From: Prorocentrum cordatum
Lineage: Eukaryota > Sar > Dinophyceae > Prorocentrales > Prorocentraceae
Length of the DNA: 64,000 nucleotides
Direction: 5' to 3'
NCBI GenBank assembly: GCA_963575745.1
Contig: CAUYUJ010002736.1
Location: forward strand, 381,995-445,994
Of the stretch, positions 1-64,000 are shown piece by piece (position 1 is the first letter of the stretch; each line of letters begins with the position of its first letter). The notes beneath the pieces were generated by a model. It made no database searches and was not told where the DNA came from. It saw nothing but the letters and a program-made list of their open reading frames with translations. A program made the position numbers and the translations under genes.

Positions 1-810
1 CGATCCGCAGCAGAGGAGAACGAGCAGGGAGGAGGCGGGTGACCGGGGAGGGTTCTCCACCCACCTCCAAGGTGTGAGCGGGCCGCATGTTGGCGGGCCG
101 TGGGGTGTTTGGAGCGCGCGGCATTGACGCGCGTTTCCGCTGGCATGAATGAATGAATGAGGGCTTTGCGTTTTGCCCCCCCCCTCTCCCCCCGCGCGGC
201 CGCTCTCGTCTCTCGCCCCCCCTCTCGTACGCCGGCCATCTCGCCTGTCGCTTGCCCCGAGCAGCCACGCGCCGGCGCGGACTGCCGCTGCCTCTCCTGC
301 GGGCGAAGAAGCTCGGAGGTCTGCGGATGCTCTCGTGGAGGTCAGGCTTGCGGGTGCGCGGAGGATGCTGATGGTTGTCGTCTCCCTTTCAAGCCTCTTG
401 TGGATGCCATGACCATGGACACTCCTCACAATCCTACCATTGACGTGAACACGTATTTCAAGATGTACATCGTGTTCCAAATCATGTTTCAAAGATGTTG
501 CTAACATGCTTAAAGCACGTTTAACACGCTGTAGGCATCTGGAAATGATTCGGCAGCATGACTCCTCTCCGCTGGTCGTGTTCAGGCGAGGCTGGCGGGA
601 GGCGCCCTGGCGGCGCTGTACGTCTTGGGGGCCCTGAGAGACACGAGGACACATTGCAGACACGCAAATCGTCGAAGGTCCGCGCGGCTTTCTCGGGGGT
701 CGGCGCCACGGAGGGGGCCTCGGGCACGATCCAAGACCTCCTCCGCGCGGACCTCGTGAGGTATTCCCCGACCAGTGCTTTCCCTTTGGGGTTCTCACTT
801 GTCTCCTAAG
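1..810. other. GC-rich stretch without a supported gene
   Basis: Short open frames here overlap on both strands and show no recognisable domain. Composition is GC-rich with C runs near 176-220. I see no tandem repeat, RNA gene or element end before position 811. Confidence 0.5.
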
Positions 811-1001
811 GTACTCCAGATTTAGTAATAAAGGGAGGGGGGTCTCATTTCGGGGGGGGGTCTCTTCCAGGCTATCTTGGAGGGCCTGGGGGGTCTGGGG
901 ACGATGTTTTGGAGGGTTCTCCCACGGGGGAGGTCTGAAATGGCTTGTCTTGGAGGGTCCAGACCCCCTCCCTTTTATTACGAAATCTGGAGCAGCTGTA
1001 C
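811..1001. mobile_element. Foldback (MITE-like) element, ~33-bp inverted ends
   Basis: The left end (CTCCAGATTTAGTAATAAAG from 814) is matched in reverse complement by the right end (983-992 and leftward, CTTTTATTACGAAATCTGGAG). The pairing extends inward through a G-rich block that faces a C-rich block, and outward to GTAC at both edges. There is no coding capacity. This is the structure of a miniature inverted-repeat element. No second copy was found in the window. Confidence 0.7.
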
Positions 1002-1098
1002 CTGAGTGGCGGCCTGGGCGGCATGTGAGCGGCCTGGCGCCGCCGCTGTCGCCACACAGTGTTTGTTGCACGTAGGGGTTCGTATTTGTCTTCTGAGG

Positions 1099-1519
1099 CA
1101 CAGTCAGCCCGCACAGTAGAGATGCGGCAGCCTTCCCAAGGGTACCCTTACATCCTTGCCTCCTCGGTCCATCCTTGACCGCTTTCGCTGGCCGCGCCCC
1201 GCTCGAGAAGTTTCGAACAGGTCGTCCCAGGCTTTGTGGGCCCCGGAAACGGCAGGGCCGTTTTTTCACCGTTTCCAAAAAATGTCCATTGAAAATGGAA
1301 ACGGCAAAAAAACGGCGACCGGAAACGGCAAAAAAACTGCTCCAGGATCGGAACTGGAGCCGGAACCGGTCAAAAAACGGCGACGGAACCGGTAAAAAAA
1401 CGAGCAACAACACGGCAAAACGGAACCGGTAAAAAAACGGCCCTGTCGCTTCCAGGGCCCACTAAGGTCCCAGGCCTTTGCATCCTTATCGCGCATCCTT
1501 ATGACACGGGCCGACTGTA
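1099..1519. mobile_element. Foldback family A, copy 1, interrupted by another element
   Basis: The left end has CAGTCAGCCCGCACAGTA; the right end is ATGACACGGGCCGACTGTA. These are imperfect inverted repeats of the family consensus TACAGTCGRCCCGYR. The body shares ATCCTTGCCTCCTCGGTCC and CGCTGGCCGCGCCCCGCTCG with copies at 16931, 51250, 54666 and 59840-60115. Positions 1236-1462 are a different foldback element inserted into the body. Confidence 0.75.
1236..1462. mobile_element. Foldback family N, copy 1, inserted in family A
   Basis: The ends are inverted repeats of about 30 bp: GTGGGCCCCGGAAACGGCAG at left and, complementary, CGCTTCCAGGGCCCAC at right, followed inward by GGGCCGTTTTTT and AAAAAACGGCCC. 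The interior is built of short AAACGG/AACCGG words. A second copy lies at 51858-52093. TCCCAGGC followed by YTT occurs on both sides and may be an ~11-bp target duplication. Confidence 0.8.
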
Positions 1520-1599
1520 AGTGAGCCTGAGTGGCGCCAGGGCGGCATGTGAGCGGCCTGGCGCCGCCGCCGTCGCCGCGCATTTCGTGGCATCGCTTG

Positions 1600-1668
1600 C
1601 GTTGCACGCTTTGCTTCGCATTGCTCTGCATCGCTTTGCATTGCTCTGCATCGTTTTGCATTGTTTTT
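1600..1668. repeat. 10-bp degenerate tandem repeat (CATYGCTYTG)
   Basis: Words such as CATTGCTCTG and CATCGCTTTG repeat head to tail several times. There is no coding significance that I can see. Confidence 0.6.
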
Positions 1669-1690
1669 TCGGTGGCTGCACCTGGAAGAG

Positions 1691-2184
1691 AATATGGTCT
1701 ACCATTCTTCCCCCCCAGACTTGTGGGCACCCTCTGGGACAGCGCAACTTACATATGGTCCTGGTTCGCCGATCGATTTCCATCTGACATCGTTTCTTCC
1801 AGCCAATCTTGCTATCCCCCCCCGTCCATCCTTGCCAGATCATGCTATGAGCGCGCACTTGTTGTTCGCAAAAGGGCATTTCTCAATAATTCCGTGCGAC
1901 AGATGACACAACGCCCACACGAGCGCGCACATGTCGAAGTGGCACCATCCGCGCAAGTTCTGCAAGGAAGTCAACAAAAACGTGATAACCCACAACGTAG
2001 GTCTATCAAAACAAATATTGCAAAGTTTGTGCGCGCGTTTTCCCGAAACTGATAGGACCCTCTACGGGTGATAAGGAGCTTGGGGGGAGAAGGGGGAGGC
2101 GGTCGATTTGCGATGGCTCTGGGTTCTGTGGTGGTTGCTTCACCTTCTTTACCGCGCACATCTGCCCATCGATCTATCAACCTT
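1691..2184. other. No supported gene
   Basis: The largest open frame that spans this stretch (1531-2052) begins in simple repeats and shows no domain. I see no repeat or element ends here. Confidence 0.4.
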
Positions 2185-2522
2185 TATATCCATCTATATA
2201 TATATATCGATATATATGTCGATATATCAGTATATCAGTCAACACGTCAACCAACATCTACATATATGTATGTATGTATGTGTATACATATGTGTATGTA
2301 TCATTATGTCTTCATTATTCACGCTTACAGGTAGGTGCATGCATATATGTATGTTTCTATCTTCTCGCTTACATGCATGTACCATGTCTCACTATGTATA
2401 CATATACGCATGTATATACACATGTATATATGTATATATCGCTATATATATGCACCTCTATCTATTTCTTCATAATTTATCTATATATTATGTGTGCGGC
2501 GACCTCGTTCTATATGTTTGTG

Positions 2523-2571
<49 letters not shown>

Positions 2572-2578
2572 CCGTAAG
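2185..2578. repeat. AT-rich TATA/CATGTA tract ending in (TC)n
   Basis: The stretch is made of ATAT, GTATGTATGT and CATGTATATA words and ends with a pure CT run at about 2528-2560 followed by TATATATATA. It contrasts sharply with the GC-rich surroundings and could act as an easily melted or nuclease-sensitive site, but nothing else supports a function. Confidence 0.7.
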
Positions 2579-2704
2579 GGCTTCGCCCCCTGCCGCCGGC
2601 CCCCTCTCTCGGAGAATGGGCCATGGAAGAACTAAGTCATGAGGCCTTGGCGCTGGCGTGAAGCAGTATCGAAACTTCACGCGAAGCCGATTCGCAATCA
2701 GCTA

Positions 2705-2845
2705 AACCAACTGATCACAAGAGGGGTTACCACACCTGGCGATAGGTAAGACGTGTATGGTTTACGAGCTTGGTTACCACACCTTGCGATTAAAGGGCCG
2801 AGGGAGTTCTCGCAGTTTGGGTTACCACGCCTTGCGATGGATGTG
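2705..2845. repeat. Three ~50-bp degenerate repeats with GGTTACCAC
   Basis: GGTTACCACACCTKGCGAT occurs at about 2715, 2772 and (as ACCACGCCTTGCGAT) 2821. It directly precedes the 73-bp satellite. Confidence 0.55.
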
Positions 2846-4373
2846 CGTGAAGGGTGGCACCGTTTTTCAGAAATGCAAATCCCTTGTGTTTTTGGACCCT
2901 GACCCCGCGGATCTGCGCACCGAATTTCAGTGGACAAATCAGAATGTGTTTTGTGTTTCCCCGCCCCGCGGATCTGCGTGAGGGGTGGCACCGAATTTCA
3001 GAAATGTGGCAAATCCCGTGTTTTTGGACCCTGACCCCGCCCTGGCGGATCTGCGTGAGGGGTGGCACCGAATTTCAGAAATGTGGCAAATCCCATGTGT
3101 TTTTGGACCCTGACCCCGCGGATCTGCGTGAGGGGTGGCACCGAATTTCAGAAATGTGGCAAATCCCCTGTGTTTTTGGACCCTGACCCCGCGGATCTGC
3201 GTGAGGGGTGGCACCGAATTTCAGAAATGTGGCAAATCCCTGTGTTTTTGGACCCTGACCCCGCGGATCTGCGTGAGGGGTGGCACCGAATTTCAGAAAT
3301 GTGGCAAATCCCTTGTGTTTTTGGACCCTGACCCCGCGGATCTGCGTGAGGGGTGGCACCGAATTTCAGAAATGTGGCAAATCCCATGTGTTTTTGGACC
3401 CTGACCCCGCGGATCTGCGTGAGGGGTGGCACCGAATTTCAGAAATGTGGCAAATCCCTTGTGTTTTTGGACCCTGACCCCGCGGATCTGCGTGAGGGGT
3501 GGCACCGAATTTCAGAAATGTGGCAAATCCCCTGTGTTTTTGGACCCTGACCCCGCGGATCTGCGTGAGGGGTGGCACCGAATTTCAGAAATGTGGCAAA
3601 TCCCCTGTGTTTTTGGACCCTGACCCCGCGGATCTGCGTGAGGGGTGGCACCGAATTTCAGAAATGTGCAAATCCCCTGTGTTTTTGGACCCTGACCCCG
3701 CGGATCTGCGTGAGGGGTGGCACCGAATTTCAGAAATGTGGCAAATCCCCTGTGTTTTTGGACCCTGACCCCGCGGATCTGCGTGAGGGGTGGCACCGAA
3801 TTTCAGAAATGTGGCAAATCCCCTGTGTTTTTGGACCCTGACCCCGCGGATCTGCGTGAGGGGTGGCACCGAATTTCAGAAATGTGGCAAATCCCTGTGT
3901 TTTTGGACCCTGACCCCGCGGATCTGCGTGAGGGGTGGCACCGAATTTCAGAAATGTGGCAAATCCCTGTGTTTTTGGACCCTGACCCCGCGGATCTGCG
4001 TGAGGGGTGGCACCGAATTTCAGAAATGTGGCAAATCCCCTGTGTTTTTGGACCCTGACCCCGCGGATCTGCGTGAGGGGTGGCACCGAATTTCAGAAAT
4101 GTGGCAAATCCCCTGTGTTTTTGGACCCTGACCCCGCGGATCTGCGTGAGGGGTGGCACCGAATTTCAGAAATGTGGCAAATCCCCTGTGTTTTTGGACC
4201 CTGACCCCGCGGATCTGCGTGAGGGGTGGCACCGAATTTCAGAAATGTGGCAAATCCCCTGTGTTTTTGGACCCTGACCCCGCGGATCTGCGTGAGGGGT
4301 GGCACCGAATTTCAGAAATGTGGCAAATCCCATGTGTTTTTGGACCATGACCCCGCGGATCTGCGTGAGGGGT
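2845..4373. repeat. 73-bp satellite array, 19 near-identical units
   Basis: Unit starts (GAATTTCAGAAATG) fall at 2993, 3070, 3143, 3216, 3288, 3361, 3434, 3507, 3580, 3653, 3725, 3798, 3871, 3943, 4015, 4088, 4161, 4234 and 4307, with two degenerate units before 2993. Most spacings are 73 bp; the 72s come from single-base losses in the C run after AAAT or in ATGTGG. The main polymorphism is CCCCTGTG, CCCTTGTG, CCCATGTG or CCCTGTG. The array is open in several frames on both strands only because units are nearly identical; I do not treat these as genes. Confidence 0.95.
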
Positions 4374-4466
4374 GTCTATTTCGAGCTCCCCCAGCAATTC
4401 AGACAACGCGCCCAGGGGGTGCTAAAAAGCCGGTTTGGGCCTCCCCCCCCCTCGCGCGGTCAATCA

Positions 4467-4516
4467 ACTAGTTACAGTAACCAGCAATAAGTCAATTAGT
4501 TACAGTAACCAGCAAG
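4467..4516. repeat. Two copies of TTAGTTACAGTAACCAGCAA-like word
   Basis: AGTTACAGTAACCAGCAA occurs at about 4469 and 4498. The core GTTACAGTAAC is itself palindromic. Confidence 0.6.
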
Positions 4517-4687
4517 AAGCAGAACTGTAACACTGGAAACTACAAGCTACAACTGATACAGGAAACTGCGAACCTCGCGCCTACAGCCTGGTGGCCCCAC
4601 AAGGGGGCCGGCGGATACATGTCTACATCTATTTATATATATAGATATATCGATTTATATATTTATTCATATACAGATCGATCTACC

Positions 4688-4882
4688 AACTATCGGGACA
4701 ACCATTGGGACATCCATCGGGACAACATCTAATAACATCTATCCATCTGGGACAAGCATCGGGACAACCATCGGGACACGGGACAACCATTGGGGCAACC
4801 ATCGGGAAAACCATTGGGACAGCCATCGGGACAACCACAACCACCGGGACAACCGCCAGGACAACCGCCGGGACAACTGGGG
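4688..4882. repeat. 12-bp minisatellite (ACCATCGGGACA)
   Basis: The unit ACCATCGGGACA and variants (ACCATTGGGACA, ACCGCCGGGACA) repeat with a mostly 12-bp register. Open frames through it give QPSG-like or TIGT-like repeats, which follow from the repeat and are not evidence of a protein. Confidence 0.8.
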
Positions 4883-5974
4883 GCCACGCCCAGCGCTCGG
4901 GGGGCGGCCTTTTTGGCAATAGATGGCCTCCACTATGGATGGAGCTCGTGCAGCTTCGCCTTGCCCGTTCGCACGACACAAATCACCGAAACCGATTTCC
5001 CGGTTGGGGTCACTTCCGTTCCTGCCCCCTAACCTCCGATCATATGAAGACCATGTGAGTTAACAATCTCGCCCAGAACCCGCATTCTCATCTTACCACG
5101 CGGTGCATCCGCTTGGATCCAGCATTCTCCCAGTGCACGAATCCGTATTAAATGAAACAGTGCATGCCACACGTGCGTTGCGCCACGCGAGCGTGTTGGA
5201 ATCTTTCAAGACTATTGGTTTTCGAAGCATTTCAACATAGAGCTCAACAACTATTGAACGCAGCGCAATGTTTTTGAACACACAGTGGGTCAGGGTTCTT
5301 AGATTTCCACGCTCGCTCACTTCCTCACCATCCCCCTCATCAGCGCCGCCACATCACGCCATCGTCATCGACAATCGCCGCACTCCAGCACCTTCATCAT
5401 CGACAGATGGACATCATCCTCGTCGTCGGCGTTGCCATCATCGGCCCCGTCATTGGTCTTGCCGTCGTCGTCGTCACCATCGCCACCACCATACTTACTA
5501 AAATCATCGTTGCCGCTGTTGTCGACGTCATCATGGTACCGCGCCCGCCCGAGCCACCGACCCGCATTGAAGAGCAAGCGCCCAAGCGCGGCCATTGACA
5601 CGCGCTGGAACGTGGCCATCGGTAAGCGCCATCGCGGCCGCATCGGTTGTGCCAAATCAGCTGGCCGCTCTGCGCGCGAGCTTGCGCGCGCAAGCGCGGC
5701 TTCAGAGATGCGCCGGTCACGGCGAAGCAGTCATCGCAATCGCCGCCGCACAGGCTTTCGCAAGCCAAGCTGCGGGTTGGAGGGCGACTGCGTGAGCAGC
5801 GGAGTTGACAGCTCATGAGCTGACAGAACTCTCTTTGCGCTGCATGGACTGCGCCACATGAACTGCGCCACCCAGGCTGCGCCACCTTGACTGTGCCACT
5901 TCGCTTGCGCCGCGCAGGTTGCATGAGGGTCCTGTTTGGGGCCCGCGCTCGCTAACTCATGCTCATGCTGTTGG
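4883..5974. other. Intergenic stretch with degenerate repeats
   Basis: 4883-5330 shows nothing recognisable. 5330-5560 is rich in degenerate CATCGTC/CACCATC triplets. About 5675-5700 holds the self-complementary CTTGCGCGCGCAAG. 5838-5925 has five loosely spaced CTGCGCCAC words. No gene is supported. Confidence 0.45.
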
Positions 5975-6345
5975 TTGTCTCGCCTCCTCCTCCCTCCACA
6001 ATTACTCAATATGAATACTACTCTCCCTCTTCCCCTGATGGCGTGCTGGGAGTAGCCGACCCCCCCCGCGTCCTGCTTTTTTACACAGGAGTCCCGGGAG
6101 TTGGGTTTTCGCTTGCATTTTTTTTTTTTCAAAATGCTGCTCTCGCTGAGGCGCCGGCCTCATTTCCGGGCCCCGCTCGTTCCGAATCGTGTTCCCGTTG
6201 CAGCGCTGGCCTCATTTCCGTGTTTCCGCTCGTTCCGAATCGTGCTCCCGCTGCAGCGTTGGTCTCATTTCCGCGCTTCCGCCCGTTTCGACTCGTGCTC
6301 CCGCTGCAGCGCTGGCGTCATTTCCCGTGCCATGCCACAGCACAC
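5975..6345. repeat. Segmental repeat related to 18.3-18.7 kb, with 53-bp repeats
   Basis: The block from CACAATTACTCAATATGAAT through CCCGGGAGTTGGGTTTTCGC matches the block at 18325-18435. It is followed in both places by 53-bp units containing CGTTCCGAATCGTGCTCCCG and CTGCAGCGCTGGCCTCATTT. About three units are present here. Confidence 0.8.
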
Positions 6346-6354
6346 GCGCACACA

Positions 6355-6500
6355 CGCACACACACCACCACCACCACCACCACCACCACCACCACCACCA
6401 CCGCCACCACCACCACCACCACCACCACCACTAACACCACCACCACCACCACCACCACCACCACCACCACCACCACCACCACCACCACCACCACCACGAC
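6355..6500. repeat. (CAC)n microsatellite
   Basis: An almost pure ACC/CAC run of about 140 bp, flanked by (CA)n and CACACGCACG words. Confidence 0.9.
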
Positions 6501-6579
6501 AACCACGCACACACGCACGCACGCACGCACGCGCACCACCACCCACTACGCACGCGCGCGCGGAGCCACAGGTCCGCTA

Positions 6580-6737
6580 CGACACGCGTCCGCGGATAGA
6601 GAAAATCAGCGCCATGGTAAGGGATGGGAGGGAGGGGTAGGACGTCAGATATGACGCGAGCGCACCTAGCTTGTCCTCCACCCCTCCCCGTCCTCCACCT
6701 CCTCCTCCTCCTCCTCCTCCTCCTCCTCCTTCTCCCC
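6580..6737. repeat. Dispersed GGATGGGAGGGAGG...CCTAGCTTGTCC repeat plus (CTC)n
   Basis: The block GGACGTCAGATATGACGCG followed by AGCGCACCTAGCTTGTCC is shared with about 18935, 19473 and 20003, and in reverse complement with 50515-50570. A CTC run follows at 6700-6737. It lies just upstream of the LINE ORF1. Confidence 0.75.
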
Positions 6738-6861
6738 CAGCCGTTCTGGCCCAAGTTTTTGGGCCTGCACCAGCTTTCTTCAGAGCGGCAGCAGCTGGTG
6801 CGAGTCTTTTTGGCTCGGTACGAAAGTGATTCTCTTCCAGTGAGCTCCTGGAGGAGCACCG

Positions 6862-7689
6862 ATGAACAATGACATGGTCAAAGGACCGAAACTTCCTCTC
6901 TGGGGATGTCAGTCCTGTGGAAGAACGAGTAACTGGGCGTGTCGCCTCAAGTGCCGCTGCGGCGAAGCGGCACCAGCACACGTCCTTCAGCGCGCCAAGT
7001 CGTTTGGTGGTGGCAACCCTCCTGCTCGTGGTGGCGGTGGTGCTCCGCGTGGGCAGCCCAAGGATGTCGGACTCGCCAAGACGCTTGCCGCCATGCAGAA
7101 GCAGTTGGATCAGCTCACCAAGCAAACCCCGCCCACCAAGGACGCCCCGTCCAACGGTCACGGTGGTGGGAGGGGAAGTGGCGCTGATGATAAAGATGAG
7201 AAACCTGATGCCTTGGTCGCCAAGGCCAATGAGTTGGAAACGGCTATCAAAGCATGCAAGAGTGAGTACATGGAGGAAGCCCGCGAGTCTCTTGAGGCTC
7301 AGCTCCGTGATGTACGCAAGCAGATCGAAGGCCAGAAGAGTGACGTTACGCAGCACACCAACTTGGGTCACAAGCTGGCGCGCAAGGAGAGTCAACTCAA
7401 AAAGGCAGTCGAGGAAGCCGAGGAGCAAGAGAAGGCTATCAAGGATGCTACGGCCAAGAGGGACGAGCTTCAGGCGAAGCAGATCGTGCTCAAGGCCGAG
7501 ATCGACGATATCAGGGGCCAGCTCAAGCAGTCTCCTCTGGTCACTGGTGGTGGCGATTTTGATTTCACTATTCCTGACCATCTGCTGGAAGGCAAAAACG
7601 AAGTCACAGCGCTCATCCAGACGGACGCTTTCAAGCAGTTCACGCAGCTTCTACTCCCAGTCCAGGACGAAGCAGGAGCCGCGTACTGA
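6862..7689 (+). CDS. LINE ORF1-like protein: RanBP2-type zinc finger and coiled coil
   Basis: The 275-residue ORF begins with ATG. Near its N terminus it has W-G-C-x2-C-G-R-x-S-N-W-A followed by C-R-C, a RanBP2-like (Zn-ribbon) finger expected to bind single-stranded RNA or protein. Residues about 105-220 are rich in E, K, Q and A in heptad-like order and should form a coiled coil, as in many LINE ORF1 proteins. The frame runs out at 7689, but a likely continuation (MDDAFVSTAEAESFWEQH) lies one frame over, to about 7924, so an indel near 7665 probably truncated a longer protein. The role (RNP formation) is inferred from position before EN-RT. Confidence 0.65.
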   Translation: MNNDMVKGPKLPLWGCQSCGRTSNWACRLKCRCGEAAPAHVLQRAKSFGGGNPPARGGGGAPRGQPKDVGLAKTLAAMQKQLDQLTKQTPPTKDAPSNGHGGGRGSGADDKDEKPDALVAKANELETAIKACKSEYMEEARESLEAQLRDVRKQIEGQKSDVTQHTNLGHKLARKESQLKKAVEEAEEQEKAIKDATAKRDELQAKQIVLKAEIDDIRGQLKQSPLVTGGGDFDFTIPDHLLEGKNEVTALIQTDAFKQFTQLLLPVQDEAGAAY

Positions 7690-7697
7690 AGCTGCGG

Positions 7698-9221
7698 GTG
7701 ATGGTTCTGGTGATGCTCAAATGGATGATGCTTTCGTGTCCACCGCAGAGGCTGAAAGTTTCTGGGAGCAGCACCGAGGTGATAAACGGGTTATCGTGCA
7801 AGCGCTGGTGGCCGCCAAGTTCAAGAAGGTTCGGGTGCTCTCGCCAGGAGCAGCGCCTTCAACGGGAACAGTGCCGACGGCGGCGCCACCAGCTCCAGGG
7901 CATCTTTGGCGGAGCACATCATGATGCACTACGTGGACGTCGTGTTCTGAGCACTTCTTCGGGGGTGCAGCGGCACGACAGCAGCAGCCTTCGGCGTGCG
8001 GAGCTCGCCGACGGCACCTTTTCACACCAGGAGCGGATCCTCCCTTCGGGCGCCTCGAGTGACGAACTCAGATGCTCGTATCATGGGAGGGACCGAGATC
8101 ACGTTAAGCATTCTAGTCTGGCCCCGTTCGCAGGCCAGCCGCTGTGCACTGGTTTCAAGATTTCGGCCATGGGGTCAGGCTGTCCGCCAACTCCGATTGC
8201 CGACGACCCCACGGCAGACAATTTCCAGTTTGTGTGCGAGTCCTATAACGGTAACAGCTGGGGCACGCTCTCGGAACGTCTTGCGCGGAGCTCAGCCTTG
8301 GTTCTGTTCGCCCAGGAGATCGGGATCACGGCCGAAACTGTGGGTGACAAGACTGGAAAAGCTCTTGGTCTGGGATGGCATATGCCCTGCACACCTTCGG
8401 TACCCTGCGATGCGGGGCAGACGTCGGCTGGAGTAGCGATTTTTGCCAGGACGAGTATCGGACTTCGTTGGCCTCTACACCTACCGCGAGGGGTACTCGT
8501 CGAACACCGTCTCCTTTTTGCGATGTTAGACGTACCAGGGTGGCCGCCGATTTTGGCAGGCTGTGCTTATTTGTGCACCACTGAGGGGCTGTCGAAGCGA
8601 AACCTCGAGCTGCTCAAACTGATCGGGGAAACGCTCCAGGGGGCCCACATGGCCATCTTCGGGGCTGATTGGAACCTGGGGCCGACGATTATCGAGTTTA
8701 CGGGGTTACTGAGGAAAGCCGATATGTTGATCCTCCAGCCGAAGATCGAAACCTGTGTGACGGTGAAGGCCCACTCGCGGATCGATTTCTTCGTTGTGTC
8801 CCCAGCGGTAGCCAAGATGGTTGACAAGACCGATGTTGTGAAGAACTGGCCCAAGCGACCTCATCGGCCAGCGCAGCTTATCTTTAAGCAAGGTGCGATA
8901 AAACTCAAACAGCTTGTTTATCAGACCCACCAACGTATTCCCTGTGAGGTCCCTTTTGGTCCGTCACCAAAACCCCAGGATTGGAGATTAGCCAGGACTT
9001 TGGCCGAGGAGGCCAACACGTGTGCCAGCAGTGCTTCTGTCACTCTTGCTTGGACTCTGCTGAATGAGGCCTGGAAACGGTTTTCGGATGTCATGGAAGT
9101 TGAGCTCGAAAATCTGGTGGGGGTGACTTTAAATCCAGAGGGGGCAGGGGCAAGCCTTTGTGTGCTAAGTGGGTTTCGATTGTCTCCCCCCCGAAGAGGA
9201 AGGTCGAGGAGGAGGTTTTAG
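7698..9221 (+). CDS. LINE endonuclease (EEP/AP-endonuclease-like) part of ORF2
   Basis: Residues about 170-395 of this frame fit an EEP nuclease that nicks target DNA for target-primed reverse transcription. The expected acidic and basic residues are visible: Q206-E207 in FAQEIG, D324 and N326 in GADWN, D363 in SRIDFF, and H389 in PHRPAQ. The first ~140 residues look like out-of-frame sequence, so the true EN start is probably near 8100. The frame ends at 9221, but coding moves to the next frame near 9145 (PLCAKWVS), which indicates a one-base indel between EN and RT. Frame-broken, otherwise well kept. Confidence 0.75.
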   Translation: MMVLVMLKWMMLSCPPQRLKVSGSSTEVINGLSCKRWWPPSSRRFGCSRQEQRLQREQCRRRRHQLQGIFGGAHHDALRGRRVLSTSSGVQRHDSSSLRRAELADGTFSHQERILPSGASSDELRCSYHGRDRDHVKHSSLAPFAGQPLCTGFKISAMGSGCPPTPIADDPTADNFQFVCESYNGNSWGTLSERLARSSALVLFAQEIGITAETVGDKTGKALGLGWHMPCTPSVPCDAGQTSAGVAIFARTSIGLRWPLHLPRGVLVEHRLLFAMLDVPGWPPILAGCAYLCTTEGLSKRNLELLKLIGETLQGAHMAIFGADWNLGPTIIEFTGLLRKADMLILQPKIETCVTVKAHSRIDFFVVSPAVAKMVDKTDVVKNWPKRPHRPAQLIFKQGAIKLKQLVYQTHQRIPCEVPFGPSPKPQDWRLARTLAEEANTCASSASVTLAWTLLNEAWKRFSDVMEVELENLVGVTLNPEGAGASLCVLSGFRLSPPRRGRSRRRF

Positions 9222-11404
9222 TCTGGGAAGGGTGGATTTGGCTTCAGCAGACCATGCGAGACCTTCAACAGACCAGTATTCGTATTTATGAGGCCGACCT
9301 CGTCGACCACGCCGAGCTCGAGGCCTGCAGGAACTTAGCGCAGATAGTTCAGCAGCCTTTTGAAGCTGAAGGCCGAGCTGTGCGGCTCGACACTACTGTG
9401 CAAGCGGCGCGCCGCCTGGCGGAGTCTTGGCCTCAGCGAGCGGCAAATCTGTCTGGGTGGATAGATCGATGCACCGAAGCGCTTGATGATTGGGGGGGGG
9501 ATTTTGCCGAAGCTCGCGCTGGCCTCGACAATACAGCTAAGGTGAGCTGGGACCAGTGGCAGACGGAAGCCCTCTCGGGATCAGCTCGCAAGATGCATGA
9601 ACTCACTCGGAACAAAAGCGCTTGGATGCCGACCGTGATTGAAACGGCTCCTGGGATTTTTTCGGCCGACCCGCGTCAGCTGCTCGCGAATGAAGCCAAC
9701 GTGTTAGGTAAATTCTGGGAAGCGACGTCCATGCCAGAACCTCTGGAGGTTTTGGACAGAAATTGTCTCGACAGGCTCAAGCCTGATGACATTCGAGCTG
9801 CCAGTAGAGGGTTCTCACCACACACTGCGCAGTCACTTGACGGTATACATGTGCGGCACTTCAGCTTGCTCCCCGACGCGGGGCTCGAAGTGCTCAGTTG
9901 CCTGTTTCAAACTGTTGAAAAGATCGGGGTCTACCCGAAGGCCCTGTATTGGATGCTGTTCCCCCTCCTCGAGAAGCCAAAAGGGGGTTTGCGTCCTGTC
10001 CTGCTCTGCGCCTCTCCTGTTCGCCTGTGGGAAAAGCTCAGGCGACCGCAGCTGCCCCCGTATTGCGACGCGCACCCGCGCAAGTATTGGGCGTTTGGGG
10101 CGGGGAAGCCGGCGGAGGCTGAAATATGGAAGCAGGCGGTCAAAGCGGAGGCCCAAGTGGCCGAAGGGGGTGTCACGGGAGGTTTTTCTTGGGATGGCAC
10201 CAAGTATTATGAATCGTTCAGGCTCACCACGCTTAGGGATCGCTCCCTGCAGGCGGGCCTTGACCCTATCGTGGTCAAGGTGACCTACAATTTTTGGCGC
10301 GGGCCTCGGGTTTTGCGGCTTGGCTCGGACCACAGCCTCTCTCCGATGTACGCGAAGTGTGGGTTGCCAGCAGGATCCTGCCTGAATGATATCAACGTTA
10401 AAGTTTATGCTATGGTCCCGTTCGACGGTTTCGTTGCCAGGAATCCTGCTGTTGACCTTGTTTCGTACGTCGACGACGACGCCGTCAGCGCGTACGGCGC
10501 GGCGGACCATGTGGTCCAAGTTCTCGGCCAGGCAGCTGAGGACCTGGAACGTGTCTTTAAGGGAGATTTAGGTGTTGGTTTGGCCCCCGATAAACTCATG
10601 ACCTTTGGCTCCACCCCCGACTTGTCGCTGCGAGTTGGACGCAGGCTCGGAGCGCTGGCTGGGACGGTCGGGACCCACGTGGTCTCGCTCGGGGTCGATT
10701 TAGCTCCTGGGGTGAAACGCAGCACCAAACAAGCTCTTGATAAACGCAAGGCCCGAGTTGCGGGCATGATTCGCAGACACCGAAGGCTCCAGAGGTATAG
10801 GAAAGCTCTGCCGAGGGACAAATATAGAATCGGTAAGATTTATACCTCTGGCGTTAAGCCCGCGGTCAGTTTTGGAGATACGGTGACTGGCATATCTGAC
10901 GCTGAACTTAAGCGTGCGCGAGGGGTGATGCTTTCCTATCAGGCGCCGTGTCATGGAGGGGTTTCACTCACTGCCAAGGCAGCTCTGTTAGGCGATCCGA
11001 TGTGGAGTAGCATGGTCGCTCCTGCGCTCGCTTGGGCAGCCGCTGTGTGGAGCACCACGACGGCGCCGTGCACGGCCAGTTTCACGCTGCCCCAGCTTCG
11101 CAGCATGTGGGACTCCATCTCCCAGGAAGGAATTGAGGGGTGGAAATGGGGGAAGACGAGGGGTCCTATCAGTCGGATGATGTTGTCGCTTTTTCGCATC
11201 GGGTGGAAATCGGCTTCGTTTTTGATGTGGGTCGACGATATGGGGGGTCGAGTTGAGTCTGCTTTACAACTCCCCTGCCATGATCTCCGCGCTCTTGAAA
11301 GAAGGGGTGCGACGACGCCACGAGCGGGTCCTGGGACAGAAGCTCGGATGGCCTGTAGGAGATCGTGTCTGCGTCGAGCCGCTGCGACGTATCACTCAGC
11401 CTAG
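9158..11404 (+). CDS. LINE reverse transcriptase part of ORF2
   Basis: A 748-residue frame in which the RT palm is recognisable. LLEKPKGGLRPVLL matches the LPKxG..RPI block before motif A. GGFSWDGTKYYESF supplies the motif A aspartate (D346). GLPAGSCL is motif B. YVDDDAVSAYG is motif C, with Y437-V-D-D. The C-terminal part should be thumb and linker. Coding passes into the RNase H frame near 11260, upstream of the formal stop, so the last ~50 residues are out of frame. It would copy the element RNA at the nicked target. Confidence 0.85.
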   Translation: MCAKWVSIVSPPKRKVEEEVLVWEGWIWLQQTMRDLQQTSIRIYEADLVDHAELEACRNLAQIVQQPFEAEGRAVRLDTTVQAARRLAESWPQRAANLSGWIDRCTEALDDWGGDFAEARAGLDNTAKVSWDQWQTEALSGSARKMHELTRNKSAWMPTVIETAPGIFSADPRQLLANEANVLGKFWEATSMPEPLEVLDRNCLDRLKPDDIRAASRGFSPHTAQSLDGIHVRHFSLLPDAGLEVLSCLFQTVEKIGVYPKALYWMLFPLLEKPKGGLRPVLLCASPVRLWEKLRRPQLPPYCDAHPRKYWAFGAGKPAEAEIWKQAVKAEAQVAEGGVTGGFSWDGTKYYESFRLTTLRDRSLQAGLDPIVVKVTYNFWRGPRVLRLGSDHSLSPMYAKCGLPAGSCLNDINVKVYAMVPFDGFVARNPAVDLVSYVDDDAVSAYGAADHVVQVLGQAAEDLERVFKGDLGVGLAPDKLMTFGSTPDLSLRVGRRLGALAGTVGTHVVSLGVDLAPGVKRSTKQALDKRKARVAGMIRRHRRLQRYRKALPRDKYRIGKIYTSGVKPAVSFGDTVTGISDAELKRARGVMLSYQAPCHGGVSLTAKAALLGDPMWSSMVAPALAWAAAVWSTTTAPCTASFTLPQLRSMWDSISQEGIEGWKWGKTRGPISRMMLSLFRIGWKSASFLMWVDDMGGRVESALQLPCHDLRALERRGATTPRAGPGTEARMACRRSCLRRAAATYHSA

Positions 11405-13469
11405 ACTCCGAGGCATAGGACTGAATGCCCAAGGCAAGTATTTGGTCAAAACGGTCTTTTGCGACGGACTCTGGACCGAGGATCGGGCGCGGCAGGCTGG
11501 TTATCATTCGACAGGTTGCTGCCCGCTGTGCGGGGGGCCAGATTCTGTTGCCCGCAGGATTTACTTTTGTGCCAGCCCCGAGGTTTCGGCGGCTAGGACT
11601 AGTACGGGGGTGAAGGACAGCTTCTTTCAGAGGGCGAGGGAAGGGGGGCACAACTTCTACGCTGGTCTAAAGTTTGTCAACCCTGTCAAAGATATGCCGC
11701 CTTTGTCCGACCAGCACGAGCCTTACTTGTACAGCGCCGAGGGTCAGCGAATGGATTGTGCGGACTTCGACACTACTGATTTGAATGTGGCGGGGGACGG
11801 GTCGTGTTTCCCGCACCAGATTCGAGATCTATCACGAGCAGCGTTTTCATGGGTGTTCATGGGAAGGGACGGAGAGCAGGTAGCAATTGCAAAATGCCCC
11901 GTATGGCCGAGCCTTCCTCAGACGAGCCAGGCAGCAGAGCAACTTCAGCTGGCCTTGCTCCCGATTTTCGTGCCCAAGCATGGGCAAGCCTGCTACAGTG
12001 ATTGTATGAATGCCGTCAAGCTTCACAATGCCAGCAAGGTTTCTCAGTTGAGTCATAAACACAAGTATGCTGGACTCAGGCGCGGAGCTCTGCAGCACAT
12101 GGGACGAGATGCGTATGCCCCAGCTGTCTGGACCCCAGCGCACAGGGACTCTGCCACGATAGATATGCTAGAAGAGCCTCAGCGGTCCATAGGTCGTGCC
12201 AACAGGCGTGCGGATCATGAAGCCAAGCAAGCGATTTTGTTGCACCCGCAAGCTAGCCAAAACGAGTGGGACGATATGAAGAGCTCGATCGAGAGAATTG
12301 AAACGGTGGCGCGGATTTTGGCGGACGTTCTGCCGCTTTTTCCCAGGGTCACCCACACTCGGCCTCCTCGAAGGGCCAAGAAGCAGAAAGTGTTTAAGCG
12401 TGCCGAGGGTTGGCACACTTGGGACACCTGGCTGTGGGGCCATCGGTGTTCGAGTTGCCTCAGGTTTTATGCAGGAGCCCTGGAAGACAGACCCACGGTG
12501 GGCTGCGAGGGCTTCCCTAGGATGGTCGAAGAGCTACTGACCATCTCGCCAGAACATGGCCACGTTCTGGCTAGCACGCAAGTCGGGGACGAACCAAGTC
12601 CGTTGTTTTTCTGCATGAGCTGTGGCTACTACGCCCAGCACCGCCTGCACATGCTCTTGTCACGTTGTCTCAGGCCCCTAAGAGACAGCGACAGGAGCAG
12701 TGCAGGCACCACTGCGCTTCGAAGGCTCAGGAGAGGCCTGCACCCGAAGCGCGATGTACCCGTTTCTTGCGCGGAGCTCGAGGCTCCGCTCACGAGGGTC
12801 GAGGCGCGAGCGCATGTCGTAGCGTCCCGACCCCAGCAGACGCCAGCGTGTGCGTCGCCCCTTTCAGGCCTGGATGCCCTCCGTGCCCGTGTAGCGCCCA
12901 GGAGGCTCGTGCGAAGGGCTGAGAGGGGTGGAGGTGAGGTCCAAGGTGACCAAAAAACAAAAACATCCTCCTTCTCCCCCCTCCCCCCTCCACATCCTCC
13001 TCTTCCTCCTCCGCCTCCTCCTCCTCTCCTCCCTCCTCCTCCTCCTCCTCCTCCTCCTCCTCCTCCTCTCCTCCTCCTCTCCTCCTTCTCCTCCCTCCCT
13101 CCCTCCTCCTCCTCCTCCTCCTCCTCCTCCTCCTCCTCCCTGGGGAACCGCATACGAGAGCAGCCACTGGGACCTTCGGTGGAGCTCCCTATGGGGCCAC
13201 GAAGCGCTGCCCTGGGTGGGAGAACCGCATGCGAGAGCAGCCACTGGTGCCTCCGGTGGAGCTCCCTATGGGGCCACGAAACGTTGCCCTGGGTGGGGGA
13301 ACCGCATGCGAGAGCAGCCACTGGGGCCTTCGGTGGAGCTCCCTATGGGGCCACGAAGCGCTGCCCTGGGTGGGGGAACCGCATGCGAGAGCAGCCACTG
13401 GGGCCTTCGGTGGAGCTCCGGGGGGGCGGTGGCGGCCTGCTGGCGGGCTTGGCGGGCGGGCGAGCCTGA
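11253..13469 (+). CDS. LINE C-terminal part: zinc knuckle and RNase H
   Basis: The frame continues ORF2 after an indel. Residues 89-106 hold C-C-P-L-C followed by a further Cys (knuckle). RNase H residues are in order: D182 in AGDGS, E229 in QAAEQL, D250 in YSDC, and D321-H322 in RRADHEAK. A second Cys-rich block follows (RCSSCLRFY, then FFCMSCGYY). Beyond about residue 565 the frame only runs through a CTC tract and the 77-bp repeats, so the genuine C terminus is probably before 12955. RNase H removes the RNA strand of the cDNA hybrid. Confidence 0.75.
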   Translation: MSLLYNSPAMISALLKEGVRRRHERVLGQKLGWPVGDRVCVEPLRRITQPRLRGIGLNAQGKYLVKTVFCDGLWTEDRARQAGYHSTGCCPLCGGPDSVARRIYFCASPEVSAARTSTGVKDSFFQRAREGGHNFYAGLKFVNPVKDMPPLSDQHEPYLYSAEGQRMDCADFDTTDLNVAGDGSCFPHQIRDLSRAAFSWVFMGRDGEQVAIAKCPVWPSLPQTSQAAEQLQLALLPIFVPKHGQACYSDCMNAVKLHNASKVSQLSHKHKYAGLRRGALQHMGRDAYAPAVWTPAHRDSATIDMLEEPQRSIGRANRRADHEAKQAILLHPQASQNEWDDMKSSIERIETVARILADVLPLFPRVTHTRPPRRAKKQKVFKRAEGWHTWDTWLWGHRCSSCLRFYAGALEDRPTVGCEGFPRMVEELLTISPEHGHVLASTQVGDEPSPLFFCMSCGYYAQHRLHMLLSRCLRPLRDSDRSSAGTTALRRLRRGLHPKRDVPVSCAELEAPLTRVEARAHVVASRPQQTPACASPLSGLDALRARVAPRRLVRRAERGGGEVQGDQKTKTSSFSPLPPPHPPLPPPPPPPLLPPPPPPPPPPPPLLLLSSFSSLPPSSSSSSSSSSSSLGNRIREQPLGPSVELPMGPRSAALGGRTACESSHWCLRWSSLWGHETLPWVGEPHARAATGAFGGAPYGATKRCPGWGNRMREQPLGPSVELRGGGGGLLAGLAGGRA
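12956..13140. repeat. (CTC)n polypyrimidine tract
   Basis: Nearly pure C/T on the plus strand, mostly CTC triplets interrupted by CCTC. The poly-Leu, poly-Ser, poly-Pro and, on the other strand, poly-Glu/Gly frames are artefacts of the repeat. Confidence 0.9.
13141..13428. repeat. 77-bp tandem repeat, ~3.7 units
   Basis: GAGCAGCCACTGG recurs at 13158, 13235, 13312 and 13389, an exact 77-bp spacing. Units contain GGTGGAGCTCCCTATGGGGC and the end GCTGCCCTGGGTG. The last unit is cut in GGAGCTCC. Confidence 0.92.
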
Positions 13470-14112
13470 GGGGAGGTGGCAATGCGCCTTTTTTTGTTGA
13501 TGTGTTTCTCCCTTCGAGCAGTCGTCGCGGCCATGCTCGGCTGATGCATCCCCTGGTGTCCTCTGTCCGGATCGCAGCGACACTGCCCGAGCAGAGAGAG
13601 AGAGAGGGAGAGCAGTTCCTCTGGTCCGTGCCCACGCCTTAATGACACGATGAAGACGTGGCCTCACGCAGGTCCCCGCATTAGGGATCGTACATCTGCG
13701 TGGTTTGGCCTGGTACATCTGCAGAACAACGAAAGCCCCCTATCCCTGCTGCTTTTGGCCCTCCTAACTTAGGTCCCCTCCCAAAGGGTTAGGATTCCTT
13801 CCGTTGCTACCCCTCCCCTCCTTCCCCCCCTCCACCCCCCCTTCCCCCACCGCTTCCCCGTCCCCCACCCCTCACGCTCCCTCCGCCCCGATGGGTGTAT
13901 CTCGGTCCTGAACGTCCGAGAGGATTCATTCTGACGATGCGGTGCGACCCGATGCTCGCACGGCGTCGCCGTGCATCGTGGCGCGGCAGGGGCGATTCGA
14001 CCTCGACTCCTTGCCGACGCGGCCCGCTCCGGCGTGCATGCCGAGCCGATCCGGCTTCCCGATCCGATGCCGACTGATCCTGCGCCGCCCCGCCCCCTCC
14101 CATCCTTTTTGG
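13429..14112. other. No supported gene
   Basis: Unique-looking GC-rich sequence with a short (GA)n at about 13590-13605 and C/T-rich sequence at 13805-13880. Open frames overlap on both strands without domains. Confidence 0.45.
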
Positions 14113-14803
14113 CCTTCCTGGGGAGGGGGAGGAGGAGGAGCAGGAGGAGGAGGAGGAGGAGGAGGAGGAGGAGGAGGAGGAGGAGGAGGGAAGGAGGAGG
14201 GAGGAGGAGGAGGGGGAGGAGGAGGAGGAGGAGGAGGAGGAGGAGGAGGAGGAGGAGGAGGAGGAGGAGGAGGAGGGAGGAGGAGGAGGAGCAGGAGGAG
14301 CAGGAGCAGGGAGGGAGGGAGGGAGGGAGGGAGGGAGGGAGGGAGGGAGGGAGGGAGGGAGGAGGAGGTGGAGGAGGAGGAGGAGGAGGGAGGAGGAGGA
14401 GGAGGAGGAGGGAGGAGGAGGAGGAGGGGGAGGAGGGAGGAGGCGGGGGAGGAGGAGGAGGAGGAGGAGGAGGAGGAGGAGGAGGAGGAGGGGAGGAGGA
14501 GGAGGAGCAGGAGGAGGAGGAGGGAGGAGGAGGAGGAGGAGGAGCAGGAGGAGCAGGAGGAGGGGGGAGGGAGGGAGGGAGGGAGGGAGGGAGGAGGAGG
14601 AGGGGAGGAGGGGAGGAGGAGGAGGAGGAGGAGGAGGGAGGAGGAGGAGGAGGAGGAGGAGGAGGAGGAGAGGAGGAGGAGAGGAGGGAGGAGGCGGGGG
14701 AGGAGGAGATGGAGGGGGAGGAGGGGGAGGGAGGAGGAGGAGGAGGGGGAGGAGGAGGAGGAGGAGGAGGAGGAGGAGGAGGAGGAGGACGAGGACGAGG
14801 ATG
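14113..14803. repeat. ~690-bp (GAG)n purine tract
   Basis: The plus strand is almost purely purine: GGA triplets with embedded GGGA runs (14310-14362 and 14566-14592) and occasional GCA. This is the longest homopurine tract in the window. Frames of up to 377 residues here (poly-Gly, poly-Glu, poly-Arg; poly-Pro, poly-Ser on the other strand) are repeat artefacts. Confidence 0.95.
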
Positions 14804-15159
14804 AATCACATGTCGAGGAAGTGGAGGGCGGCGAGACAGCCCTCGCTGTGCCAGGAGAAGGAGATCCACGAGCGCCGGGAGGCCCACCAGATGGAGCTCA
14901 GACGGCCGCCTGGGCGGTGCTACAAAACACGCAGTGGTCGTTTTTGTTATTCATTGTTTTGCCGATCGGCGCGGGCCCTTGCACCCCTCCCCCTCCCCCC
15001 CCATGGAGTAGATCTTGGTTTTTTTGGCGCCTGTTTCGAGCGGGCGGAGTCCCAATAGGCAAACAGTCGCAATAGGCAGAGGTCCAGAGCCAGACCCCCC
15101 CCCCTTCCCCCCCAGTCCGCCCAATGTCGAAACGCCGAATTGACAAACGCTCACCAATG

Positions 15160-15360
15160 CAAACGGGGGTCAGCCAGAGCGCCCCGATCTTGCAGGATCC
15201 TGCAGGGCCAGGGTCGCATCGACCCGGGTTTGGGTGCAGGATCCTGCAGGATATTGCAGGATCCTTCGCATCGACCCGTGCTTGGGTGCAGGATCTTGCA
15301 GGATCTTGCAGGATTCTGCAAGGCCTGACTGATCCGGGTCTTGACTGACCCGGGTCAGAA
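15160..15360. repeat. Repeat with GCAGGATCCTGCAGG palindromes, copy 1
   Basis: Starts AACGGGGGTCAGCCAGAGCG and contains several TGCAGGATCYTGCAGGAT words and a GACCCGGGTC palindrome near the end. About 195 bp; a second copy is at 15588-15793. Confidence 0.8.
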
Positions 15361-15404
15361 GATCCCCCATATCTGCCACGCGCAGAGGGGGGTGGGGGGA
15401 GGGG

Positions 15405-15510
15405 GGAGGGTTTCTTAGAAGCACCCTTGCTTCTTAGAAGGCGCGGGCCTCGTCTATAGATGTAAGGTCGGCGCCTTCTAAGAACCAGCCTCCTTTTAAG
15501 AAGCCTTCCC
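15405..15510. repeat. Inverted repeat built on CTTCTAAGAA
   Basis: TTCTTAGAAGGCGC near 15441 pairs with GCGCCTTCTAAGAA near 15471, and flanking TTCTTAGAAG at about 15413 pairs loosely with TTTTAAGAAG at 15494. This could form a stem of about 14 bp. It sits between the two GCAGGATCC repeats. Confidence 0.6.
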
Positions 15511-15587
15511 CCCTCCCTCCACCCCCTTGTGCGTGCCCCCGGGGGATTGCCCGTCCTCCCGTATCGCGAGCCTTGAGACGGGGGTCA

Positions 15588-15793
15588 ATGCAAACGGGGG
15601 TCAGCCAGAGCGCCCCGATCCTGCAGGATCCTGCAGGGCCAGGGTCGCATTGACCCGGGCTTGGGTTCCTGCAGGGTCTTGCAGGATCCTTCGCGTTGAC
15701 CCCGGTTTAGGTGCAGGATCTTGCAGGATTTTGCAGGATTTTGCAAGGACTGAGATCCGGGTCTGGATGACCCGGGTCAAGAGATCCCCGACT
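15588..15793. repeat. Repeat with GCAGGATCCTGCAGG palindromes, copy 2
   Basis: Second, diverged copy of 15160-15360, from AAACGGGGGTCAGCCAGAGC to GACCCGGGTCAAGAGATCCC. Confidence 0.8.
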
Positions 15794-15849
15794 ATAGTCG
15801 GAGCTTTTGGGATCGGGCTACAATAAGACACAGATCGGAGGGAGGAGAT

Positions 15850-16011
15850 GCGACACCAACACCACCAGGGGGGACACTTTCAGCGAGGAGGTCCACGATG
15901 CCTCCCCTAGCTGGAGGCTAGGGATGTCTCGAGCGAGAGGGGGGGACCACACCACCAGGGAGACCGCCCTTTGCTCCTCGCAACTCCTCGCCCTGGTGGT
16001 GTTGGTGTCGC
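15850..16011. mobile_element. Foldback element with ~21-bp inverted ends
   Basis: GCGACACCAACACCACCAGG at the left is exactly reverse-complementary to CCTGGTGGTGTTGGTGTCGC at the right. The interior holds a second CACACCACCAGGG word and a CTCGAG site. It has no coding capacity. Confidence 0.75.
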
Positions 16012-16577
16012 CTTTCCTTGTTCCTTACAGGCTGCATCAAGCATGCACTTTCGGAGGCCCGCGCGAATTTTTGCTTGATCTGCGCTGGACCCCCCTCACT
16101 GGCGTATGGGGCGCGACGACGACGGCAGCACCAGAGGCGCCGGCCAGGGGGTGCCCCAGGCCCGACTCGAGAAGTCTGCGCGGACCTCCCATGGTTCATG
16201 CGTATCGGCTCACAGTTTACGTCGCACCAAATATGAACAAGCTGCGCGGATACAGTCGGGTCGCTGAAGAAGGAACCTTTTTCGTTGGGGAGGGGCTCCG
16301 TGTTCCTTAATTGTTTCACAGCTTGCCTCAGGCTTTCCTTATGTTTAAAAAGGGGCCTCGTTCCCTGTTTAGGGTTCCTTGGGTCAACGCCACGACTGTA
16401 TGACAATCTGCCACAACGGAGCTTTGGGACGAGATCGTGCCGGAGTTCTGCTCGGGCCTCATTCTCTCCCCGCGCACCGGCGCCGCCGCCCTGGCGCGCC
16501 GCACCCGCAGCATACCCGGACGGTGCCCATGTGCGGGCGTGCTGCGTGCTTCGTGCTTCCCACAGCTGTCGTGTGGT
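16012..16577. other. No supported gene
   Basis: Open frames on both strands are short or overlap without any domain. No repeat was recognised. Confidence 0.4.
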
Positions 16578-16774
16578 TGCAAAGGGGGCCCCAGGGAAAG
16601 GGACTTTTTGAGGAGGGGAAAAACACACAGACACAATCAATCGTCGATTCCCAGAAAATATGGGAAAATATGGGAAGTGGGGGGGAATACGAAAACCCAG
16701 AAGATCTGAAAAAATATGGGGAATATTTTTATTTGTGTGTATTTATTAGTGTGTCCCAGGGCCCCTTTACTTTT
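16578..16774. mobile_element. Foldback family E, copy 1 (CACACAGACACAA type)
   Basis: The left side AAGGGGGCCCCAGGGAAAGG faces GTCCCAGGGCCCCTTTA at the right. Inside, AAAAACACACAGACACAA pairs loosely with TTTGTGTGTATTTATTAG. The interior (ATCGTCGATTCCCAG, AAAATATGGG) matches 62285-62515. Confidence 0.65.
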
Positions 16775-16930
16775 GAGACGGGCGATGCCGATGTCTCGAG
16801 TGCGCTCGGCTTGGCCCGCATGTTCGCCGCACGACGAACTCGCTCGAACCCGGTGTCTGCGGCGCAACGCCGCGGTCTCAGAAGTCCCTTTTGCTGGCGT
16901 CCTTTTCAGGAAACGCATCAAGGTAATGCG

Positions 16931-17092
16931 TACAGTCGACCCGCACAGTAAGGATAGGCATCCCTCCCAAGGGTACCCTTGCATCCTTGCTTCCTGGGTC
17001 CATCCTTGGACACTTTCGTTGGCCGCGCCCCGCTCGAAACGTTCCGAAATGGGCATCCAAGGCCCCTGCATCCTTAACCCGCATCCTTACTA
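16931..17092. mobile_element. Foldback family A, copy 2 (right end lost)
   Basis: Begins with the intact end TACAGTCGACCCGCACAGTA and continues with CCCAAGGGTACCCTTGCATC and GGCCGCGCCCCGCTCG. The expected GGGCCGACTGTA right end is missing after CATCCTTACTAT. Confidence 0.75.
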
Positions 17093-17104
17093 TCGCCCAC
17101 CCTT

Positions 17105-17278
17105 GCAGTGCCGTTTTTTAATACATGCTCCGCGTGCGGATCATGTATTCAAAATGCAGGGACGTAGTATACAAAACAACGATGAGTTCACGCATGCATT
17201 TATCAATCCATGAATCATGTATCAAAAAACCTACATTAAAATCTTATGTTTTTTAACGTCCCATGTATTAAACACTGC
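17105..17278. mobile_element. AT-rich foldback element
   Basis: GCAGTG followed by TTAATACATG at the left is matched by CATGTATTAA and CACTGC at the right, with a 6-7 bp indel between arms. Internal CATGTATT words repeat. AT-rich in a GC-rich setting, no coding capacity. Confidence 0.55.
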
Positions 17279-17449
17279 CCTGTGCTGTCGTGCTGCTCTT
17301 CGAGGGCCACGCCGTGGCCCCCGCGGGGGGCGCGGTCCCCCCCCTCTCGGGCCCTCCCGCGGGCCTCGCCCCCTGGCGCTCCCCGCGCGCGGCCCGGGGG
17401 CGCAGGCCGAGGGGGGCCCTGGAGGCGGGCCGCGGAGAGATTGTCATTG

Positions 17450-17690
17450 GAGCGCTTCCCGCCGAGATCGCCCCGTCGTGACGCGTGGGCTCCGTGCCTC
17501 GAAAGCGCTGCCTGTGCTCTTTGTCATTGCAAAAAGCCTTCGGAGGATTGCAAATCAACCCTTCGTTTTTTTTGCAATCCTTCGTTTTTTTTGCAATCCT
17601 TCGTTTTTGGAACGTGTCCCGCCGAGATCGCCCCGTTGTGGTGCACGGGCTTCGTGCTTGGAAGGCGCTGCCCGTGCTCTCTGGACACCT
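17450..17690. repeat. ~70-bp direct repeat flanking CCTTCGTTTTTTTTGCAAT repeats
   Basis: CCGCCGAGATCGCCCCGT and the following ~60 bp at 17459 recur at 17611. Between them CCTTCGTTTTTTTTGCAAT is repeated with a 21-bp spacing. Confidence 0.75.
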
Positions 17691-17723
17691 TCTCTGCGCT
17701 GAGAGCGCGTCGTGGTGGGAGGA

Positions 17724-17960
17724 GGGGGACGGGGACGAGGGCGAGGAGGAGGCCGGAAGAGGAGGGAGGCGCAGGAGGAGGGGCAGCAGGAGGAGGAGGT
17801 GGTGGCGTGAGGAGGAGGAGGAGGAGGAGGAGGAGGAGGAGGAGGAGGAGGAGGAGGAGGAGGAGGTGGCGTGAGGAGGAGCAGGAGGAGGAGGCAGGAG
17901 GACAGGAGCAGGAGCTGAAGGAGGAGGGAGGAGGAGGGAGGAGGAGGAGGAGGAATGTTT
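17724..17960. repeat. (GAG)n purine tract
   Basis: GGA/GAG triplets with GTGGCGTGAGG interruptions near 17800 and 17866. Confidence 0.9.
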
Positions 17961-18164
17961 TCCCCCCCCCTAACGATGCCCCCGATCAGGGTTCAAAGAA
18001 CGATCCCTGGGCCTCTCCCCCGGTCATCGGCCGGGCGCGTCCGGCTGTCCGGGGCCCGGGGCCCGCCCCCCCCCCCACACCGCGCGGAGGCTGCGGGAGT
18101 CGGAGCCGTCGAGCGCCGCGTCGCAGGCGCGACGTCCTCGCTGCATCCACACCCATCTCCTCCC

Positions 18165-18320
18165 TGCCTGCCTGCCTCCTCCCTCCGTCCCTCCCTCCCT
18201 CCTCCCTCCCTCATCCCTCCCTGCTTTTTCTCCCTCCTTGTCGGTCCTCGATCCCTCCCTCCCTCTCTCTCCCTCCCTCCCTTCCCCTCCTCACCGCCTT
18301 CCTCCTTTGTCCCCCTCCTC
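18165..18320. repeat. CCTC/CCCT pyrimidine tract
   Basis: Mostly CTCC tetramers with short interruptions. Confidence 0.85.
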
Positions 18321-18324
18321 CTTC

Positions 18325-18690
18325 TACAATTACACAACATGAATACTACTCTCTCCCCTGATGACGTCCAGAAGATGTTCGGCCCCCCTCCGCGAGTTGT
18401 TTTTTACAAAGGTTTCCCGGGAGTTGGGTGTTCGCTGGGTTTTTTGAAAATGTTGCTCCCGCTGAAGCGCTAGCCTCATTTTCGGGCTTCCACTCGTTCC
18501 GAATCGTGCTCCCGCTGCAGCCTTGGCCTCACTTCCGCGGTTCCGCTCGTTCCGAATCGCGGTCCCGCTGCAGCGCTTGCCTCATTTCCGCGCTTCCGCT
18601 CGTTCTGAATCGCGCTCCCGCTGCAGCGCTGGCCTCATTTCCGCGCTTCCGCTCGTTCTGAATCGTGCTCCCGCTGCCGCGCTGGCGTCA
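18325..18690. repeat. Segmental repeat (partner of 5975-6345) with 53-bp units
   Basis: CTCGTTCC/CTCGTTCT recurs at 18493, 18546, 18599 and 18652, an exact 53-bp spacing. Upstream of this, the sequence from ACAATTACACAACATGAATA matches 5998 onward. Confidence 0.88.
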
Positions 18691-20080
18691 CTATTTTCAG
18701 CGCGATGCCCCGGCACGCAATGCCATGTTATGTGGTGTTCCGTTGTGTGCTGCAATTCTTCATTACGCAACGCCACGCCATTCGATGACATACTACGCTT
18801 TGCCGTGCTCTTCTACGCCCTGCTAGGCCGTGCTCTACGATGCATCGCGCAACCTCGCGGGATCACTGCCTTGCTCGATATCCGACTGTGCGAGTAGAGA
18901 GGAGATCTACGCCATTATACGGGATGGGAGGGAGGGGTAGGACGTCAGATATGACGCGAGCGCACCTAGCTTGTCCTCCTCCCCTCTCCCTCCTCCCTTG
19001 CTTCCCTCCGTCCCTCCTCCCGCCTCCTCCCTCTCTCCCCCTCCCTGCCTCCTTCTCCCTCCCTTCCTTCCGCGCTTCCGCTCGTTCCGAATCGCGGTCC
19101 CGCTGCAGCGCTGGCCTCATTTCCGTGCTTCCGCTCGTTCTGAATCGCGCTCACGTTGCAGCGGTGGCCTCATTTCCGCGCTTCCGTTCGTTCGGAATCG
19201 TGCTCCCGCTGCCGCGCTGGCGTCATCATTTCCAGCGCCATGCCACGGCACGCAATGCAATGCAATGATATGTGGTGTCCCGTTGTGTGTTGCAATTCTT
19301 CATTACGCAACGCCGCGCCATGCTATGACATACAACGCTCTGCCGTGCTCTTCTACGCCCTGCTAGGCCGTGCTCTACGATGCATCGCGCAACCTCGCGG
19401 GATCACTGCCTTGCTCGACATCCGACTGTGCGAGTAGAGAGGAGATCTACGCCATGGTACGGGATGGGAGGGAGGGTAGGACGTCAGATATGACGCGAGC
19501 GCACCTAGCTTGTCCTCCTCCCCTCTCCCTCCTCCCTTGCTTCCCTCCGTCCCTCCTCCCGCCTCCTCCCTCTCTCCCCCTCCCTGCCTCCTTCTCCCTC
19601 CCTTCCTTCCGCGTTTCCGATCGTTCCGAATCGCGGTCCCGCTGAAGCGCTGGCCTCATTTCCGCGCTTCCGCTCGTTCTGAATCACGCTCACGTTGCAG
19701 CGGTGGCCCCATTTCCGCGCTTCTGAATCGTGCTCCCGCTGCAGCGCTGGCGTCATCCTTTCCAGCGCCATGCCACGGCACGCAATGCAATGCAATGATA
19801 TGTGGTGTTCCGTTGTGTGTTGCAGTTCTTCACAACGCAACGCCACGCCATGCTATGACATACAACGCTCTGCCGTGCTCTTCTACGCCCTGCTAGGCCG
19901 TGCTCGACGATGCATCGCGCAACCTCGCGGGATCATTGCTTTGCTCGACACCCGATTGTACGAGGAGAGAGATCTAGGCCATGGTACGGGATGGGAGGGA
20001 GTGGTAGGACGTCAGATATGACGCGAGCGCACCTAGCTTGTCCTCCTCCCCTCTCCCTCCTCCCTTGCCTTCCTCCCTCC
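18691..20080. repeat. ~535-bp unit repeated three times
   Basis: GATGCATCGCGCAACCTCGC occurs at 18839, 19379 and about 19909 (spacings 540 and 530). Each unit runs from GCGCTGGCGTCA, through ATATGTGGTGTTCCGTTGTG and TCTACGCCCTGCTAGGCCGT, into GGACGTCAGATATGACGCG, a CT-rich stretch, and 2-3 of the 53-bp units. Single-base differences show moderate age. No ORF is conserved across the three. Confidence 0.9.
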
Positions 20081-20400
20081 CTCCTCCCCGCCTCCCCCCC
20101 TCCCCCTCCCTCCCTCCTTTTCCGTCCCTCCCTTCCTCGTTCCCTCCTCTTTCTCCTTCCCTCCTTCGCTCCTTCCGAGCCCTTCCTGGGCCGTGGCACC
20201 TTGCTAAAGGAAGCCGCGACCGAAGCCCCGGATGCTGCCTTCACGGGACCACGTGGGCATCGTTTTTTCTCCTTTGTTATCCTTCCTTCTCCCATTCTCC
20301 TCCGTCCTCCTTCTCCTCCTCTATCCTTTCCTCCTCCGTCCCCCCTTCTTCGTTCTCCTTCATCCTCTTCCATTCCCCCTCTTTCCTCCCTCCATCGTCA
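20081..20400. repeat. Pyrimidine-rich stretch (CCTCC/CTTC)
   Basis: Imperfect CT-rich sequence that continues the tail of the 535-bp unit, interrupted at 20180-20270 by non-repetitive sequence. Confidence 0.7.
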
Positions 20401-20755
20401 GGAGCGGAGCACCCACCTACGCGTGCGTACGCGAGGTCACATACATGGGTTTCTAGAGAGCGCGCTACACGATCGTTCGTGACATGAGTGCTGCCTCGCG
20501 AATTGGAGTGCATACTCATGTATATGGCTTGGCGCGTACGTCTTATCTGGTTTCCCTAATCCTTCATAGCCGCATGCCCCCTGGTAATACAGCATTCCCA
20601 TCTTGAGACCTGGGTGTTGGTTGTGTCAAATCAGCGTTGGTCCGCGGTGGGGAGCGGCGGGGCCGAATTCCTTTTATCACCGGGGAACGTACGAATCGTA
20701 GAGATGATCTTCGTACCGCAACTTCATCATCAGCATCAGCATTTTCACCATCAAC
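20401..20755. other. No supported gene
   Basis: Short non-repetitive sequence before the TAC array; a few GCATCAGCA/ATCATC words appear from 20730. No domain or element end seen. Confidence 0.4.
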
Positions 20756-22124
<1,369 letters not shown>

Positions 22125-22467
22125 AGTAAATAAGCTCCTCTCCGCCTCATAATCACTTGAGACATAACTTAGTTTGCATGCATCGCACTGTCCGCTGGAA
22201 CTGACAGATGCGTTCCGCAGCTGTATGACTGCTCGAGCAAGCCAACCTTGGCTTGCAGGAGAAAAAAGGAGTGCGCTGGGGCGTGCGGGCGGCTCGTCGT
22301 CGTCCGTCCCCGGCCGACCTCTTCCCTTTCGCATTCCTAATAGAGTAGTCTTGCTTAGCGGATACTTGTCTTATCAATGTCTCATCCCGTCCCCTCTCTC
22401 CCTGAGCAGAGTGAACCTGAGATCTTAATTCCTTTGTCATCTTACCCCGATTCTCAGAGGAAAGACT
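22125..22467 (+). repeat. 5' LTR
   Basis: Runs from AGTAAATAAGCTCCTCTCCG to TCAGAGGAAAGACT. It does not have the common TG...CA ends. It differs from the 3' LTR by about 15 changes, clustered at CACTTGAGA/CAATAAAGA, TTAGTTT/GATTTT and the CTTCCCTTTCGC stretch. Transcription should start within it, but I see no TATA box that I would assign. Confidence 0.93.
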
Positions 22468-22482
22468 GGTTATCAGCCGAAA
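22467..22482 (+). promoter_or_regulatory. Primer-binding-site-like sequence
   Basis: TGGTTATCAGCC begins at the last LTR base. It resembles the complement of an initiator Met-tRNA 3' end (TGGTATCAG) with one extra T. TGG pairs with the tRNA CCA end. Inferred from position and similarity. Confidence 0.6.
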
Positions 22483-22535
22483 CGCGCGACTAAGTCGACG
22501 CGGGGCCATCTCATACAAAAGAAGATCCTTCAAAT

Positions 22536-23711
22536 GTGCCCCGCGACTCAGTCGCTGCGGGAAGGAGCTATGATAAGACTGATATCGTGTCCAATATCTC
22601 GAGAAGCGCCGGTAGGCGCGTTGTGCAACGTGATGGACACGACGCAGACAGAGACGGTCCAGTTCAGGACCGAATCCCTCCTTCATACATCGCCACTCGG
22701 GTAGTGAGGGGAAGAAGTACCGAAGGGATAACCGAAATGTCGGTAGACGTATCTCCCGCGGGAGCTCCGACTGGTGATCGTGAGCAAACCCCGGGCCCGT
22801 ACGGGCGAGATGGCGTAACATCAAGACCTAGACGAAGTGCGTTTTCGTCATGGAGTGCCAGATCGACGGAGTCAATCAGCTCAATTCCGAACATTCCAAA
22901 CGCTACTGCTATTGCCGCTGGTGAAGCCGGCCGGCCAGGGGAAGTCCAAGGGAATGTGAATGCGTATCCTATTATCCCGACCGAATGGGTGGGCACGAGT
23001 GCCAACGTCCTAATCCCAATAGCACTTAACGGACAATTCGGTCAGGACAGTGATGGCCCTTTTGAAAAATATCATGGTGTATATTCCATGGAGGAAGATT
23101 TTGATAACATCAATAATGATATTTTCCTGAGCCGAGCACTGTCCGTGATGATGGAAGAAGACATCCCTGCTCAAGACGAAAGATGGTCCCCAGATGGATC
23201 CGATGAAGACACTAGTATCCTGACGCCTCAGGCGGACAGGGCGGATATCCAGATGAAGCATGAGAGGGAGTCCACAGGACGAACCCCCGCGCCTCACCTC
23301 AAGAAGCGACGGAATGAGGACTACGAGCTAAACGTCTCACCACTGAAGGAAGGTTTCTTCCGTAATGCCACCACCTCAGGTGATTGGCAACCCTCGATTC
23401 CAGCTGTTGTTGAGGATGAAGAAATGGTCGGACAACCAGCTACGTATGCTCAGCTAATAACACAAGACGAACAAAAGGATGAGGAGTTCTTAAATGCGCC
23501 TAAACCACCAGAAAGTACCTTCATTCGCCCCAGATCAAATGCTTCAAGCAGGGGAAGACCCAAGATACCAGGATCAGGGGCGAGATCTACTTCAAGGAGC
23601 AACAGTGCCGTTTCCATGATGGAGGCACGTTGGAACCCCAACGCTGACTGCGCGCCTCAGGCGGAGAGCAGATGCCCAGGAAAAAGCCAACAGGCCAGAA
23701 GGCGCATGTAG
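22536..23711 (+). CDS. Pre-gag ORF, 391 residues, unknown function
   Basis: A long open frame right after the PBS, ahead of gag. It is hydrophilic and acidic, with stretches such as EEDFDNINNDIFLSRALS and MMEEDIPAQDERW; no enzyme motif recognised. The first codon is near-cognate; the first clear ATG is in ITEMSVDV. Near 23640-23665 coding moves one frame over into a Cys-rich module, so the 391-residue product is probably truncated by an indel. It could be an N-terminal extension of the Gag polyprotein or a separate leader protein. Confidence 0.6.
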   Translation: MPRDSVAAGRSYDKTDIVSNISRSAGRRVVQRDGHDADRDGPVQDRIPPSYIATRVVRGRSTEGITEMSVDVSPAGAPTGDREQTPGPYGRDGVTSRPRRSAFSSWSARSTESISSIPNIPNATAIAAGEAGRPGEVQGNVNAYPIIPTEWVGTSANVLIPIALNGQFGQDSDGPFEKYHGVYSMEEDFDNINNDIFLSRALSVMMEEDIPAQDERWSPDGSDEDTSILTPQADRADIQMKHERESTGRTPAPHLKKRRNEDYELNVSPLKEGFFRNATTSGDWQPSIPAVVEDEEMVGQPATYAQLITQDEQKDEEFLNAPKPPESTFIRPRSNASSRGRPKIPGSGARSTSRSNSAVSMMEARWNPNADCAPQAESRCPGKSQQARRRM

Positions 23712-24204
23712 GAACCCAGCGTGCAAGAGTTGCTCGGACGTTTGCAATAAGTGCAACGTGCAATGGCTGTGCACGGAGCGTCACCCAATGGACGAGCATA
23801 ACTGCACGTATCTCCTCATACAGTCTATTCAGGACCAGGCCAGGCTGGCGGAGGCTAGCGCTCAGAGATAGTTTCTGACCAATGAAGCGCAGCTGGCCGA
23901 AAGGGCTCGGTTGGACAGAGAAGAAGTAACTGAAACTGTGGTCGAAGCTAGAAAAACGTTCGAGGCTGAGCGGGTCGCTCTAGCCATGGCTGCTAGAGAG
24001 CGGGAACAGGCGCTGATAGAACATCTGTATAATCAGACCGAGGCCGTCAAACGGCAAGTGGAGCGGGAAGCCGGAAACAAATGCGGAGAATTATTGACTT
24101 CGGAGAGACAGGCCGTCATGATGGCAAACCTGGAATCTGCCGACGCCAATGCGATTCCCGCCGCCGTCGCGGCGGCCAGAATAGAAGGAGGGCAAAGAAG
24201 ATAA
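23641..24204 (+). pseudogene. Pre-gag Cys/His module and coiled coil, in-frame TAG
   Basis: In the frame that starts GCA TGT AGG at 23704, cysteines and histidines fall as C-x4-C-x2-C-x3-C-x2-C-x5-C-x3-H-x4-H-x-C, a B-box-like zinc-binding pattern. A TAG at 23869-23871 interrupts, then the same frame continues as a helix-rich, charged segment (EEVTETVVEARKTFEAERVA) to the stop at 24202, likely a coiled coil. The layout (B-box-like finger then coiled coil) recalls TRIM-type assembly proteins, but this is only a structural analogy. Confidence 0.55.
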
Positions 24205-24879
24205 CCAACCAGAACAATCTCTATCTGGAAGAGCTCAAATCGCATGAAGAAGCTAGATCTTCCCTCCAGCGCATAAAATCGAGCAATGCTAAATGCCCGC
24301 CGGCTAAGCCGACTGGAACGAACATGCACCAGTTGTCGACGGTTCAGTCGTCTGGCATAGTACCCGTCCAAACGCAATTTGATCAGGCGACCTTGACAAA
24401 TGCGGGAGCATCGACCCTGCTGGTAGGAGGAGCAACGCATCCTCCTCCCGAGGAGAAGGGAACACGCAATCTCCGTGGATCAATTATGTGCCGTTTGTTT
24501 TCGTCTAAAGACGGACAAGTGCGTCGGATGTGGTAGGTCGGCGTGTGAAGAACATATCGATGCGAGCACCTGAAGATGCTGTAGATGCGACCTGTGGAAG
24601 AGTGAAAGATCAGCTGCCAACGTGCGAGATGAAGAAGTTGTTTCGGACGCAGCTAATACAGAGAAAGGAAAGATGAGGCTTGAGGCTATCATCACCGACC
24701 CGACTCCATATACTGAGAATAAACGAGAAGCCGGACTCACATCGAATTCATTCGGATTTCCATTGTTTTCGCAAGAAACTCCAGTGAGGCCGTTGTTGCG
24801 TCAACTTTTCACTATTCCAGGCCCTGCCCTAGAAGGTCCGGCGAAGCCGAGCGCCGCCGAGAACGGAGTTCCTGTATGA
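24190..24879 (+). pseudogene. Pre-gag second Cys-rich module
   Basis: From about 24190 the coding frame shifts (LYLEELKSHEEARSSLQRIK), and near 24480 it shifts back. At 24484 onward the frame encodes C-x2-C-x7-C-x2-C-x4-C-x2-H, then after an in-frame TGA (24571) C-C-x-C, another zinc-binding candidate. The frame ends with GPALEGPAKPSAAENGVPV at 24879. Function unknown; the two modules may be parts of one broken protein of about 780 residues from 22536. Confidence 0.5.
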
Positions 24880-24949
24880 GCTAACTTGACCTAACGAAGG
24901 TAAGACTCTCGCCAGGTACCGCCCATCCTATGGAGACGGTGCTACGGGA

Positions 24950-25165
24950 ATGACGACGACCATGTCGTCGGGCGAAGCAGGGCAGGGCGGAGAAGGAGAC
25001 GACAAGAGCGACGCTCCTAACGCTGAGATCGTATCTTCACATGAAGATGATCGTGGTAAGAGACCACGTGGGTCGCCTCCGGGGAGCCCAGGGGTTCAGA
25101 CCCCTCTGATGGCGGGGGTGGGTGCAGGGGGCCTCAGGGCCCCGGCGGACCGCGCGACTCGGTAG
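24950..25165 (+). CDS. Probable start of Gag (71-residue frame)
   Basis: ATG at 24950 begins a Gly/Pro/Asp-rich segment. The next frame, open from before 25138, continues RDSVVIDESTPLDQW into the main Gag frame. A shift at 25085-25140 probably separates the Gag N terminus from its body. Confidence 0.5.
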   Translation: MTTTMSSGEAGQGGEGDDKSDAPNAEIVSSHEDDRGKRPRGSPPGSPGVQTPLMAGVGAGGLRAPADRATR

Positions 25166-26730
25166 TAATTGACGAAAGCACGCCGCTGGATCAGTGGAGA
25201 CAGGTTGGTAACAACCAGAAAATTGATTTGTTGGACATCCCTGATGTGAACATTCGTGAGTGGACAATGCACGCAGCACGCGCAGTCGCTGGATCATCGC
25301 CCGAGAGCCAGGCAGCACAGCACTGGATTGCTGAGGCCATGGATCCAGCTGTGGAGGATGAGCAACTCAAAGATGCAGGACGATTCCAGCGTCTCGACCT
25401 CATGATCGCAACGAATCTTATCGAGAAATTCAACAAGATGCGAAATAATCGATATCAGCCTGGTAATCATACTCATTTCCTCCAACAGATTACTCGCGTG
25501 GAATTCAGCGCCCAGAACGAGGGAAGACTCATGACTGGACGCGAGATGGTGCGAGCAATTTGTCATTGGTGTTCGGTAAGATCGGAGTTGGGACAACATC
25601 GCATTTCGCGTGACCTCTTCAAGGTGATCATTGACCCGCACAAGCCCAATGCTGACCTGTATCATTTCTACAATGAATGGACAGATGTGCATCGACAGCT
25701 TTATGGCGCTAAGCCTCCCTCCGATGAGATGAGGGCCTCGATTCATGCGCACTTTCTCGAACAATGCAGAAAGCCGAGCAAACTGAACTTTGTATGCCAG
25801 TTATACGACTTCTCGAAAGATATAATGGGACATGGCGTAAAGAGTTATGAATGGCTGATGGAGCAGATTGAAGAAAAGATGTTGCGAGAAAAAGACGAGT
25901 GGAACATCAGCGTGCATGAGGGCACCTTGAATCAGCGTGCTAGGCAAGCACGGTTCGGCGGGGGCGGAGGCAATGATAACCGGAAGAATGCAGGCAGCAA
26001 AGCCGCCCCGGCGGAGATTGCTGCTAAGTTGGGGGGTGGGCCCTCAGTTGTCATGACGAGCGGAAAGACTAAGGGCGAGACCACGTGCAGATACGTGCAC
26101 AAGGGCGAAATTTGCCCGCACGCAGGACAGGGCTGCCCCTTCAATCCTAAGAAGCCCAAGAATGCCGCGCCGGCTCAGCCGAGTGCGGGACGAAAATCCA
26201 GTGCCGCTCCTGCCCAGGATAAGAACCCTAGAGGGAGATCGATGGACAGGGGCCGTAAGGGGCAGGGCCGATCCCAGACCCCGACTGGCAACCGTGGGAA
26301 AGGAGGACAGCAGAAGAATAGAAGTCAATCGCGTGGGAAAGACAGTACCATACCGTGTTACGCATACTCCCGAGATCCCAAGAATTGTCGAGGACCAGAA
26401 GACGGATGTGACAAAGCCCATAGAGGGCTATCCGATGCTGAGAAGCTGAAGCGTGACAAGTGTGAACAAGCGAGACTTGACGCTGGACAATATTTGGGAT
26501 GTGGGCGTGCATCCAAACAGGCCAATGCTGCCGCTGCCAATATCTCTTCGACGGGAAGCAATGATGGCTCCAGATCCCCTGGCGCTAATTCCGACAAGCG
26601 TAAGAAGGAGGGAGAGAAAAACAAAGGCGGTGGCAAAGGCCAAGACATGGTCTGCCGCCCCTACACGGAAACGGGAGAATGCTCACGCGGAAAGGAATGC
26701 TGGTTCGCTAAGACCACTCCAGTCACGTGA
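25138..26730 (+). CDS. gag: Gag with three CCCH-type zinc fingers
   Basis: The N-terminal ~230 residues are helix-rich (capsid-like region, no exact family match claimed). The C-terminal half is basic, Gly/Arg/Ser-rich and carries three fingers. Numbered from 25228, they are C287-x8-C296-x6-C303; C377-x9-C387-x6-C394-x3-H398; and C476-x8-C485-x5-C491. Only the middle one keeps the final His; the first has Pro and the third Lys nearby. CCCH fingers in place of CCHC knuckles are, as far as I know, common in dinoflagellate copia-like Gag proteins. Expected role: packaging element RNA. Open for 500 residues, so the best-preserved ORF of the element. Confidence 0.8.
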   Translation, partial: GPGGPRDSVVIDESTPLDQWRQVGNNQKIDLLDIPDVNIREWTMHAARAVAGSSPESQAAQHWIAEAMDPAVEDEQLKDAGRFQRLDLMIATNLIEKFNKMRNNRYQPGNHTHFLQQITRVEFSAQNEGRLMTGREMVRAICHWCSVRSELGQHRISRDLFKVIIDPHKPNADLYHFYNEWTDVHRQLYGAKPPSDEMRASIHAHFLEQCRKPSKLNFVCQLYDFSKDIMGHGVKSYEWLMEQIEEKMLREKDEWNISVHEGTLNQRARQARFGGGGGNDNRKNAGSKAAPAEIAAKLGGGPSVVMTSGKTKGETTCRYVHKGEICPHAGQGCPFNPKKPKNAAPAQPSAGRKSSAAPAQDKNPRGRSMDRGRKGQGRSQTPTGNRGKGGQQKNRSQSRGKDSTIPCYAYSRDPKNCRGPEDGCDKAHRGLSDAEKLKRDKCEQARLDAGQYLGCGRASKQANAAAANISSTGSNDGSRSPGANSDKRKKEGEKNKGGGKGQDMVCRPYTETGECSRGKECWFAKTTPVT

Positions 26731-26895
26731 CAATGGCTCCACACTGGCGGCTCAGCCGTCAGTGCTGGAGGAATGATAAACATAATGTTATCAATGGTCT
26801 TCTTTATTGCCGTCCTTGTCTGCAGGCGTGGCGAAGCCTGCGTCGGTTGAGCAGAAAGCGGGGGGGGTTGGAAGAGACCCGCTGATTCAATCATA

Positions 26896-27480
26896 TTGGG
26901 CGCCGTCGCGTGCCCCGCCCCATTATTTCGGGGCCTCCCAGGGCAGAAGCAAAATAGCCCTAAATTTTTGATTGTTGCATCTAATGCCGATGGAGGAGAC
27001 TATTGGGTCACCTCCAAAGGTGAGTTTCACCGAGACAGCAGGAAACAGGTCGAGAGTCTCGTCAATGTCCTTGCCAATTTCCTGCGCCCTCTTTCTCGGG
27101 GCGCGATCAAGAAGTGCTGGCGCGTCCCCCCTAGTAAGAGTTGCATGCGACATCAGAACAGTAACCGATGCAATCTCCGTGTCCGTATTCACCCCTCTAT
27201 TGAGGAGCCGACTATCACTTGGAGGAAGGCGCGTCGCCACGACTTGAAAGAGTTGCCTTCAATTAGCAAAGATAGATGGACGTTCCCAGGAGAAATACGC
27301 AGACAGATGTCGATACAGTCGAGGGCATCTGTCGCTGAAGCTCTAATCAGAACATCAGACCTGCAAGCTCATGTCTGGCATCTCTGGTTGAAGGACGAAG
27401 GGGGGGGGGGGGGGAAGGCCCGCACGGCTCGGCCGCTGCTGGATGCGCAGACAAAGACGCTGCGTATCTGGGGGCGTTGA
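26896..27480 (+). CDS. Open frame between Gag and protease, doubtful
   Basis: A 194-residue plus-strand frame with no recognised motif. It passes through a 14-G run at about 27391-27404 that encodes poly-Gly and is a likely site of length error. The protease frame is the next one over, starting around 27440. It may be the Gag-Pol linker read partly out of frame. Confidence 0.3.
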   Translation: MGAVACPAPLFRGLPGQKQNSPKFLIVASNADGGDYWVTSKGEFHRDSRKQVESLVNVLANFLRPLSRGAIKKCWRVPPSKSCMRHQNSNRCNLRVRIHPSIEEPTITWRKARRHDLKELPSISKDRWTFPGEIRRQMSIQSRASVAEALIRTSDLQAHVWHLWLKDEGGGGGKARTARPLLDAQTKTLRIWGR

Positions 27481-27956
27481 GCTTCATTATAGATATTGGG
27501 TGCGGGTGCAACCTAATTGCGGAGAAATACATTAGGAGCGCAGGTGCAATGATATTGATTCGAAAGCTTCCGCAATCGATCACTCTGAACACTGCTGGGG
27601 GGGGGTCTAAGGCCCTCGGTTCAGTTCGCATCGCGTGTCCCAAGTTTAAGGGTGGTAGTTTTAACGCTTTACTCACGCAGGAGACCCCGTGCGTGATTTC
27701 GGTGGGAGAGCGGTGCATGGATCGCGGATTTAGTTTCTTTTGGCCAGCAGGCCAAAGGCCCTTTTTATTGTTGCCCAACGGCCAAAGAGTGGACCTGGCC
27801 ATTGAGGGCAAGATACCATACTTGACCCTATCAGGCAAGGAAGCGCTGGGTAAGTGGATGCGCGCGGCTGCCGCCGGAAGGAGTGAGCCCCCCGAGCGGT
27901 GGTGTTGCGTGACGCCGGGCGCCAGGGCATTCTTGGACAACGTGGAATCGGCGTGA
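27477..27956 (+). CDS. pol: Retropepsin-like aspartic protease
   Basis: FIIDIGCG near the N terminus matches the protease active-site motif D-T/S-G, here D6-I-G, so the usual Thr is replaced by Ile. About 65 residues on, TPCVISVGERCMDRGFSFFW and LLPNGQRVDLAIEGKIPYL fit the C-terminal half seen in dinoflagellate copia-like polyproteins (from memory of the family). The frame ends with TGA at 27954 but continues open in the same frame into integrase, so this stop is probably a point mutation (CGA to TGA). Role: processing of the polyprotein. Confidence 0.75.
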   Translation: MSFIIDIGCGCNLIAEKYIRSAGAMILIRKLPQSITLNTAGGGSKALGSVRIACPKFKGGSFNALLTQETPCVISVGERCMDRGFSFFWPAGQRPFLLLPNGQRVDLAIEGKIPYLTLSGKEALGKWMRAAAAGRSEPPERWCCVTPGARAFLDNVESA

Positions 27957-29510
27957 GGCCTTCCGCCCCATGCTGTCCATACTCGCGTAACCATAGACCT
28001 GCACACACATGAGCTGATTGGTACCCACCGCTGCGCTGATGGGCGGCCGACTGAGATCGCGCCCGCTTTCCCGTCTTCGATAGACTCTGCGGATACCATC
28101 ACCTACTTCTACTATTCGCCTCAAGTGGCCAGCGAATGCGGCTGGAACCGGACGCCGACCGGTTTTGCTGCCTCTAAAAGTCTTCCAGTTTTGCCCGACC
28201 ACGGTCAAGCCGTCGGTCCATTCGACGAGCAGCGCGGCAAAGCCGAGGCTTGCGCTGCCGCATACAGATGCCATTACGGATACGGAGTTTCAGGATACCT
28301 CCCGTACGAAGGAAGTAGAGGACTGGACTCTAGCGCGTGCAACGCGGCCCCAGGACCCGAGGAGGGCGAGGTTGGAGACGCTGACGGCGTCGACTTAGTC
28401 GACGTCGACGCACCGCCAGATTTAGACCCAGACGTTGCGGAGGTTGAGGTGTCGGAGACCCTTGCCGAGCGGCTCAAAAAGGCTGCAGCCTCCTTACCGC
28501 ACCTTCTAACTCACACTCCCAAGAAACCATATTGTCCAGTGTGCAACTGGGCCAAAGCTATCAGAAAGCAACAGCGCAAAGCGCAGAACAAAGGGCTAAA
28601 GGTTCCCCGCCCATACGCTAACCCCACTTCGTTCGGACAACTGACGACGATGGATCATTGGTTTGCGATGGGTGAACTCTCGCGGGGACTCCATGATGAG
28701 ACCGCGCGTGTGACTTTTCGCGACCGAGCTACGGATTTTCTCGCCGCTCAGGGTGTACACGACAAGTCTGCGGTTCGCGTTTGCAACTTTTTAGTGAGCC
28801 TGAGAGCCCCGGAGGAAAAGTTAGAATATTGTTATGCAGATGGTGCAAGAGAGCTTGCGAGGGCATGTTACGAGCTCAATATTGCCCATGATCCTACCAC
28901 CCCAGGAAATAAGAAACAAAATGCTGCCGCTGAGCGTGCGATCGGTGTCGTGCAGATGGGAGCCAGAGCCTTACTCATGCAGGCTGGTCTTCCACCACCA
29001 TATTGGACCTACGCAGTTCGATATTTCTGTCTGTGCTACAATACTAGGACCCCCGCTGAAGGGCAGTCCAGTTGGGAAAGACGCTTCGGATGCCAGTTCA
29101 ATGCTCCGCTTCTTTCCTTCGGATCACTTGTCCGTTATGCGCCCCCACCTGAATCCCGGTTTCGCACCGCCAAGACTGGCGCGTCGATGATTCCAGAGAT
29201 ATACTTGGGGTATGTGCACAAAGCGGGGGGATTGATCGGACCAGATAGTTACGTTATACCTCTGAGACAATTGGACGGTCTGAATATGGAATCAGGGCGT
29301 ACACCAGAGGGAAAACGACCTACGATCGAGAAGTCCGATCAAGTGTACAGCAACATCTTAGATGGTACTGCTGATTACCAATCGCCCCAGTTTCCCTTGC
29401 GAGAAGCATACGAGAAAGCGGCGACAGAGGTGCGTTCCGTCACAATCCTTACAGAGAGACAGGAGAAGTTGCGGCCGTCCCAGACGGACCACAGCCAGGC
29501 ACAGGGATAA
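27957..29510 (+). CDS. pol: Integrase (HHCC and DDE)
   Basis: Open from 27957 in the protease frame. Numbered from 28125: H126-x3-H130-x6-C137-x2-C140 is the HHCC zinc-binding domain. The catalytic core shows D177 (TTMDHWFA), D239 (CYADGARE) and E270 (NAAAERAIG). A region like the copia C-terminal GKxxP module follows (RFGCQFNAPLLSFGSLVRY, then IYLGYV). All catalytic residues are present. Placed before RT, it defines the Ty1/copia order. Coding shifts frame near 29440-29465 before the formal stop. Confidence 0.88.
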   Translation, partial: GLPPHAVHTRVTIDLHTHELIGTHRCADGRPTEIAPAFPSSIDSADTITYFYYSPQVASECGWNRTPTGFAASKSLPVLPDHGQAVGPFDEQRGKAEACAAAYRCHYGYGVSGYLPYEGSRGLDSSACNAAPGPEEGEVGDADGVDLVDVDAPPDLDPDVAEVEVSETLAERLKKAAASLPHLLTHTPKKPYCPVCNWAKAIRKQQRKAQNKGLKVPRPYANPTSFGQLTTMDHWFAMGELSRGLHDETARVTFRDRATDFLAAQGVHDKSAVRVCNFLVSLRAPEEKLEYCYADGARELARACYELNIAHDPTTPGNKKQNAAAERAIGVVQMGARALLMQAGLPPPYWTYAVRYFCLCYNTRTPAEGQSSWERRFGCQFNAPLLSFGSLVRYAPPPESRFRTAKTGASMIPEIYLGYVHKAGGLIGPDSYVIPLRQLDGLNMESGRTPEGKRPTIEKSDQVYSNILDGTADYQSPQFPLREAYEKAATEVRSVTILTERQEKLRPSQTDHSQAQG

Positions 29511-30646
29511 GACCGGACAACATGTTTAATGCTGATGATCCTGCCATTACGGTGCCACCGCCCCCCCGAGAAGTCGAGGACGCCCCGCGCTTTGACTCTG
29601 AGGCCGATTTCGAAGATGACGGTCCTGGGGGTCTGTATGTGGGTGATGTGCCGTTGGTAGTTGACGGCAGGGACCCTCAGCGCGACTCCCATCCTGCAGA
29701 CGCAAACCAAAAACTGGGACTCGCACAACTTGCGTATCGCGTGGACAGACAGTCCAACTTCTCAGCGGCTAAGCCGCGCGAGAAGGTTCCAGGGCAAGGG
29801 CAACTTCTTGCCCGAACAATTCAAACTTTGGACACGATGGAATACTTTGAAGACAGACGGTATGTTGCTGGACTTTCAAAAGAAGAGTTAACTCAAATAC
29901 TTCCGTTGACAGGCCGTCGAAAGACATGTAGTATACGAGTTGTTCTTTATTATGACCCTGATTATGCGCCTATAACCCGAGTGTGGGTCACAGACCCAGA
30001 CCCAAAATGCAGTGCCCAATGGCTAGAGAAGTTTATTGAGTCTACCAATCCCGGAGTACATCCTGGACGGTGGTTCAACATGAATCAAGCCCAGCGCCGA
30101 CAGGCCGTGGAACAGTACAAGGCAGAAAAGCGAGGGTTCTTCGGTATAGAGGGTCCCGGTCCTTGTCTCGGTCTCCAGCGCGACATCGGTCTAGATGTGG
30201 ACGACCCGCCGACCCCGCCCGATCCCGCAGTGGCTCAGCCACTTGCGGCCCTCCTCGAAGCTAGGCTAACTGCACCTAAGGTGGCTGAGCAGCTACGCCG
30301 GATACAAAATTGCAGCCTGTGCTACACCCCTGGCAGTGGGCGAGGGGCGGCGTCGCGAAACACCCGGGGCTGTCGAGCCACATCTGAGACTGACGATTCA
30401 TCAGGAGAAGATGTTCCCGAAGAACACCTGTCGGATGACGAGGACATTTGGTGGAAACAGACATGGTATGGAGGCGCTATTGCAAGAGACGGGCTACCCT
30501 CCGGCTCAGCCGGTAGGGGTCCCTTGTCCGATGATGATAACGGAAAATCTGAGGACGACGGTGGGGCAAGCCAGACCTCGAGTCCGGCGGCCGCCGCGTC
30601 GCGGCGAAGCGTGCCTCGCACGCCATTAAAGGTCACTCAGTTGTAG
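29465..30646 (+). CDS. pol: Pol linker between integrase and RT
   Basis: ATG at 29522, but the frame is open upstream (TGEVAAVPDGPQPGTGIRPD), so this is a continuation of Pol after a frameshift. The segment is acidic and low-complexity at both ends, with a folded-looking middle (LPLTGRRKTCSIRVVLYYDP, WLEKFIESTNPGVHPGRWF). Function unknown; such linkers are usual between IN and RT in copia elements. It shifts frame again at about 30640. Confidence 0.55.
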   Translation, partial: EVAAVPDGPQPGTGIRPDNMFNADDPAITVPPPPREVEDAPRFDSEADFEDDGPGGLYVGDVPLVVDGRDPQRDSHPADANQKLGLAQLAYRVDRQSNFSAAKPREKVPGQGQLLARTIQTLDTMEYFEDRRYVAGLSKEELTQILPLTGRRKTCSIRVVLYYDPDYAPITRVWVTDPDPKCSAQWLEKFIESTNPGVHPGRWFNMNQAQRRQAVEQYKAEKRGFFGIEGPGPCLGLQRDIGLDVDDPPTPPDPAVAQPLAALLEARLTAPKVAEQLRRIQNCSLCYTPGSGRGAASRNTRGCRATSETDDSSGEDVPEEHLSDDEDIWWKQTWYGGAIARDGLPSGSAGRGPLSDDDNGKSEDDGGASQTSSPAAAASRRSVPRTPLKVTQL

Positions 30647-31485
30647 ATATATGTCGTCGTGACAAAGAAAGATTTGATTTGCAATGCTTCTATAATCCAT
30701 TTACTGATTTAGTATCCGTCATTGATGAACCCTCCCAACTTCCCAGTGACTGGCATTGTGCCCGCATAGATGCCGCTGTTGCCAGATCTGTCTCGACAGA
30801 CCAGGCCAAGGCAAACAAAGACGCTCAAGCTGCCTTGAGGAAAGAGCGGGACAGATTGCGCGACATTGGCACGTGGATAGAGGATGGTGTTCGAGAATAT
30901 TCCGATGTTGTTGCCGAACCCAAAGGGAAAATAGCCCATTTTGGCAGTTTATTTGCGATCCTTGTTGAAAAGAACTCAGATTTGCCGCTAGGACACAAAG
31001 ACCGTAAGTACAAAGGACGGGTAGTCTTTGACGGTTCAAGTGTCAGAGATCAATTCAAGGACGCGGCATTATTTCAGGAACTTTCCAGCAGCCCCGCGAC
31101 CATGCAGGCCAGCAAAGCAGCTGATACCTACGGGCTGTTTGAATGCCATAGCATCGAACAAGCTGATGCTCGACAAGCTTGCACGCAGTCGAAATTGGGA
31201 GGCACTCCTACTTGGGTTTTCTTGCCTCGCGACGAATGGCCCACAGCATGTTCCAACATGCGGAACCCCGTATGTCCACTGTGCTTATCGCTGCGCGGGC
31301 ACCCTGATTCGGGCGGACATTGGGAACAGCATTGTGCGGGACATGTCACGGCGAAAGGCTTTGTGAAATGTAGCCCGTGGCGTAGCTGTTATCACCGCAA
31401 AGAAATGCAAATCTTCTTGATCATCTATGTCGATGATTTCAGACTGTCGGGACCTGCCGACAAGCTAGCCCAGGGATGGAAGTGA
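30647..31485 (+). CDS. pol: Reverse transcriptase (Ty1/copia type), fingers and palm
   Basis: RVVFDGSSVRDQ, the stretch with QADARQACTQ (motif A), and QIFLIIYVDDFRLSG (motif C, Y250-V-D-D numbered from 30679) identify an RVT_2-type RT. Sequence around 31230-31380 looks partly out of frame (Cys-rich CPLCLSLRGH instead of motif B), so a local pair of indels is likely. A TGA at 31483 ends the frame, but the same frame stays open past it (RPTAVGRYLGCEH). Confidence 0.8.
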
Positions 31486-32254
31486 CTTCAAGAACCTTCG
31501 GAAAATTGCCCTACGGGCATAGAAATAGATCGTCCAACGGCTGTTGGACGATATTTAGGATGCGAGCATAGGTTATCAACTCAGACAATTGAGTGGCACG
31601 GGGAAGTGCCTGCGACACTTGGCCCGCCTCCTCCCAAAGTTAAGAAAAACGCCTCCGTCGCAGATGAGAGTAGTGAGGAGGAAACGGGGGGGGGGCTCGG
31701 CGTCTCAGACGACCGAGCCATATCAGCCGAGAGAACCAAAACTAGCGAAAGTCATCGAATACGATATGACAGAGTTCTTTGATTCCTGTGTTACATTATA
31801 CGCTCAATTGACGGACGCAGACCAGGCTACATATCCGGCCGCGGGTACCCCGTTCGGTCCTGAATTTACCGACTTAGAAGATGGACAGGGCTGCCCCAGA
31901 GGAGAAATTTACTCCCCAGCTGAGGAGGCTATAGCGTCAGCGTTACAGATTAATGTTGATACCAGCCCACCTGACCAGGAGATAGAGGTGCTTGGCCTTG
32001 ATGCCGCAGCAGCTAGCCCTGATGACCCTGAGCCACCGACTCAGTCGGGTGCGCTTCAACCCATTGCAGCAAAGTTGTTGATGAAGATACTTTACGGGGC
32101 GAGAATGGCCAGATACGACTTACTCCGCGCTGTGTTTCAAACTGCCAGTTGCATCACAAAGTGGACAGAAAAAACAAGTCATGGACATCTTCCGCCTCAT
32201 ACGTTACAACATAAAATGTACATCCCATTATCGGATGACTTCGTGGGTGGGTGA
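31486..32254 (+). pseudogene. pol: RT thumb/connection region, frame-broken
   Basis: Follows the TGA at 31483. Coding changes frame at a G10 run (about 31686-31695), then reads KVIEYDMTEFFDSCVTLYAQ and ends with LQPIAAKLLMKILYGARMAR and LLRAVFQTASCITKWT, which match the connection segment before RNase H in copia-type Pol. Confidence 0.7.
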
Positions 32255-32948
32255 CAAAAAGGAGGACGTTCTATTAAAACAATACTCTGATGCAGATCTG
32301 GCGAGTGACATTCGAACACACAGGAGCACGAGCGTTAGTTATCAAGATATTTGGGGCCCGTATACACGGGCAGGCCAATCGATGAGTTCGCAATGACAAA
32401 CATGCGTATCTCACAGTACACCTGAGGCTGAGATCGTCGCGGCCGACTTTGCGTTGCGCAAGGAGCTGCGCGCGGCGTTACCGCTGTGGGAGATCCTGCT
32501 GGATAGACCAGTGCGATGTTTATTCTTGGAAGACAACCAAGCAGTTTGCAAGGTCATTAAGGCAGGCGGACCGATGAAATTGATGCATCTACCGAGAACA
32601 CATAGAAATGATGCAGCAGCTGTTTCCGAACAATTTGTTCGTGGCCTCGTTCAATTACAATGCGAAAGAACGCAACGTGAGGCTGCTGATATTGGAACAA
32701 AACGATTTGTTGACCCTATGGCATGGGTCAAGGTTTTGTATCTTGCCAACATTGCGACGCCTAAGTTCTGGGCCGCTAAGAGGTACCAAGATTATCTTGA
32801 CTCAATGTTTTCTGACGGACTTCCCCTGAAACCAGGGCCTTGCGGAGAGGAGCTGCTATACCCAGTAAAAAGTCAAACAAAAAGAAAAAGCGCCTCAACA
32901 AAGGAAAACCCGCTGTGGCTGCCCCCGGCCAAGCCGAGGAGGCATTAG
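32181..32948 (+). pseudogene. pol: RNase H domain of Pol, one in-frame TGA
   Basis: A single frame from 32181 to 32948 with one stop, TGA at 32394. Acidic residues are in the expected order: D in YSDADLASD, E in HSTPEAEIVAAD (just after the TGA), D in FLEDNQAV, D in REAADIGTKRF. The domain would degrade the RNA strand of the hybrid. The C-terminal tail overlaps the next ORF by about 110 nt. Confidence 0.8.
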
Positions 32949-33565
32949 CGATAGCGAATGCAATCGGCTCAGCTGGTGACACAGGTAATATCACTCCTCT
33001 GAAGGGCAAAGAAGGTTACAGCAGCAACTCCGAGAAAACGAGAGCGATCGAGAACACAACCAAAAGAAGCTCTGATCGTGAAATGAAAACCATGTTTGGA
33101 ATATCGGATCGTGAAAGCGAGCCAGAGCCTTCCATGAGGCCTGAAGATATGGATGATGTTCCTAGCGAAAACCGCCCGCTTCCTAATCCGCACTCTGCGG
33201 TGGCTGCCAACTTCTCCGACAAAAGGGATGAATGGGTGAGACAAGGACAGAGTTTGAAACGATACCACTATGTCCCGAGACTTGTCACATTCATGCGGGC
33301 AATCGGCGATTGCCCCGTCGAACTCAATAAATTGGATGGTAAACGTCGCACTTATGCCGTCAATTCCAAACAAGGTTTGACGATAGACCGCATCGATACT
33401 TGGCGTGACGAGGAAAGCAGGTATCATCACCCATTTGAATGCGACTCAGATGGCGATTCTAGCGACGGTGATTATTGCCATAGCAGATGGACGGGATACA
33501 CAGAGTTAAGGTCCGAGAAGATTGCGCCCCGGCCACTCAGTGGACCGGGGGAAGATTTTTGTTAG
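32840..33565 (+). CDS. Post-pol ORF A1: N-terminal part of methyltransferase-like protein
   Basis: Lys-rich start, acidic middle, then a folded-looking stretch (YHYVPRLVTFMRAIGDCPVE). It overlaps the RNase H end, and the methyltransferase-like frame takes over near 33540, so A1 and A2 were probably one protein broken by an indel. If separate, the first ATG is at about 33083. No motif recognised in A1 itself. Confidence 0.55.
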   Translation: MRRGAAIPSKKSNKKKKRLNKGKPAVAAPGQAEEALAIANAIGSAGDTGNITPLKGKEGYSSNSEKTRAIENTTKRSSDREMKTMFGISDRESEPEPSMRPEDMDDVPSENRPLPNPHSAVAANFSDKRDEWVRQGQSLKRYHYVPRLVTFMRAIGDCPVELNKLDGKRRTYAVNSKQGLTIDRIDTWRDEESRYHHPFECDSDGDSSDGDYCHSRWTGYTELRSEKIAPRPLSGPGEDFC

Positions 33566-34674
33566 AATACTGTTGCGGCCCCCAAAGCAGAATAGGAGAC
33601 TCGAAGAATTTCGTTGACAACTCATGTAAAGTGATTCGATACACCGAGAAGGAAGACATGAGGACGGATGAGGGACTAAAAATAGCGTTGAACGATATAG
33701 CTACGTTCAAGGGAAAACATATCACACTATGGGGCTCCATGCCGTGTGCAGGTGGTTCCCCCTGGCAATGCGTGAACGAGGCGCATTATTTCCGTACTGG
33801 AAACCATAGGGCTATGCGTAGGCTTCGGGGTATTAGAACCGACTTCCGATACTTGTTTTGGAATTTCCGTGAGTTTGCCTGCGCTGTGCGCAAAGCGGGG
33901 GGCGTTGTATGTATTGAATGGCCGACCCAATGCAATTATTGGAGAGATCCTCAGGTACAGAGTTTTCTTCGAGAAGCAGGCTTTGTCAAGACGGCGGTGC
34001 ACGGGTGCGCATGCGGATCGAAGGATAGCAAGGGTAATTTCATGAAAAAGCCCTGGACGATAGCCACCACCTCTCCGATTGTGGCGGACGGGTTAGAGCG
34101 TAGGTGTGATGGCACGCACGAGCATGTTGAGGCTAGAGGACGAGAGTGTAAGAGCGCTGAAGATAACACTGATGATTTTGCCAAGCAGTTTCATTTCGCC
34201 GTTGCCAATGCCGCAGAGAGAGTTGTGTCGTCTCGTCGTCGTCCTACTTCTTCCCGCAATCCTATTTGCGCCGCTGCCGTTTCGGCTCGACAGCCTGCGC
34301 TGGCTGCCCCGCGACCGGCCCCCCGTAGAGGCGAGCGGTTGCCTTGCGGCGACTGCTCGAATCTCGCTTGCCGCGGTCTCTGCGCGCCGGAGAGATCAAC
34401 GACTGAACCCATGTGCCGATCGCTGAGGAAGAAGGCGGTTGTGCCACCGGGTGAAGACGTGATCTCGATCCATTTTGATGACATCGTGGACGGGTTTGAT
34501 TCCGACGATGTTGGAGACGAGAGCAAAAGGGAAGAGAAATACAACAATGCTCTTCCCGCCACAATTCGAAAAGCCTCGACGCCGGCTCAGCCGAGCGGGA
34601 AGGCTTGCCCACCGGCTCAGCCGGATGGGACAAGAAACAATCACTTTAGCCCAAATGACATTGTCCGAGATTGA
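33487..34674 (+). CDS. Post-pol ORF A2: putative SAM-dependent (C5-like) methyltransferase
   Basis: Residues 25-37 (LLEYCCGPQSRIG) look like the SAM-binding motif I, with an acidic partner around residue 54 (TEKED). Residues 83-94 (GSMPCAGGSPWQ) resemble the catalytic Pro-Cys loop of C5-cytosine methyltransferases. Residues 138-146 (GGVVCIEWP) sit where the E-N-V motif is expected, and KKPWTI at about 187 could be later strands. Related sequences are, to my memory, frequent but unannotated in dinoflagellates. Retrotransposon capture of cytosine methyltransferases has been reported in Symbiodinium. Target-recognition region not identified; the C-terminal ~150 residues are disordered. Confidence 0.5.
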   Translation: MDGIHRVKVREDCAPATQWTGGRFLLEYCCGPQSRIGDSKNFVDNSCKVIRYTEKEDMRTDEGLKIALNDIATFKGKHITLWGSMPCAGGSPWQCVNEAHYFRTGNHRAMRRLRGIRTDFRYLFWNFREFACAVRKAGGVVCIEWPTQCNYWRDPQVQSFLREAGFVKTAVHGCACGSKDSKGNFMKKPWTIATTSPIVADGLERRCDGTHEHVEARGRECKSAEDNTDDFAKQFHFAVANAAERVVSSRRRPTSSRNPICAAAVSARQPALAAPRPAPRRGERLPCGDCSNLACRGLCAPERSTTEPMCRSLRKKAVVPPGEDVISIHFDDIVDGFDSDDVGDESKREEKYNNALPATIRKASTPAQPSGKACPPAQPDGTRNNHFSPNDIVRD

Positions 34675-35416
34675 TACTGAAATCGAAACTGATGTCGAGA
34701 CTATCAATCAGGGAACAAATGCTCAGAAAAGGACAGCTGAGACTGCCCCCCAGGACAACGCTCGCTCAAAGAAAGCGGCTGACCCCAATGCTGAAGACAT
34801 CGATTCATGGAGAAACAAAGCGATCTTCACGTGCCTCCCTGACAAACTAAGGGAATGGTCCCGACCGGGACCCAGAGACGGGGCCACTAAGTTTGCGCCG
34901 CCACAAGGCTGGAGTTGGCGCTGCACGATGTGGAAGAACGACATACTCTATACGAGGAGTGACGCGGTCGTGACTGCATTGAAGGCGGACCTGGAATCAA
35001 CGTCACAGACGATATTCCAGCGTTTTTACTCCCAGGTCTCGCAAGATCCATGGACTGTACATTGGACTATGTTTGAGCGGAAGGCCACTTGCCGTTTCGA
35101 TTGTGCCCCTTTTGACGTCGACCAATTCCCCGTGGGAGCGTTCTTTCAGACGTATCCTGATGAGAAGACGACGCTGATCAGTAGGGTGCACGCGAACCCC
35201 CCAGGGGGGCATCGTGGCATAGTACGACCGCTCGAGCCGGGAGAAGTGTTTGGTCCTACCATCGGCCCAGCCGTTCGGCACGAGACCCCCTGGGGAAACT
35301 ACGCGAGCGTGCCGGTGGGGGATCACTGGAGAAAAGCCCCCCCACAGGTTTGGATTGACGTTGGGGGGCCTTCCCCCCGAAAGCCTCCCCAGGGCTCAGC
35401 CACTGGGGAAGAATGA
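34625..35416 (+). CDS. Post-pol ORF B, unknown function
   Basis: ATG at 34625 overlaps the end of ORF A2 by 50 nt in another frame. The acidic N terminus is followed by an aromatic-rich domain (WKNDILYTRSDAVVTALKAD, SQDPWTVHWTMFERKATCRF). No known motif. Ends with a PPQGSATGEE tail created by a hairpin at 35387-35408. Confidence 0.6.
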   Translation: MGQETITLAQMTLSEIDTEIETDVETINQGTNAQKRTAETAPQDNARSKKAADPNAEDIDSWRNKAIFTCLPDKLREWSRPGPRDGATKFAPPQGWSWRCTMWKNDILYTRSDAVVTALKADLESTSQTIFQRFYSQVSQDPWTVHWTMFERKATCRFDCAPFDVDQFPVGAFFQTYPDEKTTLISRVHANPPGGHRGIVRPLEPGEVFGPTIGPAVRHETPWGNYASVPVGDHWRKAPPQVWIDVGGPSPRKPPQGSATGEE

Positions 35417-35422
35417 GGAACG

Positions 35423-35983
35423 ATGTTCGCTCTTCCAGTGGTCAAAGGAAAATACAGCGTACCGGTGCACGTGGTCGAGGAAGCCCTTGCCGCCACCGCA
35501 AAGGTGGCATGCTTCGAGGATGCACCCAAGCAGGCCGCGCACTGGAGGAGAAGACAACGTCCCTGGAAGAGGCCGCATAATTTCGAGGAATGGCTTGCTG
35601 GAGACGGACTCGACCCAGGTGCGGATGAGGACTCACCGCAAAAGAAGCCGAGGACTGCAACGAAGGCGCCCGACGACCCGATCGCCGTGGATAGCCAACC
35701 AGCAGTCGCGGGCAATAATCAGCCATCATTGGATGACCCTGGGGCCGGGGAACAGGTGGCCGGCGAACCACCTGCCGGCCAGCCTCCCTACATCGAAAAC
35801 CCTCCTGGCTTAGCCAGTGGGGGTAGCGGCGGTGCACCGCCCCACGGCTCAGCCGGCGGGGATGGGGAGCAGCCACCATCTGGCGGGGTTCCTTCAGGAA
35901 ATGACCCACCCCCAGGGGGGGGGGATGGGGGCGGACCGCCGGACTCGGGACCCGCAGCGACAGAGCCTGAGCCCGAAGACTGA
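35423..35983 (+). CDS. Post-pol ORF C, Pro/Gly-rich
   Basis: Starts with ATG two codons after the TGA of ORF B and in the same frame, so it may be its C-terminal continuation or a reinitiation product. The first ~70 residues look folded (VKGKYSVPVHVVEEALAATA); the rest is a Gly/Pro/Asp-rich disordered tail with two hairpins (35805 and 35845). Confidence 0.55.
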   Translation: MFALPVVKGKYSVPVHVVEEALAATAKVACFEDAPKQAAHWRRRQRPWKRPHNFEEWLAGDGLDPGADEDSPQKKPRTATKAPDDPIAVDSQPAVAGNNQPSLDDPGAGEQVAGEPPAGQPPYIENPPGLASGGSGGAPPHGSAGGDGEQPPSGGVPSGNDPPPGGGDGGGPPDSGPAATEPEPED

Positions 35984-36028
35984 CCTTACCTCGGTCGTGG
36001 CCCCTGGAACGTTCTCGAGTATCTTCGG

Positions 36029-36727
36029 ATGCAAGGGAGGTTCGGGCGCGACCCGAAACCCCCCCAAAATGGATGGCGAGAAAAGGTGGAGGAAATCCTG
36101 GAAATCTATATGGAGGTCACGGACCCGAAGATGACATTTTGGTCGAATAGCCTGACTTTTGTCAAGAAATGTCAGGCGATCACAAAGATCGCCGAAGTCA
36201 ATGGTCACTCGTGGATTCCGTTCACGGGAGAAGACCTTGCCGCTATGTCGTCCACGGGGAAACCTGTGACGGATTTCTGTCGCCCGCTGAGTCAGATGCG
36301 GAATGGGTCGCATCATAGTTGGTCAAGTTCTATTCATATTATTTCTGATTCTACGATTGTGTTCAAAGACGCATCAGGGGCGCCTAAGTCGAGCCTTATG
36401 CCTGAATACAACCTGCGACAATCAGTGTTCGGAAGTGCACAGGCAGCTATGAATGGAGCACAAATCAAAGGTATTGCCGGCACCTCCGCAAGCTTTCGGT
36501 GGGGTGACCAATGGGCTTATGAAGAAGGGGCACACACTCCAATTCGCTTCACTTTCTGGAATTTCAACGACATAGTCGACAATTCTGGCAAATTGTATGG
36601 AGTCGGTAGTGGACCCAAAAGATATGAGAACCCGTTCGCATTTGCAGGGGGCCTCAGACAGATGATAAAGGACGCCGTGGATTTGATCGATGATATAATG
36701 CAACGGTCCCATGAGGGGACTTTCTAG
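36029..36727 (+). CDS. Post-pol ORF D1: SGNH-hydrolase-like, N-terminal part
   Basis: ATG start. IHIISDSTIV (S106-D107-S108) fits the block I serine of SGNH/GDSL hydrolases (usually GDS). FWNFNDI (N180-D181) fits block III (GxND). The block V D-x-x-H is in the following frame (ORF D2). A helix-rich end (GGLRQMIKDAVDLIDDIMQ) precedes the frame break at about 36715. An esterase-like domain is known from ORF1 of some CR1/L2-type LINEs, but I know of none in copia elements. Confidence 0.5.
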   Translation: MQGRFGRDPKPPQNGWREKVEEILEIYMEVTDPKMTFWSNSLTFVKKCQAITKIAEVNGHSWIPFTGEDLAAMSSTGKPVTDFCRPLSQMRNGSHHSWSSSIHIISDSTIVFKDASGAPKSSLMPEYNLRQSVFGSAQAAMNGAQIKGIAGTSASFRWGDQWAYEEGAHTPIRFTFWNFNDIVDNSGKLYGVGSGPKRYENPFAFAGGLRQMIKDAVDLIDDIMQRSHEGTF

Positions 36728-36969
36728 ATATAATGTACATCGGCGGGGACTCGAAGTGCTGGCAAGAAGGCGATAGCGGCGTCGGTCCGATGTGGGACGA
36801 TGTTGCCACTATGGTCCGAGCCAGAATGAATCGTCGGATTGAACACTACAAAACAATAGGACTGTTCCCCAGAATAATGATCCTTGACGGTGTCAGCCTC
36901 TACCGCCAGCTTAAGCACCGCCCAGGGGACGTTTTCCATTACAGTGCTAGCCACCAGGACTATGAGTGA
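36715..36969 (+). CDS. Post-pol ORF D2: SGNH-hydrolase-like, C-terminal part
   Basis: One frame over from D1, reading DFLDIMYIGGDSKCWQ, then RIMILDGVSLYRQLKHRPGD and FHYS. D66 and H69 (numbered from 36733) in D-V-F-H fit the block V catalytic Asp-x-x-His. A second GGDS occurs at residues 4-7. D1 and D2 together have the order Ser, Asn, Asp, His expected for one SGNH domain split by a frameshift. Confidence 0.5.
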   Translation, partial: GDFLDIMYIGGDSKCWQEGDSGVGPMWDDVATMVRARMNRRIEHYKTIGLFPRIMILDGVSLYRQLKHRPGDVFHYSASHQDYE

Positions 36970-38674
36970 GGAATCGTTGACCGATAAAGAGTTCCCAGCC
37001 GTTTCAAACGGGACTGGAGGTGGCGCTATACACTCGTTTCGTTTTATTCAAATGAATTTAAAGACTTCCTTGAAAAGGGGGCTGCTTATGGTGATTTCTT
37101 CCCATGGACGGATGATGCTCACTTTTTGCCCCGCGGAGAAATCTTCTGTCCTGGAATGCTATCAGAGGGAAAGACCCAGAGACCGGCGACAGGGAGTGCA
37201 AAACGATGAGCCAATGCGTGCTGCACCCAAAGAATTCAACAAAGCAGCGCCGACGGTGATACCGAGCGGCCTAGCTGTTTCGGCGAGTAGTGCAACGCCA
37301 GGTGGCATAGCGGCCCCTGTATTTACTGAAGTATCGGCCGGGCAACCCGGCGCTGTTACTGCGACCGATAAGCCCAAACCCGTCGGCCCAGCCGACGCGG
37401 GCTCTGGTTCTAGCGCGAGAACGGCTCAATCACCGCGCGCCCTTCCGCTGGCCCCTCCAACCAATGCCAAAGAAATCGAGACACCTGGGGGAACAGCAGA
37501 AATAACCATCCGTGAGAAATGCCCGGAGGGTAAACTGTCTAGGCTCAGTAAGGACTACAAGTTTCCGAGGAGGCAGAAAGATGGATGCCCTGGAGAGGTG
37601 GATTTTTTTTGGCCGTACCATCAAGATTATCAGCAGATGAAGAATCTGCTTGTAAAAGATGCAAAGACAGGAAAGATTACTCATTCTGACTTCCTTTGCC
37701 CATGTACGGTTGCCAGCGGCAAACTTCACCGGGGTATGATGCCTTTTAACGCATGCCCTGGGGAAGAGGGACGTGCTGCTGAGATCGCCGAGGGAAGAGA
37801 GCCTGCTCAAAGCTGGCAACGGAAAAAGATTCTGGAAGATGGTAATAGCCAAGCGTGGCTTGCCTACCAGATGCTTCAGGAGACGACGAGAGTTCCGCCG
37901 ATGACACGGAACTATCTAGTGCCGAACTGGGCTCGTTTCTCCAGGATCAAAGCAGATAGATCGGTATCAAAGCGGACAGCCACAGTGGCTGACCGCTTGA
38001 ATTTGGCCCAGAGGACGACATCCCATAGAGTTGGCAAAGCTCACTGTGTTGAATTATCGTTGCCTTTCTTCGTAACAAAAGAGAAGCTTGCGGAAGTCTC
38101 AGACTCATCCGCCGGGTGGTCAAAACAGTCACATGGTACGTCAGTGACTACCCTTCATGCTGCTTTGGAGGGCCATCAATTGCTTCCATCAAATCCCAAA
38201 TACGGTGGAAGCGTGAAAACAAATGTGGTTGGGGTGTATTCATTTCCGTGTTCTGACAATCCCAACACTCACACCACGTACTCCATTGCGGAGGAGACCT
38301 TTGGAGATGGCATTTGGGTCACGGCTGAGATTGTCTACTATGCCAAGACGACAAAATCCGTTAAAGGATCACCGATCCAGTACGTGAGTAATCCAGAGAC
38401 TGATGTTTTATGCGAGTTGAGACTCTATCATTGGGCCGCAGCAGCACTGTGGGGTACTGATGCGTGGACACATTTGCTGCATATTGCCAGAGATAACAAA
38501 GGGAACCTGGAAGTGGACTTTGAGTTCGAAAGGTATCGAGATCAAGATCGGACTGAAGCCGCGGACAAAGTCCGGGATGCTCAAAAGGCCTGGGTCCCAG
38601 GCTTGACTTCTATCGAATGGCAAAAGGGAGAGAGCCCCTATTTGAGGGGCCAAGGCGAAACAGACGAAGATTAA
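36962..38674 (+). CDS. Post-pol ORF E: large protein with ART/PARP-like HGT...GVY pattern
   Basis: ATG at 36962 overlaps the stop of D2 by 8 nt. About 570 residues: a disordered Ala/Pro-rich region to ~190, a Cys-containing domain (HSDFLCPCTVASGKLHRG), then H391-G-T-S with Leu and Gly ~12 residues on and G-V-Y426-S-F, spacing reminiscent of the His and Tyr of ADP-ribosyltransferase/PARP folds. A third catalytic residue is not certain (candidates around ELRLYH). This is a pattern match by eye, not a homology claim. Ends DED-TAA. Confidence 0.45.
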   Translation: MSEESLTDKEFPAVSNGTGGGAIHSFRFIQMNLKTSLKRGLLMVISSHGRMMLTFCPAEKSSVLECYQRERPRDRRQGVQNDEPMRAAPKEFNKAAPTVIPSGLAVSASSATPGGIAAPVFTEVSAGQPGAVTATDKPKPVGPADAGSGSSARTAQSPRALPLAPPTNAKEIETPGGTAEITIREKCPEGKLSRLSKDYKFPRRQKDGCPGEVDFFWPYHQDYQQMKNLLVKDAKTGKITHSDFLCPCTVASGKLHRGMMPFNACPGEEGRAAEIAEGREPAQSWQRKKILEDGNSQAWLAYQMLQETTRVPPMTRNYLVPNWARFSRIKADRSVSKRTATVADRLNLAQRTTSHRVGKAHCVELSLPFFVTKEKLAEVSDSSAGWSKQSHGTSVTTLHAALEGHQLLPSNPKYGGSVKTNVVGVYSFPCSDNPNTHTTYSIAEETFGDGIWVTAEIVYYAKTTKSVKGSPIQYVSNPETDVLCELRLYHWAAAALWGTDAWTHLLHIARDNKGNLEVDFEFERYRDQDRTEAADKVRDAQKAWVPGLTSIEWQKGESPYLRGQGETDED

Positions 38675-38678
38675 TGCG

Positions 38679-39677
38679 ATGATATCTGGCCTTGGCTCCA
38701 AGAAAGGAGTCAGACTGACCAAGATCCACGCGATGCATAGGGGCGAGGCCTCGGGAAGATCAGTTCAGTTGTTTGAGCAGAATAGACAGGAGAAGGAAAG
38801 GGCAGCTGAAGAGGACGAAGAGGAGCCGGCGGCTAAGCCGCCCGGCACTCCGTTCTCAATTGATAAATAGGATGTTCCCGACCTAGGAAAGGCATCTGCG
38901 AAGCCAGAGAGGACCTACAAAGCGCCGCCCCCTAGGGCTGCCAGTCGGCCCCCTGTTCCTAGGCCTCCCCCTCTTGGTGGACCGACAGAAATTCCCGCCA
39001 GGAAGGCCCCGCCGGCGGTTCATACTCCAACGAACCCTCCGGACCATCGGCCGAATCTCACTAGGCAGGAACATGCTCCACCTGCGAAAGAGATTTCTCC
39101 CAGGAAGGCCCCTCCACCGAGGCTCGATCCCAGGGCGGGGGACTTAGGTCAACCGCCAGCGAAGATGCCTCGATTCGATGGAGACCCCGCTGCGCCTATG
39201 ACTGCCCGGCCACCGGCTAAGTCGAGTGGCGCAGACGCAGTTGGCAGCGGGCCTTGGAGGCCGAGTGTTCGTGACCCCCCGCCCAAATTAAACATATTCA
39301 TCGGGGCCAATGTTTCTGGCTCCCCGCCTGTGGCTCAGAGCCCTCAGGGAAATGAGCTTCGCCCCAAACAGGCGCCCTCCAAACGGGCGCCCAGTTGGGC
39401 CAGACACCGGGGCGATCCGCCTCATATCGAAGGCAATACCACGGGTGAACGGTCCCAGCCAGCGCGCGCCCCACATGCCAAGGCGAAGGCTGCCTCAGCT
39501 GAAGCTGGCGCTCCTGGAAGAGATGGAAACGACGATCTATTGGATATGCACGACGCAAACCCCGCGGCTCAGTCGGACGGGGATCATTCATCCCAGGATT
39601 CGCCTAATTTGGAGGGGAACGATGACACTACTTCTATCTTTACTAACACTAAAAGAGGTTTCATGTATGCATTTTGA
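38679..39677 (+). pseudogene. Post-pol ORF F: Pro-rich disordered protein, in-frame TAG
   Basis: ATG at 38679, five bases after the stop of ORF E. One frame stays open to 39677 apart from a single TAG at 38868-38870. Rich in Pro, Ala, Arg, Lys (RKAPPAVHTPTNPPDHRP). Contains hairpins at 38829, 39213 and 39564. No domain. Confidence 0.5.
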
Positions 39678-39705
39678 GCTCCGAGAGCCAGATCGGCGTT
39701 GAGAA

Positions 39706-40300
39706 ATGTTTTTTTACCGCTTGAAAGGGCTGCGATCGAGTGCACACGACGCCCCAGCCGAAACTCTTCCGATGAAAAGGTTCAGAGTTGTTGCTGCATC
39801 ATACATTAAGACAGCAAAAAGTGTTTATGATATAAGCATACAAGACGAACTAGAGGAGCTGAACACATATTCCGCTGCATGGATGCATTTGCTGATGCTA
39901 TCGTCGAAGAGATTTTAAAATGGGACAATAATTGTGCGCGCACTCCGATGGTAGCGGAGAGACCTCGGTGGTCAAGACGTAAAGAGGCAGGTGGCTTTGG
40001 GACGAGTAAGATCAGAGTGCAAACTCCTCCTGCCCCTCCGTCCGGCTCAGCTGCGACGGAGAACCCTCCTATACCTCCGCCCGGCTCAGCTGGAGCGGAA
40101 TAAGAGAGACGCCATGAGGCGCAGAAAGAACCATCGAGTCCAACACAAGTGCCGTCAGACGAAGGGACAACACATGTTCCCAAGCATGCAGCTCAGCCTC
40201 CACCGGGGGCCTCAGGCCACCCGGAGATCCATGAGACGGACACGGGAACGGGGGACTTTTGTACACGTGCCCATACGATAATGATCCCCAGTTTCTAGAG
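39706..40300 (+). pseudogene. Post-pol ORF G, frame-broken
   Basis: Starts ATGTTTTTTTACCGC; reads MKRFRVVAASYIKTAKSVYD, then shifts at about 39880 to DAFADAIVEEILKWDNNC. A TAA at 40099 interrupts, after which the same frame continues acidic/Pro-rich (EAQKEPSSPTQVPSDEGTTH) to about 40297. Two hairpins (40036-40061 and 40076-40098) supply PPSGSA and PPPGSAG. Unknown function. Confidence 0.4.
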
Positions 40301-41168
40301 CCGATGGATGACGAGACTTTTCCGTTCGGGCCGGCATCCGCGAATATGTTTCGCAGATCGAGTCTTCCACCTGCTCCAGAAAAGAGACAGGGTCAGCCGA
40401 CATACAGGGGCCCTACCGATGGGGATCGAGACGTCACAGTGGGGCATGCTGCTGTATTTGAAGAAAAAACGATTGTATGTGACAACACAAGAACGCCAAC
40501 ACATACTTCGGGTTACGCCTGGACCTCTAAAGCAGATGCTCCAGGACGCCCACATTACGGGCCCCGTACCACCACACATCGAAGCCATCCGCAGTCGAAC
40601 AGGAATTACGCTTCGATATATGGCAGAAGTTCGTGGAAGACCCAATATTTGCAATATTGGGGGGCCTCAAACAAAGGATTACATTAGAGCCGAGTTTCAT
40701 TCCGATGACGTTCCAGACGGGCTTACTCCTAGAGCCTGCGCGTGTCTGCAGCCACTTATAGTTGGAGACGATAATGGTGAGAACCCGGCTGCCTTAGGCC
40801 ACTCGGACACTTGGAGTGGCCTGAGTTACAGATCGGATGTATTGGCCAAAAAGATAGGCCGGTGTGCTGTATACATCGCGAGGCACTGCTCCGACTACGC
40901 TAGATCGTCGGGGGGCTGGGTCTACTTTGGAGACCTGGTGCAGAAACTAAAAGATGATGGTTTTACTTTCCAGTCGTGCGCCTTGGCCGCGCACAGCTTA
41001 GCTGCGTCGCCGTCAGGGACGGTCGAGGTTTTAGGAATCTTCCCCAATGATAGTCCCAAGATTGTTGGAACACAAATCAACGTCATGTGGGGGCAACGTA
41101 AGAGGGGCTCATTGCAAGAGGAGAACGGGAGGAAGATGCCGATACCCATATTCTATAGGGCGTGCTAG
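40259..41168 (+). CDS. Post-pol ORF H: possible KptA/Tpt1-like winged-helix segment
   Basis: The likely path is the frame from 40259 (FLEPMDDETFPFGP) to about 40440, then the frame open from 40308 to 41168. Residues 181-260 of the latter have an Arg-His segment (VYIARHC), G-G-W-V-Y-F-G-D-L-V-Q-K-L and a following basic tail. This resembles the N-terminal winged helix of RNA 2'-phosphotransferases (LSYxLRH...GWxxxxxLL). The catalytic ART half was not found. Weak, by-eye similarity only. Confidence 0.35.
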
Positions 41169-41461
41169 GGACATTCAGCGTTCGCTGCTTCAATCGAAAG
41201 AATGTATGTCCCGTACGACCCTGGCCAAGTCAGAAGTCACGGCTCTCTTCATATTACAGACTTGCAGACATTTTTGGAATTTACGAGTGGACATGTTCGC
41301 TTCCCGAAGAGCGACTCTGGGCTTTGCCATGCCGCAGATTGCGAATTGTTGCGTTTGCTTCCGGCACACAATTGCTCAACTATGCCTAATCCCTTAGATT
41401 TTCTCCGTGGCTAAGCCAACGGAGATATGGGCAGCCACTCATTCCGAGAACTCTAGTACCC
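41169..41461 (+). other. Short coding-like remnant between ORFs H and I
   Basis: Frames such as MYVPYDPGQVRSHGSLHITD (41202-41411) are open but short and overlap in several phases. It is probably a frame-broken tail of ORF H. A strong hairpin lies at 41403-41424. Confidence 0.35.
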
Positions 41462-42895
41462 ATGAACAACCCAGCTCAGGAATGGGAGCCGCCATCGGTG
41501 GGTACTTGGCCCGCAGACGACACCCACCACCTATGGCCGCGTCTCCCCAATCTCAATCACAATGAGCAGTGGGATATTATTCTTGTTTTTACCAGTAGAG
41601 TGCTCACCCGCTTTTCGCGCAGAGTTTGCCCAGATGGGACCTTGGTGCCCCGGGAAGTGCCGAAATTCACAGACATCGACAAAGCCGTCTCCCTTGTGAG
41701 ACAGGCAGATCAGATGCGCTGGACGGTACTCTTCGACCGCGAATTGTCTTCATACGAGGTCACCTTCGACAATGAGTCGGTTATTGCCTGGGTTCATACA
41801 GACGAGAGACTAATCATTGATTGGAATCACAGGCCAATATTGGAGACCGCGATCCAACATCGAATTGTATCCATCCCGTGGGATGATGAAGGGAGATTCC
41901 TGTGTTGCCGATGCCACTGGGTGAGGACAGGTTTTGCCAGCTGTCCTGTCTGTAATTGTCCAGTCAGATACAAATACAGGGTCACACACGATTACATGAC
42001 CCAGACATGGAAGCACAAAATTATCCCGCAGTCCCTTGAGGCACGCGGCATCTTCATTGCAGTGGACTATGAAGAAACTCTATCATGTAATCGCCACGAA
42101 TATATACAGGCGCGGATAAAGAGGCAGGGGAGAGCTTCTGCCAATGTTACAAGAAACGTCAACAACAACAATCAGCAGGAGCGAAGATGGGCCTCCGGGC
42201 AATTTGCTACAGTGGCGGCCGCTAGCACGATATTTGGCAATAGCCAGCCTGGAAATCTTCCAGCTTGGATCCCAGAACACGCCGAGGCTCAGCCTCCGGC
42301 GCGACATGCCCCTTTCTTCCAATATTTGAAGCCTTTGGTCAAGAGATTTATATCGTGGCTGGAACATTCGGCCAGAAACGTAAGAGGGCAAACTCCGCCC
42401 AGTAATACCGGGTGGCCGAGATTGTGGGGAACTGAGTTTGACCAATACGCTCGCCCGAGATCCTGCCCAGCCGCACAGGCATTTCATTGGCCTGATGAAG
42501 AGGATGACTTAGTCACTCCTCGACTCGGCTGGGAAAGATGGTTCAACAACATGACTAGAGCCAGCATCTTCGTTCCGACACTTGCTACAGTAGATGACGC
42601 GGTAGAGTTTGGCAGACCTTGGTTCGGCGTATTGATTGAGGAGCATGGAAACAACGCCGACAGCGCCAACCCTCCCGCGAGGTTACCAGTCGCCTGGGAG
42701 AACAATTTTAGGGCGAGGCCGACTCGCAGTTCTCAGTCTGTTTCAACACGGATTAGCATGTGTCGGGACCATCGTCTTATTCTCCCCGTATTGCGACATG
42801 CCACCGGCGCAGCCGCGATGGCACGCGAACAGTCACAAATGGATTTGGATATCAAAGCGATCAGCGGGCCTAAGGCCGCGTTGATAACTGACTGA
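41462..42895 (+). CDS. Post-pol ORF I: 477-residue protein with zinc ribbon
   Basis: ATG start, fully open. The N-terminal ~140 residues look folded (WDIILVFTSRVLTRFSRRVC). C148, C149, C151 and C161-x2-C164, C166 form a zinc-ribbon-like cluster. The middle is Asn/Gln-rich, with a hairpin at 42280-42301 coding AEAQPPA. The C-terminal ~180 residues include LGWERWFNNMTRASIFVPTL. No family recognised. Its intactness, next to broken neighbours, makes it a good candidate for a real product. Confidence 0.65.
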   Translation: MNNPAQEWEPPSVGTWPADDTHHLWPRLPNLNHNEQWDIILVFTSRVLTRFSRRVCPDGTLVPREVPKFTDIDKAVSLVRQADQMRWTVLFDRELSSYEVTFDNESVIAWVHTDERLIIDWNHRPILETAIQHRIVSIPWDDEGRFLCCRCHWVRTGFASCPVCNCPVRYKYRVTHDYMTQTWKHKIIPQSLEARGIFIAVDYEETLSCNRHEYIQARIKRQGRASANVTRNVNNNNQQERRWASGQFATVAAASTIFGNSQPGNLPAWIPEHAEAQPPARHAPFFQYLKPLVKRFISWLEHSARNVRGQTPPSNTGWPRLWGTEFDQYARPRSCPAAQAFHWPDEEDDLVTPRLGWERWFNNMTRASIFVPTLATVDDAVEFGRPWFGVLIEEHGNNADSANPPARLPVAWENNFRARPTRSSQSVSTRISMCRDHRLILPVLRHATGAAAMAREQSQMDLDIKAISGPKAALITD

Positions 42896-42957
42896 TTTTT
42901 CACTCTTGACCATTCTGAGGGACACGTATAACTGACGGATTTTTCACTCTTCACCCT

Positions 42958-43548
42958 TTGATCAAAATAACATTGGTCGGGAGAGAAGTTCGAGAAATTG
43001 CTGCCCATTGCATAATAGAACACACGGGATTACATCCTACTAACCCCGGCAGGGTTACCCTGACCGGAACGGCAGAATACGTGATCCCGGAGATCATCCA
43101 GACCATAGTGGATGACAGTTGGTTAGTACCAGTACAACACATGCAACTGGGCCTTCGGCCCATAAGGATTTTCGCAATTGTTCGTGAGATAATCAGCTAT
43201 TTCATATCGGAAGATCACTTTATTGGTTACCCGGGGCGAATCATTCGTCCCGAAATGGTGAGCACGGATGAAATTGATTCAAAGAAACGGACCGACGAAT
43301 ATGCCTTGGACGGCCGCATTCGCGCGGCTGTTAAAACGGACGATATCATAGAAGGGTGGGCGCACAAGATGGGCAGGAGAGTACAGAACGACGTCCTTTG
43401 CCACGGTGCTCTAATACAGGGCGCCATTTCTTGGCTACAGGATAAGTACCCTGACCCTGGTGCCGAACTTCAGGACAAAGAAGAAGACCTTTCCGCACTG
43501 CATGCGGAATATATGGTGCCGCTGCAGCAACTGCTGCCAGAAGTATAA
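42958..43548 (+). CDS. Post-pol ORF J, 196 residues, unknown
   Basis: Open frame starting near a TTGATCAAAATAAC sequence (near-cognate or ATC start; no early ATG in phase before the middle). Mixed helix/strand composition (YVIPEIIQTIVDDSWLVPVQ). The stop codon overlaps the next start as TAATG. A duplicated word ACTGACKGATTTTTCACTCTT lies just upstream (about 42888 and 42932). Confidence 0.55.
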   Translation: MIKITLVGREVREIAAHCIIEHTGLHPTNPGRVTLTGTAEYVIPEIIQTIVDDSWLVPVQHMQLGLRPIRIFAIVREIISYFISEDHFIGYPGRIIRPEMVSTDEIDSKKRTDEYALDGRIRAAVKTDDIIEGWAHKMGRRVQNDVLCHGALIQGAISWLQDKYPDPGAELQDKEEDLSALHAEYMVPLQQLLPEV

Positions 43549-44249
43549 TGCAATTTATGAACGATCGTAGAAATAACGATCCTGAACACGACGGCGAAGC
43601 CGAAATCGCGGGGCCACATGCGCCAGCTGGACCAAAGGCCAGATCTCCATCGCGCCCGCCGCCTCTTCGACCTGACATCTCAGACGCTCAGGTATCCGAA
43701 GAAGCTACTGGATCCCCCCGTTCAGTCGCCGGCTCAGCCGTGACGATCAGGGAGACAAACCCACAACATCCCAACATGGGGGATCGGTCGGAATCACAAC
43801 GCGTGCGCGATGCTGCCATGGATGCTGCCGCTAGCACTGACATGGATGCTGCTGCCGGCGCTGCCATGGACGCTGCCGCGGGCGCAGCCGCGGATGCTGC
43901 CAGCAGCGATGCAGGCCACAGCTATGAGTACGACCCTTCCAGGTCCTACCCGCGCTACGTGGACGGAACCCTCGTCGGGTACTACATCCACCGGAACAGG
44001 GTCACGTGGCTTACCGACGCTGAGTGGTACACTCTGAATTACTGGCACCAGCTATTAAAATGGGAGCACGACTTCCACTTCCCGCCGAGAGGGGCGGCAC
44101 CGATGAGCGACACTGAAAGAGAAAGAGGGCGATCTCGCACGCCTCGTGGCGTAGACGCACAGACGGGAGGATCGGCGCCGTCAAATCCGCCGCATCCGGC
44201 GCCGCCCAGACGAGAGAACGAGCACAATCCGTGGAAGGACCTGAACTGA
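43548..44249 (+). CDS. Post-pol ORF K, 233 residues, Ala-rich repeats
   Basis: ATG at 43548 shares its A with the TAA of ORF J (TAATG), a termination-reinitiation type junction. The N-terminal half is disordered, with three to four MDAAA-type repeats (43818-43905). A C-terminal globular piece (YYIHRNRVTWLTDAEWYTLN) and a basic SR/RERGRSRTPRG tail follow. Last ORF before the 3' LTR. Confidence 0.55.
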   Translation: MQFMNDRRNNDPEHDGEAEIAGPHAPAGPKARSPSRPPPLRPDISDAQVSEEATGSPRSVAGSAVTIRETNPQHPNMGDRSESQRVRDAAMDAAASTDMDAAAGAAMDAAAGAAADAASSDAGHSYEYDPSRSYPRYVDGTLVGYYIHRNRVTWLTDAEWYTLNYWHQLLKWEHDFHFPPRGAAPMSDTERERGRSRTPRGVDAQTGGSAPSNPPHPAPPRRENEHNPWKDLN

Positions 44250-44526
44250 GTTTCGCCCGCGTGACTCAGTCGCGGCAGGCGCATGCAAAACAATTTACCC
44301 ACGCGCGGAACGCGCGTTGGGCGCGGACACCTCTACTGGTCGGCTAGGCCAGTCCAGCGGAGAGAATTTGTTTATCACAATGGTGGGAAACGTAGAGCCT
44401 CTTCGGCCCTTGGCCCCCTGGCAGCCACCGTTGAGCTGTAAAAGCTTTTTCGGGTTGGCTCCGGTGGTTGTGCAAATGTACAGGCCGGGGGTGCTGTGGC
44501 TGTATGGGCTCTACGCGGCCCGCCGC

Positions 44527-44532
44527 GGGGGG
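44527..44532 (+). promoter_or_regulatory. G6 tract before 3' LTR (polypurine-tract candidate)
   Basis: GGGGGG directly precedes the AGTAAATAAG start of the 3' LTR, where the plus-strand primer is expected. It is shorter than most polypurine tracts. Confidence 0.5.
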
Positions 44533-44874
44533 AGTAAATAAGCTCCTCTCCGCCTCATAATCAATAAAGACATAACTGATTTTGCATGCATCGCACTGTC
44601 CGCTGGAACTGACAGCTGCGTTCCGCAGCTGCATGACTGCTCGAGCAAGCCAACCTTGGCTTGCAGGAAAGAAAAGGAGTGCGCTGGGGCGTGCGGGCGG
44701 CTCGTCGTCGTCCGTCCCCGGCCGACCTCCTCCCTCCACATTCCTAATAGAGTAGTCTTGCTTAGCGGATACTTGTCTTATCAATGTCTCATCCCGTCCC
44801 CTCTCTCCCTGAGCAGAGTGAACATGAGATCTTAATGCCTTTGTCATCTTGCCCCGATTCTCAGAGGAAAGACT
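44533..44874 (+). repeat. 3' LTR
   Basis: AGTAAATAAGCTCCTCTCCG to TCAGAGGAAAGACT, 342 bp, direct repeat of 22125-22467. Confidence 0.93.
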
Positions 44875-45101
44875 GATACTACTACTACTACTACTACTAC
44901 TACTAGTTCTTCTTCTTCTTCATCTTCTTCTATTTCTACCCCTATTACCATTACTATTACTACTTCTACGACTACGATTACGGCTACGTCCACGATTACG
45001 TCTGCGACCACGACTACGGCTACTAGTACTAAGACGGCGGTGACTACTGCTACTATTTCCACTATAACTGTTACGACTACTAGTACAACAACAACTACGA
45101 T

Positions 45102-45157
<56 letters not shown>

Positions 45158-45235
45158 GTATTTGTACTCGTAATACTACTACTACTACTACTACTACTAC
45201 TATACGATTTGTAGTGGTAGTAGTAGCCGCAGTGG

Positions 45236-45274
<39 letters not shown>

Positions 45275-45558
45275 CACTACCACTACTACTACTACGACTA
45301 CGGCTACGAGTGCTACTACGACGACTATGGTCACGTCTACGACTACGACTGGTACCACAACTGCTACTTCTGCGACTACGGTTGCTACTCTCATTATTAC
45401 TATCACTATTACTATCACAAATAGTGTTGCTAGTGCTACTGCTAGTGCCGCTGCTACGTTCACTTTTACGGTGACGAAAACGACTACTACTAGTAATACT
45501 AGTACTACGAGTGCTACTACTACTACTACTACCACCACTACTACTACTACCACTACTT

Positions 45559-45604
<46 letters not shown>

Positions 45605-45642
45605 CACTACCACTACCACTACCACTACCACTACCACTACCA

Positions 45643-45711
<69 letters not shown>

Positions 45712-45739
45712 TACTACTACTACTACCACTACTACTACG

Positions 45740-45779
<40 letters not shown>

Positions 45780-45790
45780 ACTACTACTAT

Positions 45791-45853
<63 letters not shown>

Positions 45854-45905
45854 GACTACGACTACGACTACTACTTACGACTACTACTACTACTACTACT
45901 ACTAT

Positions 45906-45944
<39 letters not shown>

Positions 45945-45960
45945 GACTATTACTAATATT
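44875..45960. repeat. (TAC)n microsatellite, right part, with target duplication
   Basis: GATAC (44875-44879) is the second target duplication. TAC/ACT triplets follow to about 45955, with CTTCTT, ACG, GTACTG and TACCAC interruptions. Same composition as 20756-22124, so the LTR element split a single array. Confidence 0.93.
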
Positions 45961-46465
45961 ATAAATACTGCGGCTACCTGCTCTTCCCACCTCTCCCCTT
46001 CCCCATCATCATCAACAGCATCATCATCATATCATCCTTAGCATCATCCTCCATATTGTTCGTGTTGCGACCTTCCAGGAACAAGTTGCTTGTCCTCCCT
46101 GGACCCCGAACTTTCTTACCCGCACCCTGTGAGGCTCAGGGGCATAGGATTACTCCGTGCTTCTCCTCCTCCTCCTCCTCTCTTGTATTGCCTTCTCTTC
46201 CTTCTCCTCCTTCCTCCTCCCTCCTTTCTTCTCTCTTCCCCGTCCCCCTAGACCATCGTTAGCCACGGGGGTTGTAGTGTCCAGACGCACATGCAGCGGT
46301 GGCTGCTGCGCAGAGAGGGGAGCAGGCAAGCAAAACAACGAGAAGCAGAGGTGCCCGTGTTGGCGTCCACAGCATGTCCCCATTGCGGCCGACATTGCAT
46401 CACCCATACGGTTAGCGACCTCAAACTTGCATTATTTGATGCAAGCTGCGCAAAGACATCAGAGA
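45961..46465. other. No supported gene; short CTC tract
   Basis: ATCATC words at 46000-46035 and a CTC-rich tract at 46160-46235. Open frames are short and overlapping. Confidence 0.45.
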
Positions 46466-47990
46466 TCAAATCCTGTTTGCCAATTTGGGGGGCGACGGCG
46501 GTATTTTGAACGTGCCTTCGGTCGTCCGACAGACAGGCGCTGTCGAAGTGAAAGTTTCTCGCGTTTGTGCAGGCATTATTCGGCGCCCTGGCGCGAACGG
46601 CCAAAGGACTCGAATGTGTACTTTGAGACGGTACTTGCGCGCTTCCGTCTCTATATCGATTATCACATGTGATGAATATTTGGCAGATGACGCCACCAGC
46701 AATACATCATCAGCGAGCCTGAGATTGGGGAGGGTGTCGGCATTGCTGCCGATGACCATGCCGTAATCTGATCCAAGCCGTTTGTGATTCAGGCCAGCCC
46801 ATCGCACTTTAGTTTCCTCAAGATGGCCTCCATGACGACGAACAATAATGAACTAATCGGATCGCCTTGTGTGACCCTACGGGAAATGTCAAGCATGTTC
46901 CTTTGACCCCGCCATGACGCAGGCTGACTGTTTGGCATACAACCGTTTGAGCAGATTGATAAGGTCATGTCCTACGTTTTGTTTTGCAAGTGCCCCCCCC
47001 ATAGACTCTCGTGATCGACTGTGTCGAAGGCTTTCTCGAAATCGGCCATGCAGATCCAAAGCGGCGTGTTGAACTGTTGAACTTGCTACACGCCTCTACC
47101 AGTTGCGTGGTGGTCAGTAGATGGTCTATGGCTCCGTATGTTTCACTTTCGGTCTGCAGCCTGGTGTGCCGATTGCCCTCTCGCGATGGTGGGCCTCAGT
47201 CTCCCGCGTAAAATTCGATCGAACCATTTATGCAATATCCCCAAGATTGAAACGAGGTGGCAATTTGAAGGTACAGAGTCCCCCTTCTTGAAAAGAGCAT
47301 CGTGGTGCGCGCTCTGAGCCCGCGGGCCGGTGAGTCCTGAGGATGGGCTCAAGCGCTCGGCGCAGGCATCTAGCAACAGATCCCGCGAGACCGCGGAGTC
47401 GATCTTGACCATTTCTACTCTCACTCCGTGTCCGTTGGACCGCTTTGTGGAGCATCCGTTGGCGAACCGCTTCTTCCAGTTCTCCCATCGTGATCGCCGG
47501 CGCCCGATCTGCACCGATAGCAGAAGGAGTACTCCGCGACAGTTCTGGCCAGCAGCTCGAGTACCACTCTTCGCATGCCTGCGCAGAGCGCCTGCAATCG
47601 CATGCTCATCGTGTACGAGCTTGCCACCGCTGTCCTTCATCTCCGTGATGTGGGACTTTGCCGCCCGCTCGTAATAAGAGGGAAGCTGCTCGCGGACCTG
47701 CCGCATCCTCTTATCAGTCCTGGCAGTCTGCCTCGACACCTTGCGATGGCGAGTTGACGCAGCCATTGCATCCTCTTGCCATGGACGCATCCTCTTATCA
47801 GTCCTGGCAGTCTGCCTCGAGACCCTGCGATGGCGAATTGACGATGGCATCCTCTTGCCCACGAGACTGCCAAGAAGGCCCTCCGGCCCGTGCCGCCCGA
47901 CCCCGGAGGCCTCGGCCCTCGGCGGAACTGCAGGGGAGGGAGAGGGCGGGCCCTGGGCCCCGGGCAGGGCGGCGCTGTGACCCGGGACCA
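46466..47990 (-). pseudogene. Minus-strand non-LTR reverse transcriptase remnant
   Basis: Read on the minus strand: a pre-RT linker (SYYERAAKSHITEMKDSGGK, then LVHDEHAIAGALRR); LFKKGDSVPSNCHLVSILGI and HKWFDRILRGRL, matching the KKGD...NYRPI...KxFxRIL block of LINE RTs (47160-47330); CMADFEKAFDTVDHESL, motif A (about 47000-47060); and NLRLADDVLLVASS, motif C (about 46690-46735). The parts lie in different frames with stops, so it is a dead fragment. Its RT is of a different type from the 6.7-13 kb LINE. Confidence 0.8.
47705..47845. repeat. 83-bp tandem duplication within the RT remnant
   Basis: CATCCTCTTATCAGTCCTGG and the following ~50 bp occur at about 47706 and 47789. On the minus strand the duplicated peptide is RHRKVSRQTARTDKRMR. 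Confidence 0.75.
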
Positions 47991-48260
47991 CCACCCCCCG
48001 GGGGACCCCCCCTTCCCCTGGGGACCACCCCCCGGGGGACCCCCCCCTCCCCGGGGGACCACCACCCCCCGGGGGACCCCCCCCCCCCTGGGGACCACCC
48101 CCCGGGGGACCCCCCCCTCCCTCCGCAGGGAAGGGATCAGAGGTCGACTCCATGACGACGTTTCTGAATTTCGGGCGGGGATCGCGGGCATCAGAGGGCG
48201 AGGGCGGTACTCTGATTACCCCGGGACCACCACCCCCGGGGGACCCCCCCTGGGGACCAG
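47988..48260. repeat. GGGGACCACCCCCCGGGGGACC array
   Basis: ACCACCCCCCGGGGGACC recurs at least five times between 47988 and 48110 and again at 48228-48260. Each unit contains CCCCCGGGGG, so both hairpins and G-quadruplexes are possible. Confidence 0.75.
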
Positions 48261-48802
48261 GGCTCGAGCTAAAAGCGGTCGGGTGTTGCCAGAAGTGCCC
48301 CTGGCCCGAGGTGCCCCCCAGGACTTCCAGGGAGGCCCCCCAAGGCCTCCAGCGCATCCCTCACGAGTCCCAGAGGGCCAAAAGCTCCGAGACTGAGCGA
48401 AAAGCTGGGGGCACCTAGAGCCAGGAGCACCTGCAGCAGCCTCAAAAACGGTGTTTTGGCAATTTCGTGGACCGCTTACGTTCCGACTTCGTGTTGCAGC
48501 AAACTTGGACTGAAGGCAGAACCGGGGATATGACGGAACCAAAACGAAGACGGAAAACATTGTTTAACTCGAGCCCTGCTGGGGACCACCTCCGGGACCC
48601 CCCCCTTCCGCGGGGAAGGCATCAGAGGTCGACTCAATGGCAGCGCTGCAAAATATCTCGCTGTCGAGGGGCCGGTGTGTCTCGCTTCTGCCGGCAGGCT
48701 CGAGGACGGGGGCCGAAGGAGAGGGGAGGAGCGGCGACGGACTCAGGGGAAGGAGGGGACGTGATGGCGGCGGCGACGCGACGGCGGCAGCGACGGCGAT
48801 GG
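48261..48802. other. No supported gene
   Basis: GC-rich. A ~40-bp stretch around 48605-48635 (GGAAGGCATCAGAGGTCGAC) repeats one at about 48128-48150. No coding evidence. Confidence 0.4.
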
Positions 48803-48997
48803 TCGGGCCGGACGAAAGGGGGGGATTGGGAAAGGCGGGGCTACGAAATTTGCTGCATGCAGCTGGTTGCGGCCTCGCCGAGGGGCCCGTCCCTCGATAC
48901 CTAGCCGCCTGCGGCGCCGGGAGGCGCCGGGAAAATCGGCCACGTGAGCTGATTCTCAAACCCCCCCTTTGCTATCCCCCCCTTTCGCCCGGCCCGA
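48803..48997. mobile_element. Foldback family B, copy 1
   Basis: Ends TCGGGCCGGACGAAAGGGGG and CCCCCTTTCGCCCGGCCCGA are inverted repeats. GATGG lies directly outside both ends (48798-48802 and 48998-49002), a 5-bp target duplication. Shared body words: GAAATTTGCTGCATGCAGCT and GGCGCCGGGAGGCGCCGGG. Other copies: 53321 and 60897. Confidence 0.85.
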
Positions 48998-49228
48998 GAT
49001 GGCGACGGAACAGCCTTTGTCACAAGCCGACAGGGTCGGCGGATTTCTCAGCGACTTCTTCTCCGTCTGAGGCAGATCTGACTGCGCACTGGCTCGTCGA
49101 GCGTCGATGACATGATGCATTTTTGGGTTTGGGAGAAGCGACGCGGCAATACACCCTTCCGTGCCAAAGCACCTCATACGCCCTTCCAAGTCTTTCTCCT
49201 CACTGCCAGAAGTGCCCCCATGACAGGC

Positions 49229-49517
49229 CAGCGTAGTTGGGCTTCCCATTTTGGCCACGGACTTTGAAAAGACATTGCCTACGGTAGGTTTGCGTCGTGT
49301 CGACCAGCGGCGACCCCAGCGCGGGCGTTCAAGGTTGAACGCCGCCGGCGACCCAGAATCGATCGATGTTGAACGATCGGACGTTGCGGCAGCGGCCGAT
49401 CGTTCAAGGTTGAACGATCCCTGCGGTGTCAAAAACCAGCGCCGGGGTCGACACGACGCGAACCTGCCGTAGTTGGGCTTTAAATTGGGGGACGGACTTT
49501 GAAAAGACATTGCCTAT
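49229..49517. repeat. ~50-bp direct repeat flanking a foldback element
   Basis: TAGTTGGGCTT ... GGACTTTGAAAAGACATTGCC occurs at 49229-49279 and again at 49471-49517, on either side of the element at 49280-49471. Confidence 0.75.
49280..49471. mobile_element. Foldback element with 26-bp ends
   Basis: TACGGTAGGTTTGCGTCGTG plus TCGACC at the left pairs with GGTCGACACGACGCGAACCT plus GCCGTA at the right, 24 of 26 positions by eye. Inside is a second inverted set, GTTCAAGGTTGAAC and GATCGTTCAA/TTGAACGATC. No coding capacity. Confidence 0.8.
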
Positions 49518-49849
49518 TGCCTTGCATCTGCCTGGCATGTGGTCAGGAACGCGAGCAGCAGTGATCATAGAGCTTGTGTCACGACGTCCCCCCCCTTCTC
49601 GAAGAAGGGCAGCCCCCCTTTCCGTAAAGCTGTTGTGCCGTGTTTTACCCGTGTGGTCGTAAATTTCGAGGAAGGGTCAAGCGACAGTTTCAAAGCTCCT
49701 CCTCCTCCTCCTCTGAAATTAGTTGCCATGAATCCGTGCTGCTCTACACGCGGCGAATGTCCGGGATGGAGAATCAGAACGCGGTCGCAGGCGAGATCTG
49801 TATTTTGCCACACACAGAATCGACATGTCCTCCATCCGGCCAAATGTTG

Positions 49850-50312
49850 AAGTGAACAACGAGTGCACGCGGCGTCGGGGTCAGAGCCCAGCTTTGGAAA
49901 CGAGCAGTGCTCACTAGTTTGAAGGTGTTGCACGATTTTGAGGCGAATGCTCACTGCGCTAACGCGAGAGCCCTCATTTCAAAAAGAACTGCTCTCCATC
50001 TGTGAAGGTGGTGCAGAAGTGAAAGACGAATGCGCGCGGCGCTAAGGCGAGAGTAGCATTTTGAGAACGGCACCCGCTCCATCCATAAGTATAGAAAGTG
50101 TTGCAAACGTTGAAGTCGAATGTGCACGGCGCCAAGGCGAGAGCGATTGTTTGATATCCGCCTTATATATGTGGCATTGTTTGTAAGTTGTTAAGGCGAA
50201 TGCGCGCGGCGCTGAGTTTAGAACCACCACGTCAACAGGAACCGCCCGCCATCTGTAATCAGGTCGCAGGTTTTCAAGACGCATGCGCGCGGTGGTAAGG
50301 CGAGCACCACAG
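49850..50312. repeat. ~80-87-bp degenerate minisatellite, 5-6 units
   Basis: GCGAATGCGCGCGGCGCTAA-like words recur at about 49862, 49942, 50027, 50114, 50192 and 50279, each followed by GGCGAGAG-like sequence and a diverged middle. Spacing 78-87 bp. Confidence 0.75.
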
Positions 50313-50431
50313 TTTGACCCTTCATCCAGCCATGCTACTGGTGCAAATAGCGAGTTTCAGGATAATGCACGGTGGTGGAGTCTCAGGCGAATTTCCCCGC
50401 CCGCCTGACCGACACGCTGGGTGGGGGCACG

Positions 50432-50570
50432 GTGAGGAGGAGGAGGAGCAGGAGCAGGAGGAGGAGCAGAGAGGAGGGAGGAGGGATGAGAGGAGAGAGA
50501 CAGAGAGAGAGAGGCAAGCTAGGTACGCTCGCGCCACATCTGACACCCGATCCCTCCCCCCCACCCACTC
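50432..50570. repeat. GAG tract and reverse-complement copy of the GGACGTCAGATATG repeat
   Basis: GAGGAGGAGCAGGAG repeats at 50432-50500, then GGCAAGCTAGGTACGCTCGC and GCCACATCTGACACCCGATC, the reverse complement of the dispersed repeat at 6637, 18936, 19474 and 20004. Confidence 0.7.
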
Positions 50571-50607
50571 CACTTGCGCTGATGTTTCTCTATCCCGCCA
50601 CCTGGTT

Positions 50608-50763
50608 TACCAGCCTCGAACGTATCCCTATCTCTAAGATTGACACGCCAAAAGGCGATGACAATCTTAGGGATTCGCCCTTAAAAAATAAGGGAACCCC
50701 TAATATTGGCATCGTGATGAGGAGGTGCCCAGCATAGAGATAGGGATATGTTCCAGGCTGGTA
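50608..50763. mobile_element. Foldback family C, copy 1
   Basis: TACCAGCCTCGAACGTATCC at left and GATATGTTCCAGGCTGGTA at right are inverted ends. The interior has CACGCCAAAAGGCGATGACA and a second inverted pair around ATCTTAGGGATT. CTGGT occurs one base outside each end, a possible short target duplication. Other copies: 54395 (inverted, truncated) and 61861. Confidence 0.85.
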
Positions 50764-51107
50764 ACTGGTGTCATAGCGAACCTGGCACACCCAAAAAGAC
50801 CCCGTCGTGCTACGCACAATCTGAAATAGGGAGCTGCGCGTATTGGAGGGGGAAGCTGCGGTTGAGCAGGAGGATGAGCAGGAGGACAAGCAGAATGATG
50901 AGGGAGGAGGAGGAGGAGGAGGGCGACGAGGAACGGGAGGAGCACGAGTACCAGGGGAAGGCGGGGAAGTGAGAGGGAGACGACAGCGGCGAGGAAACAT
51001 CCGGATTCCGAGCTGAGGCCCGCGCTGGGGCGAGAGCGCCGTTCTGAACGACGTGAGCGAAGCGCCGATCTTAACATGAGGCCAACGCTGCAGCGAGATA
51101 CAAACTG

Positions 51108-51195
51108 ACATCAAGGGAGGAACAAAACACCCCGACCCCGAGAATTGGCGTTTACTAAGCGGCCCTGGGATTTTCCTGAGCAGCCCTGCCCTGTT
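51108..51195. repeat. Dispersed repeat shared with 62757-62845
   Basis: TCAAGGGAGGA...AATTGGCGTTT...CGGCCCTGGG occurs in both places with moderate divergence. Confidence 0.6.
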
Positions 51196-51249
51196 CGCTT
51201 CCTTCCTTTGGTGCGTTTGCGAAACGGCTTCGCTCGTCTGGGTGCTTAC

Positions 51250-51426
51250 TGCAGTCAGCCCGCAAAGCAAGGATGGGCAACCTTCCCAAGGGCACCCTAA
51301 CATCCTTGCCTCCTCGGTCCATCCTTGGCCACTTTCGCTGGCCGCGCCCCGCTCGGAAAGCTTCGAGATGGGCGTCCAGGGCCCTTGCATCCTCATCGCG
51401 CATCCTTCTGATACGGGCCGGCTGTA
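51250..51426. mobile_element. Foldback family A, copy 3
   Basis: TGCAGTCAGCCCGCAAAGCA to GATACGGGCCGGCTGTA, 177 bp, full length, with the family body (CATCCTTGCCTCCTCGGTCC, CGCTGGCCGCGCCCCGCTCG). Confidence 0.82.
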
Positions 51427-51857
51427 GGCTCAGGGGGGGCGCATCGACCCCCAATCGCCCACTCGTCGCCAGAGGCTGTGGCGGGACGCAGGAACCGCAA
51501 GGGGGGCAACGTTGGGGGAGGGGGGATCGGCTCACGGGAGGTTCGAGTTTCAGGGCTCCCAGGCGTTTTCGTCGGTTCTCGGCGGCTTCGGCAGCTGCGC
51601 CTCGCCAAGCGCATTCCAGAGGTGCCAGGATCATCCCGAACGGCCGCTGGAGAGCCCAGTTAAGGCGCGAAAAACTTGAGGGACAACGTCAGGGTGGGAC
51701 AGGCTCAGGGGGGATGCATCGACTCGCCGCCGACGCAGGCTTGGTAGCCCTCCCCGCCCAGGAGCGTGCGCTTTCGCTATTGGGGGGCCGATCGCCGATC
51801 TCTGGGCGATGCATCGCCGAATCCAGGTGGATGTCTCCCCTCCTGAGCTGGTCCTTT

Positions 51858-52093
51858 GTGGGCCACAGAAACGGCAGGGCCGTTTTTTCATCGTTTCCAA
51901 AAAAGTGTCCCTTGAAAATGGAAACGGCAAACAAACGGCGACCGGAAACGGCAAAAAAACGGCTCCAGGATTGGAACCGGAGCCGGAACCGGTCAAAAAT
52001 CGGCGACGGAACCGGTAAAAAACGGCGTCGGAACCGGCAAAAAAACGGCAAACGGAACCGGTAAAAAAACGGCCCTGTCGTTTCCAGGGCCCA
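51858..52093. mobile_element. Foldback family N, copy 2
   Basis: GTGGGCCACAGAAACGGCAG at left and GTCGTTTCCAGGGCCCAC at right. The interior closely follows 1236-1462 but is 9 bp longer. Confidence 0.82.
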
Positions 52094-53320
52094 CTGAGCC
52101 CCCTGGCGTTTCCCCTCACCCCTTCGCAGCGCGCCACCCGTGGTGGACGCGTACAGCCTCTCGGCCTTGGGAAACGTACGGTTAGGCGCGGCTGGGGGGG
52201 GAGGCCTGCGCCGGTCTGAGAAATCCGCGCGGAGCTGCGACAGCTTCTTGTTATGCAGTTGTTTGTTCCTCTGTTCGACCTTGGGAAACGTCGGTATCAG
52301 GTCTTCTCCGATGCCTCCTCTGGGATTGAACTCCTGGGAGGTTCTGAGTCGGCGCTGGCATTCCGCCCGTCGAAAACTGGCCCAATCTGACTAAATCCCG
52401 TTTTTGTCCGGCTACATCCCGCCCAATCCGGCTTCATCTTGGGCCTAATTCAGTCTAATCTGGGCCAATGGCTTTTGATTCGGGCTTACGTCGGACGGGG
52501 CTAGGACGAGGATAAATCCGTTCCAGAGCGTTCCGGAACGCTCTCAGAGCGTTCCGGATCGCTTTGAGAAGGCCGCGGCGTTTGATTTACATTCCAGGGC
52601 GGCCAGATCTAGGAGATTCTTGATTGATCCCCGCCTGATGTTATCATCGTCCTGGTTTTGTCTTATGGCGAAGACCTTCCCCATCGGTCGTTGAAAGTAG
52701 GTATTTTTGGATTCCCAGATTCCAATCTACTTTAAGCGCCTTCCTACTGCAATGATCGAGAGACTTCACCTTTTCCGTCCTCCATGTAGGGGTCGAGCGG
52801 ACACCCGATCTACTTTCAACGTTTTCCTACTTCATGTTTCTACCTTCGCAGGCCCAGAGGTTGACACCAACACCAATATCGGCGGTATGTCTCCACCGCG
52901 GGAAGAATATCCCGATCTCGGTGATGGTGGTAATATTTTGGCTTCAGGGTGACGGACGTATCACCATCAACACCGAAGTCTAGGATCATCTTCCCCCTGT
53001 GGAGGCACCCCACCCTGTGTTGGCGTTGGTGCCCATGTCCAGGCCCCCAGTGCTCCGAGGTTGGTAAACCTCCCACCCTGACTTTTTTTGGATCTGCAGG
53101 GCGAGAGCGAACCTCTTCCGCTGAAAGCTAAGCGGGCCGCGCACAGCTTTAATTAGCAGAGAATGGGCGGAAGAAGGCGGGGCCTCACGCGGCCGGGAGT
53201 AGGCGAAGCCCAGGGCCTCCCACCCTGACGCGCCGATCAGCGAGTTGGCCGTTTTCGGTTCGCGAGAGGTGGGCAACTGTCCTGACTGGGGCCTGCCGGG
53301 AGCTGCCTCCCGAGCTCCCT
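52094..53320. other. No supported gene; palindrome at 52525
   Basis: Contains the perfect 20-bp palindrome AGAGCGTTCCGGAACGCTCT (52525-52544) followed by a degenerate second copy; a related inverted copy is at 59319. 52366-52480 has a few AATCCGGCT/ATCCCGCCC words. 52750-53130 shows two GTGTTGG/CCAACAC-type words around ACACCGAAGTC. No coding evidence. Confidence 0.5.
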
Positions 53321-53492
53321 TCAGGCCGGACGAAAGGGGGGGATCGGGAAAGGGGGGGGTACGAAATTTGCTGCATGCAGCTGGTTCCAGCCGCGCCGAG
53401 GGGCCCACTCCTCCATACATAGCCGCCTCCGGCGCCGGGAGGCGCCGGGAAAATCGGCCACGTCGAGCCTCGATGACATTCGCCCGACCCGA
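53321..53492. mobile_element. Foldback family B, copy 2
   Basis: TCAGGCCGGACGAAAGGGGG to CGCCCGACCCGA, with GCTGCATGCAGCTGGTTCCA and GGCGCCGGGAGGCGCCGGG. Shorter than copies 1 and 3 at the right end. Confidence 0.78.
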
Positions 53493-53635
53493 ACCCTTCG
53501 CGCCGCGGCCGCGAGAGCGCCGCACACCCCGCGCGGCCGGTGGGCGGGGCGGCCTCGGCCCCGGCGCCCGCCCGCAGGCCCTGCACCTGCCGTCTCCGCG
53601 CCCGTCGCCCCGTGGCAGCAGTTCCAGGCGGGGAG

Positions 53636-53828
53636 GGAGGAGGAGGAGGAGGAGGAGGAGGAGGAGGAGGAGGAGGGACGAGCAGGAGGAGGAGGAGGAG
53701 CGGAGCAGGGAGGAGGAGGAGGAGGAGAGGAGGAGGAGAGGAGGAGGAGGACGGAGGACGGAGGGAGGAGAGGAGGAGGAGGAGGAGGAGGAGGAGGAGG
53801 AGGAGGAGGAGGAGGAGGAGGAGCAGGG
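53636..53828. repeat. (GAG)n purine tract
   Basis: Mostly GGA triplets with CAGGAG, CGGAGC and GACGGAG interruptions. Confidence 0.9.
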
Positions 53829-54394
53829 AGGGTGCCGACCATGGCTCTACGCTCTGTGACCTACGCTCTATGGCCTACTGTCGGGTGCCGCTGCGAGCAG
53901 CGCTTTGGGAAGCAACGCTGGGGGGGCAGGGGGGGGGCGTCGCCACCCTGTGGGCCGTGGGAAGCGGTCCTCGGGGTCCCGGGTCAGATTGCCGACACCC
54001 CCCCCCCCTCTCCGGTCCCCTCCGTTGTGGGCAGGGGTGGGCGAGGGGTTGCCCCCGCCCCCCCCTCCCCTGTAGACGGGGGGAACTCCATGCCCCCCCC
54101 CTCCCCTGTCCTCCCTGTCGCCAGGGTGGACAGGGGAAGACTCCCCCGTGTGGACGGGAGGAATGGGAAGAGGAGGATCGATCGATCGACACAGAGTCCT
54201 CGAATCAGAGCATCGCATGAAAAAGTCGGATGAACCTCGGTGCACAGAAGTATCATACCCCCACTGTCGTTGCGCCAAGGCCAGCGGGCGGTGTTCCCGC
54301 CTCTGGCCACGGTACAGGGTGCTCTGGTACACCTGCCCGACACAGAGGCACCCAGCCATCAGGCGGGCTCCCCGATCTCATGACTACCTTCCTG
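53829..54394. other. No supported gene; C-run-rich
   Basis: 53990-54125 has several CCCCTCCCCTGT words with inverted ACAGGGGA partners. No coding evidence on either strand. Confidence 0.4.
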
Positions 54395-54512
54395 CAACGC
54401 TGAGCACGATGCCAATCTTAGGGATTCCCTTATTTTTTGAGGGCGGATCCCTAAGATTGTCATCGCCTTTTGGCGTGCCAATCTTAGGGATATGGATACG
54501 TTCGAGGCTGGG
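54395..54512. mobile_element. Foldback family C, truncated, inverted copy
   Basis: Reverse orientation relative to 50608: CAATCTTAGGGATTCCCTTA, GTCATCGCCTTTTGGCGTGC and GGATACGTTCGAGGCTGG. The outer end opposite to this is missing. Confidence 0.75.
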
Positions 54513-54665
54513 GCAGATTTCGTCGCTTGCTTCTCGCGCGTTGTATTTCGCAGCAGTTTCACCTGTCTGTTTCAAGGGGCCAGCGTGCTCAGCACGCCTG
54601 CCGCCCGTCTCCGGGCCGCCCTCCCGGGCGTGGACAGCTTTTCAGTTCTGGCGGCAGCAAGCGGT

Positions 54666-54849
54666 GGAGTCAACCTGCATAGCGAGGATGGGCAAGCTTC
54701 CCAAGGGTACCCTTGCATCCCTATACCTCCCCGATCCACCCGTCGCCTCTCCTGTTGGCTGCGCCCCGCCCGGCCCGGAGAAAGCTTCGAGATGGGCGCC
54801 CGGGGCCCTTGCATCCTTCTCGCGTGCCCTTGTGCTACGGGTTGGTGCT
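54666..54849. mobile_element. Foldback family A, copy 4 (diverged)
   Basis: GAGTCAACCTGCATAGCGAG to GTGCTACGGGTTGGTGCT with CCCAAGGGTACCCTTGCATC and CTTCGAGATGGGCGCCCG in the body. Confidence 0.65.
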
Positions 54850-55034
54850 GGCCGGCCCCCTCTCGCTTCCCCCCTGGGCTCCTCCCCCTTTCCCCCCCCG
54901 GCACGCAGCCGCCGCGCCCGCCGCGCCCGCCAGGCCCGCACTCGAAGCCGAGGAGCACCGCCGCCACCCGCGGGCCCCTCCCGCCCCCCACCAGCGGGGG
55001 CCGGGCTCGTCTGGCGAGTCGCCGTCGTCGTCCT

Positions 55035-55278
55035 CCAGCTCCTCCTCCTCCTCCTCCTCCTCCTCCTCCTCCTCCTCCTCCTCCTCCTCCTCCTCCTCCT
55101 CCTCCTCCTACACTCCCCCTCCTTTCACTCCTCCTCCTCTCCTCCTCCTCCTCCTCCCCTCCTCCTCCTCCTTCTCCTCCTCCTCCACCTCCTCCCTCTC
55201 CTCCTCCTCCTCCTCCTCCTCCCTCCTCCTCCTCCTCTCCTCCTCCTCCCCCCCTCTTCCTCCTTCCTCCTTCCTCTC
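55035..55278. repeat. (CTC)n polypyrimidine tract
   Basis: CTC triplets with CCTCCCCTCC interruptions. Confidence 0.9.
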
Positions 55279-56088
55279 CCCGGCTCGGCTCATATAAGGC
55301 TGCAGCATATCAGCTGTTCTATCATGTGCAGAACCCACGCGAGATCGATTCTTGCTTGGAGGTCGTTTCTCTGACAGTTTCGCGCGAGGTCATACAACGT
55401 GTTCTTTATGTGACTGGGCAGAGTGATCGAGCATGGACACGACCGCCCGCAGTTTTCCACCATGTGTTACAAACAGGAAAGCGCGGACCAAGAGCCGAAG
55501 TTTGACATCTTCCGTCGTCGAGTGTCAGTTGCCCATTACGCCGTCCCCTAATGGTTTCGGCCAAGGCGTGAGACTGATGCAGATTTTCATAGGACCCGGG
55601 GACAGCGGCATGACGTGCCAGATGCTCGAGCATTCTCATATTGGGAATGAGAGCGTTACATAACAGCACCTCTACGATCATTCTCCACAGCACCGTTCCG
55701 AGCGTGACTTGTGTATGCACTTCAAAGAAGCTCACCATCCAGGCAAAATTAATGACAACACAAGGTGGTTTCTCATCAGGGGGATATGATGAGATGCCGC
55801 GGCGTACCACCGGACGCCCGCAGCGGACCGATCTCGGAATTCGAAGGGGCTTGTAATTCAGAGGCAGACAGGCTTGCCGAGGCAGGGGCAGCTCTCAGTC
55901 GCCACGACGAGGCCGACATTTCGCTGGCAAGAGGAATGTTGTTTCTATCCCCGCAGGTCTTGAAGCTCACTACTCGTGCCGAAGTCTTGTTCCGAGGAAG
56001 GACGCTATGACGGCATTGAGGCCTGGGGCTTCACGATGGTGCCCCTGGAAGGAGAAGAAGAGCTCGGGGGAGGTACCTGGAGGAGGTT
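55279..56088 (+). pseudogene. Possible RNase H tail of a decayed LINE
   Basis: Most of this stretch holds nothing recognisable. In the frame 55765-56010, CNSEADRLAEAGAALSRHDE resembles the last catalytic segment (GNxxADxLA) of RNase H domains. No upstream motifs were found, so the call is tentative. Confidence 0.25.
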
Positions 56089-56089
56089 T

Positions 56090-56160
56090 AGGCGGAGGAG
56101 GAGGAGGAGGAGGAGGAGGACGAGGAGGAGGAGGAGGAGGAGGAGGAGGAGGAGGAGATT
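56090..56160. repeat. (GAG)n tract
   Basis: Short GGA run with one GAGGACGAG interruption. Confidence 0.85.
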
Positions 56161-56433
56161 AGGAAGGAGGGCCCGCTGCTGCTTCTTAATCTGCGCCCCC
56201 TGCACCCGCCCCCCCCCCGGGCGAGCCCTCCCCGCCCCCCGGCCCCCCCGAGGGCGCGCGCGAGTGCTCTCGTGCGTCGGGGCCTGAGCAGGTGCCCTAG
56301 GGAGTGCAGGAGGCGCACGAGCGGGCCCCAGCGATATATACACACCACAGCCGCCTCCCTCGCCTCGCCCTCCTCCCTCTCCCCGGGAAAGACGCGGGGA
56401 AGAGGGGCAGCAGCGGCGGAACGGGGACCGGAG

Positions 56434-56505
56434 GTGGTGGTGGTGGTGGTGGTGGTGGTGGTGGTGGTGGTGGTGGTGGTGGTGGTGGTGGTGGTGGTGG
56501 TGGTG
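56434..56505. repeat. (GGT)n microsatellite running into an assembly gap
   Basis: 24 perfect GGT/TGG triplets up to the first N, so the true array is probably longer. Confidence 0.92.
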
Positions 56506-56605
56506 NNNNNNNNNNNNNNNNNNNNNNNNNNNNNNNNNNNNNNNNNNNNNNNNNNNNNNNNNNNNNNNNNNNNNNNNNNNNNNNNNNNNNNNNNNNNNNN
56601 NNNNN
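56506..56605. other. Assembly gap (100 N)
   Basis: Exactly 100 Ns, the usual size for a gap of unknown length. Frames drawn across it are meaningless. Confidence 0.99.
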
Positions 56606-56654
56606 TTCTCGGCTGGGCCGTCGGACCTATCCCCCGTCTCTCTCCTTCAGCGGT

Positions 56655-56965
56655 GTGCGACCGACGCTGTGCGGATGCCACCGCGTGGGGGTGGCCCCAG
56701 GCCACGGCGCGACACCTCCTGCTCTCCATGTGCCTCGGGCTCCTTCCTCTTGCCCTTCCGCCAATACCGCTGCTCATGATGCCACCCCCCCCCGACACCG
56801 TGCGGATGTCACGCGATGGGGGTGGCCACAGCGCGGCATCTCCTTTCCGTTTTGCCTTTCCTGCTGCTGCCCCTCCTGCTGATCCCGCTGCCCCGGCATA
56901 TCCCCCGCGCTGTACAGATGCCACGCTGTGGGGCTGGCCACAGCGCGGCATCTTCGGCTCTTCGC
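56655..56965. repeat. Three diverged ~110-137-bp repeats
   Basis: GATGYCACGCGATGGGGGTGGC-like words followed by CACAGCGCGGCATC at about 56672, 56804 and 56917. Confidence 0.7.
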
Positions 56966-56984
56966 GCTGATCCTGTTGCTCCTC

Positions 56985-57615
56985 CTCCTCCACTTCCTCC
57001 TCCTCTTTCTCGTCCTCGTCCTCTTTCCTCCTCCTGCTGCTCTTTCCTGCTCTTCCTCCTCCTCCTCCCCCTCCTCTTCCCCCTCCTCCTCCTCCTCCTC
57101 CTCCTCCTCCTCCTCTCCCTCCTCCTCCTCATCCTCCCTCCTCGCTCCTCCTCCTCATGCCTCCTCTCCTCCTCCCTCCTCTGCCTCCTCCTCCTCCTAT
57201 TTCCTCCTCCTCCTTCCTCTCATCCTCCTCCTCCTCTTCCTCCTCTTATCCTCCTCCTCCTTCCTCCTCCTCCTCCTCCTCCTCCTCCTCCTCCTCTTCC
57301 TCCTCCTCCTCCTCCTCCTCCTCCTCCTCCTCTTTCCTCCCTCCCTCCTCCTCCTCCTCCTCCTCCTCCTCCTCCCTCCTCCTCCTCCCTCCTCCTCCTC
57401 CTCCTCCTCCTCCTCCTCCTCCTCCTCCCTCCTCCTTCCGCCTCCCCTCCGCCTCCTCCTCCTCCTCTCCCTCCTCCTCCTCTCCATCCTCCTCTTTCCT
57501 CCTCCTCCTTCCTCTCCTCCGCCTCCTCCTCCCCTCCTCCCCCTCCGCCTCCTTTACTCCTCCTCCCTCCTCCTCCTCCTCCTCCTCCTCCCTCCTCCCT
57601 CCTCCTCCTCCCCCG
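56985..57615. repeat. ~630-bp (CTC)n polypyrimidine tract
   Basis: Mostly CTC/CCT triplets with a few ATG, GCC and TTATC interruptions; second-longest such tract in the window. Frames of up to 343 residues here are repeat artefacts. Confidence 0.95.
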
Positions 57616-57751
57616 ATCCTTCCCTCCGACGCCCTCCCCCGATCCCCTCGCCGCGCCCCCCCTCGGCCCTCCACGCCCCGCGGCGCCGCTCCGCGCCTCG
57701 GCGGCGGCCCTCGGCGCCGCGGGGCCGCTGCCCGCCGCCTCTGCCCGTGCG

Positions 57752-58005
57752 CGGTGCCATCGGACGGCGGCGGCGGCACCGCCTGCCCGTGCGCGGGGGG
57801 AGCGTCGGCGGCGACACCGTAAGGGGTACGCACTACGGGTGCTGTGAAGTCGGGCGTGTCCCCCCACAGGAGGATTGTCGAGGAAAGATAGAAGAAAAGT
57901 ACCCCAAGGATGTTCAAAACACAGTCCAAACATAGTCTGGGGACTACTTGTTGGTGCCATCGGAAGGCGGCGGCGGCACCGCCTGCCCGTGCACGGGGGC
58001 CCGGC
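57752..58005. repeat. ~50-bp direct repeat split by a foldback end
   Basis: GGTGCCATCGGACGGCGGCG onward (57754-57800) recurs at about 57954-58003, with one copy inside and one outside the foldback element at 57849. Confidence 0.7.
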
Positions 58006-58302
58006 GAGGGCCCCTGGGGGCCGAACTCTGCGAAGAACCTCCGCCTCGGTTTCTCCCATGCGTTGGCTCTCTGGGGGGGGGGGGGGGGGTGGGCGCCGCC
58101 GACGGCGCTGCAGCAGCGGAGGCGCTCCCGGGCCCACGGGCGCCGCGGCCCGCTGCCGAGGGCACCAGGGCGGGCGAGGCCCTCGAGGGCGAGTACAAAA
58201 GTAGTCAGGGGACTTTAAAAAAAAAAAAAAAAAAAAAATGTGGTATGTTTTGGGTATGTTCATTCTTCGTCGAGAATCCCCCTGTAGGGGGACACGCCCG
58301 AC
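57849..58302. mobile_element. Foldback family G, copy 1 (454 bp)
   Basis: GTCGGGCGTGTCCCCCCACA at left is matched by GTAGGGGGACACGCCCGAC at right, and the match runs on through GGAGGATT/GAATCCCCC. A weaker inverted pair (GTCTGGGGACTAC near 57936 and GTAGTCAGGGGAC near 58200) and a pure A run at 58217-58238 lie inside. Confidence 0.75.
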
Positions 58303-58514
58303 AGAAGGGTATTGTGGAAAGTTGCCGACACTTGCGGCTTCAGGGCCTCTTTTTGGCACCCCGGCGCTGCCCACGCCGGGGAGGGTGGGGTTCGCCGGGG
58401 GCCACTGGCGGGCCACTGGCGGAAGTATTCGTCGGTGGAGTCCCCGCGAGAGGGGCGCGGAGCGTCGGCGGCGCGCCCAGGGCATTGGGACAGTTTTTGG
58501 GGCACGGGGACTGG

Positions 58515-58662
58515 CAATCCGACTCCCCTTCCTCCCTCCTCCTCCTCCCTCCTCCCTCCTCCTCCTCCTCCTCCCTCCTCCTCCTCCTCCCTCCCTCCCT
58601 CCCTCCCTCCCTCCCTACCTCCCTCCCTCCCTCCTTTCCTCACTTCCTCACTTCCTCCCCCC
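58515..58662. repeat. CTCC/CTC tract and GACTGGTCGACTGG repeat
   Basis: CTCC tetramers, followed at 58675-58740 by short GACTGGTC/GACCGGCCGA words. Confidence 0.8.
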
Positions 58663-58851
58663 CTCCCGGCCGACGCTCTGACCGGCCGACTGGTCGACTG
58701 GTCGACTGGCCGATTCCCCGACGGGCCGACCGGCCGATTGGCGGGCTGCGGTCCGACTCCGCAGCCTGCGGAGTCGTAGAGCTTCCCCCGGTGCCTCAGA
58801 GATGGTCACTCTGAGCCCGGGAGGGGGAAGCTGTTTTCGGGCGAAGAGAAA

Positions 58852-58988
58852 TATGCACATGCACCGATCCTGACAACGTCCATCCTTGACCCAGGATCGG
58901 TGCACATGCCTTCCTGGCCGAGGTAGGAGGGCATATGCACCGATCCTGGGCTCAGGATGGGTCTGGCCAGAATCGGTGTATGTGCATA
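58852..58988. mobile_element. Foldback element (TATGCACATGCACCGATCCTG)
   Basis: TATGCACATGCACCGATCCT at left pairs with AGAATCGGTGTATGTGCATA at right. The centre has CCAGGATCGGTGCACATGC and GGCATATGCACCGATCCTGG, so the arms occur four times in alternating orientation. Confidence 0.8.
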
Positions 58989-59839
58989 GATCTTTTTCCT
59001 CTATGTTTTCTGGGGAGTCGTGCCCAGCAGTTCCTCGCAGCCGAGCGAGGCTGGCACGGCCTCTGGTGCGCACTCGTCCGCAGACTATAGAGGCGTGCAG
59101 CGCTGCCTCGGCGGCGGGCCCCCCTCGGCGCGCGCCTCCCGGGGCGCGCCGCCCGGCCGCTCCCCGCCGCCTGCCGTGAGATCGGTGCCCTCGAGGGGGG
59201 TGCGGTCGACGCGCACGGGCAAAACGACGCGAAGATCGGGACAAAATCGGATCGGGATAACTCGAAAGCTCTGAGAATCGGCGGGTTTGGAGGATGTATT
59301 GAGCGCCGCGGCCGCTCCAGAGCGTTCCGGAACGCTCTGAGAGCGCTCCGGAACGCTCTGGAGCGATTTATCCCGATCTTAGCCCTGTTTTAACAGGGAG
59401 GAGGAACGGCGTTCCCCAGGCTGCCTTTTCGGGGGCGGAAAAGAGGGGGGTGATGACTGGGGAGGGTGGGGATATCATGGCGGGGGCCACGATATCGCCC
59501 CAGATTTCATGGCGCCTCTTCTTGCTTCATGACGTCCCTGGCCCCCCCGCTGGGCCGCGCACATGCCGCCGGTCACGATTTGCACCCCCCCCTCTTGGAC
59601 ACCCCCCTCTTGGCCGCTCCCGACCCTTGCATCCTGACCTCCTCGGCGCATCCTCGGCCACTCTCCTTTCCGGGAGACGTAAGACTCGGGCAAGCCAGAA
59701 CTCGGGTTTTCCGACGCTTTCTGACGAGCGCGTCCTGGATTTTGACGGTCCAGTTTTCGTGGGATGTCTGCAGCGGGAGCTCGCGCCACATTTCTGACTG
59801 GGCCTCGTCACTTTTATGATGGCCCCGTCAGGCCAACCC
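58989..59839. other. No supported gene; palindromes at 59319-59365
   Basis: AGAGCGTTCCGGAACGCTCT at 59319-59338 and GAGCGCTCCGGAACGCTC next to it. This block is an inverted relative of 52511-52568 (shared GATAAATC nearby). No coding evidence. Confidence 0.5.
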
Positions 59840-60115
59840 GAGTCCCCCATACCCGAGTCTTCGTTTTCCTTGGCCGCGCCCCGCTCGAGAAGCTCCGGCG
59901 TCCGCGCCCGTGGCCCTCGGCATCCCTGTGGTGCATCCTTATAGCACGGGCCGACTGTACAGAGAGAGCGCCGGCTGCCCTTGCATCCTCACCTCCTCGG
60001 CGCATCCTCGGCCACTCTCCTTGGCCGCACCCCGCCCGAGAAGCTCCGGCGTCCGCGCCCGTGGCCCCTGTATCCCTATGGTGCATCCTTATAATAGTAG
60101 GGGCCGACTGTACAG
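59840..60115. mobile_element. Foldback family A, two half-copies in tandem
   Basis: Two blocks share GGCCGCRCCCCGC(T/C)CGAGAAGCTCC and a TGCATCCTTATA...GGGCCGACTGTACAGAGAGA end (59960 and 60107). Left inverted ends are missing. Confidence 0.7.
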
Positions 60116-60187
60116 AGAGAACGTCGGCGACGAGCCCAGGAGGAGTCTCGGACGTCCTCGGACGTGCTCGGACGTTCTCGGACGCCT

Positions 60188-60310
60188 GGCATCGCTCGGA
60201 CGTGTGCATTTTTTCTCGGCGAGAACCATTGAGGACGATCCTGGACCATCGAGCAAAAAAACACGCACGAAACCGAAAAATGCACGGGAAATGGACGTCC
60301 GAGCGATGGC
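60188..60310. mobile_element. Foldback family D, copy 1
   Basis: GGCATCGCTCGGACGTGTGC to GGACGTCCGAGCGATGGC, inverted ends of about 17 bp. The body has ACCAT(T/C)GAGGA and CACGCACGA words. Confidence 0.82.
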
Positions 60311-60446
60311 GAGGACGGTTTCGTCGCTTCTCGGTTGCCTGCAGGCCTCGGGGGAGGCGCACCGGCAGCTGCGCCTCGCCGAGACAGCGCTCCACGGGTG
60401 CCCGCATCGCCCCAGAGGGCCACCGGAGAGCCGGGTCGTTATCTTG

Positions 60447-60572
60447 GCATCGCTCGGACGTGTGCATTTTTCCTTCGGAGAGGACCATCGAGGAGCATCC
60501 TTGATCGTTTGGCGAAGAAGCCACGCAGGAGACCGAAAACAAAACACAGGGAATGGACGTCCGAGCGATGGC
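60447..60572. mobile_element. Foldback family D, copy 2
   Basis: GGCATCGCTCGGACGTGTGC to GGACGTCCGAGCGATGGC, same interior with substitutions. Confidence 0.82.
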
Positions 60573-60896
60573 CAGTTCTCGAGAAGCCAGCAGAGGTCCG
60601 AGAGGGGGCGGTCCTTCCCGGAAGGCTCGGAGGGCTGCGCAGAAGGCGCAGAGAGCAGCTCAGAAGGCCAGGCGGCTTCGAGAGGGCCCACCACCTACTG
60701 AGGATGCCTATTCCTCCTCACTTCTCCCTGGGCGTGCAGCCCGAGAGTGACGACGAACAGCGTTCAAAGTCGGAGCGGGCGTTACCCATTGGAGACACAG
60801 GGCTGCTTGGCAACCAGCGGCCGCAGTCGGTCTCGGGTGCCGCTTGCTGTTGTGCAATCGTGATGGTCAATGTTTGTCCGTACCTATCGGGCCGAA

Positions 60897-61083
60897 CGAA
60901 AGGGGGGGATAGGGAAAGGGGCGGCTACGAAATCTGCTGCATGCGGCTGGTTTCGGCCCCGCCGCCGGGCCCATTCCTCGACACATAGGCGCCTCCCGGC
61001 GCCGGGAGGCGCCGGGAAGATCAGCTATACGTGAGCTGATTCCCGAACCCCCCTTTGCTATCTCCCACTCTCGCCCGGCCCGA
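60897..61083. mobile_element. Foldback family B, copy 3
   Basis: TCGGGCCGAACGAAAGGGGG to CTCTCGCCCGGCCCGA. ACCT is found near both outer edges (within 1 bp), a possible target duplication. Confidence 0.82.
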
Positions 61084-61095
61084 ACCTGCCTCCTT

Positions 61096-61229
61096 GGCAT
61101 CGCCCGGACGTGTGCATTATTTTAGCATCGGCGAGGACCCTCGAGGAGCATATCCTTGATCATGTGGCGGAAAAGTCACGCACGAGACCGCAACAAAAAA
61201 ACACGGGGAATGGGCGTCCGAGCGACGGC
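61096..61229. mobile_element. Foldback family D, copy 3
   Basis: GGCATCGCCCGGACGTGTGC to GGGCGTCCGAGCGACGGC. It follows family B copy 3 by 12 bp. Confidence 0.8.
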
Positions 61230-61417
61230 CCGTCTCGGGGGGGTGCCGGCGCGAGGAGCCGCCGGCGCGCGGGAGGCCGCCGAGGAAGGCCGGGGTGTAC
61301 TCCTGGAAGGAGGCGGCGAAGGCGCCATCGCGCGCGCCGCGCGGCGCCCGCGCTCGTGCTCGTCGGGGGGGGGGGAGGGGCGCCGACGCGGCCGTGCCCG
61401 CGCCCGCCGCCCGTGGG

Positions 61418-61540
61418 CACGTTTTCCACCACCACCACCACCACCACGAGTTGGAGGGGGAGGGGGTCCTCCTCCTCCTCCTCCTCCTCCTCCTCCTCCT
61501 CGTCCTTCTCTTCGTCCTCCTCCTCCTCGTCCTCCACCTC
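61418..61540. repeat. (CCA)n and (CTC)n microsatellites
   Basis: CCACCACCACCACCACCA at 61428-61447 and CTC triplets at 61468-61540; an inverted GGTGGTGGTGG word follows at 61560. Confidence 0.85.
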
Positions 61541-61585
61541 CTTCCCCCCTCCAACCTATGGTGGTGGTGGTGGAAAACAGGCACA

Positions 61586-61741
61586 TCAGGGCATGTTCCT
61601 CTACAGGAGGAGTGATCCGAGAATGGTGGACAAATGGTCGGGGGACGTTTCTTCGTACTCTCTGGATGTTTGTTTGGGTATTCGTTGACTTCTGTTGATT
61701 TTTCTGGGAGGGTCCGCCGCCTGTAGGAGGACGTGCCCGAC
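61586..61741. mobile_element. Foldback family G, copy 2 (156 bp)
   Basis: TCAGGGCATGTTCCTCTACA at left and TGTAGGAGGACGTGCCCGA at right are imperfect inverted ends of the 57849 family. Confidence 0.65.
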
Positions 61742-61860
61742 CTCACCCTGGCAGCGCGACGTCGGCCGGGGAGCGGCCGTCGCAGCTCCGTGCCCCCCTT
61801 CGGTCTGGGCCGGGCGCTGCGGCCCGCAGGGCGGAAGGGGGCCACCCAGCTCCTTCAGCG

Positions 61861-62019
61861 TACCAGCCTCGAACGTATCCCTATCCTTAAGATTGACACG
61901 CCAAAAGGCGATGACAATCTTAGGAATCCGCCCTCAGAAAATAAGGGGATCCCGAAGATTGGCATCGTGATGAGGAGGTGCCCAGCACAGTAGGGATAGG
62001 GATCTGTTCCAGGCTGGTA
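61861..62019. mobile_element. Foldback family C, copy 2
   Basis: TACCAGCCTCGAACGTATCC to GATCTGTTCCAGGCTGGTA. TCAGCG lies just outside both ends (one base offset on the right). Interior matches 50608-50763. Confidence 0.85.
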
Positions 62020-62284
62020 ATCAGCGACGCATCGAGGACCAGTTCGACGGCGCCAACGCTGGCGCGCAGGCCTGCCGCGCATGGTCGCGCGCGGGCGCCC
62101 TCGTCTCCAGCACGGCTTGCCGCGCTGGCGGCGGCACGCGCAGGCCTTCCGCGCGAGGCCGCCACGGCATCTCCCGCGCGTGGCTGAGGCCTGTCGGCCT
62201 GCCGCTCCGCGCCCGCTGTCCGTTTCAGGGCCTCGCTTCGGACTGGAAACGCGCCGCGTCGTTTTCACGGTGGTGCTGGGAGCC
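62020..62284. other. No supported gene
   Basis: GC-rich, unique-looking, no domain. Confidence 0.35.
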
Positions 62285-62515
62285 CCCGCTAGACTTCCGA
62301 GGCAATGGGAGTCGCGTTGAAGAAAAGGGAGACTATCAGGAGGGAAGAAACACACACACACACAGACACAAGGAATCGTCGACTCCCAGGAAAACATAGG
62401 AAAACATGGGGAAGTGGGGGGAAGACAGAAACCCAGAACATATGAGAAACTATGGGGAGTTGTGTTTTCATTTGTGTGTATTTGTTTGTGTGTCCCAGGG
62501 CCCCTTCAGACTAGC
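62285..62515. mobile_element. Foldback family E, copy 2
   Basis: Shares AAACACACACACACACAGAC, ATCGTCGACTCCCAGG and TTTGTGTGTATTTGTTTGTG with 16578-16774. The outer ends CCGCTAGACTTC and GACTAGCGG pair loosely. Confidence 0.65.
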
Positions 62516-62756
62516 GGAAGCAAGCGGAAGCAAACGTCGACCTCCTGACAGACGGCAGTTTTTTTGAATGCAGGGTCTCCGGAATCCACCATATGGTTGA
62601 TGCCACCTGCAGTGACCGGCGTCGTCCCTGTGGCCTGGCCCGTGGAGCGCGCCAGGGAGGGGGCCCCAGCCCCAGCGTGAGGGACGCCGACGTCGATGCT
62701 CGTCCAGACATGTTCCTCGGGTTCTGGGCGGATTGCACCTACAACATCGGCGACTA

Positions 62757-62845
62757 ATGTCAAGGGAGGATAAACCACCCGGACCGGACAATTGGCGTTT
62801 TCTCAACGGCCCTGGGCGTTTACAGAAAAGGCCTGCCCTGGCCGT
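62757..62845. repeat. Dispersed repeat shared with 51108-51195
   Basis: TCAAGGGAGGATAAACCACC, AATTGGCGTTTTCTCAACGG and CCCTGGGCGTTT. Confidence 0.6.
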
Positions 62846-62897
62846 CCCAGCGCTCGTGGAAGCGGAGGGTTTTACTCTGAAGGGCTTGGGCGACCCG

Positions 62898-63185
62898 TCC
62901 TCCTCCTTTTCCTCCTCCTCCTCCTTCATCTCCTCCTCCTCCCCCTCCTCCTCCTCCTCCTCCTCCTCCCTCCTCCTCCTCCTCCATCTCCTGCTCCGCC
63001 TCCTCCCCCTCTTCCTCCTCCTCCTCCCCTCCTCCTCCTCCTTCCCCCTCCTCATCCACCCTCCTCCTCCTCTCCCCCTCCCCTCCTCCTCTCTCCTCTC
63101 CTCTCCTCCTCCTCGTCCTCCTCCTCCTCCTCCTCCTCCTCCTCCTCCCTTCTCCTCCCCCTCCTCCCACTCCTCCTCCTCCCCA
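62898..63185. repeat. (CTC)n polypyrimidine tract
   Basis: CTC triplets with ATCTCC, CTCTCCT and CTGCTCCG interruptions. Confidence 0.92.
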
Positions 63186-63299
63186 TCGGGTCGCCTACGG
63201 CCCCGGTGGGAACAGGCTGAGTAACAGAGTGGGCGGCTCAGTTCGGGTCCTTCGTTTTCGGTGTCTTACGACGAGATTTTGAGACGAGTGCTCGAGCGG

Positions 63300-63600
63300 A
63301 GCATTGACCGTTCAGTGTTTGTCGGTCGCGGTCACTGGCATGCGGCATTCGGAGTAGCCCTGGACGGCGAGATTGTCAGCATAGGCGAAATAGTGGCCCA
63401 GTTGCACACCGCTATCCACCAGCTGGTCACAGGAGAGATTTTTTAGCATGACCCAGAACGGCCGGGTGATCGCAGGAGACTTCGAAGCCCGGAACCCGAC
63501 TGCGAGACGCCCCGGTGCTGAGCAACAAGCAGCGGGACCCGAATGCCATGGTGTTCTTGCTCGCGCGCCCCAAGGAGGTAAAGGACTAATGGGCAACAGG
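63300..63600 (-). pseudogene. Possible minus-strand RT fragment (motifs B and C)
   Basis: Minus-strand translation gives RGVSQSGSGLRSLL, close to LINE RT motif B (GVRQGxxLSPLL), and about 50 residues on, in another frame, HYFAYADNLAVQG, close to motif C (F/YADD, here with N for the second D). Short and frame-broken; tentative. Confidence 0.4.
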
Positions 63601-64000
63601 CGACAAGGGCCACTTCAAAAGAGGTCGAGGTAAAGCAAGTGGCGTTTTTGCAGGCGGTCGAAGAGGACCCAAAGGGGCTGCGGAAAACTCCCACGTCGTT
63701 TGCTGGAGGTGCGGCCGCACTGGCCTTGAGGGTTTGGGCTGCTGGAGACGGGCTGCATCGGCCGGTGTTCTCGCGCTGGCTAAGGCACAGGCGAAGGCCA
63801 AGGCCGAGCAGAAGCCCAAGGCCAAGGCGCCGGCGGCGGCGAGAACGCAGTCCAGATTTGGGGGCCTTAAGAGGGCATGTTCTTGGAGCTGTTCGCGAAC
63901 GATCGTGAAACCGACTGCGCCTTCGCGGACAACGGTTGGCGGTCAGGGTTGGGCCAGAGCTCATTTCCGACACTGGGTGCGCGAGGTCGGTTGCCCCCCG
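63601..64000 (+). other. Basic, Ala/Lys-rich open sequence at window edge
   Basis: Plus-strand frames are open but no start or domain is secure. One frame has CWRCGR near 63705, possibly a lone zinc knuckle, followed by KAQAKAKAEQKPKAKA. It could be the edge of another retroelement. Confidence 0.25.

What the first reader, a model, noticed from the sequence alone, without database searches (positions are those of the whole stretch)
22125..44874. 22.75-kb copia-order LTR retrotransposon with ~11.5 kb of extra genes behind pol
LTRs, 5-bp target duplication, PBS-like site and Ty1/copia domain order are all visible, yet the element is several times the usual size because of a coding tract of at least ten ORFs between RNase H and the 3' LTR, plus a 2.4-kb pre-gag tract. 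Post-pol genes in copia elements are normally absent or a single env-like ORF. A cargo of this size is unusual and may represent an undescribed lineage.
Basis: partly seen in the sequence, partly recalled or inferred. Interest (0 to 1): 0.9.

Follow-up and report, generated by a model that had tools for sequence, protein, structure and literature searches.

The report
Giant jumping gene with DNA-methylase-like domain
A dinoflagellate-like genome carries many copies of an unusually large virus-like jumping gene, about 23,000 bases long, whose enzyme-coding stretch runs on into a long extra tract that includes what looks like a DNA-methylating enzyme.

Summary
Window 22125-44874 is a 22,750-bp LTR retrotransposon: 343/342-bp LTRs, 5-bp target duplication, PBS-like site, order gag-PR-IN-RT-RNase H. 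The 11.5-kb tract behind RNase H belongs to it. Four other copies in the same 4.13-Gb genome were read from LTR to LTR with that tract (one lacks 1.3 kb of it); of 11 same-strand LTR pairs found with the LTR alone, 9 (window included) span 22.5-24.4 kb. A methyltransferase-like and a distal region recur as 35 same-strand pairs, 34 of them 6.8-9.7 kb apart (0.02 expected). The 'ten ORFs' are mostly decay: over nine sequences the frame runs from pol to one shared stop (44247). Likely plan: a gag ORF of about 1,400 codons including the 'pre-gag' tract, an in-frame TGA, and a pol ORF of about 5,800 codons. The first post-RNase H domain has motifs and a modelled fold like C5-cytosine DNA methyltransferases (no PF00145 match; Foldseek not significant); a published survey says Symbiodinium copia elements lack such a domain. 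The distal domains are unidentified. Judged a new variant of a known kind.

The parts
22120..22124 (+). 5' copy of the target-site duplication GATAC
22125..22467 (+). 5' LTR (AGT...ACT)
   Evidence: 40 scored LTR places in the genome, this one included
22468..22478 (+). primer-binding-site-like GGTTATCAGCC; primer tRNA not identified
   Evidence: present in 4 of 4 other copies read
22494..26727 (+). ORF1: 'pre-gag' plus gag (CCCH-like zinc finger near its end), broken by frameshifts in this copy
26728..26730 (+). in-frame TGA between gag and pol; TGA in 6 of 8 sequences, TGG and CGA in the other two
26731..44246 (+). ORF2: pol plus post-pol tract, about 5,800 codons as a continuous frame across copies, frameshifted in this copy
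27480..27830 (+). protease region (DTG in several other copies, DIG here at about 27492)
   Evidence: motif read by eye, Asp_protease_2 E 0.073 in one copy, below cut-off
28480..29400 (+). integrase (HHCC-like zinc motif, DDE-like motifs)
   Evidence: motifs read by eye, no Pfam match
30650..31600 (+). reverse transcriptase (YVDD)
   Evidence: (RVT_2 E 0.049, below cut-off)
32200..32760 (+). RNase H, read by eye
   Evidence: P0002 joins the same RNase H end to the next domain in one ORF
33517..34240 (+). C5-cytosine-methyltransferase-like domain: motif I EYCCGPxS (about 33565), PC (33745), IEWP (33916)
34610..40230 (+). middle of the post-pol tract, unidentified; about 270 bp present in other copies are missing here at 36963/36969
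40300..41165 (+). distal region with relatives in an EukProt transcriptome labelled Pyramimonas sp.
41390..44246 (+). distal end of ORF2, unidentified; cysteine-rich motif near 41.9 kb
44247..44249 (+). stop codon of ORF2, TGA in 8 of 8 sequences read there
44524..44532 (+). short G-rich run (CGCGGGGGG) before the 3' LTR, a polypurine-tract candidate; the run of G is in 6 of 6 sequences read, window included
44533..44874 (+). 3' LTR
44875..44879 (+). 3' copy of the target-site duplication GATAC

Best explanation
This is one decayed copy of a high-copy, giant, copia-order LTR retrotransposon. SHOWN: a unit of about 22-24 kb with LTRs, TSDs and a fixed internal order recurs in the genome; its coding is a gag ORF (about 1,400 codons), an in-frame TGA, and a pol ORF that does not end after RNase H but runs on for another 11.5 kb to one shared stop; much of the extension has evolved under constraint on its protein; its first domain has C5-DNA-methyltransferase-like motifs and a modelled fold of that type. 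INFERRED: the genomic RNA starts in the 5' LTR and is translated to Gag and, by passing the TGA (readthrough or re-initiation), to a very large Pol polyprotein that the element's protease cuts; copying goes through tRNA-primed reverse transcription in particles and integrase-made 5-bp staggered insertion. The methyltransferase-like domain, carried with RT and RNase H, most likely methylates the element's cDNA or new insertions, so that the DNA passes as host DNA or is tolerated. The remaining distal domains probably serve particle, RNA or host-interaction functions that I cannot name.
Against: No DNA_methylase (PF00145) match. Foldseek itself gives no match at E<=0.001 and ranks the rRNA adenine methyltransferase RlmJ first, with beta-carbonic anhydrases among the next rows; VIA-align only re-examines Foldseek's own list. 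RVT_2 is below cut-off. The frame labels were derived from the same ORFs, which favours few stops in that frame. 25 of 48 block windows, among them 7 of 7 between 38549 and 40228, show no codon-position bias at p<0.01. One of ten sampled places lacked distal sequence, one LTR pair is only 16.6 kb and one 66.9 kb. Some places are near-duplicates of each other, so insertions are fewer than places. Every copy read has stops or frameshifts. No expression, methylation or transposition data. The distal model is useless (pLDDT 32).
Confidence: 0.85

Rival explanations
1. Chance composite: an ordinary copia element plus a separate element or host DNA caught between its LTRs.
For: Size is far above usual; this copy sits in a simple-repeat array and is decayed.
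Against: Same block, order, strand and spacing in many insertions, several with their own TSDs and different flanks.
Confidence: 0.01
2. The tract is a set of separate accessory genes behind pol, each with its own start, rather than one extended pol frame.
For: The window shows many ORFs; every copy read has stops or frameshifts; internal starts cannot be excluded.
Against: No stop shared by more than two of nine sequences in the voted frame between 26731 and 44246; ORFs of 1701 and 1369 aa cross several supposed gene borders. P0002 fuses RNase H and the methyltransferase-like domain in another source.
Confidence: 0.1
3. The methyltransferase-like domain is not an active DNA methylase but an RNA methylase or a structural remnant of the fold.
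For: No PF00145 match; motifs deviate (SMPCxGGSPW; IEWP instead of the recalled ENV); Foldseek's first rows are RlmJ. C7825 has PPRQ for SPWQ.
Against: VIA-align has DNA C5-methylases in all 50 listed rows; Cys and Glu of the catalytic type kept in 10 and 11 of 11 loci scanned.
Confidence: 0.3
4. It is an endogenous virus-like element with an extracellular phase, the distal tract coding for particle or entry proteins.
For: Size, giant polyprotein and unidentified distal domains recall Burro, for which the review passages seen discuss integrated proviruses.
Against: No envelope or capsid match in the Pfam, PHROGs and PDB sequence searches made.
Confidence: 0.12

Closest known systems
Ty1/copia LTR retrotransposons (Pseudoviridae), including dinoflagellate copia elements
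   Same: LTRs, 5-bp TSD, PBS-like site, order gag-PR-IN-RT-RNase H, YVDD
   Different: 22-24 kb instead of the usual 5-10 kb (usual size recalled); pol frame runs 11.5 kb past RNase H; the survey seen in passages says Symbiodinium copia elements lack a DNMT domain
Burro giant gypsy-like LTR elements of planarians (PMC6431247, passages)
   Same: Over 20 kb internal region, thousands of copies, enormous polyprotein (4,873 aa) with extra domains
   Different: Gypsy order (PR-RT-RNase H-IN); other extra domains (apoptosis, ubiquitin-related), placed elsewhere in the polyprotein; animal host
SymbioDIRS-Dnmt3 and SymbioLINE-Dnmt of Symbiodinium; DNMT retrotransposons of Klebsormidium (PMC5890265, passages)
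   Same: Retroelements, in Symbiodinium those of a dinoflagellate, carrying a C5-methyltransferase; in SymbioDIRS it lies within Pol
   Different: SymbioDIRS use a tyrosine recombinase and SymbioLINEs are non-LTR; that survey counted genes by PF00145, which does not match here; here LTRs, DDE-like integrase and a far longer tract
Ogre LTR elements of plants (passages)
   Same: Giant LTR element, 16-25 kb
   Different: Size mostly from LTRs of 1.9-6.5 kb and an 11-13 kb internal region; here LTRs are 0.34 kb and the extra is coding

Membership tests
LTR retrotransposon | Two direct LTRs bounding the unit with a short target-site duplication | tested here: met
   Window and 5 other copies: 4 of 6 TSDs exact (window and C7825 lie in simple repeats), 2 of 6 with one mismatch
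LTR retrotransposon | PBS after the 5' LTR and polypurine run before the 3' LTR | tested here: inconclusive
   Conserved PBS-like and G-rich sequences; primer tRNA not identified
Ty1/copia (Pseudoviridae) | Integrase upstream of RT-RNase H | tested here: met
   Order read by eye from motifs in the window and in ORFs of copies
Ty1/copia (Pseudoviridae) | RT matches the copia RT profile RVT_2 | tested here: inconclusive
   E 0.049, 13.7 bits against cut-off 31.6; other RT ORFs scanned gave no match
Ty1/copia (Pseudoviridae) | RT groups with Ty1/copia in a tree | not tested
Burro / giant gypsy elements | Gypsy order PR-RT-RNase H-IN | tested here: not met
   IN motifs precede RT
DIRS with DNMT (SymbioDIRS-Dnmt3) | Tyrosine recombinase and split A-B-A-B repeats | tested here: not met
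   Simple LTRs with TSD; DDE-like integrase motifs read, no tyrosine recombinase match in Pfam scans
C5-cytosine DNA methyltransferase | Class I methyltransferase fold of the C5-DNA type | tested here: met
C5-cytosine DNA methyltransferase | Motif IV Pro-Cys and motif VI Glu | tested here: inconclusive
   PC and IEW in 10 and 11 of 11 loci but surrounding motifs deviate; superposition of these residues not seen
C5-cytosine DNA methyltransferase | Match to PF00145 | tested here: not met
   No match; so filed only as methyltransferase-like
C5-cytosine DNA methyltransferase | Enzyme activity | not testable with these tools
   -

The most novel reading that the evidence does not exclude
A separate lineage of giant copia-order elements in which pol has grown into a polyprotein of nearly 6,000 residues with a divergent DNA methyltransferase module that marks the element's own cDNA, plus several enzyme or host-interaction domains of unknown type: in effect a virus-sized, self-methylating retrotransposon that helped inflate a 4-Gb dinoflagellate genome.
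Probability: 0.35. Interest if true: 0.85.

Novelty: new variant of a known kind. Interest (0 to 1): 0.72.

Why it matters
Giant LTR elements with long coding extensions are described for gypsy-type elements such as Burro; this is a copia-order counterpart with small LTRs. It adds a further retroelement type carrying a methyltransferase-like domain to those known from dinoflagellates, one that a PF00145-based survey would miss. Dinoflagellate genomes are huge, and the Symbiodinium genomes studied are heavily methylated, so an abundant element that may methylate itself makes the question of who writes that methylation testable. It also warns that many predicted short genes in such genomes may be fragments of one giant polyprotein.

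Tried and rejected
Rejected: nested composite. No short parental form with the same LTRs was seen: the one short same-LTR pair (16.6 kb, C20069) is an internal-deletion derivative lacking window 32582-38654, with exact TSD AAGAG. The 66.9-kb pair (C8335) was not examined and may be two elements. A stop at 25057 shared by 6 of 7 sequences was considered as an ORF border; it is out of the frame of ORF1, which single ORFs of 5 copies cross there.

Led nowhere: by eye, an SGNH-hydrolase-like stretch (about 36.2-36.95 kb and the part missing here) and a Tpt1/KptA-like stretch (40.8-41.2 kb) suggested themselves. Neither has support: no Pfam, PHROGs or PDB-sequence match and low-confidence models there; I do not claim them. 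The model from A2 was only informative for about residues 20-260, so other parts are barely tested by the fold search. No relatives in viral contigs for the methyltransferase or integrase ORFs. ORF 36881-38671 had no protein-database match. A genome-contig scan failed for lack of conserved stretches and was not repeated. The host is probably Prorocentrum cordatum, by assembly size and contig number only (4.13 Gb, 21,875 contigs here; 4.15 Gb, 22,724 scaffolds in PMC10666404); not proven. The Pyramimonas label of P0006 and P0010-P0012 may be contamination by a dinoflagellate.

Not reached: search of the own genome with the integrase ORF for related elements lacking the tract (not completed).
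Full report
WHAT WAS CHECKED. The finding describes a 22.75-kb LTR retrotransposon at 22125-44874. Repeat search and direct reading confirm it: LTRs 22125-22467 and 44533-44874, 327 matches, 15 mismatches and one gap column, ending AGT...ACT, flanked by GATAC on both sides. The insertion lies in a TAC-type simple-repeat array seen on both sides. The PBS-like GGTTATCAGCC follows the 5' LTR (also in 4 of 4 other copies read) and a run of G precedes the 3' LTR (6 of 6 sequences read, window included).

CODING. Coding potential is on the + strand from about 22.5 to 44.2 kb, in changing frames. By motif, read by eye, the order is gag with CCCH-like zinc finger, protease, integrase, RT with YVDD, RNase H. 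Pfam support is weak: zf_CCCH_4 E 0.012, zf-CCCH E 0.053, RVT_2 E 0.049, all under cut-off, and no integrase or RNase H match.

OTHER COPIES. The window's own genome (4,128,499,153 bases, 21,875 contigs) could be searched. With the ORF just behind RNase H, 106 matches were scored out of 10,328 first-look candidates: the window itself, one copy in two pieces, and 103 further single matches, so 104 other places at 69-90% protein identity; some are near-duplicates of each other, for example C12125 and C16591. Six places were fetched over the whole expected element, chosen for high score or long open frame. Four (C13833, C8513, C14513, C7825) have both LTRs and the post-pol block, 21,730-24,096 bp; C7825 lacks window 36969-38303 of it. 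C12125 has the block and 3' LTR but no match upstream of window 24949 in what was fetched; C4 is interrupted at window 36857 by a second, related copy (lengths). Two more divergent copies, fetched downstream only (C16115, C8890), have block and 3' LTR. TSDs: exact in the window, C8513, C7825 (in a simple repeat) and C20069; one mismatch in C14513 and C13833. Their flanks differ, so these are separate insertions. LTR divergence within copies is 0.024-0.055 (K2P, 5 copies including the window).

IS THE BLOCK USUALLY THERE? To reduce choice, ten methyltransferase places were taken by rank (every tenth of the list, from rank 12) and 1.5 kb was fetched at the expected place of the distal ORF: 9 of 10 carry element sequence in the expected orientation (8 reach into the distal ORF region, one is already at 43783-44874 plus LTR, so a shorter copy); 1 of 10 (L035) has none. 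A search with the 5' LTR alone scored 40 of 1,226 candidates. Eleven contig-strand groups hold two: nine, the window among them, span 22.5-24.4 kb, one 16.6 kb, one 66.9 kb. The 16.6-kb one lacks window 32582-38654 and keeps the distal part, so it is a deletion derivative. A search with the distal ORF 41390-42892 scored 86 of 2,708 candidates. The LTR matches within 40 kb on the same strand lie 2.8-3.5 kb downstream (10) or 19.1-21.3 kb upstream (9) of distal matches. All scored lists hold only best candidates, so the real copy number is unknown.

ONE FRAME, NOT TEN GENES. ORFs of the copies, placed on window coordinates, overlap across the supposed gene borders; for example a 1701-aa ORF of C7825 runs from RNase H through the methyltransferase region beyond window 36962, and a 1369-aa ORF of C8890 covers 33766-37637. 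Nine sequences were used, window included; between 5 and 8 of the eight others align at the ten points checked. With reading-frame labels voted from their ORFs, in-frame stops occur at 110 sites, 106 private to one copy and 4 shared by two. In the block behind RNase H no site has a stop in half or more of the copies, against 124 and 196 such sites in the two shifted frames. The labels come from the same ORFs, which is partly circular; the bridging test is less so: 1411 of 1445 points are crossed by single ORFs of at least three copies, 21 by two, 3 by one, 10 by none. The points with none or one are 26745-26775, 38265-38415 and the end near 44205. At 38.3 kb no labels were assigned, but single ORFs of five sequences (C14513, C13833, C12125, C16115, window) span the place. 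At 26728 a TGA stands in frame between gag and pol in 6 of 8 sequences (TGG and CGA in two); at 44247 TGA stands in 8 of 8. A stop at 25057 is shared by 6 of 7 sequences but lies outside the ORF1 frame, which five copies cross there. Hence the likely plan: ORF1 to 26727, TGA, ORF2 from 26731 to 44246.

CONSTRAINT. In the block, 23 of 48 windows of 240 bp show a codon-position bias of differences at p<0.01, and all 23 peak at the third position of the frame path found. These lie at 33.3-34.2, 34.9-38.5 and 40.2-43.3 kb. The other 25 do not reach p<0.01, among them 7 of 7 between 38549 and 40228, a proline-rich stretch. Much of the extension has therefore been kept as protein.

THE REST. The distal region has three relatives at 53-63% identity in a EukProt set labelled Pyramimonas sp.. 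No family matched convincingly; the model of the distal 715 residues is not usable. Its function is open.

HOW IT PROBABLY WORKS. Standard LTR retrotransposition with a giant Pol. The TGA between gag and pol would set the ratio of Gag to Pol by readthrough or re-initiation (inferred). The methyltransferase-like domain sits next to RNase H in the same frame, so it would be delivered with RT into particles; the survey of DNMT retroelements suggests that DIRS cDNA is methylated on copying and that this may keep it from being recognised as foreign, and the same is the best guess here. That survey states that Symbiodinium copia elements lack a DNMT domain (passage).

LITERATURE. Searches were seen as listings; passages were seen in PMC5890265, PMC6431247, PMC11453091, PMC10449503 and PMC10666404. 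None of these listings or passages describes this element. The library lacks most subscription papers, so this is not proof of novelty.

Noticed in passing
window 20000-22124 and 44880-46000: TAC/CTA-type simple-repeat arrays on both sides of the element; the element seems to have split one array. C7825 also sits in a simple repeat (CTC); the four other copies whose flanks were read (C14513, C13833, C8513, C20069) do not.
   Followed up: partly
window 7578-13469: Three long ORFs (547, 766, 747 aa); the first matches Exo_endo_phos (E 1.6e-05, above cut-off), so perhaps a non-LTR element with an endonuclease.
   Followed up: partly
window 2839-4374: Tandem array with a period of about 73 bp seen in self-comparison.
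   Followed up: no
window 18532-20144: Direct repeats of about 540 bp, 88-93% identical, related to 5983-6343.
   Followed up: no
window 14185-14827 and 56987-57627: Inverted copies of about 640 bp at 83% identity.
   Followed up: no
L041-L042 (C20069:108958-125522): Deletion derivative with both LTRs and exact TSD, lacking RNase H end to 38.65 kb; possibly mobilised in trans.
   Followed up: partly
L024-L026 (C4): One copy broken at window 36857 by a second, 77-84% identical copy of the same family, which itself has about 3 kb of other sequence near window 31.9 kb.
   Followed up: no
window 36963/36969: About 270 bp present in 6 of 6 other copies aligned there are missing from this copy.
   Followed up: yes
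P0006, P0010-P0012: Relatives labelled Pyramimonas sp., a green alga; either contamination by a dinoflagellate or a wider host range.
   Followed up: no
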